NCBI GenBank assembly: GCA_019448385.1
Contig: JAGTXO010000004.1
Coordinates: forward strand, 806,001 to 870,000
Length of the DNA: 64,000 nucleotides
Direction of reading: 5' to 3'
Origin: Diacronema lutheri
Lineage: Eukaryota > Haptophyta > Pavlovophyceae > Pavlovales > Pavlovaceae
Below are positions 1 to 64,000 of this stretch, in pieces. Positions within the stretch are counted from its first letter, which is position 1; the number at the start of each line of letters is the position of its first letter. A program made the position numbers and the translations under genes. The notes below the pieces were generated by a model. It did no database searches, was not told the origin of the DNA, and worked only from the letters and a program-made list of their open reading frames with translations.

Positions 1-3000
1 CGGCGGTGCACTATGTCGAGATGGTTCGCGCGCTTGCATCTGCGCTCACTGAGCAACGTGCTGCAGTCGTAGCCCAGCGCAAGCGCTTGCGTAACGGCCT
101 CTCGCGCATTCGAAGCGCCGAGGCCGACATCGAGCGGTTGCAGCTCGAGCTCGAGGCGTCGGAGCCGGAGATGCTCGCCAAGACGGCGGAGGTGGATGCG
201 ATGACGGAGGTCATCTCGCGCGACCGCGAGGTCGTGCGCGAGGCGCGCGAGGTCGTTGTGCACGAGGAGCAGCTGGCCAAATTGAAGGCCAAGCAGGCGC
301 TCGAGCTCCGCGCGAGCGCCGAGCGCGAGCTCTCCGAAGCGCTGCCCGCGCTTGAGGACGCGCTGCGCGGGCTCAAGGCGCTCACGCAGAAGGACATCAT
401 GGAGGTCGCGCGCTACCAGTCGCCGCCCGCAAAGGTGAAACTCGTCCTCGAGGCCGTGTGCATCCTCTTTCACATCCAGCCCAAGACGAAGGCGGGCGAA
501 GGCTCCGCGCGCACGAACGATTACTGGGAGGTGTCGCGCCGTCTGCTCGGCGACGCGAAGGGCTTGCTCGACTCCATGCTCACGTACGATCGCGATGCGC
601 TCGACGAGCACACGATCGAGCAGCTCGGCCCGTACGTGCGCGACCCGGACTTTGATGCGAAGAAGATCGCGTCCGCCTCGAGCGCGTGCGCCGCCATGTG
701 CGGCTGGGTCACCGCGATGCACAACTATTATCACGTGAACATGGTCGTCCGGCCAAAGCGCGCGCTGCTCGAGAAGACGAACGTCGAGATGCGAGCGTTG
801 CAGACCAACGCGATGAAGCTGCAGCGCCGCCTGCTCAAGATCGAGTCAAAGATTGCGCAGCTCCAGGCCCAGTACGACACGCGCCACGCGGAGAAGACCG
901 AGCTGCAGGGGCACGTCGAGCTGACGAACGCGCGGATCGACCGCGCGAAACGGCTGCTCGCCGGCCTCGCCGGCGAGAACGACCGCTGGATCGACGCGCT
1001 CAAGCAGACGGCGCAGCGCGAGGAGAACGTTGTCGGCGACGTGCTCTTCTGGGCGGCAACGGTCGCGCACCTCGGACCGTTTTTGCAAAAGGAGAGGCGC
1101 GCGATCCACCGCGAGTGGGCGTTCGTGCTGCGTGCCAACGAACTGAAGGTGCGCGCGCGCCCTGCGTCGTGCTCGCAGCGCGCGCACGGGCTGCCGTTCA
1201 CGCGCGCGGCGCGCCGTCCGCGTCCGTGTCCGGACGCCACGTTCCCCCCCCCGTCCCCTTTCCTGCCCCTCCCTGCGCCTCGGCCTCTGCGCTTGCAGCT
1301 GTCCGACCCGGACAACCGGATTTTCACGATGGACGCGCTGCAGCTGCGGCACCTGCAGGCGCGCGGGCTGCCAAAGGACCCGATCTGCACCGAGAACGCG
1401 GTCATCTTACAGCACCGCCGCAGAGCGCCACTCATGATCGACCCGCAGCTCCAGGCAACCGCGTGGATTTTAAAGATGGGCGTCGCCATGCGCAGAGCGG
1501 CGCTGCACACGATTGGTCGTGCACGGAGCAACCCACAGAAGGACAAGGAGGCGGCTGCGGCCGAGCCCGCGCCGCCGCTCACCGCGTCAATGCCGGCGCT
1601 CAGCGCGACAGCCAGCATGGCGGCGCCCACGCCTACGCCGAAGCCTCGGGCGCCGCGCCTCGAGATCGTGCGGCTCGCCAACGCGCACGCGGCGCACAAG
1701 ATCGAGGCGGCGCTGAGCAACGGCTCGGTGCTCCTCGTCGACGACCTGACGGCCGATGACCTGCGCTACCGCATCGACAGCGTGCTCGCGCCGCTCATCA
1801 AGCGCGAGACCTTCCGCTCGCCCGACGGCGGCGACATGGTCCTGCTCACGCGCGCGCGAGGCGGACGCGCGCAGGCGGGCGCGCCGGAGGCGGCAGCTAT
1901 TTCGGTCGCGGTGCAGTGGCACGCCGACTTTGATCTGCTCATGACGACCAAGCTCGCGTGCCCGCGCATTCGTGCCGACCTCTCGTGCCGCCTTGCTTTT
2001 CTCAACTTCACGGTCACGCGCGAGGGCCTTGAGGACCAGTTCCTCGCGCTGCTCGTCGCGCACGAGCGCCCTGAGCTCGAGTCGTCGACGCGGCAGCTCG
2101 AGCTCGCCAATCTGCGCACCAAGGGCGAGCTGCGCGCGCTGCAGGAGCACGTGCTCTCGCAGCTGCAGGCCGCGCGCGCCGACCTGCTCGAGGATGACTC
2201 GATGATCGAGAGTTTAAATATGAGCAAGGACACGGCCGCAGCTATCCGCGCAAAGCTGGACGAAGAGGTGCGCCCGACCCGACGCCAGCCGCGAGCACGC
2301 GCCCACATGTGCAACGCGACGTGCCCTGCTCGACGCGCGTGCCGCTCCTCACCCCGAGCCCGAGCCCCGCATCCGAACCCGCGCCCGACCCCGACCCCGC
2401 ACCCGACCCCGGACCCGCACCCGACGCCGGACCCGCACCCGACGCCGCACCCGCACCCGACCCCGACCCGCACCCGAATCCGACCCCGCACCCGGATCCG
2501 CACCCGCACCCGGATCCGACCCCGCACCCGGATCCGACCCCGCACCCGCACCCGCACCCGACCCGCACCCGAATCCGACCCCGCACCCGGATCCGACCCC
2601 GCACCCGGATCCGACCCCGCACCCGCACCCGCACCCGATCCCGCACCCGCACCCGGATCCGACCCCGCACCCGGACCCGACCCCGCACCTTGCAGGAGCA
2701 CAAGCGCAGCCTCCTCGCCGTTACGCGCGAGCTGTACCTGGCGGTGGCTGTGCGGTGCACGTCGCTCTTCTTCGCGGTGAGCGCGATGCAGCAGCTCTCG
2801 CCCGCCTACTCGTGGGACCTCGCCTGGTTCGTGCGAACCGTCGAGGACGCGCTCATCGCGCACGGCGCGCGCGCGATCGACGAATCAGAGAACGCGCGCA
2901 TCTCCGCCATAAACCGCGCGATCCTCGATCGATTGTGGGCCGGGTGCAACCCGGGCCTGCTGCACCGGCACCGGCTGCTCTGCGCGACGTCGATCGCGGC

Positions 3001-6000
3001 GCGCCTCCTCCTCGTCGACAAGCGCATGCAGCCGGGCGAGTGGGCCTTCTTCCTCGCGCCGCCCGCGCCAGCCGATGCCCAGCCGACGATGCCGGCGCGC
3101 ACGCCTGCACTCAGCTGGCTTGAGCCGCGCGCGTGGACCGAGCTCTGCGCGCTCTCGCGCCTCAACGTGCGCACGACGACCGCCTCATCTGCCGCGCTTC
3201 ACTTAAGCGGCAAGCGCGGAGGCGTGCTAGACATCGCGGGCGCGGGCGCGCAGGACGGCGCGGAAGGGGCGGACGGCACGCCGGGCGGCGCGCCAGCGGA
3301 CGCGCACGCGGCAGCCGCGGCGGCGACGGCGCTGGCAGCGAGCTCGGCGCTCGACTACCCGTTCGCCGGCCTCGCCGAGCACGTCGCTGCGAACGCTGAT
3401 GAGTGGCGCGAGCTCGCGCTCGCTGCCGACGATGGCGACAGCGTCGCCGGCGCCGGCAGCGCTGGCGGCGCCAACGGCGCGAAGCGCACGCTGCCCGACG
3501 GCTGGCACGCGCGCCTCTCCTTCTTCCAGCGGCTGTGCGTGCTCAAGGTGCTACGCCGCGACAGTTTGCTCGAGCTGCTGCACGAGCTCGTGCGCTTCGA
3601 GCTCGGCAGCGCCGTCGCCGAGGCGTCGCAACCTACGCTCGCCTCCGCGCTGAGCGCAGCGCGCGCGCACGAGCCAGTCGTCCTCATCACGGCGGGCGGC
3701 GCCGACCCTGTGCGCGAGCTGCAGCGCTTGTGTGACCGCGTGCGCGGGCCCGGCCGGCTGCGCATCGTCGCGCTCGGCCACGGGCAGGAGAGCATCGTCG
3801 AGCGCACGCTGAGGGTCGGCGCGGAGGCGGGAGAATGGGTGCTCGTTCAAAATTGCCACCTCTCACGCGCATGGCTTCCGGCACTCGAAGCGCTCGTCGT
3901 CGAGCAGACGGACGAGCTCGCGCGCGCGCTCGCGGCCAAGGAGACGGAGGAGCAGGCCTCCGCGTACGCACAAAGGGCGCAGGTGAATGTGCTCGGCGCT
4001 GCCGGCCGAGCCGCGCTCCGCGCCGAGGCGGCCGCGTCCAACGCGTCCGCGCGCGTCGGCAAGCGGCCCGGCGTCGCATTCGGCCTCGGCGCGGGCGCGG
4101 TCGCATCGCGCGCCGCGGCCGACGCGGCGCAGCCGCCGCGGCTCGGCGCAGCCGCCGTGCCGCTCGGGCCCGTGCCGTCTGCGCGCGCCGCAGAGACGGC
4201 GTACGCCGGTGCCGACGGCGCCGACTTTGAATTCGCGCGCGCGCCGCGCGGCTCGGTCAAGTCAACGTACCGTCTGTGGCTGACGACGGTGCCCGATGAA
4301 GCTCTCCCGCCCGCCGTGCTCGAGCGCGCGTTCAAGCTCGCATACGAGCCGCCGAGCGGCGTACGCGCGTCGCTGCGCGCCAACCTCGCGTCGTTGTCGC
4401 CCGCGTGGCTACGCGCGCACGCCGCGCCGCCGCGCGCGCTGCGCGCCGTCTACGCGCTCGCGCTCTTCCACGCGCTCGCGATCGGGCGCGGCGCGTTTGG
4501 GAGCCTCGGCTTCGCCACGCGCCACGGCTTTGACGAGGCCGACCTGGAGAGCTCGCTACGGCAGCTCGCGCGCGTGCTGGCCGGCGCGGACGCGACGCCG
4601 GCGCGCGCGCTGCGCCAGCTGCTCGCCGAGACCACGTACGGCGGGCGCGTGCACTCGGCGTGGGACCGGCGCGCGCTCCTCGCCCTCTTCGAGCGCGTCG
4701 TCTGCGCGCCGCTCGCCGAGGCGGACGCGGCGCGTGTCGAAACGGACGCGGGCGTGGTGGCCCTCGGGCCTTTGGGAGCGGGCGCGCCCTCTGCCTCCGC
4801 GGCGGCCGCGCCCTTCGACGTGCGTGCCGCGCTCATGCAGGGCACCGCGCCCGTCGCGGTGATGCGAGCCGCGCGCGCCGCGACCGCCGCGCGGCGCGAC
4901 GCGCCGTACGCACGCCCGGCCTCCGCTGGCATCGCCCGCCTGCTCCCTCCCGTCGGCATCGAGTCGCCGGTCGCGATGCGCGAGTTCGCCGAATCCCTGC
5001 CCGCGTTCGATGCGCCCGCGCTCTTCGGGCTGCACGCCAACGCGGCGGCGGTGCGCGCCGAGCAGACCGGGCAGGCCGTGCTCGACGACCTTGCCGTGCT
5101 CGAGCCGCCAACGCTGCTACGCGTGCGCGGCCGCGTCGGGGCGCAGCTGGCGAGTGGGTTCGTCGCGGGCGGTAAGTTTGAAACTGGTCTCCATGCGCGC
5201 CAGCGCGACCTGCTCATGCGCTCGATCGAGGCCGCCGAAGCGGACGCAGCCGCGCTGCGGCGCGCCGCGGCCGAGCTGCTCGGCGGCCGGCTTGCGCCCC
5301 TCGACACGGCCGCGCTTGAGGCCGCGGTCGCGCGCGAGGCGGCCGGGGCGACGGACGCCGACCTGTACGACGAGCTGCTCATGCAGGTACGCGCGCGCGC
5401 GCGCCGACCGAGCGCGCGAGCGCGCGTGCTCCCGCGACGGCGTGCTGCTCACCCGCGCACGCACGCGCTCTCGCGCACACGCCCGCGCGCGAAACGCCGC
5501 GCAGGAGTGCGCGCGGCTCAACAAGCTCGTCGGCGCGGTGCGCGCTTCGCTCGTGCGGCTGACGGACGCGCTCGATGGGCGCGTGCTCATGTCGGACGAG
5601 CTCGAGCAGCTCGGCGCGCAGCTCATGCGCAACGAGGTGCGCCTCGAATCGATATCACCGCGGCGCGAGCTGTGCGCGGCGCATGTCGGTGCGCGCGCCC
5701 GCTGACGCATATCGCCACGCCACGCCGTTCACCGCGCGACGCAGGTGCCCACCGCGTGGTCCGAGCTCGCGTTCCCGTCGCAGAAGCCGCTTACGAGCTG
5801 GCTGCGCGAGCTGCAGGCGCGCCTGAGCTACTTTGGCCGTTGGCTGTCCAACGGCAAGCCGCGCGCATTCTGGCTGCCCGCCTTTTTAAATCCGCACGCG
5901 CTCCTCACCGTTGCGCTCTACTACGCGTCGATCACGCGCCACGCGCCGCTCGAGGCCCTCGCCTTGCAGTGCGACCTCGGCCCACCGCCGCCGCGCGTGC

Positions 6001-6527
6001 GCGCGGCCGTGCGCGCGTCGCACGCGGCGGGCGCTCTGCAACCGTTCGCCGAGCATGGCCGCTCGGACACCGACGTTGGTGGCGGCGAGGCAGGCGCGAG
6101 CGCTGGCGGCGAGGCGGGCGAGGGCGGCGCGCTGGACGCCGCCGCCGACGACGACGACGACACGGTGTTGTACGTGTACGGCCTCTACCTCGAGGGCGCG
6201 CGGTGGGACGCGTCGCGCGGCCACCTCGCCGAGCTGCCGCCGCGCCGGCTCTACGCGCCGCTGCCCGTCCTTGCCATGCGCCCGGTGCAGCACCGGCCGT
6301 CGCCAGCGGACGGCGCGTACGTCTGCCCAGTCTACAAGACTGTCGCGCGCGCCGACGTGCCCACGTCGAGCGGTCACGTGATCCCAAACTTTGTCACGTC
6401 GATCGAGCTGCCCGCCGGCCCGGACGATGCTCAGCCGCGTGAGCCGTCACTGCGACACGCGTCACGCGCACTCGCGACTCGCTGGACTGAAAGAGGCGTC
6501 GCCGCGTTTCTGAGCTTGCCGCAGTGA
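1..6527 (+). CDS. Dynein heavy chain, C-terminal part (5' end outside window)
   Basis: Motor subunit of a dynein, most likely ciliary given the other ciliary genes nearby; the isoform cannot be told. The window opens inside the stalk. Stalk helix CC1 spans about 6-390, the microtubule-binding domain about 395-750 (ends in VVRPKR), and CC2 about 750-1020. AAA5, AAA6 and the C-terminal domain follow; the last part contains LTSWLRELQ and FWLPAFLNP, typical of dynein C-termini. Five exons are supported: 1-1148, 1299-2267, 2696-5386, 5505-5636 and 5745-6527, all joined by GT-AG introns (150, 428, 118 and 108 nt) whose lengths account exactly for the frame changes. Exon 3 carries Ala/Gly-rich insertions near 3240-3480 and 3950-4240 and another lies near 6060-6160, unusual for dyneins. 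Stop TGA at 6525-6527. Family call is firm; exon edges are inferred from splice consensus and homology. Confidence 0.93.
2268..2695 (+). repeat. Intron-borne CCGCAC/CCGGAT hexamer minisatellite
   Basis: The second dynein intron is filled, from about 2355 to 2690, by alternating CCCGCA, CCCGAC and CCGGATCC-type units with almost no T. It begins GT and ends TTGCAG. All reading frames stay open across it as Pro-rich repeats, so gene finders may wrongly extend the CDS through it. Confidence 0.8.
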
Positions 6528-6740
6528 CTGTCACTGGAAAGCAGTGCTTCCACTCTGCTTGTGGGATCGCGTGCGTGTCAAGCCGGGCACGTGCACACTC
6601 GGCACATGTGACACGTCATTGGTCCGGCGGCGCTCCGCGACGCGCGCGCGGTGCAAACCCGGGTCACGCGGCGGCGCACGCGCGCATCGCGAATGCCACG
6701 CACGTGCGCGCGCTCGGGCGCCGGAGCCGCTCGAGCGTGC

Positions 6741-8390
6741 CTATGCGGCGTGCACCTCGCCGCGCGCGAGCTCACCGGCGGGCGCGAGACCGTCGCCGCC
6801 CTCGGAGCGCAGGTTCGAGGCGCGTGCAATCCGATGCTGCGCTTGCACGCGCGCGGTCGCCTGGGCGGCGGTGCTTGTGCGCAAAGCGATGATGCGGGCA
6901 TCGTCGAGCGTCAGGATCACAAACTCGTCGGTGCACTCGTGGATCAGCCGCGCGAGATGCGCGAGGTTGTCCGGCTTGACACCGTTCGCGCGCTCGACGG
7001 TCAGGCCGGTGAAGGACTCGTACCCGGCGTTGGCCTCGTCGTGCAGCACCTGGCACAGGACGATCACCTGCTGCCCCTTCTTGTCGAGCGAGCCGTGCAG
7101 CGCGCGCTCGACGAGCCGGCGCGGCGCCGTGTTGTACCAGTCGATCGAGCCCCAGTCGTGCAGCATCGGCTGGACGAGGGGCGAGAAGACGAGTCCGGCG
7201 TAGACGAGATATTCCGGCAGCTCGCCGTATTGGTGGACGGGCACGAGTGGTGCCTGGGTGGCGGCCGTCACGCTCAGCTGGAGCGGCGCGCGGTCGCGGA
7301 GCACGCTCAGCGCGATCGGCTCGCCCACCGCCTTGGATGTGACCAGGTAGTCGAGGAAAATGCGCTCGTTGCCCCGCCACTCGATGGATGCGTCGTTGGC
7401 AATCGGAACGCCGTCAATCGCGAGCAGAACGTCGTTGACGAGCAGGACGCCGGCGGCGGCAGAGACGGGCAGGACGGCGTTGATCACGACGCCCGTCTGA
7501 CCCGGTGCGAGCCCAAGGTGCGCGCGCAGCGCTACATTCTCCAGCGTCTGCAGCCGCACGCCCAGCTTGCAGAAGCCAACATAACGGCCGTGGGCGCGGA
7601 AGTCGTTCAAAAAGTGGCGCACGATCGGCTCGGGCACGATGTAGGCGACATTCTGCGCGTCGGGCACGTTCTGGAAGGCGACGCCGGCGACACGCCCCGA
7701 CACGTCGAAAGCCGGCCCGCCGCTATTCCCGCCGTTGATGCCGGCGTCGATCTGGATGGCGAGCAGGTTGGCGGCCGCGTGGATGTATTGCACCGTGTCG
7801 ACGCGCGAGACGACGCCGACGGTGACGGAGATGTTGTCGAGGCCGCCGGGGAAGCCGACGGCGGTGACGACGTCGCGTAGCTGAGGCACCGGCCCAAACT
7901 CGAGCGGCTCGACGCCCTCCCAGAATGCGGCGTCCGCAACGTCGAGGAGCGCGAGGTCCGGCTCGTGCCCGATCGAGATGCAGCGCGCGGGATACTTGTC
8001 GGCGGCGCCGTGGCGCCGAACCATGATGCGCGTGCTGTCTGCGACAATGTGCGCGTTCGTCAGCAGCCGTTTCACGCCGTCCAGGTCGCGAATCGCGAAT
8101 GCCGAGCCGCCCGTATCGGCGGGCGGCTTGTTCTGCCACGGCGCGAGGTAGTGCGGCGACGAGCGCGACGTGAAGACTTTCACGATCGACGTATAGGGCA
8201 GCTCAGCGCGCAATGTCAGGGCGCGCGCGGGCGCACGCGCCGCGAGCGCGCGCCGCGCCCCGGCCGAGAGCAGCCCGGCCGCGGCCGCGCAGGTGCCGGC
8301 TCGCATCATCCGCCGATCGGTCAGCCGGTACCAAGCGGCTGAACGCGCGTGGGACCCGACCCACAAAACGCAGGGCAGACTTTTGATCAT
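6741..8390 (-). CDS. Deg/HtrA-type serine protease (DEG9/DEG10-like)
   Basis: ATP-independent trypsin-fold protease with a PDZ domain, expected in an organelle. From the first Met (549 aa) the triad is His114 (LLTNAHIV), Asp145 (HEPDLALLD) and Ser223 (NGGNSGGPAF). A PDZ-like domain follows at about 270-360 (VNDVLLAIDGVPI), then the extra C-terminal domain typical of plant-type DEG9/10. A second start pair at residues 28-29 (8309 and 8306) gives an Arg/Ala-rich, transit-like N-terminus (MRAGTCAAAAGLL) and may be the true start. Only 56 bp separate the upstream Met from the divergent threonine deaminase, so the two probably share a promoter. No intron is needed. Mitochondrial or plastid location is not decided by the sequence. 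Confidence 0.9.
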   Translation of the reverse strand: MIKSLPCVLWVGSHARSAAWYRLTDRRMMRAGTCAAAAGLLSAGARRALAARAPARALTLRAELPYTSIVKVFTSRSSPHYLAPWQNKPPADTGGSAFAIRDLDGVKRLLTNAHIVADSTRIMVRRHGAADKYPARCISIGHEPDLALLDVADAAFWEGVEPLEFGPVPQLRDVVTAVGFPGGLDNISVTVGVVSRVDTVQYIHAAANLLAIQIDAGINGGNSGGPAFDVSGRVAGVAFQNVPDAQNVAYIVPEPIVRHFLNDFRAHGRYVGFCKLGVRLQTLENVALRAHLGLAPGQTGVVINAVLPVSAAAGVLLVNDVLLAIDGVPIANDASIEWRGNERIFLDYLVTSKAVGEPIALSVLRDRAPLQLSVTAATQAPLVPVHQYGELPEYLVYAGLVFSPLVQPMLHDWGSIDWYNTAPRRLVERALHGSLDKKGQQVIVLCQVLHDEANAGYESFTGLTVERANGVKPDNLAHLARLIHECTDEFVILTLDDARIIALRTSTAAQATARVQAQHRIARASNLRSEGGDGLAPAGELARGEVHAA

Positions 8391-8446
8391 TTTCTTTAAA
8401 ATCTTTTTTCGGTGTTCCCTTCTCTTCGCTCGTCGACGGCATCACG

Positions 8447-10612
8447 GTGATGCCGGCGCGTGACGCCGCGCGACGGCTGCTCGCCGCAGCGGCGCGCGGA
8501 GCATGCCGCGCGCGGCCGTCGGGGCGGTTGCCGGCGCGCGGCGGCGCGCGCCGCGCGCTCTCGTCCTCGTCGTTCCTCGCCGAGCCGCCACCCGAGCCTC
8601 CGCCCGAGCCGCCGCCCGAGCCACCGCCACCGACGGTGCCTGCCGCGCGCGCGCGCGCTGCCGCGCACACGCGCTCAACGCGCCCGCCACTCGTCGGCCC
8701 CGCTGCGGCGTCGTGGGACGCGCTGCGCCCGGAGGCGTATAATTACCTGGGCAAAATCCTCAACGCGCGCGTCTACGAGATCGTCCGCGAGACGCCGCTG
8801 CAGAAGGCGGAGATCCTGTCGGCCGAGATGGGCAACACGATTTTGCTCAAGCGCGAAGATGTGCACTCTGTGCACTCGTTTAAGATCCGCGGCGCGTACA
8901 ACAAGATCTCGCAGCTCCCCGGCGACCAGCTCCGCCGCGGCGTCGTCGCCTGCTCGGCGGGCAACCACGCGCAGGGCGTCGCGCTTTCCGCGGTCAGCCT
9001 CGGCATCGACGCGACGATTGTCATGCCGACCGGCACGCCGTCGATCAAGGTGGCGGCGGTGAGCAAGCTGCTCGCGCGCGGCACGCCGGGCTCGCGCGTC
9101 GTGCTCCACGGCGCCAACTACGACGAGGCTCAGGCCGAGGCCAAGCGGCTCGTCGCCGAGCGCGGCGCGTGCCTCATCCACCCGTTCGACGACCCGCTCG
9201 TGATCGCCGGCCAGGGGACGATCGGGATGGAGATCTGCAAGCAGACGACGGGCAAGGCGCTCGATGCCATCTTCGTCTGCTGCGGCGGCGGCGGCATGCT
9301 CGCCGGCATCGCCGCCTATGTCAAGCGCGTCCGCCCATCGACGATGGTGATCGGCGTCGAGGCGGAGGAAGCCGCGGGGATGACCGAGAGCCTGCGCGCC
9401 GGCCAGCCCGTCACGCTCGACTCGGTCGGGTTGTTCGTCGACGGCGCGGCGGTGCGCACCGTCGGGAAGGAGACGTTTCGCGTCTGTTCCGCCCTCGTCG
9501 ACGACATGGTGACCGTTTCAAATGATGAGGTGCGCGCTGGTGCGCAGCGCGCAGCCGCGAGCCGCCGCCGCGCCGCCGCCGCGCTGCGAGCCGACGCCGC
9601 GCCGCCGCCGCGCTGCGAGCCGACGCCGCGCCGCCGCCGCGCTGCGAGCCGACGCCGCGCCGCCGCCGCGCTGCGAGCCGCCGCCGCGCCGCCGCCGCGC
9701 TGCGAGCCGACGCCGCGCCGCCGCCGCGCTGCGAGCCGCCGCCGCGCCGCCGCCGCGCTGCGAGCCGACGCCGCGCCGCCGCCGCGCTGCGAGCCGACGC
9801 CGCGCCGCCGCCGCGCTGCGAGCCGACACTGACGCCGCCGCCCAGCGCCGCACCCGCGCCGCGCCCCGCAGGTGTGTGCGGCGATCAAAGACGTTTTCAA
9901 CGACACGCGCGTCATCCAGGAGCCGGCGGGCGCGCTCGCGGTCGCGGGCGTCAAAAAGTTCATCGAGCGGACAGGCTCGCGCGACTGCACATTTGTGGCG
10001 ACGACGTCGGGCTCAAATATCGACTTTGACCGGCTGCGCTTCGTCGCCGAGCGCGCCGACTCGACTGAGGCGCTCATCTCCGTGCTGCTGCCCGAGCGGC
10101 TCGGCGCGTTGCGTGACCTCTACGAGCGCTGCATTCATCCGCGCAACGTGACGGAACTGTCGTACCGGTTCAATGGCGACGCGAGCGGCGCAGCGGCCAT
10201 CTTCGTCGGGTTCCAGCGCTCGGCGATGAAAGAGAGTCACCGTGTGGTCCTCGACCAACTCGTGCAGCATGGCTACGAGGCCTCCGATCTTTCAGCCAAC
10301 GAGCTGGCGAAATCGCACGTGCGGTACCTGTGCGGCGGGCGCGCCGCGTCGCTTCCCGACGAGGTGATCTACCGCTTCGAGTTCCCCGAGCGGCCGGGCG
10401 CGCTTCTTCAGTTCCTCACGAGCCTCCGGCCCGAGTGGAACATCTCGCTCTTCCACTACCGCTCGTGCGGCGCGTCGGACGTTGGTGAGGTGCTCGTCGG
10501 GCTGCAGGTGCCCGAGGCGCAGCGCACGGCGTTCATCGCGTCGCTCGACGAGATCGGGTACAAGTACGCATGCGAGTCGGACAACGCCGTGTACAAGCTC
10601 TTCTTGCGCTGA
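8447..10612 (+). CDS. ilvA: Threonine deaminase, biosynthetic (plastid-targeted)
   Basis: PLP enzyme converting threonine to 2-oxobutanoate, the first step of isoleucine synthesis. Two exons, 8447-9529 and 9872-10612, are joined by a 342-nt GT-AG intron that keeps the frame, giving about 607 aa. The Schiff-base lysine is Lys146 in SFKIRGAYNK; the phosphate-binding loop is GGGGMLAG near residue 280. The C-terminus has two ACT-like regulatory domains (EFPERPGALLQF in the second), so feedback control by isoleucine is expected from the family. The first 80 or so residues are Ala/Arg-rich with an EPPP repeat, fitting a transit region. Divergent from the Deg protease. Confidence 0.95.
9551..9830 (+). 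repeat. 29-bp tandem repeat inside the threonine deaminase intron
   Basis: About nine head-to-tail copies of a 29-bp unit starting GCTGCGAGCC fill the only intron of the threonine deaminase gene. Copies differ mainly at one A/C position. The array has no spacers, so it is a minisatellite and not a CRISPR. Confidence 0.85.
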
Positions 10613-10794
10613 CGCTGTCAGCTTGTCACGCGCGGCGGAGCGAGAGGCGCCACTACGGGCTCGGGCATGCCCCGGGTGAGGACCGCCAGTGCCGTGTCAG
10701 ACGGTCAGCCGTAACCGCATCGTGACGTCACACCAGGATGGCTGGCAATTAATTTGGATTTCTGTCCGGATCGCCTTTGCTGGAGCTCGGCACG

Positions 10795-11406
10795 ATGTTC
10801 GCCTCGCTGCTCACCGGTGCGCTCGCCTTCCAGGGGCCGATGCTCGCGGGCCGCTCGCCGCGCGGCGCGGTGCGGATGGTGACGGAGGACGATCTCTCGG
10901 CCGCGATCCCCTTTGTCGCCAAGCCGAAGAACCTCAACGGCGAGCTGCTGTGCGACATTGGCTTCGATCCCGCGGGCTTCACCAACAAGGCGAGCCCCGA
11001 GAAGATCGCCAAGTTCCGCGAGGCGGAGCTGAAGCACGGGCGCGTGTGCATGCTCGCCGTGCTCGGTTTCGTCGCGCAGGAGCTCATCGCGCCCTACCAG
11101 GCGGCGCCGTTCAACGAGGTGAACCCGATCAACGCGATCGCGGCCGTGCCCGCTCTCGGCATCCTGCAGATCATTGTGCTCTGCGGTATCATCGAGAACC
11201 GGACGCAGGGCTACGCAGGCCGCATCCCGGGCGACATTGGTTTCGACCCGCTCGGCCTCTCCGCCGGCGGCATCAAGGAGGACTGGGCGATCGCTGAGAT
11301 CAAGCACGGCCGCCTTGCGATGATCGCCTTCCTCGCCTTCCAGGTGCAGATCAAGGTCAGCGGCGAGTCGGTGCTCTCCACCACGTTCGACATCTTCAGC
11401 CCGTAG
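10795..11406 (+). CDS. Fucoxanthin/chlorophyll-binding light-harvesting protein
   Basis: Thylakoid antenna protein of about 203 aa. Helix 1 carries FREAELKHGRVCMLAVLG and helix 3 carries AEIKHGRLAMIAFLAF, the paired Glu-x-x-x-x-Arg chlorophyll-binding motifs of the LHC superfamily; a hydrophobic middle helix lies between them. The start at 10795 gives a short hydrophobic signal ending ALAF-QGP, the A-F motif of bipartite targeting to a secondary red plastid. An upstream in-frame ATG at 10777 adds six residues and is less likely. No intron. The gene stands alone between threonine deaminase and the HN-repeat gene. Confidence 0.93.
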   Translation: MFASLLTGALAFQGPMLAGRSPRGAVRMVTEDDLSAAIPFVAKPKNLNGELLCDIGFDPAGFTNKASPEKIAKFREAELKHGRVCMLAVLGFVAQELIAPYQAAPFNEVNPINAIAAVPALGILQIIVLCGIIENRTQGYAGRIPGDIGFDPLGLSAGGIKEDWAIAEIKHGRLAMIAFLAFQVQIKVSGESVLSTTFDIFSP

Positions 11407-11695
11407 ACGTGCTCGTGCAACACGCGCCTCGCCGCGCGGCGCCCCCGCCCCCTCTCCCCCAGGCTCTCGCCGCGCAGCTCGCCGCGCAGTATTGGCAGCG
11501 AGCACTGGTGGCGTGGCCGCGGCTCCTGTGGCGCGTGCAGGAGCACCGTAATTCCGACACGTCGTCGCGCGCGATGTCCAGGGCCGATGGTCAAGCAAAG
11601 ACTGAGCTACGTCCACGGCGCGGTTGCCTTGGAGTCACATCAGCAGTCAATAGTCATGGGATGCAAGGCTTCAAAAGGCGAAACGCCCACGTCCG

Positions 11696-13418
11696 ATGGC
11701 CCTCGTATGGGCAGGCGACGACGAGGGCGGGCCGTGCGACGAGCTGCACTTCGACGCGCCCCACCTTTACTATGACCTCGCTGCCGACGCACTCGTCCTA
11801 AACGACGACGGGACAGACCGCTTCTTTGACATCAGCCACCCCGAGCACGAGCCGCCCGGTCCGCGCGCGCTGCCGCAGCGGCTGCTGCCGGCCGACGATG
11901 ACGACGACGCAGCGGCCGGCGGCGCGTTGGATGCGGCATCGCGCGACGCCGCCGAAGCGTACACGCACGCGCGCTCGTCGCTGGCGCACGACGCGACGCC
12001 CGCGCGCGACGGCGCGCCATTTGGCGCGGCGCCGTGCTCCGCTGCGCGGAACGTGGACGACAGCCCTGCGCGCAGCGCTCGCGCGAGGCGCTCGCCGGTG
12101 GCGCGATGCGGTGGCCCGCTTGGGGAGCTCGTGACCGGGCCCAATGGTACCGTCGTGCGTGTGCGCCGAGCTGCCGCCGAGGCGGACGCCAACCGCGCGC
12201 CGAGCGCGCGCGCCGAACGCGGCGCGCGCGCGCCCGCCGCCAAGGCCGGCGCGGCGTGCGCGTCGACGGGCAGCGGGTGCGGCGGGGGTGGCATCGGCAG
12301 CGGCGGCTCGCCCGCCGCCGCGGGGAAGCGCGCACGGCGTAGCTCGAGCCTCGCCGACGTCGAGCTGCGCCGCCTGCTTCTCGACCACAACAGCAAGGTC
12401 CGGCGACAAGCGGGCGGGCGCGGTGCGGCCGGCGGGCGCGCGGCGGACGCGGGCGGACGCGACGCCGCCACGGTCGGAGCCCGCGCCGCGCGCGCGCCCG
12501 CTGGCGGCGTGCCCCCTGCGAACGCCAGCGCCGCCGAGTCGCCGCAGCGCGCCGACGGGCTCGCAGCGCTGCTGCAGAGCCACAACGACCGAGTGCTACG
12601 CGCGCGCGCGCTCGAGCGCGGCGCGCGCGCGGCGGGAGCGGCGCCGACGGCCGCTGGCGCGGGCGGCTGTGGCGCACGGCCAGCAAGCGCGCGCGACGTG
12701 CACACGAGCGGAGCGGCCGGTGCGGACGGCGCGCCGCCGCGGCCCGCCGCCGCCGCCGTCGCGCCACCGTTGCCGGCAGGCTCGCGCGGCGCGGTTAGCC
12801 GCGCGGGCGCGCGCGCCATGCCGCGAGCCGCGCTAGCGGCGCGCGCGGCCGGCGGCGCCGGGTGTGCGCTGAGCCAGCCGCCCGCCGGGAGCGCGACGGG
12901 CGCGCGCACCGAGATCCTCGGCGACACCGCGCTGCTCGACCTCCTCCGCCAGCACAACGCCAAGTTTGCGCCCAAGCCAGTGCGCGCGCCGCGTGGCGAC
13001 CGCCCCGGGGGGGGAAGGGGGGGGGGGGGGGGGGTAGGGGGTCTGGCCACCCCGGCGCGTGCGTGCGCACGCGCGCGCGCGCGCGCACGTTCGGCGTGCG
13101 CTCACACGTGCCGCTGGAGTGTGCCGCGCAGGCATACGAGCCGCGGCAGCACTCGGTGAAGGCGGTGAAGGAATGGGAAAAAGCGCATGGCCGAAGGTGC
13201 GTGCCCGAGCGCGCGTGCGCGCGCGTGCGCGCGTGCGCGCGTGTGCATGCTGGTTGTGGGAGGATTGGCGCGCCGACCCACCGCCCGGAACGTGTGCGCC
13301 GCGTGTCGCGCGCGCGCGCAGGTACCACGAGCTGGGGTTTGAGGCGCGAGCTGAGGCGAACCGGCAGATCGCTGCCATGCAGAGCGAGAAACTGCCACCT
13401 GACCCGCTTTTCGCCTGA
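11696..13418 (+). CDS. Unrecognised protein with three HN repeats
   Basis: Function unknown. Three exons fit: 11696-12979, 13132-13196 and 13322-13418 (481 aa), with GT-AG introns whose lengths keep frame. The protein is Ala/Arg-rich and disordered except for three related short helices: LRRLLLDHNSKVRR, LAALLQSHNDRVLR and LLDLLRQHNAKFAP. The last runs through the first splice junction into a conserved-looking tail (YEPRQHSVKAVKEWEKAHGR, then YHELGFEARAEANRQI). The pattern L-x-x-LL-x-x-HN-x-K/R suggests a repeated peptide-binding element. Start is uncertain: an ATG at 11656 in another frame would give MGCKASK, an N-myristoylation-like start. Intron 1 contains an 18-nt G run. Confidence 0.6.
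13017..13034 (+). repeat. G18 tract in intron
   Basis: Uninterrupted run of 18 G within the first intron of the HN-repeat gene, preceded and followed by shorter G runs. Confidence 0.95.
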
Positions 13419-14560
13419 GGTCTGTGCCCCTCGTCGGCGGGCCAGAGCTGCTGGAGAAAACATCGGGCAGCGCGAGGTGCGTCCTCCCGGACCCCACTTC
13501 AGAGCGAGGAGGCACTCACGGAACTTATTCGACTTCACGCCTCGATGATTAGTCATGCGCGCGATTTGTGGGCGCATGTGCTGCGTTATAACGGGTGCCG
13601 CGTATCCGCGAACACCCACTCTCATAAATGACTCTTGGGCGGCATGTCATGAGACCTGCCCCGACGCGCTGTGGAAAGCGATGTGCACTGCTGGCCACCG
13701 CGCGCGCCCCCCACCTGCGTGAGCATAGGGTGCCAAGAAAGGTAAGTGGCATGAAGCGTGGCGACGCGTCGACCTATTTAAAAAGGTGGGTGCGCACGCC
13801 ATTGTGGGCGGAAGTGACGGCCCATGCTCACGGGCCTAGGGTGGTGGGCATCGCCAAGGGTGATCGGGCGTCACCGCGCACGATGCGACCGCACCGTGCC
13901 ACCGGGTGGCTGCACGCTCGCAGCGACGGCCCGTCGCACGTGATGTTGTGCGGCGCGGCCCGGCGACGATGTTGAGCGCGACAGCGCGCGTCAACGATGC
14001 GCAGCGCGCCCGCGGGATCGGCGGGCGCGCCCAAGCTGCGCACCAGACGTGGCGCGTGCGGTGCGCCGTCCGTCCGAGCGTCGCGCCGTTTGCGCGCGAG
14101 CGCGCTCTGATCGCCCTCGCGCTACGACGGACGCGCCGCTTTTCTGCAGGTGTTCGCCGCGCGCGCCGAGTTTTGTAGGGCTGTATGGGTGGGGAGGGGG
14201 TGATGCGACGCGTCGTAGGACTGTGTGCGATGCGTGCCCCGCTCGCCGGGCGCCGTGCTCGGCCGTGCGCCTCGTCCGACTCAGCCGCGCGCGCTCGAGC
14301 CTCGAGCTCGGCGCCCCGGCCTCTCGCGCCGCGCGCCGTGCACACGCGCAAGCTCGTCCCGGCGCTCGGTCAAGGTGACTCGAGGCGCGGGATCTCTTCT
14401 CGTTCGGCGCGCGCGGCGCGCAGCCGACGGCCTGCGCCGCCCAGTGGCCGCTCGCCGTCCTCACGGACCGCACACCCGCTCGCGCGAACGGCCGGAAGGC
14501 AATGGCCGCGCTCCGGACCACCCGGACTCACCGGGCCCCACTTGCTGCTCGGCACCGAAC
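13419..14560. other. Intergenic region, no gene recognised
   Basis: About 1.1 kb between the HN-repeat gene and ATP synthase beta. Open frames here have no recognisable domain. A TATTTAAAA box at about 13774-13782 looks like a TATA element on the plus strand, but no gene start just downstream could be identified. No tRNA or snRNA was recognised by eye. Confidence 0.5.
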
Positions 14561-16739
<2,179 letters not shown>

Positions 16740-17752
16740 ATGCCGCGCGCCTCCCTTGCCAGCGCGCTCGGCGTCTACGGCCAGCTCGTGGCGCGTCACC
16801 CACTCAAGATTCTTGCCGTTGGCTTTACTCTCCTCGCCGCCCTCGCCGCTGGCCTCGCTGCTGGCCGCGCCGACGAAACGCGCAGCGCGCACCTGTGGAC
16901 GCCGACGTCGACCAAGGCCTTCCGCGATTGGCGCGCGCACGAGGACGCGTTCGGTGAGGACCGCCCCAAGCTTGTCGCGTACCTGCGCCCGGTCGAGGGT
17001 GGCAACGCACTCACACATGCCGTTTTCAAGCAGGCGCTCGCCGTGCACGAGTTCACCGTCGATACGTGCGAGGCGGCGTCCGCCGACGGCGGCAACGGAC
17101 CGGTCACGTTCGACGGCGCGTGCGACAAGTACGCGGGCGACGAGGCGTGCGCGGTGAGCAACTTCCTCACGCTCTTCAAGTACAATGCCGCCACGCTTGA
17201 TCAGCTCGCGCCGTACATCCCCCTCCTCGTCAACGGCCTGCACCAGGTCGTGAACGCGTCGACATTTGCGGGCGGGCTCAAGTTTGGGCGCGACGAGGCG
17301 ACCGGCCGGCAGACGGTCGAGAGCGCGACGGCGCTCGCGCTCATATACACACTACGCGACGATAGCGCCGACGTTGCTGCCTTTTCGCGCGCGTGGCATG
17401 CAGGCATCGAGGCCGCTGTCGACCCGGCCGTCGTCGAGATCGCGCACGTCTCGCCCGCGGCCGTCGGCGACGCGCTCGCCGCGGACGCGGCCGCGGACGC
17501 GCCCAAGCTCGTCGTTGCGGTGTGCGTGCTCGTCGCGCTGCTCGTCGTTGCGCTCGGCTCACCCACTTCGTGCACGCGCTCCCGCTTTATCCTCGGCGCC
17601 GCCGCGTCGGGCGTCGGCGCGCTCTCGGCAGCGGCCGGGTACGGCGCGTGCGAGGCGGCTGCCGTCCCGTTCAACTCGATGGCGACGCTCCAGCTGCTGC
17701 TGCTGCTCGCAGCACAGGTGCATCGCGCGTGCGCGCGCGCGCGCGGCGGCGA

Positions 17753-17783
<31 letters not shown>

Positions 17784-19566
17784 CCCCCTCCTCCCCCTTC
17801 CACCCCCCTTTTGCGCACCCGACGCGCCACCCTCACCTGCACCTTCCCCTCCCATCTGCGTTGCCATGCGCGCGCGGCGCCCCCAGGCCGAGTCATCGCT
17901 CGCGCTCGCCGACGCTCTCGCCGCGCAACCGGCGGAGCTGCCGCTCGACGAGCGCGTCGGCCGCGCGGCGCGCGCGGCCGGCGTCGGCGTCGTGTGTGGG
18001 CAGCTCGCCGCCGCCGCCGCCGCGCTCGTCGGCCTGCACAGCGATATGCCCGGCATCGCGTCGCTGTGCGCGTACGGCGGTGCAAGCCTCGCCTGCGGCG
18101 CGGTCGGCGCACTCGCCGTGTTCCTGCCGCTGCTCGTGCTCGACGAAATGCGCGCCGGCGCCGGCCGCCTCTCGTGGCTGCCGTGCTTGCGCATGCCACG
18201 CACCGACACCAACGCGCCTGCGGGTGATGCGCCCGCGCTGGGCGTCGGCGCGGACGCAGACGCGCCGTACCGGCCGACACGCGACGGGGCGCTCGGCTGG
18301 GCGCTTGGTGCCGGGCTCGCGCGCGCGCTGCGTGCGCCGGCGGTCGCGTTGCTCGTCGTCTCGGCCGTCGGCACGTGCGCCGGCCTCTCCGCCGCGCACG
18401 CCGCATCGCTCGGCGTCGGCCTCGACGAAGCCGCCGCGCTGCCGAGCGAATCGCACGTGCAGCGCGCCCTCGCGCTTGAGCGTGACGAGTTTGGCGGAAG
18501 GCTGCTCGTCGCGTCGGTCGTCTTCGAGAACGCGAGCTACGTCGCGCCCGCCGACCGCACGGCCGTGCTCAAGGGCGTGAACGAGATCGACGAGCTCGAC
18601 TTCCTGTACTACCGCTGGCCGTTGTGGATGCACGCGTACGAGGGCCAATACCTGCCAACGCGGCGCGCGACCGCGCCCGGCGGCTGGACGGAGCACGTGC
18701 GCGACTTTCTCGATGCGCCCGAATTCGCGCGCTTCGGCCGACACGTGCAGTGCGATGGCGGGTCCGCTGGCGCGTGCGTCGCGCCGACCCGCACGCGCCT
18801 GGAGGTCCTCTACTCGCGTGGCACGGCGGACGCGGCGCTCACACACGCGCGACGCGACGCGCTCGAGGCGGCCGCGACATCCGACGGTGGCGGCGTGCGC
18901 GCGTTCGCGTGGAGCGCGCACTTCCTCACGACGGCCATCGATGAGGTGATCGTCACGCGCACGACGACGCACTTGCTCGCTGCCCTCGGCGTGGCGGCCG
19001 GTGTGCTGCTCGCGTGCGCGCCGCCGGCCGTCGCGCTGTGCGCGGCCGTGTCGATTTGCGCAGCGGGCGCCAATCTGCTCGGCGTTCTCGCGCTGCTCGG
19101 CCTGCCTCTCACGTTCCTCTCGTACGCGGCCCTCGCGATGGGCGCATGCTTCCTCGTCCTGCCTTCGACACGCGTCGCGTGCGCGTACGCCGAGGCCGTC
19201 GACGCGACGGCGCGCTCCGGCGCGCACCACGCCGTTGACGCCGCGCCGCGCGGCACGGGCTGCGGGTGCGGCCGCGGTGGCGCGCGCGCGCTGCGCGTCG
19301 CGCTCGCGACGGCCGGCGCGTCCGTCACGCGCGCCGCCGTCATCTCGGTGTGCGCGCTCGTGACGCTGCGCGGCGCGCGCTCGGCCGCGTTCGTCCCCTT
19401 CTTCCAAGTCTCGGTCTGTGCGGTCGGGCTGGGCGCCGCGCACGCGCTCGTCTTCCTCCCTGCGCTTCTCGCGCTCCTCGCCGCGGCCGGCGCGCGCAGC
19501 AACGGCTCGGCCGAGGCCAAGACGTCGCCCGAAGACCCGGCCGACGAGAGCGAGGCCGCGCGCTGA
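16740..19566 (+). CDS. Patched/NPC1-like RND membrane protein
   Basis: Polytopic membrane protein of the Patched/NPC1/dispatched type, about 885 aa; substrate unknown, sterols or lipids by family analogy. Two exons, 16740-17717 and 17887-19566, are joined by a 169-nt GT-AG intron. An N-terminal helix (LKILAVGFTLLAALAAGLAAG) precedes a luminal loop with several Cys, then hydrophobic helices around 17500-17720. Exon 2 continues the membrane block (VGVVCGQLAAAAAALVG, LACGAVGALAVFLPLLVL), a second luminal domain (about 18390-18930) and a final five-helix block to 19490, the doubled layout of RND permeases. The C-tail is short and acidic. Shorter than metazoan Patched. The intron contains a 27-nt C run. 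Confidence 0.8.
17756..17782 (+). repeat. C27 tract in intron
   Basis: Uninterrupted run of 27 C in the Patched-like gene intron, about 105 nt before its AG; it may serve as, or extend, the pyrimidine tract. Confidence 0.95.
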
Positions 19567-19856
19567 GCGGTGGCAGCGGCGCGTCGTCGGCGTGGGCGTG
19601 GGCGCGCGCCGGCCTGCGCACCGGCCTTCGCGGCGAGTTGGGCGGCCGCCACGGCGGCGATGCCGCACCGGTGCCCAAGCGAGGCGCTCGTCGGTCGCGC
19701 ACGCCTGCGCGACGACGACGGCCATGGAGTGGCGAGCGCGATGGGTTCGGCAGGTCGCCGGTGCGGCGAAGGATGCCTCAGACGGACGGACCGCCTTGCG
19801 ACTCCTCATTCCTGACTCGCAACTCGCAGTGATTCAAATGTGACAGAGGGAAGATT

Positions 19857-19889
<33 letters not shown>

Positions 19890-19906
19890 GACCGTGAGCG
19901 GTGAGC
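19567..19906. other. Convergent 3' intergenic region with C30 tract
   Basis: 340 bp between the ends of two convergent genes (Patched-like on plus, Orai-like on minus). It contains a 30-nt C run at 19858-19887 and no coding signal. It presumably holds both 3' untranslated ends. Confidence 0.6.
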
Positions 19907-21025
19907 CTATGACGAGGACATTGACGACGCGCTGTGGCGGAGCGAATCGCTGCCCTCAGGCTCCGCAGCAGACGGCGCCTGCGCGGACCTCGCCTGCGCC
20001 GCCGTCTTGGCTGATTGCGCATCTCGCGAGCCACTACTGCCGCCGCCGCCATGCTGCGGCCATCGCAAGCTCGTGCCGAAGAAAGAAAAGCCGCCGCCGG
20101 CACCGCCGCCCGTCGCGCCACCCGCGCCGCCCGCCACGCCAACCGCCGGCGGCCGCAACGCGAAGAGCGCCTCGCGCGCGCTCGCCTCCTCGGCGGCGTA
20201 CTCGTTCTCCGAGCCCATCGTCGTTTCTCGCCGCGGCGGCGGTGGCAGCCCGGTAAACGAGACGACGCTCCGCCGCTTGCGCTGCGCGGCGAGTGCGGCC
20301 GCGGCGGCCGAGGCGGCCGCTGACCGCCCCTTGAGGAGCGGCTCGCCCTTTCCTCCGCACGACGCACACTTTGCGGCCCGGCTGCCGCGCGTCGCGTGCT
20401 GCGTGGCGTAGACCTGCGCCTCGCGCTCCTCCTCCTCGCTTGCCGCGACAAGCAGCGCGCGCTGCAGGTGCTCGCCGCGCCCAACGAGCCGCTTGCCCTC
20501 GAGGGAGAAGAGCTCGTCGAGCTCCTGGTTGTACTTCGCAGCGTGCCAGAAGAGCAGCAGCAGCAGGAAGGTAAGGATGGCGGCGACGGCGGGCTGCAGG
20601 TAGTTCCAGATGATCGCGAGCATCGCGCCGCCAAGGCACGCCGCCGCGCACGAGTGCAGCTGCGCGATCAGGTCTGAGACCTTGATGATCGCGGCGAGCG
20701 CATACCGCACCGACCCGTCCGGCCCCTCCATCGCGAGCTTCTCAGCTTTGATCTGCGTGTTGAGCGAGACGGCGACGACCCAGCAGGAGAGCGAGATCGA
20801 GATGAAGATGAGCACTACGTAAATCGTCGAGAGTGGCCCCTTGTTGTCCACGATCACTTCGAGCACGTCAGGCGCCGTCGTCGAGAAGGCAAAGCCGGCG
20901 ATCAGCGTCGCCTGCATGTTGATGTTGCCCAGCCGGTCGACGTAGAGCGAGAGTCGGCGGAACTGGCGATCGAGCTCGCCCGATCGCATCGTCGACTCGA
21001 GCGCCGACGTCTCGGAGACGAGCAT
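19907..21025 (-). CDS. Four-helix membrane protein, Orai-like
   Basis: Predicted membrane protein of 372 aa resembling the Orai/CRAC calcium-channel fold; the assignment rests on topology and a motif, not on a firm match. Helix 1 is INMQATLIAGFAF, followed by helices at IYVVLIFISISLSCWVVAVS, a loop with LAMEGPDGSVRYAL (the GP-x-x-SV pattern seen in Orai-like proteins of protists), and two more helices ending LLLLLFWHAAKY. The last 170 residues are a disordered Gly/Ala/Ser-rich tail with CASCGGKG. It is divergent from the neighbouring gene at 21194, which shares the helix 1 and GP-x-x-SV pattern. Start at 21025 or the next Met at residue 13. No intron. Confidence 0.5.
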   Translation of the reverse strand: MLVSETSALESTMRSGELDRQFRRLSLYVDRLGNINMQATLIAGFAFSTTAPDVLEVIVDNKGPLSTIYVVLIFISISLSCWVVAVSLNTQIKAEKLAMEGPDGSVRYALAAIIKVSDLIAQLHSCAAACLGGAMLAIIWNYLQPAVAAILTFLLLLLFWHAAKYNQELDELFSLEGKRLVGRGEHLQRALLVAASEEEEREAQVYATQHATRGSRAAKCASCGGKGEPLLKGRSAAASAAAAALAAQRKRRSVVSFTGLPPPPRRETTMGSENEYAAEEASAREALFALRPPAVGVAGGAGGATGGGAGGGFSFFGTSLRWPQHGGGGSSGSRDAQSAKTAAQARSAQAPSAAEPEGSDSLRHSASSMSSS

Positions 21026-21193
21026 CGCGCACGGGCGTCGGCGCGCGCGCGCGCTCTCGCTCCGAGGGGAAGGAAGCAGGCCGTTTTCCTTTTAAAAGCC
21101 TCAGAGGTTCTCCGTCGGCCTCGGTGAACAGTTGGGCGCCACGCGCCGGGCGTGCGCGGGTGGCGCCGCGCGGCGGGCAGCTTCGAGCGTGCG

Positions 21194-22492
21194 ATGATCA
21201 AGGCGCAAAAGCACACGCTCGAGTGGCAGCTGGCGCAGGGCAAGGTGACTGCACTCACGCGCGAGCTCGACTTCCTCATCGACGTCTTCTACCAGATCAT
21301 CAACATGGCCACATTTGTCGCCGGCTTCGGGTCGCTCGGCATCGGCGTCGACATGCTCGAGGTGTACGAGCAGCAGACGAACGCAGGCGAGCCGGAGTGG
21401 TGTAAGTGGATCGGGCGCGCGTGCGTATACCTGTCGTCTGTTACGCTCTTCCTCTCGCTCTGGGTCGTGTGCGTCGTGCTGAGCGTCGTGCCGAACGCGC
21501 GCCGGTGGGCGCTCGAGGGGCCGATCGAGTCGGTCGAGGACGCGGTGCGCCGGCTCAAGGAGAAGCTGAGCCAGGTGATCAACGTGTTCACCACCTCGCT
21601 CTTCACCTTCATCCTCGAGCGCGTGGCCAACTGCGCCCTCTTCGACAACACGCTCATCATCACGCCCGCCATGTTCCTCACCGGCGCCGTCACGCTCGGC
21701 CTTATCACGTACGAGTGGCGCTCAGCCGTGCGCACGTACACGCACACGCCGGAGAAGGCTTTTGAGCGGCGCGCATTCCCGCAGCGCCCACCCGAGCTGT
21801 ACCGCGAGCTCGGTCGGATGAAGCGCATGTCGACCGTTCTCGGGAACCGTCCGTTCGGCCCAAGCATCCTCAACGCCGACGGCGCGATTGCGCAGCCGCC
21901 AGCAAAAGCGCACACGGACAGCGCGCTTTCGCTGTGCGACTCGGTCGCGTCCGCCGGCGCGGGGCCGTCCAAGGCCGAGCGCGGCCACCACTCATGGGTC
22001 GACGTGACGCGCGTGACTGGCGGCAAGGAGCGCGGTTACACGCGCCGTTACAGCTCGCTCGAAAGCGGGATCGTCACGCTCTACGGCTCGTACGAGGACT
22101 ACATCCTCGACGTGCCCGCGCACTCGCTGCAGCTGCCGCTCGCCGAGTACAAGCTCGCGGAGCTCATCGACGAGCGTGAGGCGAGGCTCGGGCAGTTTGA
22201 GCTCGTGCCGTGCGCGCCCCCCAGCCATACGCCCGGCCACGCGCCGCACGCCGACAGGCACACGTACCGCTTCCGGCCGGAGAACGCCAAGGCGGGCTTC
22301 AAGTGGATCAGCGCCCTGCGCGCCGCGCAGCTCGCGCTCGCGAGCGACGAGCCACGTCCGCCCGCGCCGCCGCAGCCGTCGCAGCCGCTGCAGTCGCCGC
22401 AACCGCGCGGCCCGTGCGGCGGCGGTGGTGGCGGGCGCAGCTCCTGCGGCTCGGCGGGAGCTGCGCCCGCCACCACCGCCGCGATGCACTGA
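21194..22492 (+). CDS. Orai-like four-helix protein with C-terminal PH-like domain
   Basis: 432-aa membrane protein, a divergent relative of the gene on the other strand: helix 1 INMATFVAGFGSLGIGVD and the loop WALEGPIESVEDAV match the partner's pattern. Four helices span roughly residues 30-190. After a linker, residues about 270-390 look like a PH domain: a KERGYTRRYSSLESG first strand pair and a closing helix AKAGFKWISALRAAQLAL with the conserved Trp. A membrane-anchored lipid- or phosphoinositide-reading channel subunit is a reasonable inference. Start chosen at 21194 (MIKAQKHTLEWQ); an in-frame ATG at 21152 adds 14 residues. The 3' end of the CDS overlaps a perfect 26-bp hairpin just before the stop. 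Confidence 0.55.
   Translation: MIKAQKHTLEWQLAQGKVTALTRELDFLIDVFYQIINMATFVAGFGSLGIGVDMLEVYEQQTNAGEPEWCKWIGRACVYLSSVTLFLSLWVVCVVLSVVPNARRWALEGPIESVEDAVRRLKEKLSQVINVFTTSLFTFILERVANCALFDNTLIITPAMFLTGAVTLGLITYEWRSAVRTYTHTPEKAFERRAFPQRPPELYRELGRMKRMSTVLGNRPFGPSILNADGAIAQPPAKAHTDSALSLCDSVASAGAGPSKAERGHHSWVDVTRVTGGKERGYTRRYSSLESGIVTLYGSYEDYILDVPAHSLQLPLAEYKLAELIDEREARLGQFELVPCAPPSHTPGHAPHADRHTYRFRPENAKAGFKWISALRAAQLALASDEPRPPAPPQPSQPLQSPQPRGPCGGGGGGRSSCGSAGAAPATTAAMH
22419..22482. repeat. Perfect 26-bp hairpin at the end of a CDS
   Basis: Arms 22419-22444 and 22457-22482 are exact reverse complements separated by 12 nt. It codes Gly/Ser/Ala/Thr residues just upstream of the stop at 22490-22492. It could act as a 3' RNA stem or be a small inverted-repeat insertion. 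Confidence 0.9.
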
Positions 22493-22658
22493 GGGTGCAA
22501 AGTGCGGACTCCGACTGATCGGAAGGGACGCCGTGCCCCGAATTGAATTCGTCTCCGGAGTCTGGTCCGGACTCTGCTGCGGGAAAAGCACAAAATAATG
22601 ATGAATCCCGAAGGCTGTCGACGTCCGTCCTTGTCCTGCCGACGGACGGACGCGATCC

Positions 22659-23222
22659 ATGGCGTCGCACGGGCACCCGCACCGCGTCTTCATCAAGGTT
22701 GAGATGCGTGACGAGCAAATGGTACGCTTCGCGAGCAGCCCAAATGACAAGGCCGGCGCGGCGCCGTTTGATCTTGAGCTCGAGGCCGCCGCGCCGTTGC
22801 GCGCACTGATCGAACCCTTCTCGCGTTGGTACGACGCGGACAATCCGCTCTTTTTCGTGTTCGACGGCGATCTGATCGACCCGAGCGACAGCGCTGCGGA
22901 CCTTGAGCTCGCCACCGGCGACAAGCTTTTCGTGCACGAGAGCACGGGCGACGACGCCAGGGACGAGCTGGAGCTCGCCGCCATGTCGACTGGTCTGCCG
23001 GCGGAGCAGCTCGATCTCGGCACTCCGCTGCTCAAGGCGTGTGCGGAGGGCAACCTGCGCCGCGTGCGCAAGCTTGTGAAGAAGGGCGCGAGCGTCAACC
23101 AGGAGGTCCGCGAGGACGGAGGCGGAGCCAAGCCCGTCACGCCGCTCCACGCGGCAAAGGCATTTGGGCGCGCTGACGACGCGCTCGTGCAGTTCCTCGT
23201 CGGCGCGGGCGCGGCCGAGTGA
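22659..23222 (+). CDS. Ubiquitin-like (SUMO-like) plus ankyrin-repeat protein
   Basis: Small 187-aa protein of unknown role. Residues about 8-92 form a beta-grasp domain like the SUMO-like domains of Rad60/NIP45: HRVFIKVEMRDEQMVRFA, a central helix at LRALIEPFSRWY, then LFFVFDGDLIDPSDSAADLE and KLFVHE. It lacks a C-terminal Gly-Gly, so it is a fixed domain and not a conjugated modifier. Residues about 120-187 hold two ankyrin repeats (GTPLLKACAEGNLRRVRKLV and TPLHAAKAFG). No intron. The gene is complete and well delimited, starting 166 nt after the preceding stop. Confidence 0.85.
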   Translation: MASHGHPHRVFIKVEMRDEQMVRFASSPNDKAGAAPFDLELEAAAPLRALIEPFSRWYDADNPLFFVFDGDLIDPSDSAADLELATGDKLFVHESTGDDARDELELAAMSTGLPAEQLDLGTPLLKACAEGNLRRVRKLVKKGASVNQEVREDGGGAKPVTPLHAAKAFGRADDALVQFLVGAGAAE

Positions 23223-23389
23223 GCGTAGCTCGCCTTGTGTGTAGCTCGTCCTTCCTCCCAACGCTCGAGCACGCGCGCGCCCGGCTGCCTGGACTGGCCT
23301 TTCTTGAGGGCGTTTCCACGCGCTTGCCACGGCCACCCAGTCGCCCACTACTGCAGCTGCCGAGTGCCGGTAAACTCCACGTGGGTACG

Positions 23390-24580
23390 ATGGCGGCGGC
23401 GGACGCTACCGCCTACGCCGAGCTCATGAAGTCGCTTGCAACGGAACGAGCGATTTACGAGCTGCTGCTCAAGTCGTCAAAGCGGCAGCACGGGCGAACG
23501 CTCTACTTCCGCAAGCTCGACATCGCCGCGCGCCACCTCGCTCGCGCGCACGAAGTGTGCGACGGACGCGCCACCGTTCCGGCGCGTTCTCAGGTTGCCT
23601 CGTTCAACCGCGTGCAGCAGCTGCTCCGCGCTGCGTTTTGCGAGGTGGAGGCGCTCCTTGCGCAGTCCTACTTTATGCCTTTTGCGATCACGGCGCTCGC
23701 GAGCACAGCCCGCCTCGCCACACTCTCCGCGCACGCGGCGGCAGCGCTCGTGGGCGGGCTCGACTCGGCACATTGCGCGCTTGACCCGGCCTCCTGGGCC
23801 GTGACGTGGACCATGGAGAGAGCAGTTCTGCCTGCCCGAGCGCTGTCGCCCGCCGTCCACTCCGCGCTTGCGAGGCACCCGCCGCCGTCCGTCGAGGACG
23901 GCGCAGCAGCTCGTCACGACGGCGTGGATGGCGATGACATTGGCGCGCCCGTGCTCCAGACGCGCAACTGGGCTGCTGGCAGCAGTGGCTCGCCTGCCGA
24001 GCTGCGACCGTCGCCCGGTGCGGACGCAGTCACACGCGCCGCGAGCGCCGCCGCGGAAGTCCATTGCGCCTCCGCGCCGTGCGGCGAGGCCGGCCGAGCA
24101 GGGCCGATCCCGGCACTTTCGCTCCTCTCTAGCGCACTCGACATTCCGGCCGGCAGCGGCCCGACGACCGTCGAGCAGGCGGCGTGCATGCTCGCGCCGT
24201 GCGCAGCGATGCTCGCCAGCGAGCCCCGGGCGCACGCCGCGCGCGCGCCGCTCGACGCACCGCGAGCCCGCGCCGGTGCAGCGGACGACGGCAACGTTGC
24301 GACCCGAGCAGCCGCCGTGCCGTCCGCTGCGGACGCCACGGGCAGGCGCGAGCGCAGCGAGGGTGACTGCTTGCACTCACAGCCCCATCTGAGCGCGCCG
24401 TCGTCATTGGCTTTCAACGTGCCGCCCGCGCCCGCGCTCGGCCGCGCAGCCGCGCGACACAGCCTTCGTCGGCTTGTCGCGCACGGCCGGGTTCGGGGCG
24501 TCGATTTTGCGAGGGCTCAACTGCGCCGTGCCGGCGCAGCTGCGCACTTGCGGGCAGGCGAGTGGAGTCATAGGGCTTGA
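23390..24580 (+). CDS. Rmp1/NEPRO-like protein (putative RNase MRP-associated)
   Basis: 396-aa protein; only its first 150 residues are informative. ERAIYELLLKSSKRQHGRTL followed by a basic helix (FRKLDIAARHLARAHE) resembles the Rmp1/NEPRO N-terminal pattern (aromatic, then QH-R, then a helix), and LAQSYFMPFAITALASTARL resembles its second conserved block. Members associate with RNase MRP or act in nucleolar rRNA processing. The rest is Ala/Ser/Arg-rich and disordered. Start at 23390 chosen because the domain begins right after it; longer open frame upstream overlaps the previous stop. The match is from memory of the family pattern, hence moderate confidence. Confidence 0.45.
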   Translation: MAAADATAYAELMKSLATERAIYELLLKSSKRQHGRTLYFRKLDIAARHLARAHEVCDGRATVPARSQVASFNRVQQLLRAAFCEVEALLAQSYFMPFAITALASTARLATLSAHAAAALVGGLDSAHCALDPASWAVTWTMERAVLPARALSPAVHSALARHPPPSVEDGAAARHDGVDGDDIGAPVLQTRNWAAGSSGSPAELRPSPGADAVTRAASAAAEVHCASAPCGEAGRAGPIPALSLLSSALDIPAGSGPTTVEQAACMLAPCAAMLASEPRAHAARAPLDAPRARAGAADDGNVATRAAAVPSAADATGRRERSEGDCLHSQPHLSAPSSLAFNVPPAPALGRAAARHSLRRLVAHGRVRGVDFARAQLRRAGAAAHLRAGEWSHRA

Positions 24581-24590
24581 GCGGGGGGAT

Positions 24591-24608
24591 GGGGGGGGGG
24601 GGGGGGGG
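24591..24608 (+). repeat. G18 tract between convergent genes
   Basis: Run of 18 G ten bases after the stop of the Rmp1-like gene and 20 bases before the end of the JmjC-like gene on the other strand. Confidence 0.95.
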
Positions 24609-24628
24609 AAGGCCCGACGAGAAGAAGG

Positions 24629-26242
24629 CTAGTGCGTCCAGGGCCCGCCCTTTTCGTCGCCGCCGAGGAAGAAGCGCGCGCTCTCCAGCGCATCGCCATG
24701 GCCCTCCTCGCCGCACTCGCCAAAGGGCTCGCGCCCGTCGGCCGACGCTGCGCCGCCCGTGCCATCCGCAGGCGCGTCGAGGCCGCAGGCCGCGTTCGGC
24801 TGTCCGGGCTGTCCGGCCGGCGCACAGCAGCCGTCCGTCCGCTCGCACGACATGCGCGCGCGCGCGCGTCCCTCGAGCGCGCGCATGCGCGTGTCGATGT
24901 CCGCGTTGGTGCGCAGCAGGCGCGCGGCCGCCAGCACGGCGGCGCGCAGCCGACCGGCGAGAGAGTGGCTGGCGCGCGTCGCGCGCGGCACGGGCGGAGT
25001 GCGCGCGCGCGCGCGCGCGCGCGCGCCTTCGTCCACGGCTCGCTCGGCGCCGCCTACCCACTCGAGCGCGGCGTGCATCCGGTCTGCGACGTCCTCCTTG
25101 AAGTCGATCAGGTCGTCCTCGCGCATCGCACACTCGTCGTCGTGCGCCGGTGTGCCGGTCGTCAGAAAGGCGCGCAAATTCTCCTCATTCAAATTGATGA
25201 ACGATTCGAACGCGGTGAGCGAGAGGCAGCTGGCGCGCGTGGGCGGTGGCGGCGGCTCTGTGCTGCGTAGGCCCTCCCTGCGCCGCGGCGGCGCGCGCGT
25301 GCGCCCGCGCGCCGCGCCGGAGCGCGGTCCGGGCACACCAGGCGTGCAGTCCGGCGTGCGGTCGGGCACCACGATCGTCGTGTGCGCATTCGCGCCGGAG
25401 AAGACAAAGACATCGCCCGGCTCGACAACGGCGAGACGGCTCGCGCTCGCCAGCTCGGCCGCCGCTTCGGCGGGCAGCTCGCCCGTACCGTTGTCTGGCC
25501 GGAGAAGACAGTGTCGGTACCAGAGGTCGAGCACGCGCCTCGTCTCGCGGCCGGTGGGCCAGATCGCGATCGCCTTGCGCCCGGCAAAATTCTTGCCCAC
25601 ATTGCTCCAGCACACCTGATCGACGTGCACGGATGAGCCCGTGCCCTCACCGCCGACGAAGGCGTGCCCGCGATCCCAGCATGGCAAGAAGCGGCCGGCG
25701 CCGTGCGGAAGGACGTCCTGCACGTCGCGCGTCGCGAGCGTGCGCGAGCGCTCGCCGGGCGAGCACGGGTGCTGGCGGCGGCGTCGGCGCGCAAGCTCGG
25801 CAATGTACAGCCCGCCCGTCGCGCGCAGCCCGGCCGCTGCGCCTTCCGACGGCGAGTGCGACGCCTGCGCGGACGAGTGCGCGAGCTCGGCGGCGGCGCA
25901 CAGCTTTTCGCGTACGCTGCGGTGGAGGTTGCCCTCGCGGTCGCGCTTGAGCGTGCGTTCGCGGCCGTCGGGCGTCCAGTAGTAGACGCGACCGTCGAGC
26001 GCGTCCAGCTCTCGCGCACCCATCCTGCTCGCGAACTCGGGGATCGTGCGCGAGCGCTCGACCGCGCTCAGGACGTCGCGCCGCATCGCGCCCGCCAGCC
26101 CAAGCTTGCGCAGCCCGTCGCGCAGCACGAGGAGCTCGTCAACGTGCTTGCCGACGAAAAGCGCGTCGACGAACGCCTCGGCGCTGCCGAGCACGCGCGG
26201 CGCCTTGGCAGGATCCGCCAGCAGCCGCTCGAGCTCTTTCAT
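24629..26242 (-). CDS. JmjC-like / cupin 2-oxoglutarate dioxygenase
   Basis: 537-aa protein with one JmjC-like double-stranded beta-helix. GSSVHVDQVCWSNVGKNFAG supplies His-x-Asp and the conserved N-x-G-K pattern, IAIWP the next strand, and GDVFVFSGANAHTTIV the distal His, so a full iron-binding triad is visible. Substrate unknown; protein or histone hydroxylase or demethylase by family. The N-terminal 100 residues (MKELERLLADPAK onward) are helical. The C-terminal third is low-complexity with Cys pairs. A Pro/Arg-rich insertion between the distal His and LTAFESFINLNEENL may be an in-frame intron. Start at 26242; the APH-1 gene starts 48 bp away on the other strand, so they must share a promoter region. 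Confidence 0.7.
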   Translation of the reverse strand: MKELERLLADPAKAPRVLGSAEAFVDALFVGKHVDELLVLRDGLRKLGLAGAMRRDVLSAVERSRTIPEFASRMGARELDALDGRVYYWTPDGRERTLKRDREGNLHRSVREKLCAAAELAHSSAQASHSPSEGAAAGLRATGGLYIAELARRRRRQHPCSPGERSRTLATRDVQDVLPHGAGRFLPCWDRGHAFVGGEGTGSSVHVDQVCWSNVGKNFAGRKAIAIWPTGRETRRVLDLWYRHCLLRPDNGTGELPAEAAAELASASRLAVVEPGDVFVFSGANAHTTIVVPDRTPDCTPGVPGPRSGAARGRTRAPPRRREGLRSTEPPPPPTRASCLSLTAFESFINLNEENLRAFLTTGTPAHDDECAMREDDLIDFKEDVADRMHAALEWVGGAERAVDEGARARARARTPPVPRATRASHSLAGRLRAAVLAAARLLRTNADIDTRMRALEGRARARMSCERTDGCCAPAGQPGQPNAACGLDAPADGTGGAASADGREPFGECGEEGHGDALESARFFLGGDEKGGPWTH

Positions 26243-26290
26243 CTTGATCACGCGGCTTCCGTCCCGCGCGCGGCAACGCTGCCCCACAAA

Positions 26291-27244
26291 ATGCCGCTCC
26301 TCAACGCCGTTGGCGTCTTCGGATGCGCGACGAGCCCCGCGCTCGTGCTCGGCGCGATGGTGGTCCTGCCGCGGCCGTACCGCGTGATACTCGCGCTCTC
26401 GAGCTCGTTTGCCTTCGTGCTGGCCTTCATCCTCTGCGGGCTCGTCTGGACCGTGATCCCGCCACTGCGCGCGTCGCTCGTCGTGCTCGTGCTGTACTCG
26501 ACCGCCATCCAGGAGGCGGCGCGCTGGGCCATGTACAGTTGCCACGTGCGGCTGCAGGGGAGCCTCGGTGCAATGCGCGGCGTCTCGTCCCACAGCCTTG
26601 CCAGCCTCTCTTCGCCCGTCGCCGTCTTTGGCGAGCGGTGTGCGTGCGCGACGTCGATCGGCGTCGGGATCGGCGCGACGCACACGCTCCTCCTCACGGG
26701 GCGCCTGTACGGCGTCGCGCTGCAGCCTGGCTCGGTCTACGCAGAGCACTGCGCCATTTCGCGCCACGCCCTCGCCGCCCTCGTCGCCCTCGCCTTTTGC
26801 GCCCTGCAGGTTCTATGGACGCTCTACGCATTCGCGCACGCCTACCCGCGCCGCTCCTGCGCGTCGGTCGCGCTTCTCGTCGGTGCGGCGCGCGGCGCGG
26901 CGCGGGCTCCGCGCGCACCGTGCGCGCGTGCACGTCATCTACTCCTTGCCCCACGCTGCACTGCGCCATCCCTCCTCACTGCGTCGACCACGCGCCGTCG
27001 CGCGCGACGCGCGATCGAACGCCGGCGCGTTCGCCAAATCACACCTTGCGTGGCTGTTCGATCAGGCTCGCACTTGCTCGCGTCCGGGTTGACGTTGATG
27101 CACGAGGCGGATGGGTACCCGAGGCTGCAGTGCGGCGGCACATCGCTACCGCTGCTCTATGCGCTTCTCGTCGCCTTCGGCGCGCTCACTGTGCGCACGT
27201 TGTTGCGAGGCTTGTCTCACGCAAGCGCCTCGGCGTCTGGTTGA
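26291..27244 (+). CDS. APH1: APH-1, gamma-secretase subunit
   Basis: Multi-pass scaffold subunit of gamma-secretase. MPLLNAVGVFGCATSPALVL is the first helix; VLYSTAIQEAARWAMY matches the EL/R-rich helix of APH-1; GVGIGATHTLLLTG carries the conserved G-x-G-x-G-x-x-H motif; SGSHLLASGLTLM carries the second conserved His. About 60 residues between the last two helices are Arg/Ala-rich with no homology and may be an unspliced in-frame intron (about 26880-27060), which would bring the length close to the usual 250-265 aa. Stop TGA at 27242-27244. Divergent from the JmjC-like gene. Confidence 0.85.
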   Translation: MPLLNAVGVFGCATSPALVLGAMVVLPRPYRVILALSSSFAFVLAFILCGLVWTVIPPLRASLVVLVLYSTAIQEAARWAMYSCHVRLQGSLGAMRGVSSHSLASLSSPVAVFGERCACATSIGVGIGATHTLLLTGRLYGVALQPGSVYAEHCAISRHALAALVALAFCALQVLWTLYAFAHAYPRRSCASVALLVGAARGAARAPRAPCARARHLLLAPRCTAPSLLTASTTRRRARRAIERRRVRQITPCVAVRSGSHLLASGLTLMHEADGYPRLQCGGTSLPLLYALLVAFGALTVRTLLRGLSHASASASG

Positions 27245-27336
27245 TCGCCGCGCGCACGGACTGAGGGGTGGAGCAGTTGCACAGATGACGCCTAGCAATT
27301 TGGACCGCTCGAGCGAGCAAAGCCAGGAGCGGCGGT

Positions 27337-28929
27337 TCACGAGTGCGCACTCTCGAGCCGCACGTCGGCGAGCGACGCGCTCGGCTGACCGCGGTGCTCG
27401 CCCAGAACATGCGGCATGCTTGAGCGTCGCGCACCCGAGCCAGGCACGGCGGCGTTGGCGTCCGCGCCGCCGTGCCGCGCGCGCTCCGGCGCGGCGGTGC
27501 GCGGCGCGCACTCGCGCACCGCGCACGTGGACGAGGGCGAATCGCTCCTTGCCGCAAGCACCGCGTTGAGCCCGCTGAGGTGGCGCTTGAGCGTGTCCGA
27601 CCGCCGTCGGGCTGACGCGGACAAACGTCGCTTTGCGCTCGAGCCGAGCGCCGGCGTGCGCTGCGGCGCGCGCGGCGGTGAGAGCGGCGCCGGCTGCGCA
27701 TGCGACTGCGCTCTCACGTGCCCAACCTCCACGTCACCGTCCACGCGCGCAGGGGCCGCACTTGCGCTCGGGTCGTGGGCTGGTCTCCCGTGTGGCACCA
27801 GCCGCGCGCACTCGCGCTCGCACTCCGCCATGGAAGTGCGCGAGGGCGCGGCACCAAGTGCCGGCTCGAGGGAGAGGCGGGAAAAAGCGCCGTCCACGCC
27901 GCCGCCGAGCGAGACGCGCCGGCGCCACGCTGCGGGGATCCACGCGAAATGTCGGCCGTGCTTGCCGTGGCTGGGCGCGTTCGGCTCGGCTGGCGACGTC
28001 GCCGCGACGCCCTGCCGAGCCGCCTGCTCGACGGCGCAACGCTCGCGCTCGCGCTCTTCCTGCTCGCGCAATGTGACGAGAAGCGCGTCAATGGAGCGCA
28101 TGTCCTCGTGCTCCTGCCCAAATAGTCCGCCCAGCCGCTTGAGAAGCGTGAGCACGCGCGGGCCGAGCGCAAACGGGCACGTCAAGTGCTCGTCGACCAA
28201 GATGCGCGGTTGCAAGCTTTGCGGGTTGTCAAGGCGTTCAGCGATCGACGGAGCGGCAGCAAAGATCACGCGCGAGCTGATGCCGAGCATCGCGCTGACG
28301 TACTTTGCGACCGCGTGCAACAGCGGCAGCGCGCCGTCGCGCAGCGCGCCGCCGAGCGCAATATCGAACGAGTAACCGCTCGCGTCGTCGCCGCCGCCGA
28401 CGACCTCGCGCAGCTGACAGCGGAACAGGCTTGCAGTAATAGCTACGTCCTGCGCGCGCGCGCCGAGAGCGCCGAAGTCGTCCGCGTGCTCGCCCTCGAC
28501 CTCGAGCGCGGCATGCACGCACTGCGCCACGAGCGCGCCTTTGTCCAGAACCTCGAAGAGCTCCGCAAGCACGCGCCGCGCCTCATTCTCGCGCAGCACG
28601 CGCAACCGCGCCGAGCTCGCGTCGAGCGCGACGCGTGCGGCCGCGCCAACGCCGCCTGCCGCGTGCAACGCCGCGACGACGGCCGACAGCGACTCGACCG
28701 TCGCACCAAGTTCGGCAGATTCGTGCAAAACGCGCTCGAGCTCGCGGGTTGCGGACGCAAGACGCTCCGCCCAGTTATCCACCTGCTGCGACGCTGCCTG
28801 ATGTCGGCGCGACCTGCGGAGCAGCGCCGGCGTGGTGGGCGACCGAAGGCCGGGCGAGCGCAACGCACCCATGCCGCTTTGAAAATCTGCCGTTACGGTG
28901 GTGGATACTCCCCAGTTCCCCACCCGCAC
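27337..28929 (-). CDS. Coiled-coil protein, function unknown
   Basis: 530-aa open frame not recognised as any family. Residues about 45-140 are predicted coiled coil (VDNWAERLASATRELERVLH). Residues about 140-330 look folded and mostly helical: ALEVEGEHADDFGALG, VAKYVSAMLGISSRVIF and VLTLLKRLGGLFGQEHEDM. The C-terminal 200 residues are Arg/Ser/Ala-rich. Start may be the second Met at residue 20 (MGALRSPG). The stop lies 93 bp from the APH-1 stop, convergent. Codon use resembles neighbouring host genes. The central region suggests a real gene and not a shadow frame, since the opposite strand gives only basic low-complexity sequence. Confidence 0.55.
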   Translation of the reverse strand: MRVGNWGVSTTVTADFQSGMGALRSPGLRSPTTPALLRRSRRHQAASQQVDNWAERLASATRELERVLHESAELGATVESLSAVVAALHAAGGVGAAARVALDASSARLRVLRENEARRVLAELFEVLDKGALVAQCVHAALEVEGEHADDFGALGARAQDVAITASLFRCQLREVVGGGDDASGYSFDIALGGALRDGALPLLHAVAKYVSAMLGISSRVIFAAAPSIAERLDNPQSLQPRILVDEHLTCPFALGPRVLTLLKRLGGLFGQEHEDMRSIDALLVTLREQEERERERCAVEQAARQGVAATSPAEPNAPSHGKHGRHFAWIPAAWRRRVSLGGGVDGAFSRLSLEPALGAAPSRTSMAECERECARLVPHGRPAHDPSASAAPARVDGDVEVGHVRAQSHAQPAPLSPPRAPQRTPALGSSAKRRLSASARRRSDTLKRHLSGLNAVLAARSDSPSSTCAVRECAPRTAAPERARHGGADANAAVPGSGARRSSMPHVLGEHRGQPSASLADVRLESAHS

Positions 28930-29008
28930 AGTGCCAGATCGGCCAATTGATCATGTCGGCGCCTCCATCGGCGCGGGCAAACAGCGTTGACATGTGGGCG
29001 CCGCACGA

Positions 29009-29897
29009 CTACGTCGCCGCCGCCTCATCGAAATATGAATACTCGGCTTTGTTGTGCATCACGAGCTCGTCGTTGACGAAGTAGAACGAGTCGGACTTGG
29101 CCATGTACGGGTTCGCCACCATGTCGCGCTGGATGGCCGGGTCAAGCGTCGGGATGTCGTAGATTGCCTCCCAGGTGTTGGTCGAGTTTGGGATGCAAAA
29201 GCCAAAGTCAAAGTCGTACGAGCGGATGAGCATCTCACGGAAGTAGTGCCGTTCGATCATGCGGAACGTGTTGAGCGGTTCCGGCCCAATCGAAAACTCG
29301 AGCCTGCGCGGCCAGAGTGCGCCGGCGCGCGTGCGCGCCAGTGCGAGCGCTGAGCGCGAGCGCCGAGCGCGAGCGCCGAGCGCGAGCGCGAGCGCTGAGC
29401 GCAAGCGCTCCGCGCGGCCACCTCGCGGCGGGTGCGCGCAGGCGGGGCGCGCGCTCGCGTGCGAGCCGTTGGGCGGGGCTGCGGTGAACTCACGTCGTGC
29501 CGATGCGCTTGAGTGAGAGCACGGTCGAGGGGAACTGGTACCGGATCGACCGGATCTGCACCTCCTGCTCGGGCGTCAGGTCATCCACTATGATCTGTTC
29601 GTCGTCGGATGCCGGCGGCGCGCGCACCTCGAAGAGCGCGGCATTCGAATCAACGTCGCGCACCTTGAAGGAGTTGAACCGGATGCCGTACCGGTTCGCG
29701 CTGAGCGGGCACAGGTAGCCTGCCCAAGCGGCGCGGCGTGCGGTGGGCGTGCGGCGAGCGGCGGCCGTCGTTTGACGACGTCCGTTGCGGCTCGCGCTGA
29801 ACGCGGCGTCGCGGCGCGGCGGCGCGAGCGCACCCTCGGTGGGCGCGGTAAATCGTAGCACGTCCGCCGCGGTGAACCGGCTGTCTTCCGCTGGCAT
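29009..29897 (-). CDS. UNC119: UNC119 lipid-binding trafficking protein
   Basis: Binds myristoylated cargo and delivers it to cilia, released by ARL3. Three exons on the minus strand, 29897-29834, 29719-29494 and 29303-29009, give 194 aa, close to the core length of the family. Motifs: [13 protein letters not shown] then GYLCP across intron 1; [36 protein letters not shown]; then [60 protein letters not shown]. Intron 1 is 114 nt; intron 2 is 190 nt with a consensus GTGAGT donor. Both are supported by frame and by homology on each side. Divergent from COX19, 91 bp between starts. Confidence 0.96.
29340..29412. repeat. GAGCGC-type hexamer repeat in UNC119 intron 2
   Basis: A run of GCGAGCGCTGAGC/GCGAGCGCCGAGC units lies inside the second UNC119 intron. 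It keeps antisense frames open and explains the long spurious Ser/Ala/Arg reading across the intron. Confidence 0.7.
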
Positions 29898-29988
29898 CTG
29901 CCGTGTGCAGCGCCCCGGTGCACCGCGATCCAGCCTCGCCTTCGCGCGTTCCGCCCCTTGGCAGCGCACGACGATTTACCTACTAAGA

Positions 29989-30345
29989 ATGGCGCAGCCG
30001 GCCAAGGCCGCGCCTGGGCGCGCGCCGGACAAGGGTAGCTTCCCGCTCGACCACCTCGCCGAGTGCAAGGCGGCTATGGACGAGTACATGCGCTGCATGC
30101 GCGAGAACGGCATGGAGACCTACCGCTGCCGCGAACAGTCGGCCGCGTACCTCACGTGCCGGATGGAGCGCAACTTGATGGCGAGCGAGGACCTCGCAAA
30201 CCTCGGCTTCCGCAAAGCACAGCAAGCACCAGCGCCGAGCGGCGGCACGGCGGTCGCGCCCGCGCAGACCGACGCGGCGCGCGGCTTCGTCGCGGGGCTC
30301 GGACGAGTGCACGCCACGCGCGAACAAGCGCAGCACGGCAGATGA
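29989..30345 (+). CDS. COX19: COX19, cytochrome c oxidase assembly factor
   Basis: Intermembrane-space twin CX9C protein needed for copper delivery and complex IV assembly. 118 aa. The FPLDHLAEC start of the CHCH domain is typical; the cysteines are C26/C36 and C47/C57, each pair exactly nine residues apart. CRMERNLMASEDLANLGF is the conserved end of the domain. The first ATG after the divergent UNC119 start, at 29989, gives MAQPAKAAPG; longer frames upstream overlap UNC119 exon 1. Single exon. An Ala/Pro-rich tail of about 45 residues follows the domain. Confidence 0.95.
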   Translation: MAQPAKAAPGRAPDKGSFPLDHLAECKAAMDEYMRCMRENGMETYRCREQSAAYLTCRMERNLMASEDLANLGFRKAQQAPAPSGGTAVAPAQTDAARGFVAGLGRVHATREQAQHGR

Positions 30346-30829
30346 CCGGGCGGAGCCGTCGACGCGCGCGCGTTGCGCGGCCGCGTGGGGCGCCGCGCGC
30401 TGCGCCGCGGCGCGGAAGGGGCATGGGCGCATCGTCCTTGTAGGCGGCTGGCTCTGCGCAGTCCGCCGAGCGGTTCTTCTCCGGATGACCATGAGTGCGA
30501 CCCGCGTCCTCCGAATGACCATGAGCATGGCGTCGTGCGATCCGGATGACGGCGGTGTCAGCGCAGGTCCTGCGCACACAGGCGGCGCTGCGGGATCTGC
30601 TTGCCATCGGCTCATCTGGCTCAAACTCTGACTCGCCTCTCTCTGCACCCTTGCGCTTCCGAGTGTCATCCTCGTCCATTCCAAACCTCAACCTCGACTC
30701 AATTCGACTCAGTCGCGAATCGATCGCCATCGATCGCAACGGCAGCTGCACAAGGGTGGCGGCTCGTGCGGCGCACGTTTCCCCCACGCGTCCCGCGAGG
30801 GGTCGGCGCTGGGCTGACGCGGGGGCGCG
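30346..30829. other. Intergenic, COX19 to BBS7
   Basis: 484 bp with no recognised gene. It contains three imperfect direct copies of CCGGATGACCATGAG between about 30480 and 30555 and a less GC-rich stretch (30620-30740, with AATTCGACTCAGTCGCGAAT). These may be promoter elements of BBS7. Confidence 0.45.
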
Positions 30830-33800
30830 ATGGACCTCTCGCTGACGCGCATTGACCTGCTCAGCGTCGACACGACGAAGCGCCACTGCCTGCGCGTGCT
30901 GCCGCTTGGCAAGAAGAGCGCGGCCAAGCAGATGCAGAAGGTGGTGATCGGTGACCAGTCGGGCACGGTGCACTGCTTTGGGATGAAGAAGGGCGACGTG
31001 AGCTCGGTCTTCAAGGGTAGCATGGAACGCGCGGTTTCGCGCATCGAGCTGGGCGGCACCGCCGACGAGCGCGACAAGATCTTTGTCGCCGGCGGTCAGA
31101 CGATCAAGGCGTGGTCGCGCAAGGGGCGCGAGTTCCTCAAATTCAACACCAACCTCTCCGAGGATATCACCGCAATGCACGTGCTCAACGACGACATCTG
31201 GACGGGTGGCGAGTTCATGTACAACCATTTCCGGTGCGCGCGCGGATTTCCGTTGCAACGCGCGCGCCGCCGGCGCGCGCTCTTCCGGGCGCGCGGCGAT
31301 CGCGTCATGCGCCCGACAGCCCGCGCGCGCGACGCTCTCGTGCGCGCCGACGCGTCCACCGTGTGCGACGCGGCCGTCATGCGCGCTCCCCCCCTGCCCC
31401 CTTCCCCCCCCCACCCCCCCCCCCCCCCCCTCCGCTCCGCTACCGTACGCGCAGCGCGTGCAAGGACCTGCACTCGCTCCTTGTCAACGACCGGATTAAC
31501 GACCTAACGGCCGTCTTCCGGAGTACGACGTCGCCAGAGCCGAGCGCCGTCCTCGGCTGCCAGGACCGCGCGGTGCGCGTGCTCGACGGCTCGGAGATCA
31601 CGTACGAGGGCGCGGTCGACGGGCCCGTGCTCACGCTCTGCCCCTTCTCCTTTGCGGGCGCACCGGCTGCGTCAGCCCTCTCGCGGTTCAACCTGCTCGA
31701 GCCCGCACCGCCCGCGCCCGTGCAGCAGCGCGGCGCGGGCAAAGCCGCAGCGGCTGAGCTCTTGTACGGGACGGAGAACGGCATCTTTGGGCAGCTGCTG
31801 CTCGACGAAAACCAGATGCGTAGGGGGTGGGAGGTCGGCGGCCGTTCCGTCGCCGCGCTCGCCGCGTCCTCGCGGCCGGGCCACGCGCGGCGCGGCGGCG
31901 TGAGCGCGCTGTGCTCGCACGACCTGACCCACGACGGCGTGCCTGACGTCATCGTGGGGCGGGACGACGGGTCGATCCAGGTGTACTCGTTCGACGTGTC
32001 GTCTGAGCCGAAGCCCTGCTTCGAGTCGTCGCTCACTGGCTCAGTGACGGCGTGCGAAGCGGGGCTGGTCAACTCGGCGAACTTTGACGAAATCGTGGTC
32101 TCAACATACTCGGGCCAGGTTTGGCGCCGCGCACCGCCGCCGTGCTTGTTGCGCCGCCTGTGCGCCGTGCACTCGGATCACGCTGTCGCGGCGCGCGTGC
32201 TTGACCTGACGGGCGCCCTGCGCCGCGAGCATACGCTGCTCCCGCCATTTTGCACTGCCAGCACCGTGCCGCGAGCGCACACGCCTTTTCTCGCCCTCCT
32301 CGCCCGCCTCGGCCGCGGCGTGTCACCCCATTCCCCTCGCGCGCCTGCCAGCCCATGCGCTGAGCTTCGAAACGTCCACCCGCGCCTCTGCCCTTGCTTA
32401 TGCCGTGCGGGCGTACCGTGCGTCACGCCACGCACGCGCGCGCGCGCGCCCGCCGCATCCACTCGCGCGTCCGTCGCAACCACACGCGCGCGTCTCCGCC
32501 GAACCCTCGCGTCCCACAGATCCTCTCCTTCTCCTCCGAGCCGAGCACGCAGATCGACCTGACGGGAGACGATGGGCGCGGCGCCGCCGAGGACGACGAC
32601 GGCGAGGGCGAGGCGGCCAAGGCGGCTGGCGGGCTGATGGGGATGCTCAACCGCTCACGCCGCGCGCACGAGACGCCCGCGGTCGCGACGGCCGCCGCGG
32701 CCGCGCTCAGCCAGGCGGAGAAGAAGGGTGCATTGCAGAAGCGGGTCAAGGCGGTCAAGAAGGAGATCGAGGCTCTGCAGGCGCGGCTCGAGGCGGAGCG
32801 TGGCAAGTACGCGAGCTCGGTGTCGTCCGAGATGATCGCGGTCCAGTCCGACCTCAAGGTTCGGCACACGTTCGCGCTGTCCGAGGGTGAGGCGTGCTAT
32901 CGATTAAACATTGAGATCTCAAAGCCCCTCGAGTTTGTGCTCCTCCAGTCAGACGTGCCGATGGAGGTACTCGACACGGTGCGCGCAGAGGCGGGCGAGA
33001 CCGTCGAGCAGGCGAAGGTCGACGACGACAGCTCCGCCATCGTCAGCCGCACCAAAGTGGGCCACTCCAACCTGCTCCTCGCAACGTACCGCGTGACCGA
33101 CAACGCGACGCGCCTCACAATTCGCCTGCGCACTATCGAGGGGCGGTACGGCAACCTGAACGCGTACATTGTGCCCAAAGGCAAGCCCAAAACCGCACAG
33201 GCCGCCACGTACCAGATTCGCCCGCTCTCGCTCCACCGCCGGCTGCCCGCACTGCCCGAATCTGCCGCCGCACGCCCGATGAGTGAGCTGCGGCTAACGG
33301 GCACCTTCTCGCTTGCCGAGCTGCACTCGTGGGTGTGCCTTGCGCTGCCCGAAGTGCCCGAGCGCGTCACGGCGGACGAGATGGTCTTCAACTTTACCAG
33401 CACCTTCCTGGGCACGCTGCTCTTGTGCTCGTACCGGAAGGGCGACGCCACGTTCCGATCCGACAACCTCACGACGCTCACGACACTCAAGGAGGTCGTC
33501 GGCAGGGAGGCGACGCAGCGCAAGGTGCAGGTGAAGACGTCGTACGATGTGAACAACGACTCGATCACCTACATGCTCAAACTGATCGACCCACTCCTCG
33601 CGTACCAGAACGCGCTCTCTCACCGAGTGCGTGGCACGCGTGCGGCCGACCGGCCTCTGCGAGCGATTGCGCTGCACTTGCTCCGGCGTATTCGCGCCAC
33701 GCGTGCCTGCGCACGCACACGTGCCGAGCTTGCGAGCGGTTGCGCTCGCCGCGCGCGCCCCGCGCGCGCAGGTGAAACTGATCGAGACGCTGCGCGAGGT

Positions 33801-34056
33801 TGAGCAGCAGGAGGGCACGACCGACTTCCTCGACCCGGCGTACATCGAGGTCCTCAAGCATGCGCCAACAATCCGCGCCGAGTTTGCGCAGATGCCGCGC
33901 CAGCTCGACTACCTAGTGGGCATCGTCATCGACCTGTACGCCGACAAGTACAAGTTCAAGGGCGTGAACGTGCAGCAGCGGCTGCCGCAGCTCGACCGGT
34001 TGCTGCGCATCGACTACAGTTTCGAGGCGCTTGCACAATTCTTCGCGGAGGTTTAA
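30830..34056 (+). CDS. BBS7: BBS7, BBSome subunit
   Basis: Subunit of the BBSome coat that moves membrane proteins in cilia. Four exons, 30830-31233, 31455-32118, 32520-33626 and 33772-34056, give about 819 aa (human protein about 715). All three introns are GT-AG (221, 401, 145 nt) and their lengths match the frame changes exactly. N-terminal beta-propeller: MDLSLTRIDLL, KVVIGDQSGTVHCFGMKKGD, ERDKIFVAGGQTIKAWSRKG; DGVPDVIVGRDDGSIQVYSF continues it. After exon 2 (EIVVSTYSGQ) come ILSFSSEPSTQ, a coiled coil (KRVKAVKKEIEALQARLEAE), an ear/GAE-like domain and the helical C-terminus VKLIETLREVEQQEGTTDFL. Intron 1 contains a 19-nt C run. Confidence 0.96.
31412..31430 (+). repeat. C19 tract in BBS7 intron 1
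   Basis: Run of 19 C about 25 nt before the intron's AG, in the position of a pyrimidine tract. Confidence 0.95.
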
Positions 34057-34181
34057 ATGCCGCATCGGCCCGACGCTTGCCTCCTGCAAGCGTGGGGCGG
34101 TCATGACTGATCATGAGTGATTCATGACCGACGGCGATCTCAAGGCGGCCATCGTGCGACGGGATTTCCCTCTCAGTCAGC

Positions 34182-35318
34182 ATGGCCATGGGCGCCATCG
34201 GCCTGAGTAGTAGTGATGCTCATGAGCGCGGCGATCTGCTCGGGAGGGGCGCGGCGGAGGACGCAGACGAAGAGGAAGGTCCGTTTGTCCCACGCAGCGC
34301 GCTGCTCGTCTGGTGGACTGAGCACGCCAAGCTGCTTCTCCTCGTCGCGGTCGTGAGCCAGAACTCGTCCTATTCGCTCCTGCGGAGATACGCCGGCGCA
34401 ATCCGGCACAGCCAGGCCTCGACACCGTCGATTTTGGCGCTGCAGGAGGTGTTCAAGCTAGCCGCGTCGTCCTACGTCCTCGCCACCGATCCCGCGACGG
34501 TCAGGGCCGCTGACGAGCACCCGCGCGGGCGCGCCGCGTTCGTGTTCCAGCACTCCGCAAAAATGCTCCTTCCGGCCGTAATATACCTCGTGATGAACAT
34601 CCTCGGCTTCGTCGCGCTCGCGCGCATATCGGCTGGGCTCTTTGCCGTCCTGCAGCAATGCAAGCTCATCTTCACTGCCGCGCTCTCATGGCTTCTCCTT
34701 GGCCGGAAGCTCTCGTGGAGCAAGTGGCGCTCGTTGCTCCTTCTCCTCGCCGGCGTCGTGCTCATCACGCTCGAGACGACCGCGTCGCCCTCGCCAACGG
34801 CCCAGGCGATCGTGGCGAACGCGACGAGCGAGACGAGCGAAGAGATCGCGGGCGCGTCGGGCGAGCCCGCGCGCGCGGACGACGCGGCCGGCGCGCAGAA
34901 GAGATCGGCGATGATCGGCGTGAGCGCGGTGCTGCTCGAGGCGAGCTTGAGCGGCTTTGCCAACGTGTACTTTGAGCAGGTGGTCAAGTCCACGCCGCTG
35001 TCAATCTGGCACCGCAACGTGCAGCTCTCCGTGTGGTCACTGTGCATATTCGTGCCCATGGCGGCACGCGGCGGCAATGCGCTCGCGGGATGGGACGCGC
35101 TCGCGCTGGCGAACGCGCTCATGGGCGCTCTTGGCGGGATCCTCGTCGCGCTGTGCATCGCCTACTTCGACTCGATCGCAAAGTCGGTCGCCGTCACGAT
35201 GTCGGTCGTTTTGACCGTCATCCTCGGCTGGCTGCTGCTCGGCGGGCCGATGTCGGCGGACATCGTGCTAGGCAGCCTGGTCGTGATCGTCTCCACGGTC
35301 AATTATTCCTTTGGATGA
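34182..35318 (+). CDS. Nucleotide-sugar transporter, SLC35A type
   Basis: Golgi or ER antiporter importing a nucleotide sugar (UDP-galactose, UDP-GlcNAc or CMP-sugar; not distinguishable). 378 aa, ten predicted helices. Typical blocks are LLLLVAVVSQNSSYSLLRRY, LALQEVFKLAASSYVLA, LFAVLQQCKLIFTAALSWLL, SGFANVYFEQVVKSTPLSIW followed by HRNVQLS, and IAKSVAVTMSVVLTVILGWL, all SLC35A hallmarks. The loop near residues 205-240 is acidic and variable. Single exon. First ATG at 34182; a second at 34188 is nearly equivalent. It ends convergently with the Fanzor frame at 35820. Confidence 0.92.
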   Translation: MAMGAIGLSSSDAHERGDLLGRGAAEDADEEEGPFVPRSALLVWWTEHAKLLLLVAVVSQNSSYSLLRRYAGAIRHSQASTPSILALQEVFKLAASSYVLATDPATVRAADEHPRGRAAFVFQHSAKMLLPAVIYLVMNILGFVALARISAGLFAVLQQCKLIFTAALSWLLLGRKLSWSKWRSLLLLLAGVVLITLETTASPSPTAQAIVANATSETSEEIAGASGEPARADDAAGAQKRSAMIGVSAVLLEASLSGFANVYFEQVVKSTPLSIWHRNVQLSVWSLCIFVPMAARGGNALAGWDALALANALMGALGGILVALCIAYFDSIAKSVAVTMSVVLTVILGWLLLGGPMSADIVLGSLVVIVSTVNYSFG

Positions 35319-35819
35319 CGCACGCGCCGGCTGTCGCGAGCCGGCGCGCCTCTCTCGCGTGCGAGGGCGTGAGCACCCGAGTCGCCCGCTTCTTGTCAAA
35401 ACTCAAACAAGAGTGTATAGATGGTCAAGCCAAATCCGATCAGGGGCACGATCGCGCCCCGAGTGCAGCGCGGGCCGTTCGGAAGGACGTCCTTGTGAGG
35501 GAGCTCTTCGCGTTTGGCGAGCGGGGGAGCACGACGCGCAGCGTTGCTGCGGCGGCGTGCGGGCGGCGAGCAGCGGTCGGGCTGCTCGCGACGAGGCCGG
35601 AGCAGACGGCGCCGTGGCCGCCGGCGCAGGTGACGCGCGCCGACGAGCCGTAGCGAGCGTCCGTGATCCGCACGGCGGTTGGAGCGGGCCGGCTGGTGCG
35701 GCGCGCTCGGCCACGGGTGGCGGCGTGCACGGTCGTGCCGCGCGCGGCACGCGTCGCCAGCCGCGCGCGACCTGGGCAGAGCCCGCAAAGCGTCGACCGC
35801 TGCGCGGCTCGGCCGTGCG
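35319..35819. other. Junction between host gene and putative element
   Basis: 501 bp with no recognised gene between the transporter stop and the Fanzor frame's stop. An AT-richer stretch at 35395-35445 (ACTCAAACAAGAGTGTATAG) stands out from its GC-rich surroundings. No terminal inverted repeat or target-site duplication could be matched to the far side of the block. Confidence 0.4.
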
Positions 35820-37700
35820 TCAACGCCGGCCGCGCTTCGGCCCGCGCGCGCTGCCGCCGCCGGCACTGGCGCTGGCAGCTCCGCGGGCGGGGGTGCGGGC
35901 GCGAGAGCCGCCGCCGCCACCGCCGCCGCGCCCGCCGCCGTCGTCGCCACCGCCGTCGCCGCCGCCGCCTCCCCCGCCGTCATCGTCGTCGTCGCCGCCG
36001 CCGCCTCCGTCGCCGTCGCCGTCGCCGTCGCCCTCGCCGCCGCCGCCGTCGCCGCTGCCATCGTCGTCGTCGTCGTCGTCGCCCTCGTCGTCGCCCTCGT
36101 CGTCGCCGTCGCACTCGTCGTCGCAGTCGTCGCCCTCGCCGTGCACCATGCGCTCCTCACGCTCCCACACCTCGCCGCGCGCCCACCAGGCGAGCACGAG
36201 GGCAAAGCGCTCAGGCGTCGACGTGGTGTCGCGCCCGGCCGCGTGCGCCGCCATGTCGTGCACGTCGTAGAAGATGTTGCGCGCGGCGTTGTAGTCGCGG
36301 TGCACGGGCTTCTTGCCGCCGTTGCACGCCGGGCAGATGACGAGCGCGTGCACCGTGCGCGTGCCGCCCTTTGCCACGGGCAGGCGCGGGTTCTGCGCGA
36401 GCTCCGCGCCGCAGCGCTGCAGCCTGCCGCCCTTGGCGAGCCGCGGCATCGAGCAGTGCATCGACGTGTACGGCTCGGGCACGAAGACGGCCGCGACGCC
36501 GCGCCGCCGCAGCTCGCGCAGCAGCCCCACCTGGAAGGCGGGCGGCGCGCCCTTGGGCTGCGCGCCCTTGTGGTCGCGCAGCCACTTGCCCACGCACACG
36601 AGCAGCCGGTCGCGCGTCACGCCGTCGACACAGTGCGCCGCGATGAGCGCCTCGGCGACGCGCGCCGCGTTGGACCGCCCGCCGCTGTCGCGCCGCCAGC
36701 GCTCCTTCCGGCGCGCCGGCGCGTCGTACACGTGCTCGGCGGCGCGCTCGCGCACCCGCGCGCTCTCGCGGTGGAAGGCGTGGAACTCGCCCTCGCCGAG
36801 CACCTTGGCGCTGTGCGCCTCGCCAAGCCGCGCCTCGTCCGCCTCCACGCTGAACTCCTCGCCGCGCCCGTCCTTGCGCACGCGCCGCCGCGCCGCGTTG
36901 GTCTTGGCCGTCTCGCGCGCAAAGCCCGCGGCGCGCGCGCGCGCGCGCTGCGTGAACTGCCGCCAGACGGCCGCCCGCCCGACGTGCGCAGAGTAGGTGG
37001 TGATGTTGCCCATGTTCGGGTCGGCCGCGACGACGACCGCCGCCTCGACGTCGATCGCCCGCCGCAGCTCGGAGCCGAGCGCGACGGCGATGCGCCCGTC
37101 CGGCCGGCGCCAGCGGTGCAGGACGCCCGAGCCGCCGGCCGGCGCCTGCGCCTTCGGCACGAGGACGGTCCCGACGGCGTGCACGGCGACGCCATCTGTC
37201 ACCACCGACTTGACGGGCTGCCGGCCCGGGAGCGGCACGCGCGGCAGCGGCGCGAGGCCAACCCACGAGCGCCGCGCGTGCCACGGCAGATCGGCCGGCG
37301 GCCGCTCGCGCCCGGCGTAGTCGAAGACGCGGTTGGAGATGTCGAAGCGCGTCGCAAAGACCGCGTACCTGACGCGCACGTCCGACATCGGCGGGGTGTT
37401 GCCGTTTGTGCCTGTCCACTTGATCGGCTCGCCATCGTGGTCGCGCAGGTCCAGCGCCTTGAGCCGCGCGCGCAGCTCCTTGCGCTCGTCATCCGAAAGC
37501 GTCACCCAGATGGCGCTCGCGGCGAAGCGCACGTTGCGCGGCACCTGCGCGCAGCGCGCGGCGCGCGAGCGCGCGGGCGCGTGACCAACCTGGCCGCGGG
37601 GCGGCGCGCACGGCGGCGGCGCGCGCGCGCTTGGGCCCTCGGCGGCGGCAGCGGCAGCCACGCCTCGCGCGCACATTGTGCGTGCGCAGCGGCGCCACAT
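35820..37700 (-). CDS. Fanzor (eukaryotic TnpB-like) RuvC nuclease, C-terminal part
   Basis: RNA-guided nuclease family related to bacterial TnpB and Cas12. In the 626-aa frame the RuvC-I Asp is D227 (VVVAADPNMGN), the RuvC-III Asp is D469 in HRDYNAARNI, and the TS-x-x-C block is PEPYTSMHC. The Glu just before it, E409, matches the relocated catalytic Glu of Fanzors. A zinc ribbon is partly visible: C416 and C430, then CPAC at 456-459; the first knuckle reads CSMP, so one Cys is missing or replaced. The last 110 residues are an Asp/Gly-rich low-complexity tail. The start is unclear: the region overlaps the end of the giant frame at 37489-37700, and CAQVPRN follows a good AG acceptor near 37541, so the N-terminal part is probably spliced from the giant frame. 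Confidence 0.85.
   Translation of the reverse strand: MWRRCARTMCARGVAAAAAAEGPSARAPPPCAPPRGQVGHAPARSRAARCAQVPRNVRFAASAIWVTLSDDERKELRARLKALDLRDHDGEPIKWTGTNGNTPPMSDVRVRYAVFATRFDISNRVFDYAGRERPPADLPWHARRSWVGLAPLPRVPLPGRQPVKSVVTDGVAVHAVGTVLVPKAQAPAGGSGVLHRWRRPDGRIAVALGSELRRAIDVEAAVVVAADPNMGNITTYSAHVGRAAVWRQFTQRARARAAGFARETAKTNAARRRVRKDGRGEEFSVEADEARLGEAHSAKVLGEGEFHAFHRESARVRERAAEHVYDAPARRKERWRRDSGGRSNAARVAEALIAAHCVDGVTRDRLLVCVGKWLRDHKGAQPKGAPPAFQVGLLRELRRRGVAAVFVPEPYTSMHCSMPRLAKGGRLQRCGAELAQNPRLPVAKGGTRTVHALVICPACNGGKKPVHRDYNAARNIFYDVHDMAAHAAGRDTTSTPERFALVLAWWARGEVWEREERMVHGEGDDCDDECDGDDEGDDEGDDDDDDDGSGDGGGGEGDGDGDGDGGGGGDDDDDGGGGGGGDGGGDDGGGRGGGGGGGSRARTPARGAASASAGGGSARGPKRGRR
35900..36125. repeat. 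CCGTCGCC-type repeat coding the acidic tail
   Basis: Imperfect GTCGTC/GCCGCC triplet repeat on the plus strand; on the minus strand it codes the Asp/Gly run at the end of the Fanzor frame. Confidence 0.75.
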
Positions 37701-40700
37701 TGTACCGCGGCGGCCGTCCGGTCAGCTGCGTGTGGATGTGCGCGAGCCGGCAGAGCAGCGCCTGCCCCTCGGCCACGTGCTGCAGGGTGCGGATCTGCAC
37801 GAGGAAGTAGCGCGTCGTGTGCCGGTCGTAGTTCCACCTTTTCGTGGGCGTGCACTTGTAGTCGATCTTGTGGAGGACCATGTCGGGCAGGTGGCGGTCG
37901 AGCGCGGCGGGGCAGCCGACGCGCGCGCCCTCCACGTCGCCGCGCAGCAGCCGCTCGCACAGCTCGCGCACGCGCGCGTTTCGCTGCATCTCGGGCAGCG
38001 CGACGAGCGCCTCGTCGCGCTCGACTGCCGCGCGGACGACGTCGCGGAGCAGCCCGTTCACGACGCGCGATGGATGCATCAGGCACGCGGTGGACACCTG
38101 CGTCGCCTCCGCCTCGAGGATCTCCGTGAGGCCCACCGCGCAGACGGGCTGGACGCCCTCGGCCATCTCGCCGACGGCGCGCGCCGTCGCCGCCTTGGTC
38201 TGCGCGGCGGCTTGCTCGGCGGGCTTGCCTCGGGGCGCTGCACCGTACGTGCTCTCGTCCTTGTGCCAGCCGATGGCCGAGAAGATCGCACGGACGGTTC
38301 CCTTGTCCATCGTGGTCGACGTGTGCACGCTGGTCGACGGGCCGCCCGACGCCGCGCCGACGGCCTGCGCGCTCGCCACCGCAGCCTCGTCGCGCACCAC
38401 CTTGTTGATGACGCGGTACGCCTGTGTCGTGAGCCTGTGCACGGCCGCCGCGATGCGCCGCAGCTCCTTCCGCGCACCGGGCTGCGCCGTCACCGCCTGC
38501 GGCCCCGCGTTGAGCGTCGAGCGCTTGACCACGAAGCCCGGGAGCACGCTGCCGCGCGTGCGCGCCGTCGCGCCGCCGGCGGCGCGCGCGCTCGGCGCAG
38601 CGGGCTCGTCCACGCGCGCGCGCTCGACGCCGCGCGCGCGGGGAACGCTCGGCGCGCGCGCGCCCGCGGCGTCGCGCGCGCTCGCGGCGGCACCCGCCGC
38701 GGCGCGCTTGCCCGCGGCGCCCGACTCGCCGTGCGCGCGAAGCGGCGCCGACGCCAATGCCGACGCCGCGCCCGCGCCGCCGCTGCCGCTGCCCGATACG
38801 CCCGCGCGCCGCTTCTGCTCGTCGCGCGTCTTGCGGAACTGGGCGACGAGGTCGCTGCTCACGTTGGCCTCAGGCTCCCACGTGTCGGCGCTCTCGTCGT
38901 AGCCCCGCCACCTGATCCGGAACTGGAACGTCACCTTCTTGCCCGCCTTGCGGCGCTCGTCGACGACCGCCTCGACCTCGTACGTGCGCGCCTCCTCGTC
39001 GACGCTCGCGCCCGCCGCGCTCGCGCCCGTGTCCGGCCACCCAGCGACCGTGCCGCCCAGCCTCTCGGCGGCCGCGCGCAGCTGCCGCTCGCGCTGGGCG
39101 GCCGCGGCGCCTCGCGCGACCAGCGCGGGCAGCATGCCCGCGCCGCCCGCGAGGCCGTGCGCGCCGACGCTGGCGGTCATCAGCGCGTCGAGGCACGCGA
39201 ACGTTGCGAGCGCACGCGCGCCATCGTCGCCGCCGCGCGGCTGCGAGCGCACGACGGGCGATGGCCGCGGCTCCCCCTCGGCCGCGAGCAGCGGCCAGAT
39301 CGCACTGGCCAGCGCGACGGCATGCGCGCCGACCGCGACGGCCACGTCCGCGTCGAGCGGCGCAAAGTCGTAGCGCACGAGCGCGGCCGGGCGCGAGTCG
39401 TCCGTCGGCCGGTCGGCGACGAGCAGCCCGACCGGGCGCGGCGGCTCGCCGGACGGCGCGGCGACGGGCACGCAGAGGAGCACGACGAGCAGGCGCGGCG
39501 TGCCGCCGAGCAGCGCGCGCGCGGCATCCGCCCCGTCGGCTCCGCCGCGCGCGGCCGCGGCGAGCAGCTCGGCCGCGCGCGTCGGGCCCAGCGCCGTGCG
39601 CGCGTCCTTGCGCGCGCGTGCGCGGGCCGTGTACGCGGCGCAGGCGTCGTCGAGCACCGCCGCGCTGGGCGCGGTGCCAGTCGTCGCCCACGCGCGCAGC
39701 GCGTCGCGCACCCGCGTGACGATCGCCTGGTCGACCGCCGCCTCGCCGGCAGCGTGCGCCGGCGCGCACGCCGGCGGTGCGGCGGCAGGCGCGAGCGCGG
39801 GCGCGCCGTCGGCGCCGTCAACGCCGACGGCGCCGTCGGCGCGCCGCCACGCGAGCTTCGCCTCGATCTGCTGCCGGACGGCGTGGCAGTGCCGGTCGAT
39901 GCCGCGCGCGTCGTCGAGCGCGGCCAGCGCGTCCTCAGCGGCGGGACGGCCGCTCGCGTCCGCGACGGCCTGCAGGCAGAGCAGCGCGGCCGCACGCGCG
40001 TTGCACGCGCTCTGCGGCTCGGGCGCGAGCGCGAGCTCGAGCTCGAGCGGCGACGCGCCTCGCGCCGCGGCGATCGCGTCCATCAGCACGTCCAACCGCT
40101 GCACCAGCGCCCTGTGCGCGTCGCGCGGCGCGCCCGTCGACGGCGCGCGCGAGCGCGTCGCCACGAGCCCGAGCGCGCGCGCCGGCGCGCCCGCCGGCGT
40201 GTGCAGCACGAGCAGCGCCGCGCCCGCCAAGCTCGCGTTGCGCGTGACGAGCGCGAAGATGCGCGTCGCCTCGTGCGCGCCCACCGACGCCCAGATCGCA
40301 GCGCGATCGGCGTCCGTCTGCGCGTCGCACAGGTCGCGCACGTCGTCCGGCGCGAGCAGCGCGCCGCCGCCGGCGGAGCGCGCGACGATCGCCCGCGCCT
40401 CCGCCACGAAGACGGCCTGCGGCAGGTCGGCGTGGCGCGCGTCGACGATGGCGCGCGTCGCGTGCAAGCCGAGCTCCACGCCGCGGTAGAAGGCGCGCGC
40501 GTTGGCCGCGCGCGCGTGCGCCGGCCGTCCGTCCGCGTTGCGCCTCGCGCGCGCCTGCTTGCTCGTGCGCGCGAGGCCGTCGCGTGGCGGTGGCGGCAGC
40601 GTGGCGAGGAAGCGCGCGGCGGGCGGCGGCGCGCGCACGCCGCGCTGCCGCCGTGCGATGGCCGCGAGCCGCCGGCCCGCCGCGCTGCCGCCCGCGCCGA

Positions 40701-43700
40701 CGTGCTGCCGGCGGCCGAGCGCCGCCGGTGGCGGCGGCGGCGGCGGCGCGGCGGCGGGCGGCGGCGCGACGGCGGGCGGCGGCGCGGCGGCGGGCGGCGG
40801 CGCGGCGGTGGGCGGCGGCGCGGCGGCGGGCGGCGGCGCGGCGGCGGGCGGCAGCGGCGGCGGCGCGGCGGCGACGGCAGCACCAGTCGGCTTGTCCGCC
40901 CACGCACCCGAGACTCTGTCCCAGACCTTGCCCCATGGCGCGCGCCCACGCGGCCGCGCGAACTGCCCCGGCTCGAGCGCCTGGCCGCGCTTGGCGGCGG
41001 CGGCGGCGGCAGGGGGCGGGCGGCCGGCGCGCCAGTCGAAGACAGGTGCAACCGTGGCGGCAGGCGCCGAGTGCCGCGCGTCGGTCACAGAGCGCGTGGT
41101 GCGCGCGGCGACCGTGGCACGCCTGGCGGGCGGGCGGTGAGCAGCGCCCGCCGGCGCGCCGGCGGGCGCGGCCGCCTCGAGCCCGGCGGAGGCGCCGCGC
41201 TTGCGCTTGCGCGTGCCGCCGCGCGTGCGCCTGCGCGCGCGCCCGCCGCGCGCCCGTTCGGCCTGCGCGTCGCCAGCCGCGTCGCCGGCCGCGTCGCCGC
41301 GCCGCACGTAGACGACCGCGAACGCCTCCTCGCCGGTCCCGTCGACGCCGCCGCGCGCGCGGCGCAGGACCGACCGCCACTGCAGCCGCCGCGCGCGGCC
41401 GGGCTCGCACGCAAACCAGCGCCCACCGCGCCTGACGACGGCCACAAAGTCGTCGTCGCGCCGCCCGCGCCGGCGCGTGCGCAGCAGCACGCACTGCACG
41501 TCGAGCCAGCCCTCGTGCCAGTCGGCCGTGCTGGGGGCGACGCGAATCGACTGCGGGAGCTCGACGCCAAAGCCGGCGAGCCGCACGATGTGCGCGACGA
41601 TGACGCTCGAAATGGCGGGGGCGCTCGACGGGTCGCCCGCTGCAGCGAGCACCGCCCCGCCCCAGTGCTCACGCGTGACGCAATCCGCGTCCTCGACGTG
41701 CACGTGCGCCACGCTCGCGCCGAGCTGGTGCAGCAACGCGCAGATGTCGGCGTCGACCGTCCTCTCCTCCTCGGCCGCCTCGGCCGTGCCGCGGGCGGCG
41801 GCGTCGCCTGCCGGCTGCCCGAGGTACGCGATCGCCCGCTCGACGGCCGCGCGCTCCGCACGCGCTGCGCTGTCGATCGCCGCATTGCCGACGGGCGCGC
41901 GCAGCGCCGCGATCGCGTCTTGCAACGCCGTCGCGTCGCCCGTCGCCGCCGTCGCCGCCACCGCCGCCGCGCTCGCGGTGCCGTGCGCGACGGCGTGCAG
42001 CGCGGCGGCGCGCGCGGCGGGGATGCGCCCGTCCAGCGCGAGCACGAGCGGCGGCCCGGCCGGCGTCCGCTGCCGCCGGTGCCGCCGGCTCGCAGCCGGG
42101 TGGTCGGCGCGCGCGCGCTCGAGCCGCGCGCGCCGCTCGACGACGCGCGCCCAGAAGGCCTGCACCCTCGGCTGCGCGAATGCAAGCCAGCCGACGCCGC
42201 GCGTCACGACGTGCACGACGATCCGGTCCTCGTGCCTGAGGTACTGCACGTAGAGCGCTTTGCGCACGCCGAGGACGTGCATGCCGAGCTGCAGCTGATC
42301 GCGGTGCGGCTGCGGCGGCCCGTCCTCGTGCGCCTTGGCGTCCGCCTTGGTGAGCGTCTTCACCTCGACGAGGACCTGCTCGTTGTCTTCGGGGAGGATG
42401 GCGAGCCCGTCCGGCGAGAAGGCGAACGGCGCGCTCTTGTCGTGCGGGTCCGCACGCACCATCGGCAGGTTGCACACGACGGTGATGCCGTACGCGGCCG
42501 CCAGCTTGCGCAGCGCGACGGCCTCGCCGAGGATGCCCGCGGTCGTCGCCTTGGTCCGCACCTCGCGCCGCCGCCGGTGCACGTACTCGTCGGTGAGCGT
42601 CTCGTGCGCGACGCCGGCGTTGTCGTTCACGACGTCGCCAACCTTGCTGCCCGTGACCTCCTCCCATCGCTCGTCGTGCCAGCGCGGGCTGCGCTGCGCG
42701 GGCGCGCCCGCGCCGACGGCGTCGAGCACGCGGCGCAGCGCTGTGCCGTCGGGCGCAGCAGGCACGCGCGCGCGGTCCTGGGCCTCGCGAGCGTCGAGGA
42801 CGCAGCCCGTAGTGGAATCTTGGGGTAGGTCGAGCTTGCTCGCCTCGCCGTAGCGGCTCTCCAGCTGGCGCGGTGCGTCGGCAGGGCCGCCGTCCGTGCG
42901 CGCACCCGACGCGCCCGCCAGTGCACGGGGCGCAGCGTCCGAGGCGCCCGCCGCGCCCGCGCCGCCGCCAATCGCGCCAGCGCACGCGCGCGCCGCGACC
43001 TGCGGACGGCCAGCCGCAGGGACCTCGTCCGCTCGGCCGGCCGCTGCGTCGGCCGTCCGCTTGGCCACCTCGCGCACGTCTCCGAGCGCGAGCGTGGCTG
43101 GCGCCGTCGAGCTCCCGTGGCGTTTGTTCCAAAACTCGAGCAGCCCGCCAAGGAAGGGCGTGCCCGTCGGGCGGTCCTCGGGCACCTCCGCCAGGATCGC
43201 GTCGACGCGCAGCGCGGCCGCCACATCGCAAAACGCGCGCGCGGCGCGCGCCATCCGCTCGGCGCGCGCGCCGCCGTCGTCCGCCGCGCGGCGGATGGCG
43301 TGGCTCACGTGCGCGACGCGGAGCGAGACGACGGCGTGCGCCGGCGCGTCGGCGCCCGTGCCGAGCGTGTGCCGCCGGATGGCCAGCTGCCCATCGCCCA
43401 TGCGCGGCGGGAGCGACGCGCACGCCGCGACGGTCGTCTTGCCGGCCGCGCTGTCGCACAGCCAGCTCGCCTCGCCGCCGCCCGCAAACTCAAAGGTCGC
43501 GAAGCCCTCGCGGCCGAAAAGCGCGACGAAGTGGTCGAGCACCGCCTTGTTGATCGCGCGCGCCGCCGGCCGCGTCGATGCGCCGCGGGCAGCGCCACCC
43601 GCCGCGCCGCGCGCATCGCTGCACGTCGCAGGGCAGGTGCAGCCGGACGCGCGCACGCCGTCCGACCGCGTCCGCGGCAGCTCGAGCTCGCGCACCTTGG

Positions 43701-46395
43701 GGCAGAACCAGAGCGGGTTGGACGCCTCGAGGCACAGCACGACGAGCCGCCCGTCCGTGCCGGCCAGCGCGCGCGCGTCGCGCAGCAGCTCGACGGCGAG
43801 CTCGGACGTCGCCGCGTGCACCGCCGGCTCGCCCGTCGCGCGGTCGGGCGGGAAGAGGCCGCCGCCGACGAGCGGGCTGGGGCAGCGGCCGAGCATCACG
43901 AGCAGCGGCGGCGGCGGCGTCTGCGGCGCCTGCTGCCCGACCGCAGCCGCCGTCAGCCCGGCCAGGTCGGAGCTCGTGCGGAGGGCCTTGAGCGCGACGC
44001 GCGAGCCGGTGCCCGCCTGCTCGGAAAACGTGGCGAGCATGGCGCACGTGCTCGCCCTCGCGCCGCACTGCCAGCTGACGCGCGCGAGGAGGCCTTCCAG
44101 CGTGTCGTTTTCGCGCGGCCGCGTGACCGCGTCGAGCGCCGCCGGGCCGAGCTGGAGGCTGCCGGGCGTGACGCACAGCACCGCCTCGTGGTAGGCGCGC
44201 AGCAGCTCCCTCGGCAGCTGCTCGGCGGGCGTCGCCGCCTGCCCGCCCACCCACCGTGCACCGTGGCCGCCGTCGCCCGCGCCCGCGAGCCGGACCGCCG
44301 GCCCGCCCGTGATCGCCGAGGTCGGTGGCGTGCCGAGCGCGTCGACGAGCGCGCGCACGGGCGCGACACGCCTGCGCGCAGCGTCCGCGCCGACGGCGAG
44401 CGCGGCGATCTGAGCGCCCTCCCATGCGCGCTCCCTCGCGTCGTCCCGCGCGGCCGCCGGCGCGGCGCCCGGCCGCGCGCCGTGCGGCACCGCGCACGCC
44501 GCCGCGACGACCTCCGCGCGCGCGCCGGCGGCGTCGGGCGCGTGCAGCTGCGCGAGCGCGCCAAAGAGCGCGGCGGCCGAGCGGTAGCGGCCGTGCGCCG
44601 CGACGAGCGCGTAGAGCACGCGCAGCGCGGCCACGCCCGCCTGGTCGGGCGCGTCGCCAGCGATTTGCTCGACCTCCCACGTGCGCGTGGGCGGCGGGCT
44701 GCCGTCAGCCGGGTCCGGACGCAGCGCCCACGCGCGCTCGACGATCGCGTTGAACACGCCGTGCGCGGCGCCCTCGTCAAACTCGGCGGCGCCCGCCGCG
44801 TGCGCGCACCACCCGTGCACGCGCGACGTGGGCGCGTCCACGGCGCGCTGCACGACGAGCACCGCCGGCCGGTCGACGCAGCCGAGGCTCACCGCCGCGT
44901 GCTTGCCCTCGAGCAGCGCCGCCGCCGCAGCCTCGACCAAGGCGTCATCAGGCGCGTCGCCGACGACGACGGCACAGCCGTCGCCGTACTCGGCCTGCAT
45001 CGCGGCGACGCACGACGCGACAAAGTCGCCGCCCGCGGCCGCCGCGTGTCGCGCCGCCAGCATCCGGCGCGCGATGGCAAGCCAGACGTACTCGGCCGGC
45101 GCGCGCGCGGCGCGCGCGCGAGGCGCGCCGGCCGCGCCGCGTGCGCCCGCGCGTGCGCCTCCAGCGGCCGCAACGGCCGAGGCGGCTGGAGCGGCGGTGA
45201 GCGTGCGCCGCGCGCGCTTCGCCGGCCGCGTGATGGGCGATGCACCCGCCGTCGCACCGCCCGCAGCAGCCGGTGCGGCCGCCACAGCGCCCGCCGCGAC
45301 GCCACTCGTCACGACGCCCGTGGCGGGCGGCGCGGCGGCGGACGTGGCCGCCTCGACGGGCGTCGCGCAACTACCGCCAGCGGTCGCGGACGCGCCCGGC
45401 GACGCGTCGGCGAGGAGGTGGCGCAGCACGCCGCGCGCGAGCGCGACTCGCACGGCGAGCGTCAGCGCGCGCAGGCGGTCGGAAGGCGAGGCGTCGCGCT
45501 CGGCGTCGGCGGACGTGGCGGCAGCAGGCGGGGCGGCGGGCGGCGCGGCGGCGGACCGGGCGGCCGCCGGCGCAACCTCGTCGGCCTTGGCCAGCCAGAC
45601 GAGCCCGGCGACTGCGAGCACGACGCTGTACGCGCCGACATCGTCACCCGCAACGCGCGCCAGCCGGGCGTGGGCGTCGGCCTCGGACACGGCGACGCGG
45701 AAGAGCACGTCGTCGCGGGCAGCTTGCTCGGCAAACTGACGCAGCTGCTTGGCCATCGTCACGCCGGCGACGCACGCCTCGCCCGCCTCTGCCTCGACCT
45801 GCTCGTCCTGGCCGATGGCGGACGCGCCGGCCTCGGCGCCACCGTCGAGTGTCCGGCGGCGCTCGAGGGCGAAGCCACGCACACAGACGCTCTGGAGGCC
45901 GCCGAGCGCGCCCGCCTTTTCGTGCAGCGCGCACGACAGCTCGACCACCGAGTCCACGCGCCTCGCGGCGGCGCCCCCCCGCTCGCCGCGCGTGGCCGCG
46001 CGCACGACGAACACCGTGAATTGCGCGCGCTTCGCCGCGCGCGCCGACGCGCACGCGTGCTTCAGGAGCCGGCAAAGCGCGGGCCTTTGCGCCGCTGCGC
46101 CCCGCGTGCACAGCAGCAGTTGGCCGCGCTCGTCGCCCAGCTCCTGCTCGACGGCGGCCTCGAGCGCGTCGTCCGTCAAATCGCCGTGCTCCGTCGAGGC
46201 GAGCGCGCGCGCAGCCGCGAGCGCCAGCTCGCCTGCGCCCGCGCGCCGCCGGCGGCGCGCACCGGCGGGCGCGTGCGGCGCCGACGCGTGTGACGACGCC
46301 GCCGCGTCCGCGCGCGCACACGCGGCGCGCAACGCCTCACGCGCCGAGGCGGCCGCGCGCGCCCTGGGCGCGAGCTTCAAGAACGTGCGCGCGGC

Positions 46396-46474
<79 letters not shown>

Positions 46475-49400
46475 TCGCCCGCGTCGCCGGCCGGCGGCGG
46501 CGGTGGCGGCGGTGGCGGCGCGGCCACGGCGGCGGCAGCAGCGGCGGCGGCGGCGGTGGCGGCGGCGGCGGCGCCCAGCGCGGGCGGCGGCGGCGTGGCG
46601 GCGGCGGTGGCGGCGGCGGTGACGCCAGCGGCGGCCTTGGCGCCGCGCGTCTGCGGCGGCGTTTCGGCGCCATCGGGGCTGCCCCCGCCGCGCACCGCGC
46701 TCGTGACCGCGCAGACGCCGCCCGGCGCACGATCGCCGGCCGCGCCGGTCAGCGCGACGCGGAGGCGCTCGCCGACAGCGTACATGTCCGCCACGCTGAA
46801 CGTGCGCGGCGCGGACGAGCAGCCCGCCGCGGCGAGCGCGTCGTTGAGCGCGCCCACTATCGCGAGGCCGCACGTCGCGCCACGCTGCGCCGCCTCGTTG
46901 AGCAGCAGCGCGCGGCGCACGCGCGAAATGTCGAGACCCGCCGCGTGCAGCGTGGCAGTTATCGCCTTGGCGAGCATGAGCGCCTGCCTGCAGGGCGACG
47001 CGAGCGTGTCGACGAGCACCGCGTCGTAGCGATGCTCGCCCGCGCGCGCGACGCGCACAAGGCGCAACGCGGTGAAATGGCCGGAGGCGAGCTGCGCGCC
47101 GTCGTCACCGCCCGCGCCGCCGCGCTCGTCCGACGGGCTCCACACGCCGATGACAGCCTGCGTTGTCGCCTCGCTGCGCAGGCGGTGCAGCAGCGCGGCG
47201 CGCTCGGCGTCGTCCTGAAACACCGCGGGTTGCGCGGCGAGCGGCACGTGGCAGACATGCCCGCCGCCGGCCTGCCCGTGCACGCGCAGCACGACCTCGC
47301 AGCACGCGTCGACGGTTGAGGCGAGCATGTCGCCGCTGGCGATGCGCTCCACCTCTGCCTGCGGGAGGCCGGCGCTCGCGGCGGCGGCGGCCAGCCGGCG
47401 CGCAGCCGCGTCGCCCGCCCACGCAAGCAGCGCCGAGTTGGCGGGTTGGAGGGGAAGCTCAAGGGCGGCTGGTTCGGTGGCGGTAGCCTCGTTGGCAACG
47501 GGCACGTTGGCGGTGCGCGCGTTGGCGGCGGGCGCGGCGGCGATGGCTGGTGGGGCGGAAGACGCGCCCGCGGCGGCAGGCGCGGACGCGGCAGCGGCAG
47601 CGGCTAGTGGGGCGGGGAAAACGCCGTCGGTGGCAGGCGCGGAGGCGAATGCAGGAGCAACTAGTGGGGCGGGAAAATCGGCGGCAGGCGCGAAGGCGGA
47701 TGCAGCAGCGGCTAGTGCGGCGGGGAAAACACCGTCGGCGGCAGGCGCGAAGGCGGATGCAGGAGCGCCCAGCGGGACGCAGAAAACACCGTCGGCGGCA
47801 GGCGCGAAGGCGACAGCAGCAGCGGCCAGTGGAGCGGAGGCGCAGGGCCACGCGCGCGCCAGCCGTGCAAGCCCAAGCCGCGCGCGAGCGACGCACGCGC
47901 CAATGGCCGAGGCGGCGGCGCAGGCCACGACGTGGCCTGGCACCGGTGTGGCCAGCCGCTCGCGGGTGTGCACGTCGAGCCGCGCCCCACGCCAAGAGCG
48001 GCGGCGCGCTGAACGGAGGCGCGCGACCCCGATCGATCCGCCCGCGCACGCGCGCGCCGGCTCAGTGTGGCCAACGCGCGCCGCTATGCAAGGCGCGCGC
48101 GCGATAACGGCGGCTGTCGGCCGTGGCGTGCGCGTGGCGGCGCCGCGGCGACGGGCGCGGCACACGAGCCGCTCGGGCGCGCCGCCGCCGCGCGGCACGA
48201 TGTCGAGCAGCACGGTCACGCCGCGCGCGCGCGCGACCGCCGTGCACGCGAGCCGCACGGGCAGCGGCGGCCCGTCCGGGCGCGCGAGCGCCGCCACCTC
48301 GGCGTCGGTGAGGCTGTGCAGCTCGCGGCGCGCGCGCGCGAACGCGGCGATGTCCGCGCGCAGCTCCGCGTCCGTGCCGAGCGCGGCGCGCGCGTGCACG
48401 GGGAGCGACGCGCGCAGCGCGTGGAGCACGCCGCCGCGCGCGCCGCGCGGCGCCGGCGCGCGCTCGCGCTCAGCGCGCGCGGCGCGCGTGAGCTCGCGCA
48501 CCGCGCGCGCGAGATTGCGCCGCGCGGCCGCGACGGGAGGGCTAGGTGCGCGCGCGCGCCGGTTGTAGCGCGGCCGCGCCGAGTTGAGGGGCGGCGGACG
48601 CGGTGCGTACGCCGCGGCGCGGCCCGCGCGCCAAAAGGCCGGCGGCGGGCGCAGCTCCGTCGCGTCGACCGCGGCCGCGAGCGCGCCGAGCGCGGCGTCG
48701 CTGTCGCCCGCCGCGTCGGCCGCGTCGACGAGCACGAAGAGCGCGCCGAGCGCGCGCGACGCGGCCGCCTGCGCGGCGGTGGGGCGGGCGCAGGCAGCGA
48801 CGCATGCGGCCGCCATGCCGCGCGCCGCGGCGAACACCGGTGACGTGACGGCCGCGCCGATGGCAACGGCGGCGGCGGCGACGGTGGAGGCGGTAGCGCC
48901 GGCGATGGAGGTGGCAGCGGCGGCGGCGCTTGCCATCGCGCGGCGCGCGAGACGCGAGGCGCCACCGACCGCCGCCGCCGCAGCGCGCGCTGCGCGCGCG
49001 CCGGTGGCGCGCATCGTCGCCGCGCCAGGCGCCGCCGCGCCGATGCCGCCGGCGCCCGCGCCGTCGCCCCTCTCGGCCGTGCAGGGCTCCGATGACGGGC
49101 CCGGCGTGCGCTGGCGCGTGATGCGCGCGCCGAGGCGCGCGCTCCGCGCCGCGCGGCCGGCGACGTCGAGGACGCGCCGTGCGCGCGCCGCGCAGAGGCC
49201 GCGCGCGCGCGGCGGCGCACCGACAGGCGCCGAGCGCCGCGGCGCGCACGCCGGCGCGTCGCTGTCGGGTTGCGCAGCGCGCGCGCGGGAACTCGGCGCG
49301 GCGTGTGCGGGCGGCGGGCGCGCGCCCGCGCGGCGCAGAGGCGCGAGGCGCCGGCCGCAGACGAGGCGTGTGCGCGGCCAAGACGGTGAGGGCCGCAGGG

Positions 49401-52400
49401 CGCCGTCGACGTCGCGCATCGGCGGGCCGCGAGCGCGCCGCGCAGCCGTGCGGCGCGCACAAGGCGCTCGGCGGCGCGCGCGCCGCTCGGCGCGCGCGGC
49501 GGCGCGCACGCCAGCGACGGCTGCGGCCACGCCGCGCGCCAACACGGCCGCGGCGTGCGCCATCGCACCGAGCACGGCGCGTGGCGCGCCGAGCAAGCGC
49601 AGCAAGCGCGACGCCGTCGCGCGCGCCGGCGCACCGTGTGCAGGGGCCTCGCCAGCGCCAGCACCGACGCCGCCATCGCCGCAGCCGCAGGTGGCGTCGC
49701 CGCCGCCGCAGGCGTCGCGACGGACGCCGCCGCCGCCGAAACAACCGCCGCACACGTCGCCGCCGACGTTGCCACCCCAGCCGCCGTTGCGTGCGCAGGT
49801 GGCTGCGGCGCGTGCGTGCGGGAGGCGTGCCGTGCGGCGCGCATCACACGGGCTGCGCGACGCGAGCGACGCCGCCGGGGTCCCCGCTGCGCCAGGCGCG
49901 CCGTGCGCGCCAGCCTCGCCGGCCTCGCCGGTGCGCGGTCGCGCGCTCGCCTCGACGTGGCCGCCTCCGCCGCCATCGCCGCCGTCGAACCGGGCGGCGG
50001 AGGGCTGCTGCTCGAACCGCTCGTCGGCGTCGGCCGCCACCGCCGCCTCGCGCTCCGCCGCCGCGGCGGCCGCACGGCGCGCGTGGCGGAGCGCGCGGCC
50101 GCCGTCCGCTGCGCGGCGTGGTGGCGCGGGCGCGGCCTTCGGCGCGCGCGGCCTCTCGGCGCGCTCGCGGAGCACGGCGAGCGGCGTGCCCGTGGCGACG
50201 CTCGTGCAGACGCGCCGCAAGGCGGCGCTTACGCACGCGTGGACGACGCGCGCCGTCCGCTTGTCGGCGGCGCGCGCGGCGCGGCGCGCGGCCTTGGCGG
50301 CGGCCTTTTTGGCGCGCCTCTGCTCCGCCTGCTCCGACAGCGCGCGCGCCTGGCGCTCGGCTGCGAGCGCGTCCTCGGGCGAAACGGTCGGCCTCGGCGG
50401 CCGCGCGCGCGCGCTGCGACGCTGCGCGCTGCGGCGGTCGGACGGCGGCTGCCGCGGCGGCGAGGACGGCGAGCGCGAGCTCGGCGTGGGCGACCAATCG
50501 CCGCTGACGGTTGCGAGCGGCGCAAACGGGTTGTCGTCCCCGCGACCCGCGGCGTGCGACAGTGCACGCGGCGTCGGGCGCCGGCCGACCGCTGGCGGGC
50601 CCCACTCGGACGGCGGCTCCGAGGGCGAGCGCGCCGTCGGCGCCGCGCGTTGCGCGGCCGGCGGCGCCTCCCGGTCCAGCGCCGCCTGCTCTCTCGCCGC
50701 GGCCTGCTCGTCACCCTCCGGCACGCCACGCGGCGCGAGCACCGCGGTGGCGCAGCGCGTCGCGTTGAGCAACGCCGCCTCCATCTGCCGCACGCTGGCC
50801 TTGGCGCACGCCACACCCTGTCTCGCCCGGCGCAGCGCCTCGTGCGCGCGGCGCACTTCCGCGTCGGCATCTTCGCGCATGCCAAAGTGCGCCTGTTGCA
50901 GCCGCAGGTCCGCAGGGCGCCCCTGCGCGCGAGGGGCACGGGCGCGGCGGCGCGCAGGTGACGGAGCTGGCGCGCCGTTCTGCGCTGCGCGCACGCCAAT
51001 CGACGGGCGCGCGCGCGGCGGGGCGCGCGCGCGCGCGCGCGCGCGCGCGCTGCCTACCCAGCCGCCGGCCGGCTCGCGCGAGCGCGCCAGCTGCTCCGCC
51101 GCCTCGGCGTCGAGCACGCGCTGCTGCGCCTCCTCCTCGCCCAGTGCAGCGAGGTGCAGCCGGCGGGCTGCCTTGCGGCAGTTGCCCTCCGCCTTGCCCA
51201 CGGCCTTGCGCGCCGCGTCGACGGGGTCGTCGTTGGCTCTGGCGCGCCTGCGCTTGCCCTTGTCGGCGGGCGGCGGCTCGGCGCGCTGCAGCGTGCCGAG
51301 CGCGTCGTCGGCTCCGCGCGCGGCCGCCCGCGGGCGGCGGGCCCCAAAAAGCGCACCGGTCGCCGTGCGCGCCGCGCAAGCAACGACCAGCGCTGACATG
51401 CCGGCGAAGACCGCACCGCCCAGCGCCACGGTTGCCACGATGCGCAGCGTCCCGTGCGCAGGCCGCGCTGCCTCCGCCGCTTTGGCGGCCTCGCGCGCGC
51501 GCGCATCGGCGGCTCTCATCTCGTGCAGCAGCCCGGCCGCGCCGCTCGCGCCGTCGCGGCCGCGCGCGAGCTCGCACAGCACCGCCGCCGCGCGCCGCGT
51601 GGGCTCGCGCGCGAGCAGCTGCGCGCCGCCGTCGGGGCGCAGCTTCTCAACGAACTCGACAAACGTCGCGTCGCGCCAGAGGGACATGCGGAAGGCCCTG
51701 TGCACCGCCCCCTCGTGCTCGCGCATCCGCCGTGCCGCCCGCCTGCCGTCGCGCGCGTGCGCGTGCGCGGCCGCGTCGACTCCCGCGACGCCGCGCTGCG
51801 CGTCGCGCGCGGCCGACGACGGCGCCGCCGCGCTGCCCGCCAAGGGCGCCGCAGCGGCGACGCGCGCGTGCGGAGCGACGGGATCGCCGGCGGCCGGCGG
51901 CTCGGCGCGCTGCGGCGTGCCGTTTGCTCCGCGCGCGGCCGTCCCGGGGGAGATGGCCGCGATGGCGCCGCCAGCCGCGCCGCGCGCCAGCCACGCGCAT
52001 AGGCTGCCGACGAGCTCGCCGAGACCCCCGACGGTCGCCGCGGCGGCGAGTGCGCCGGGCTTGCCGGCCGACAGCGGCTCGCGAGCGTCGTCGTCGCAGC
52101 CGCCGGCACCCGTCTTGGCGAGTGCGTCGCGCTCGCCCTCGACGCCCGCCACGACCGCCGCCCCTCCGTCGTCCGCCGCGCCGGCCGCGCGCGCGGCCGG
52201 GCGCAGAGGAGGCGTGCCGGTGCAGCCGTCGCCGCTCGTCTTCGCCGTTTCCTCCACTTTGGTCACTTCGTCGCCACCTGCGCCATCTCCGACGCCGGGG
52301 CCCTTGGTCACGCTTGCCGCCATGCGCGCCGTGCCCGCCGGCCAGCCCGCCGACTGCTCGAGCGCGGCGGCGAGCGGCGCGACGCGCGTCGACTCGGGCG

Positions 52401-54732
52401 CGCTCTCGTCATCGGGCTCGAGCGCGTTGTGCAGGCGCGCGAGCGCGCGCTCGACGGCCGCGGCGCCACTGCCGGGGGCGCGGCTCGCCGCGCGCACCGC
52501 GCGCCGCCAGGCCGGCGCGAACATGAGCGCCGGCTCGAGCGCCGCGAGCGCGCGCGCCTCGCGCGCGTCGCTCGCGCCGAGGCGCGGCGGCACGCGCGCG
52601 GCTCCGCGCGGCGCGGTGCCTCGGAAGCGTGGGCTCAGCGTGTAGGCGAGGTGCTGCGGCACGCCGCGCGCCTCCGCGCGCGCGCGTCCGTCCTCGACCT
52701 CGCGCCGCGCCTTCGCGATCGCCGGCGTGGCGCGCGCGAGCCAGTCGGGGTCGGCGGGCAGGTGGATCACGACGAGAATCGGCGCCCAGTCCAGCCGCGG
52801 GTTCTTGTGACGGTCGGGCACGACCCACACGAGCAGCACCGTGCCCTCCGCGCCGCACGCCGCCTCGTAGATCCTGGGCTGCGAGCGCCAATCGGGCCTG
52901 ACGCGCAGCGCCCGCGCGTGGTCGATGGCGGCGGCGCGGTCGCCATTGAAGTGAACCGTCGTCACCTCGCCGATGACGGACCGGCCGGACCGCCAGCAGA
53001 ACACCGCGTCCGCCGACCCGCCGGCGATGGCCGCGAGCGATTCGGGCGCGGCGAGCCGCGGCAAGCCCTCGAAGGCGGCAAAGTCCTCGTGCGCATTGTA
53101 CACGCCGCCCCAGCCGTCGTGCGCGTACGCGCGCGCGGCCGCTCGTACCGCGCGCGGCTGGTTCTCCACGCCCGACGTCATGTGCCATGTCGTCCCCGCG
53201 AAGCCGGGCTCGCCCAGCTCGGCCCGCACGACGGTACCGTACCCCGCGCCCTGCGTCGGGGCGGCGAGGTGGTGCATGCCCGCGCCGGTCACGCCCTCCG
53301 TGCGCTGCCGCGTGACGATCGTGCCCGTCGCGTGCGCGAAAAGCGTGTCGACCACGGCGGGCGCGCGCCCGCTGTTCGCCCGTAGCCGCGCCCTGCCCGC
53401 TTTTAGCTGCTCGGGGTCCTTGGCGTCGTACACGCGCGCGTCCGCGTCGCCCGCATCAGGCGCAGTGTAGACGCAGCGGCGTTCGAGCGGCGCCGAGCCA
53501 CCGCCGTCCGCCGCCGCCGGCGAGGTTGGCGCCGCGCCCGCCGCCACCGCGCTCGTCGCCGCCGTGCCCGTCGCCACCGCCGCAGCCGCCGCGCCCGCGG
53601 GGTCGTCGTCCCCGTCCTCCGCGCCCTCCCCGTCGTCAGCGGTGGTGGCGTCGCCATCGTCCCCGTCGCCCTCGCCCCCGCCGAGGCTGCTGAATGGTCG
53701 GGGCCCCCACGCCGAGGCGGCGCGCCGCTGCGGCGCACGCGGCGGTGGCGCTCGCGACGGCGGCCTTGGCGCCGCCGCGCCGCGCGGCCTGGCCGCCGTC
53801 GACAGCGCGCGGCCTGCAGCGCCCGTGAGCGCGTCGAGCGCGGCCGTGCGTGCGATGCGGTCGTCGGGCGCGCGCAGCGCCGCCTCGACGGCCTGCAGCA
53901 GCCCGTCGGGCGCGGATCCGCCGACACTGGCATCGCACGCCTCGGCGAGCCGCGCGGCCTCGGCGAGCCGCGCGGCCTCGCGGGTGAACGGGCCGAAGCG
54001 CCTGGCGCGGTCGCCGAGCAGAGCGCCGATGGCGGCGCGGAGCGTGCGCGCGCGGGTCTCCTCGTACGCGGCCGTCGTGAGGCGCGCGAGGCGCGCGTCC
54101 AAAGCCTTCTTGATGTCGACAAGGACACTCGCGCGGCGGCCGTAGAGCGTCGATGCGCTCGCCACGACCTCGGCCGCGACTGTTGCCGCGGCGAAGCAAC
54201 ACGCGGCCCCACTCTGCGGGGGCGCCTTGAAGGCATCGATGGGCGGCGCTGTTCTGCCGATGCGCTGCGCAAGCTTCTTGATGAGCACGCCGGCCGCCGT
54301 GGCGTACGCCGATTCGCCGTTGCCCAAGGTGCGCGAATCGGCGAGCAGGGCGAGCGCGGCGCCGGGCGGCGCGCCGCGCTGCGCGGGCGGCGCGAGGAGC
54401 AGGTACGCCGCCGTCCAGTGCACGAGGCCGCTGGACGCGCGGAGGCAGAGCGGTAGCACGACCACGAGCACCTGCCCAAACCGGTCCGCATCCGCGCATG
54501 CTTTGCGCAGGTTGCGCAGCGCCACCTTGAGCGCATGCTGCGAGCACCCCGTGTCGCCCACCCTAACCCTGCTCGTGCCGAAATCCGCGTAACGCAGCAG
54601 GGCGATGAGGCAAGTGGATGGGACCACGTGGGGGTGGGTATCTCCCGGCGACAGAATGGTGCTGAGGGCCAGCGAGAAACTGTCCGAGCCGCCCCGCCCG
54701 CCGGGCAAAGCGTCCTTCACGGAGTCCTCCAT
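37489..54732 (-). CDS. Giant multidomain frame (5,747 codons): Ulp1-like proteases, YqaJ nuclease, chromodomain
   Basis: Uninterrupted 17.2-kb frame. Recognisable parts in order: Ulp1-like cysteine-protease domain (about 1-200); globular region of unknown type (about 430-800); one hydrophobic helix near residue 1190 (IVATVALGGAVFAGMSALVV); coiled coil; long Ala/Arg/Pro-rich spacers; second Ulp1-like domain (about 2470-2680); poly-Ala (about 2704-2780); several weaker protease-like segments; YqaJ-type nuclease (about 4000-4200); chromodomain (about 5247-5300); and at the C-terminus a helical region (KIDYKCTPTKRWNYDRHTTR) likely to be the N-terminal part of the Fanzor. Openness alone proves little: the opposite strand also has frames up to 5.1 kb. 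The domains are the evidence. It may really be several proteins, and unseen in-frame introns are possible. Function as a whole unknown. Confidence 0.6.
38845..38995 (-). other. Chromodomain in the giant frame
   Basis: YEVEAVVDERRKAGKKVTFQ then FRIRWRGYDESADTWEPEAN is a full chromodomain signature, including the aromatic residues (Y, W, W) that would cage a methylated lysine. Chromodomains in mobile elements are thought to steer integration to marked chromatin. Confidence 0.88.
40730..40880. repeat. GGCGGCGGCGCGGC tandem repeat
   Basis: About nine copies of a GGCGGCGGCGCGGCGG(C/T)G-type 18-nt unit, coding a Pro/Ala repeat in the giant frame. Confidence 0.75.
42120..42725 (-). other. YqaJ-type PD-(D/E)xK nuclease domain in the giant frame
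   Basis: YqaJ/lambda-exonuclease-like fold: QRSPRWHDERWEEVTGSKVG opens it, GILGEAVAL supplies the first acidic residue, FSPDGLAI the Asp, and VLVEVKTL the E-x-K pair (Glu about residue 4123). DQLQLGMHVLGVRKALYVQY is the typical Gln helix and strand. All catalytic positions are present. Such nucleases process DNA ends for recombination in viruses, phages and large eukaryotic elements. Confidence 0.85.
46389..46620. repeat. GGC triplet repeat (poly-Ala)
   Basis: About 30 consecutive GGC triplets on the plus strand from 46391 to about 46472, then interrupted copies to 46620. On the minus strand it codes poly-Ala and Pro runs in the giant frame. Confidence 0.9.
46700..47345 (-). other. Second Ulp1-like protease domain in the giant frame
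   Basis: GHFTALRLV places a His at residue 2552, VLVDTLAS an Asp about 20 residues later, and QRGATCGLAIV a Gln-Cys-Gly at 2616/2621. This order, His-Asp-Gln-Cys, and the CG after the Gln are the Ulp1/C48 pattern. All catalytic residues look present. Confidence 0.6.
47540..47830. repeat. Imperfect tandem repeat of about 54-60 bp
   Basis: Four to five diverged units built on GCGGGGAAAACACCGTCGG and GCAGGCGCGAAGGCGGATGC. It codes repeated APAADGVF peptides in the giant frame. Confidence 0.75.
54130..54732 (-). other. N-terminal Ulp1-like protease domain of the giant frame
   Basis: His105 in VHWTAAYLLL, Asp near residue 130 in LADSRTL, Gln173 and Cys179 in QSGAACC. The HW pair and the Gln to Cys spacing of six are those of SUMO/Nedd8 proteases (C48). 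About 200 residues, close to a minimal catalytic domain. Confidence 0.6.
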
Positions 54733-56636
54733 CTGCAGACTGTGGGCACGTCAGTGTCCGGATGGCGGCCCGGATGATACTTGGGAGAATTTACATGATG
54801 CCCTGGAGAATGCCCCGCTCTCCCACAACCAGGACCCGCCAGCGCGCCGAGCCTACTCGTTTGCCCGCGCCGCCTCTCTTTGCGCGCCCGAGCGCGGCCT
54901 CCGAGCGCGGCCAACGTCCTCCGGGGGCGTGCATCGTGGCTGCTCGGAGGGGCTGCGACGCGGCGAAAGCTCGCTGCGCGGCCGCAACGTGAGCGCGCGC
55001 GCGCGGCCGCGCGCCGGCCTGCGCTGCTCTGCACGGCCGCGCGCCGGCCTGCGCAGCCTCGTCGCGCAGCGTGAGCGCGAGCGCGCGCGAGGTGAGCTCG
55101 GCGGATGGGTGCGCGGCGGCGTTGGCGGCGGGTGCGGCGGCAGGCTGGGCGGCGGGTTTGGACGGAGAGTGTCGGGGAAGGACGGGGCGCATCCTGGCTG
55201 GGAGTTGGACGGCGCCCACCACGCGCTGGCGGATCCTGGTTGCCACCACCACCCCCCCCCCCCCCCCCGGAGACGAGGACCAGGGGCATGGCCGACTCGC
55301 TGCGCCGCACAGCGCGCGGCGCGCGGCATGCTGCGCGACCTCAAGCACATCCAGCCGCGCTCCGCCCACGCAACGCGCGCAATGCCGCGTTGCACTGCAG
55401 GTGTGCACGTGCGGCTCTCACGCGCACTGTGTTGCACGAACGGCATCACGCCACCGAGCTGCGTCCGGACCACGCGCCGCGCGCAGGCGACCACACAGGG
55501 GCGCGCCGCGCCGCGCGTGCGCGCCCTCGCAACCGTTGCAGCACGCTCTGCCTTGCACTGCGCCGAGCCGCCGCGCGCTGTGCGCGTGCATGCAGGGCGC
55601 ACGCGTGCGACGAAGCGCGCGCGCGGCGAGGCGCGCGGGCGGCTCGCTGCGCGGGCGGCAACGCGCCCAGCTGCGCCCAGGCCAGGCGCGCGCCCGCGAG
55701 TGCCACCGGGACGCACTGCCCCCGCCGGGGTCGCCGCGCGCTCTGTGTGTGCGCTCGCGCGCTGCGAGCGCGGCGGAACGTTCGTGCATGGCGCGAAGAG
55801 CGCGGCACCCGAAGACGGCTGCCCCGAGCCCGCGCCGGGTGGCAGCGAGCGGCGGCACCTCCTCGGCGAGCCCGCCCCGCGCCTTCCCCTCCACGTGGCG
55901 TTTTGAGGCAGACGGACACGCGCCCACACTGCGACTGGGCACGCTGCTCGAGGCAGACACGCACCCAACGCGCGCGCACCACGCGCCCGCGTCGGCGGGC
56001 CGGTGTGAACGAGCGAGAGCTCGGTGTCGCCAACGGGGGCACGGGCGCGACTTCGGTCCGCCTCTCGACGGACGCAGGCGACGCTGCCGGGAACTTCCCC
56101 GACGCCTGCACATCCAGGGCTTCGAGGTACAGAGCTGGGCAACAGTGCCGCTCGTCACCGATGAGGCGGCCAAGCTCGCTATCCTTGCTGCCCTCGGCTC
56201 CACCAAGCAGCCGGGCGACCCAACGGTTCGTGATCGCCTGGCCGCCAGGTGCGAACCGCGCCCGTGCAAGCGCTTCACCCGCATTCTCCGCCCCGCTGCG
56301 GACGTCCGCCTGCCGGCCGCGAACACGGCCGGTGCGCGTTGCCGCCTGGCCCAACACGAAAACCCGCCCGCCCCCGAGGCCGCAGGTCCTACCTGCCCAA
56401 GCGCAGCCCAACGGCACGCAGACAGCCCGCCTTGGCAACCGACTCGTGCGCGAGCGCTCCGCCCTCCACAAGAGCCTGCCCCACGCCACCGCCGACGCGG
56501 AGCCAGCGCAGCCGACGCCCCTCCGCGACGCTCGCGCCGCAAGGCGCAAGGGCCCCGGCGAGACGGCGTCAACCAAGCCCGCCGCTGGCACAGCGCCGGC
56601 ACCCGGAGCCCACCCCAAGCCCCCGCGCACGCCTCG

Positions 56637-56668
<32 letters not shown>

Positions 56669-57342
56669 ATCGGCGGACCGATTGCGTTTTGGTGCGCCAG
56701 GCTCAATGCGCCATCGCAGTGGCGGGCCCGCAGACGCAGACGCTGACATGCCCAACGCTGGGCACTGAGGCCGCAGGCCGGCCCTCCTGGACCTGGCGGG
56801 CGAGCTGCCCGCGCAGCGGCCACGCGAGCCTCGCACTGACCGTGGCGGTCGCTGCCACCGTGATAGCTGCGGGTGCGGCGGCCTTGGCCCCAACCCCATC
56901 ATCCGTCTTCATCCCCGCCCTGCTCGCGCTCGCGGCCTACGTCGGCAATCCCTGCACCGGGATCCGCCCCGCGAAGTCCACACAAGACTTATCCGTGCTG
57001 CACGCCAGCCGCGCGCGCCGACGCGCGCCGCTCCCACACGCTCACCTCCGTTTCCGCGGGCGGCCCAACGCCCCCCCCCCCCCCCCCCCCCTCCCCCCCC
57101 CCCCCCCCCCCGGCAGGCGGCCATCGAGCCGCATTAGCACACCCGCCCGGGGCCTCCCGCCGCACCCGCAGCGGCTCGGCGCCTTGAATCCTCCCGTCCC
57201 CCGGGGTGAGGCCTTCAACCCGGGCCCAGCGCGCTCCGACTGCCTCACGCGCGCCAGCGCCAACCTCGGCGGCATGGTAGACCCCGAGCGAAAAGCCGCA
57301 CTTCTCGCCGTCCTCGTCAGGCGCAAGTACGTTATCCTGCTC
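54733..57342. other. Gene-poor stretch between giant frame and USP-like gene
   Basis: 2.6 kb with long open frames on both strands but no recognised domain. Three poly-C runs lie at 55251-55268, 56637-56667 and 57071-57111. The plus-strand frame 55105-57453 has one suggestive segment near its end (GEAFNPGP, then ANLGGMVDPERKAALLAVLV) that vaguely recalls the start of a LINE endonuclease domain; this is too weak to call. Confidence 0.4.
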
Positions 57343-57654
57343 CTACTGCCGACGCGGCTCCCGCGCGCGCGGACTACTACGCCGGGCAGATCGCCGCAGA
57401 CGCACGTGAGTGCACACGTGCGGACAAGGCGCACACGCTCGACGTCCAGTTAGCGCACGTGCACGTGCGCGCCACTGGTCACATTTGAGCGTCCGTGCTC
57501 GCCCACAGCGTCGCCATCCACAAGATGCGCGCTGGAGCCATCCAAGCAGGGCTCTGCCTGCTCGGCTTCCGCAAGGCAATTTGGGCCGCGGACAGCGGAC
57601 AGCGGACGGCGTGCGCGTGCGAGGTGCGAAAGGAGGAAGAAGGTAGGGAGAGTT

Positions 57655-57701
<47 letters not shown>

Positions 57702-59125
57702 CGGCCGCCGGAGACGAGGACGCACTCACCGCTGTTGGCAATGCGCGCGTCACGGAGACAACTTGGCGGGCCTCGCACGCAGCTGGGCCGATCGCCGCCG
57801 TAGAGATGTCTGCAGCCGTCTCCGCGATGCCGATCGTCGCATCTGTTGGCACCGCTGCCATCTGCCGCACCCGCGGCCAGGCTGCCGGCAAGGTCGGCGC
57901 GTCGGGCTCCGAGCTCGGCCACGCAGGCGATGCGGCCGACGGCGGTGACGCTGAGCCCAGCGCCGGGTCCAACGGCTCCACGTCGAGCCGGCTGTGAACG
58001 AGCATGCTCGCACCACTTGCCCACGCCAGCGCGTCGGACTCAGGCACGTTGTAGATCTGCGCGGGCAACGCGCGTGCGTGCGGCAGGCGCGCGCGCGAGC
58101 TTTCAGGCCACGCGCGCGTGCCGCGCGGGAGGACGGGGCGGTCGCGGCTGCGCTCGACCGCCGGTCGCGGCACCGAGCGACCGTGCGCGCCGCCGCACGT
58201 TGTAGTCGTCGCACGGAAACCAAGCCTCGTTGCGGAGCACGATGGCGACAAGGTGCCCGCTCATCGGCCCCTCGCCCACGTGCACCACGCCGGCGACGGG
58301 GAGGTGGTCGCGCCCGCCGAGCAGCAGCCGCGGCGCGCACACGAGCGCGCGGTTGTTCTTGCACTGCGAGCCATTGCCGCGCGTCGTGCGCGGCGCCTCG
58401 ACAGCAATGCTGGCTGGCGTGAGCACGCCCGAGTGGCCCGCGTTCGTGTGGCGATCCCGCGGCGGCCCAGCGGCGCCCCCCAGAGCGTGTGCAAGCGCGC
58501 GCGCCGCATCGCCGCCGACGCTGACGAGTACGGCGATGCCCTCGCCGGCCTCTGAAGGCACGGCGATCTGCTCGAGCACTGGCCCGACGCGTGTGTCGGC
58601 TTCAAAGGCCGCAGCGAGCCCGGGCACTCGGCCGAGCAGCAACCGGAAGAACTCAGCGGCATCCTGCGGCGTCCTTCGCGCGCCACGGCCCGAGATGACG
58701 TCGATGACGGACACAAGACACAGCCGTGTCGGCGCCCTGGTGTCCTCGATCAGCGTGCCAAAGTCCCGAAAACGCGCCCTCTCGACGCTGTTGGCACGGC
58801 GCGAAGCGGAGCGAAGCATCGCACGGAGCATGTTCAGGGCGAAGAGCGATTGCATAAGGACGGTCGTGTAGCACGCGCTGCCCTCGTTTTTCGCGCCTGC
58901 GCCGCGCCGCGCAGCGCCGGGTGTGCGGGGTGCGCACGCACGGTTTGCGGCGGGATGGAGGGAGGCTGGCTGGGCGCGCGCCGAGCCCGGCAAGCCGTGC
59001 AGGCGCTCACCACGCGGCACGCCGGGCACTCTCACCGGCCACATCGGGCCGTCAAACGCGTCTTCCACAGGCTGCCGACCGACGACGTAAAACTTGCTCA
59101 AGGCGCCGCGCCGTGCACGCGCCAT
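57343..59125 (-). CDS. Ubiquitin-specific-protease-like (C19) cysteine protease
   Basis: Deubiquitinase-like protein. Cys box: NEGSACYTTVLMQSLFAL, with the catalytic Cys codon at 58871-58873. His box: GEGPMSGHLVAIVLRNEAWF then PCDDYN, with the His codon at 58253-58255. A GT-AG intron at 58057-58198 (142 nt) joins DDYN to IYNVPESDALAWASGASMLV, the expected last strand of the USP fold. A further intron probably precedes the Cys box (AG near 58902). Start at 59125 (MARARRGALSKFYVVGRQ) is tentative. It is about half the usual size of a USP catalytic domain, like the minimal USPs of parasites and elements. The reading below about 57980 is low-complexity, includes a 28-nt G/C run, and may be non-coding. 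Confidence 0.65.
57669..57696 (+). repeat. (GT)n followed by G28 tract
   Basis: A short GT repeat runs directly into 28 consecutive G. Confidence 0.95.
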
Positions 59126-60590
59126 GCGCGCGCTGTTGCGGGCTGCGCAGCAGGGACGACGGGGGAATTGGCGAGCGAGGGTTGGGCGCAGATCAGCGTG
59201 GTGGCGCGGCAAGACGAGCGCGCGCCGGGCGCCTGGCGCGGAGGCGCCCCGCGCGAGGACGCGAGCCGCTTCTCGCACCGGACGGGCGCCCACGCGCAAG
59301 CCGGCTTTCGAGGGCTGGTGGATGGTGGCAGATGCCGAAACGGACACATGGAATGATGCGTCGGCGGCGCGAGCGCGGGACGATCTTGCCCGGGCAATTT
59401 TGCGCACGCTGCCAGCGCGCGTATGCGTGCGCATGCAGCGGGCGGCGCGCACGTTGCGCGTGACGGGGCGCCGAGCGGCACACCGGCGGGGACGCGCTCG
59501 CCGCTGCCGTGGCATCGTACGCTGCCTGCGTGCTGGCCCGCACGCACGTTGCCGGCGCGAGGGGACGGCGAGTGCGCCTCGGCCGAACAGGCGCGAACGT
59601 TACGCCCGAGCGCGTGGCCGGGCCCCGCCGACTGCACGCAGCGCCGGCCCAGGCGCGCATCCGCCCGACGCGGATTTGGACGACGCATCGACCGGCACGC
59701 CGAGCGTCTGCGCCCGCCTCGCGGCCGGTCGCGCCGGCCCCTCTTCGGCCCGAGGCCGCACGTCCGCCGCGCGCCGCTTTGGCGCGCGGCGCGGCGCTCC
59801 CGGAACGCGCATGGCACACGCGCGGTGCGCGGGCACGCCCGCAACGCGCCATTCCAGCGCGAGCAGTTCGGCAAGCTTGCAGCGCGCGAGCAGCCGGGCA
59901 TGTGCCGCGGAAACACAGTTCGCTGTGTGCGCCGGCCGCGACGACACGGCGTAGCGGCGCGAGGCTGGCCGCCGGGGCCACGGGCGTACTGCCGTGGCGC
60001 GACGCCATGGTATGAGCATTAAATTCATCGGGGGGTGGGGTGGGGGGGGGGGGGGGGGCGCGTTGTGCGCACTTGGCGCGCGAGTAGTGCGAGTGGCGGG
60101 CGAGCCTCGTCGCCCACGGAGCCCGCCCCCGGCTCGGCGGCGCGCCGCCTGCTCGCCGGGTCGCGCACCGCCGTCGCCGCCGCTGCGCACTTGCCCAGCT
60201 TGCCGGCAGGCGGCAGGCGGCGGCGACGGCGGCGGCGGCGGCTGCGGCTGCGGCGCGAGCGCGACGCCGGGCGGCGGCAGCGCCGACGGCACGCGCGCAG
60301 CGGCGACCCACGCGGCGGCGGGCAGCGCGCCAGCGTGAGGCCCCTGCGCGCCGGCCGCATTGGCGCCGCCCTGCGCGCCCTAGAAGGGCGCGCAGGTACG
60401 CGGGCCGGTCGCGCGGCGCGCGGTGCTGGCGAGCACCCGACGGCTGCGCGTCGGCGCGAGCGGCGCGGCGGGCGTCGCGCCGGCGGGTGCTGGCCAGCAC
60501 CGCGCGCCGGCGGCGCGCCCGCCGCCAGCGCGCCGCCCGCCGCCGGCGCCGCGCGCGCCGTCCGCGCCCGCCGCCACCGCGCGCCGCCGC
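59126..60590. other. Gap between USP-like gene and helicase
   Basis: 1.46 kb without a recognised gene. It contains a G17 run at 60042-60058, an 11-bp perfect stem with a 3-nt loop at 60371-60395, and Ala/Arg-coding GC-rich sequence from 60180 on that may be the disordered tail of the helicase. Confidence 0.4.
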
Positions 60591-63027
60591 CGCGCATTCG
60601 CGCGCGGCGGCGACGGCGGCCGCGGCGAGCGCCGCCGCCGCCGCCTCGCCACCGCTGACCGCGCGGAGCACCTCTTTGAAGACGACGCTGCGCGTCACGA
60701 GGTCCGGGCCGAGCGCAAAGCGGACGCGCGACGTGTGCCCGACGCGCGAAGCGGCCACGTGGAGCTGGCCGTGCGTGAAGCACGGCTCGGCGAGCCACAC
60801 GCCCGCGCACCCGAGCGCTTGCCCCTGCGCCTCGTTACGCCGGCCGCACCGGGGAACTGGCGGCGCATCCGCACAAGCGCGAACGTGCCGTCGTCGGGCG
60901 AGTGGTGGTCGACACGCGCGACGAGCACGGTGCTGTCGCGCCCGGCGGCCGCGCCGGGGCGTGCGCACTCGAGCAGCCGGCCGCCGGCGCGCACGCCGCG
61001 CACGATCAGCCGCGTGCCGCCGCACAGCCCCTCGCCGGGCGAGAGGTTGCGCGGCAGCATCACCACCATCCCGGGCTTCAGGTCGAGGACGCGGTGCGGC
61101 ATCTGCGCGTGCTCGAGCGAGTCGAGGAATTCGACCGACGCCCGCGCAATCTGCTTGCCCGCCCCGTCGTCGCGCCAGCTCGTCCGCCGACGCGCACCTC
61201 GCCGCCGCGCCCGGGAAGCGGCCGATCGCCAGCCAGTTGATCCGCGCCACGTCCGTCTGCTTGGCGCAGAGCACCGCGCGGTCGCACAGCGAGCCGTCGT
61301 CGGTCCAACACGTCGCGCCGTGGACAAAGTCGTCACGAGCTCCGTCGGGTAGGCCGAGCCCACGCGGATGGGGACGCCGCCGACGGCCTCGGGCAGCTGC
61401 ACGGGATCGAGCGGGAATGCGCCGGGCATGGCCCCGGCCGCCGGCACCGCCGCGGGAACGGCGCCGTCGCCGGGGCTGCGCAGCAGCTCCGCCCACTCGC
61501 CCGCGCCGAGCGCGTCGCCCGTGTCGCGCGCCGCGCTCGAGGCGCGAACGTTCTCGACCAAGGCGTGCTGCCGATCGTGCTGCCACGGCGCCGAGTACTT
61601 GAGGCAGGAGCGCACGATCTGCGCGCGCGAGCCGCGCCGCACCACCGGCAAGCACTGGCGAAAGTCGCCGGCGAGCAGCAGCGTCTCGCCGCCGAAGCGC
61701 TCGTCGACGCCCGTCACGTCGCGCAAACACCGATCAGGCGAGTCGAGGTGGCACCGCGTCTGCATCGGCGCCTCGTCCCACACGACCAGCCGCCGCGGCG
61801 GCCAGGGAGCGCCCGCGCTCGGAGCGCGGCACGCCATTGAACGGCTTGCCCGTCGGAGTCGGCACCGCCGGGCACCTTGAAGGTCAAGTGGAAGGTGCGG
61901 CCGTCGGGCAGCAGCGTGGCGGCGACGCCCGAGGACGCGCCCACGACGACCGCGTGCCCATCCGCGCGCACGGCGGCGATAATGGCGCGCTCGACGAACG
62001 TCTTGCCCGTTCCGCCCGGCGCGTCGCAAAGATGCAGCCGGTTGCCCACGCCGCGCAGCGCCGATTTGACGACCGCGCCGTGGAGCGCGCACTGCTGGCC
62101 GCCCTCGGCCATCGCCGCGCGCGCCGCCGCCGCGCTCGCAGCCCGCTCGGCGCGATGGTAGCCCTGCGCGCGCGCGAGCTCGCGCCCGCCCGGCCCGGCC
62201 GGCGCGCGCGCCGTGCGCAGACCGGCCACCGCCGCGAGCGCCGCCGCGCGCTCGCGCTCGTCGGGCACGTACAGCCCCGTGGAGTCGAACGTGTCGGCCC
62301 AGGCGGGCACGCCGTACGAGGCGAAGGCGTCCGAGCCGGGCTGCGGCCGCTGCTCGGCGCGCTTCAGGAGCATGACCCCGCACACGTTCCACTTGGTGCC
62401 AAACATCGAGCCCGTGAGCCCCGTGTAGACGCGGTCGAGCTGCGTGGCGATGGCGCAGACGTCCTCGTGCCGGATCTCGTCGACCGGTTCGCGCCGCGCG
62501 TCGACGAGCGGCACGACGCGCTCGGAGCCCGCCCACGTGAACGTGCGCGTCGACATGTTCAGCCGCGTGTGCGCGAGCGTGTCGTCCTCGTACTTGGGCT
62601 TGACGGCGGGCGAGAGCTTGCCGCGCACCTCCTCCTTCGAGAGGCCGCGCGTGTTGAGCAGCTCCTTCTGGCGCGCGTGCACCGTCTCGACGCGCTGATC
62701 GTCGATGGCGCGCAGGGCGCCAAAGTAGGCGTCCATCTGCGCGAGCGGCGCGCCTTCAATCGGCAGCTCCTTGTCGGTCACGCCGGCCGTGTACGCCGCC
62801 TTGTCGACGTCCGTCGGCCCGTACATGGTGCCAAAGTTGCCGTCGCCCGTGAGCTCGGGCCAGTCGACGACGCAGGGCGGCGAGACGAAGGCGAGCGCGC
62901 GGCGCGACGGCCCGTAGCTCAGCTTGTCGACCGTGCGCGCCTGCTCGCTCGGCTTGACCGGCCGCGTGCTCACGATCTCGCAGTTGACGAGCGCCGCGTC
63001 GAAGGCGCGCAGGTCGATGGCGGCCAT
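60590..63027 (-). CDS. PIF1-family helicase with unusual N-terminal domain
   Basis: 5'-3' DNA helicase. Walker A DAPGGTGKTFVERAI (about 61990-62030), DEAP Walker B (LVVWDEAP), motif III LLLAGDFRQCLPVV, the C-terminal GMVVMLPRNLSPGEGLCGGT, and the closing FTHGQLHVAASRVG block are all visible and in the right order. The motifs lie in more than one frame, so introns or decay are present; this was not resolved. The first 230 residues from MAAIDLRAF are not helicase: a beta-rich segment ending DRVYTGLTGSMFGTKWNV recalls single-stranded-DNA-binding proteins of large DNA viruses and related elements (weak). No HUH replication-initiator domain, as in Helitrons, was found. Confidence 0.8.
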
Positions 63028-63238
63028 GGTCGTTGTGCGCGGGAGATCACGCTGCAGGCGGCTCCACAGTAGGTTCGAGAAAAAAAAAAGCTGGGCCAAC
63101 GGTCAGTCGAGCGCCACAAGCAATCCTCGGGAGCCGGTGGCCCAACCCAACCCAACGATCTTCGTCGCCACCCTTCGCGCGTTTTCCGTTCGCGCCCAAG
63201 CAGACAATGAGACCACAATCTCGGTGCTGCTCGGCGCG

Positions 63239-63502
63239 ATGATGGGCCTCAGCGGCTCGGTGGCGATCGTGCTCTACGTGCGCGCGCGACGTCGCGAGGT
63301 GCAGCACGGGCGCGTGGCGACGCCGCGCATCATCCAGCGCCAGCTCGAGCTGCAGCTGCCGTGGGGCCGGCCGGACGAGGCATCCGTCGCCTCGCGTGCC
63401 GAAACGCCGGGCGTCGAGGCCGCGTCGCGCTCGGTGCGCGACGCGGCGCCCGAGCCGGACCCGGACGAGGGCTACGTGCGCGTGGCGAGCGCGGCGTTCT
63501 GA
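63239..63502 (+). CDS. Small single-pass membrane protein, putative
   Basis: 87 aa from the ATG at 63239, longer if upstream exons exist (the frame is open back to 62924, over the helicase on the other strand). GAMMGLSGSVAIVLYVRARR is a membrane helix followed by basic residues; the rest is a polar tail ending GYVRVASAAF. Not recognised. Coding is uncertain because it is short and has no homology call. Confidence 0.3.
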   Translation: MMGLSGSVAIVLYVRARRREVQHGRVATPRIIQRQLELQLPWGRPDEASVASRAETPGVEAASRSVRDAAPEPDPDEGYVRVASAAF

Positions 63503-63583
63503 GGCGCGCACGACGTCGCCCAGCCAGAGCAGCCCGGGGCGGGGCGAGTCCGGCTGCGCGGAGGTCCGGCTCGAGCGGGCGGG

Positions 63584-63933
63584 CGCCATGCTCTGAGGCG
63601 CCGCCGCTTTCTAAAAGGGTGTAGGGTGTAGGGTGTAGGATGCAAAACAAGCCCTCCCCACATTTGGGCCCGACGTCATTCCTTCTTCGAAGCCGTGACG
63701 TTACTCACATACGAGTACTTTTACTTAGTGTAGGATGTATCTATTCTCTAAGTATTTGCATAGTGTAGGGTGTAGGATAAGTACGGTTACGAAAGTCCTA
63801 CAGGGAGTGAAGGAATGACGCTGTGACGAAAGAAGGAATGACGTCGGGCCCAGATGTGGGGAGGGCTTGTTTTGCATCCTACACCCTACACCCTACACCC
63901 TTTTGAAAAGCGGCGGCGCCTCAGAGCATGGCG
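63584..63933. repeat. 350-bp inverted-repeat (MITE-like) element
   Basis: Arms of about 104 bp (63584-63687 and 63830-63933) are near-perfect reverse complements around a 142-bp AT-richer centre. Each arm holds GGGTGTAGGGTGTAGGGTGT followed by GGATGCAAAACAAGCC and ends with ACGTCATTCCTTC. The element is strikingly poorer in GC than its surroundings. A CAGCATGGCG-type 10-mer is repeated three times just outside the right arm. It carries no gene. Confidence 0.88.
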
Positions 63934-64000
63934 GCTCGACAGCATGGCGCCTATACAGCATGGCGTCGTCCAGCGTCACGCCGCGTCGTGGTCCTGCCGC

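Follow-up and report, generated by a model that had tools for sequence, protein, structure and literature searches.

A series of modules on the minus strand of a contig of the haptophyte Diacronema lutheri raises the question of whether they form one mobile element and, if so, what moves it. The sequence-only reading of the window, the whole stretch of 64,000 nucleotides analyzed, proposed a single large element, possibly of a new class, bordered on the left by an ordinary transporter gene. The modules recur jointly, in the same order and at fixed spacing, in copies that have common ends and lie in unrelated flanks: the block is a single mobile element of 31 kb. The contrary outcome, no multiple copies or genes with unrelated distributions, was looked for as well, and the search returned a multi-copy block with its modules kept together. 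The neighboring gene does encode a transporter, for nucleotide sugars (E 9.1e-56).

Ends and copies of the element

Comparison of copies places the ends of the element at 35415 and 66467 (minus strand, 31,053 bp in total); positions 35415 to 64000 lie in the window and the remainder continues to G000:C75:872467, and the interval from 35820 to 63027 first assigned to the block proved too narrow. The termini are TATATAGGG...CATCTATAC, and the 3' end in gene orientation (35415 to 35560, minus strand) finishes in ...CCATCTATAC-3'. On the left, nine of the 11 other internal copies terminate exactly at 35415 with differing flanks, copies L023 and L025 stop 3 and 12 bases short, and the terminal 146 bp are fully matched by the best 40 of 261 candidates, a selected set. 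On the right, both stretches that reach the end (two of the 12 fetched) terminate at 66467, and the best 40 candidates, again a selected set, all extend to the terminal base. The flanks, 28 on the left and 24 on the right, are mutually different beside identical element ends.

Palindromes lie close to both ends; the one within the 3' end is GGGGC-ACGATCGC-GCCCC (plus strand, 35443 to 35460). Folded as DNA, this 3' end is no better than shuffled sequences (z -0.67), and its predicted fold differs from the palindrome. Comparison of the first 80 with the last 120 nt revealed no asymmetric terminal inverted repeat of at least 7 nt, the element ends were not found to be joined by any inverted repeat, and an exact pattern search of the assembly detected no end-to-end junction. 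Several contigs begin at or near an element end, and a telomere was considered; contigs begin or end at both element ends and internal copies are common, so this reading was rejected in favor of assembly breaks, as a repeat longer than the reads would give.

Probes from the two ends and the middle of the element are colinear, and 23 of 40 helicase probes match the full-length spacing within 300 bp. At least 116 Fanzor-domain matches on 51 contigs (150 scored of 306 candidates) and at least 148 helicase matches (150 scored of 414) were assigned to the element by score, counts that may be inflated, as one physical copy can sit at two contig ends. On contigs C1 to C69, 72 of the 96 helicase matches are followed on their own strand, at most 30 kb downstream, by a listed Fanzor domain, at a distance of 24.9-25.4 kb in 49 of the 72 pairs. 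Internally shortened classes are also multi-copy, with ten matches at 17.2 kb and eight at 20.4-21.2 kb, and the two ends gave similar first-look counts (261 and 273). Divergence among 15 copies is 0.03-2.2% over the ~4 kb compared. The element is young, its youth being that of the copies compared, and has recently multiplied in D. lutheri; apart from matches at 99-100%, protein searches returned two relatives.

Reading frames and domains

Most of the block is a giant 5747-aa reading frame (37489 to 54732, minus strand) that holds a RecE/YqaJ-type nuclease and a chromodomain and probably includes the N-terminal portion of Fanzor. In each of the twelve 1.5-kb bins starting at 37501, third-position GC lies between 0.82 and 0.95; the frame is therefore coding and not a chance ORF. 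Premature stops are absent from the real frames and number one and two in giant-frame control frames, while dN/dS between subfamilies (0.6-1.6) is no better than in control frames. Most of the giant frame matched no family, and structure prediction for a 431-aa piece gave a pLDDT of 35.1. The exonuclease domain (42274 to 42681, minus strand; SPDG...VEVK...QLQLGM) matches Pfam YqaJ at 2.3e-4 (21.9 bits against a cut-off of 22), the RecE-like phrog_434 at 1.5e-17 and the lambda-exonuclease family at 8.9e-8, below that family's cut-off; its RecE-like catalytic motifs read as intact. The chromodomain lies at 38830 to 38982 (minus strand, E 3e-12).

The catalytic half of Fanzor, a 626-aa ORF at 35820 to 37700 (minus strand), was recognized through Pfam and signature residues and uses a frame other than that of the end of the giant frame. 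Its TNB/zinc-finger domain (36273 to 36512, minus strand) matches Pfam Cas12f1-like_TNB (E 2e-6, 28.3 bits against a cut-off of 26.3). The published Fanzor signature, D-X(125-275)-[TS][TS]XX-C4 zinc finger-X(5-50)-RD (PMC3627910), is present as D227...TSMHC...C...C..C...RD469; P0001 carries D227, T412-S413, C416/430/456/459 and R468-D469, all kept in P0003. A relative with 45-50% identity retains the RuvC residues D227, E409 and D469 and Cys 416/430/456/459, and, judged from sequence, the catalytic motifs (RuvC D-E-D, C4 zinc finger) are intact. The gene ends ~400 bp from the element end; the last 260 nt of this 3' region fold with a z of -1.37, and 19 of 200 shuffles were as good.

At the other side of the block lies a Helitron-type SF1 helicase of the PIF1 family (59196 to 63102, minus strand), spread over three frames (61717-63102, 60698-62536 and 59196-61730) with an ATG at 63027; introns are assumed to join them, and no indel compensating the frame shifts was seen in the eight copies compared. 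It gave profile matches to PIF1-type helicases (E 1.5e-24) and Pif1_2B (5.4e-13), and is closer to Helitron (Helraiser, E 2.5e-25) than to human PIF1 (4e-6), so it belongs to element machinery of a known kind. For its N-terminal domain of ~250 aa, structure prediction with P0006 gave a pLDDT of 39.3; a single-stranded DNA-binding domain like DUF5871 was considered for it and not supported. A foldback repeat upstream of the gene (63584 to 63933, no strand assigned; second copy 64135-64466) has been truncated or rearranged in copy C38.

A USP-type ubiquitin hydrolase lies at 58106 to 59515 (minus strand), with a UCH match above cut-off on the Cys-box side (58631-58897; E 3.6e-8) and a weak match to USP12 on the His-box side (E 0.04). 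Ulp1 gained no support from Pfam, NCBIfam or PDB matches in the pieces tried; Cys-protease-like stretches are visible by eye only. The claim of five module kinds on the minus strand thus stands through profile matches for Fanzor, YqaJ, chromodomain, USP and PIF1-type helicase, and is unsupported for Ulp1; with Ulp1 unproven and the helicase of the known Helitron type, the suggested new class is no more than a possibility.

Insertion sites and rival explanations

Target-site duplication is absent in all 16 copies read at both ends, the junctions sharing 0-1 nt; this count leaves out C32, whose left end was not located, C29 at 102686, whose right end did not turn up in the stretches examined, C13, for which the stretch fell outside the expected position, and C10, whose contig ends first. 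Against this, the C36 copy gives a 5-nt match, CGACG, if both junctions are moved by 1 nt. Two extra letters stand between element and gene in the C11 copy, and one insertion appears to interrupt a fatty-acid-hydroxylase frame, which resumes beyond the element. The insertion dinucleotide is not fixed, and the base next to the right end is G in 17 of 24 cases. In 8 of 52 flanks the motif CTAACG occurs no more than 40 bp away, where ~0.0015 would be expected per 40 bp; it resembles the terminus of a separate small repeat and was not adopted as a target.

In the frames scanned, Pfam gave no match to an HUH/Rep, DDE, tyrosine or serine recombinase. The giant frame contains no HUH-plus-Tyr motif, and one Tyr match lies in another frame at 60101, outside every gene called. 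A genome search for Helitron Rep returned a single Helitron_like_N match, in broken frames on contig C63 and outside this copy, with no element ends in the surrounding 7.3 kb. Capsid, polymerase, packaging ATPase and integrase were likewise unmatched in the frames scanned, and viral-contig scans, the helicase scan partly with out-of-frame stretches, found no relative. Canonical Helitrons join an HUH Rep to an SF1 helicase, have 5'-TC and CTRR-3' ends inserted between A and T, and make no target-site duplication; here the helicase is present, Rep has no Pfam match in the frames scanned, the flanking letters vary and duplication is absent. The end hairpins and 8-15-nt asymmetric terminal inverted repeats of Helitron2/Helentron are represented by palindromes without a shared repeat. 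The frames scanned and the ends compared lack the protein-primed DNA polymerase B, integrase and long inverted repeats of Polintons/Mavericks, and the frames scanned gave no Pfam match to DDE transposases (including KDZ, MuDR and Ginger), whose target duplication is also absent, or to the tyrosine recombinase of Starships and Cryptons.

We prefer, and give an even chance to, a single 31-kb DNA element that is related to Helitrons by its helicase and spreads with well-defined ends and without target-site duplication. If it had no mobilizing enzyme of its own, another element's enzyme could recognize its ends and move it in trans, as suggested by the lack of a recognized recombinase in the frames scanned and by the multi-copy shortened classes, for which the ends alone may suffice; the genome's only Helitron Rep match, broken and with no element ends in its 7.3 kb, argues against such movement, which we regard as unlikely. 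A strongly diverged DDE or tyrosine recombinase acting by cut-and-paste could hide in the giant frame, most of whose 5747 aa lack a family match and whose 431-aa piece has a pLDDT of 35. DDE elements, however, normally show target duplications and inverted repeats, neither of which was seen, and a tyrosine recombinase requires common crossover letters in the flanks, where the letters are not fixed; a hidden enzyme of this sort is rather improbable.

Extrachromosomal copies might instead be captured by end joining at double-strand breaks, possibly made by Fanzor. Missing duplications and unfixed target letters agree with such capture, and the two extra letters of C11 and the short ends of L023 and L025 (by 3 and 12 bases) are what end joining would leave, but the exact left end of nine of 11 other internal copies, the extension of the best 40 candidates per side (a selected set) to the terminal base and the mild preference for G after the right end (17 of 24) oppose it and leave it a small probability. 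We consider it very unlikely that the block is not a transposon and derives from an endogenous virus, either a polinton-like one or a small relative of giant viruses: algal DNA viruses contain YqaJ-type nucleases and small relatives of giant viruses are found in haptophytes (PMC10962738), and large DNA viruses carry Fanzor (PMC3627910), but no capsid, polymerase, packaging ATPase or integrase was matched in the frames scanned, the viral-contig scans (helicase partly out of frame) gave no relative, and the high copy number and shortened classes are transposon-like. Segmental duplication or assembly artefact has a negligible probability, even with a read N50 of 23 kb (PMC8379373), shorter than the element, and several contigs that start or end at or near its ends; it is refuted by the 28 left and 24 right flanks that differ beside the same ends, and one copy interrupts a gene frame that continues beyond it.

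Proposed mechanism and related systems

In the Helitron-related reading, an unrecognized nicking or joining activity, which the giant frame might supply as a strongly diverged HUH domain or as some other nuclease, would release a copy of the element, the helicase powering strand displacement or replication that starts at the ends, which the subterminal palindromes would mark, and the released copy would insert without duplication. Fanzor, placed beside the 3' end like TnpB in IS605/IS607-type elements, may bear a guide derived from the flanking DNA and cleave empty sites, favoring retention and copying. The RecE-type exonuclease could resect ends for recombination, and USP and the chromodomain could act on host chromatin or repair. 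It is possible, though doubtful, that the element is the first member of a new superfamily of giant eukaryotic DNA transposons that make no duplication, in which a single giant polyprotein (Fanzor plus RecE-type nucleases) and a Helitron-type helicase replace the classical transposase, Fanzor contributing to movement and not being cargo.

Starships are giant eukaryotic DNA elements of similar size class and multi-gene content; unlike them, the Diacronema element shows no tyrosine recombinase match in the frames scanned. Polintons/Mavericks and Teratorn (PMC6431247) also share size class and multi-gene content, whereas no polymerase B, integrase, capsid or piggyBac match was found in the frames scanned here. 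With Helitron and Helitron2/Helentron (PMC3627910) the element has in common a Helitron-type helicase, palindromes near the ends and no target duplication; it differs in its 31 kb, in lacking a recognized HUH Rep, TC/CTRR ends and asymmetric inverted repeats, and in adding USP and a giant multi-domain frame (RecE-like nuclease, chromodomain). Fanzor1 is known in Helitron2 elements of a green alga, and the Chlamydomonas CRe elements with Fanzor1, like the Diacronema element, place a Fanzor in an algal element (PMC3627910); Chlamydomonas Fanzor Helitrons show a one-ended excess that is absent here in first-look counts. A ubiquitin-type protease also accompanies DNA transposons such as Ginger and MuDR, which have Ulp1, OTU or USP-type domains (PMC2836005); in the Diacronema element neither a DDE transposase nor inverted repeats nor target duplication was found. 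IS605/IS607 elements with TnpB (PMC3627910), where TnpB has a guide function (PMC10432273), share a RuvC nuclease gene that ends ~400 bp from one element end and no target duplication; the Diacronema element differs in its eukaryotic Fanzor, its 31 kb, its putative guide RNA and the lack of a recognized TnpA-like transposase.

According to the D. lutheri genome paper, LTRs and LINEs dominate the annotated repeats, and no word starting "transpos" occurs in that paper's main text (PMC8379373); our literature search found no description of this element. In this cultured marine alga the element is both young and abundant, making up as much as ~1/10 of the 43.5-Mb genome if all 148 helicase matches were full length, although shortened classes exist. 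How it moves with no recognized transposase is a puzzle open to experiment, and this system is a candidate for studying the part that Fanzor plays in an element.

Copies, ends and coherence of the element

The genome searched comprised 43,492,796 bases in 103 contigs, and sections of PMC8379373 describe D. lutheri NIVA-4/92 as 43.503 Mb in 103 contigs, the longest of 3.042 Mb, with 73.25% GC. To the left, 20 stretches were fetched, two of which adjoin the window; the remaining 18 all align to it, 7 at contig ends and 11 internally. The left (3') end falls exactly at 35415 in 9 of the 11 internal copies (with one further matching letter in copy L018), at 35418 in L023 and at 35427 in L025, and the flank beyond it is different in every one of the 11. 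The right (5') end lies at extended coordinate 66467, beyond the window, in both copies that extend past it among 12 fetched stretches, the other 10 matching up to their last base or nearly, and the window copy measures 31,053 bp. Probes of the left-end 146 bp and the right-end 260 bp reached the terminal base in the 40 best-scoring of 261 and of 273 first-look candidates, respectively, each set being a selected, non-random sample of copies; for the helicase probe (237 candidates) and the giant-frame-start probe (179 candidates), the 40 best matches were each at 100%.

A Fanzor domain search of the genome gave 148 matches among the 150 scored of 306 candidates, and 116 of these, at about 31 bits and on 51 contigs, are taken as the element's own family. 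A listed Fanzor domain lies 0–30 kb downstream on the same strand for 72 of 96 helicase matches (contigs C1–C69); the 24 without a partner are explained at least partly by contig ends and by the Fanzor matches having been drawn from the 150 scored candidates out of 306. Spacing in the paired loci is 24.9–25.4 kb in 49, 20.4–21.2 kb in 8, 17.2 kb in 10, which form a second subfamily, and other values in 5. Relative to a listed Fanzor domain, 23 of 40 helicase, 28 of 40 giant-frame and 12 of 40 right-end DNA probes stand within 300 bp of their full-length position. That the block is a single mobile element, as the sequence-only reading had proposed, is close to certain.

The two subfamilies diverge by 0.03–0.5% within and by about 2% between (about 4 kb aligned from each of 15 copies). 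Two copies are intermediate, L010 (0.6–0.7% from one subfamily and 1.5–1.7% from the other) and L028 (1.0–1.3% and 1.7–1.9%), which on these alignments suggests recombination or gene conversion among element copies.

Insertion sites

Both flanks were read for 16 copies, and their flank ends matched exactly over 0 nt in 12 copies and over 1 nt in the other 4; mismatched flank pairs, 256 in all, gave a match of 0 in 179 and 1 in 50. The longest match with shifts of up to 3 nt was 5 nt, in the C36 copy. The left flank of the C11 copy encodes a piece of a fatty-acid hydroxylase (E 5.5e-8, profile 33–114 of 132) ending in HHKYN, and the right flank, after two letters, reads FGMFTVLWD, identified by eye as the remainder of the hydroxylase domain; Pfam gave no match to this short right piece alone. 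With the hydroxylase frame apparently resuming on its other side, this copy looks like a genuine gene insertion with correctly paired flanks. In the other copies mispairing of flanks by the assembler is possible, since the read N50 is given in a section of PMC8379373 as 23 kb.

Near the giant element's ends, a small repeat with CTAACG...CGTTAG-like termini occurs in several copies (the window's right flank from 66468 onward, L051, L058, L067, L083 and L089). Its motif lies within 40 bp in 8 of 52 flanks, far above chance, and it is possibly a TA-type MITE inserting into the TATATA end.

Gene content

All recognised genes of the element are on the minus strand. They include a USP protease, the giant frame (5747 aa, 37489–54732), which carries a RecE/YqaJ-type nuclease and a chromodomain, and Fanzor, whose catalytic half occupies the last ORF, with its stop about 400 bp from the element end. 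A GC run at 37619–37629 has two extra bases in the window and in copy L027 that are absent from 13 of the 14 other copies covering it. In protein searches, each limited to scoring the roughly 8,000 candidates that had the most words in common with the query, part of the giant frame matched a EukProt entry named Pavlova lutheri (P0004) at 100%, and the Fanzor query yielded P0002 (one contig of 2435), at 99%, as well as P0003, at 45% by BLAST or 50% in alignment.

The genome also holds a second, distinct Fanzor family (L002 and L004 on C1 and C4, C9:378667, C69:650235, C85 and C89), with open frames of up to 1779 aa and, among the 150 scored of 306 candidates, 14 matches at 43.9–44.5 bits; L002 and L004 share the motif ESYTSQDCSKC...FDRDFNAARN.

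The helicase (59196–63102) matches Pfam PIF1 and Pif1_2B, and its coding sequence is distributed over three frames. Eight copies compared over 60500–63900 contain no indel joining these frames, so that either introns or old frameshifts could lie behind the shifts. The N-terminal part of the helicase, about 250 residues of no known fold, found one relative, P0006, at 53–55% among roughly 8,000 word-sharing candidates scored. Two PIF1 matches elsewhere in the genome, on C86 and C96, score higher and are possibly genes of the cell itself. The sequence 5' of the element's helicase gene holds paired foldback repeats (GGGTGTAGGGTGTAGG...) at 63584–63933 and, beyond the window, 64135–64466; in the C38 copy (L030) this arrangement is shortened or inverted.

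No published description of the element was found among the titles and abstract openings of the best literature matches, in a search with most subscription journals outside its coverage, and haptophyte, Diacronema and Pavlova are absent from the main text of the Fanzor papers PMC10711439 and PMC10432273.

Relation to Helitrons

The best PDB match of raw helicase frame 60698–62536 is Helraiser, a Helitron transposase, which scores 92.4 bits where human PIF1 scores 28.9, and a second helicase frame also matched Helraiser (8.8e-7). Among the element frames scanned, none was recognised as encoding a Rep or a DDE, tyrosine or serine recombinase, and the single Helitron Rep match in the genome, a fragment with broken frames, lies on C63. 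This locus shares 128 bp at 92% identity with the element's helicase linker (62161–62288), a further tie of the element to Helitrons, though a captured fragment would give an identical picture. Beside the C63 relic runs a long tandem array (L098, G000:C63:37000-41000) encoding ankyrin-like repeats (GGHLEVLQWAREHGCEWDS), named by eye.

Both ends of the element carry a palindrome, one of 18 bp at 47–64 nt from the 5' end and another, GGGGC/GCCCC, at 29–46 nt from the 3' end, but the ends match neither those of Helitron nor those of Helitron2. The favoured reading is therefore a Helitron-related giant element with an unrecognised nicking or joining enzyme, a statement that, taken whole, stands at about even odds.
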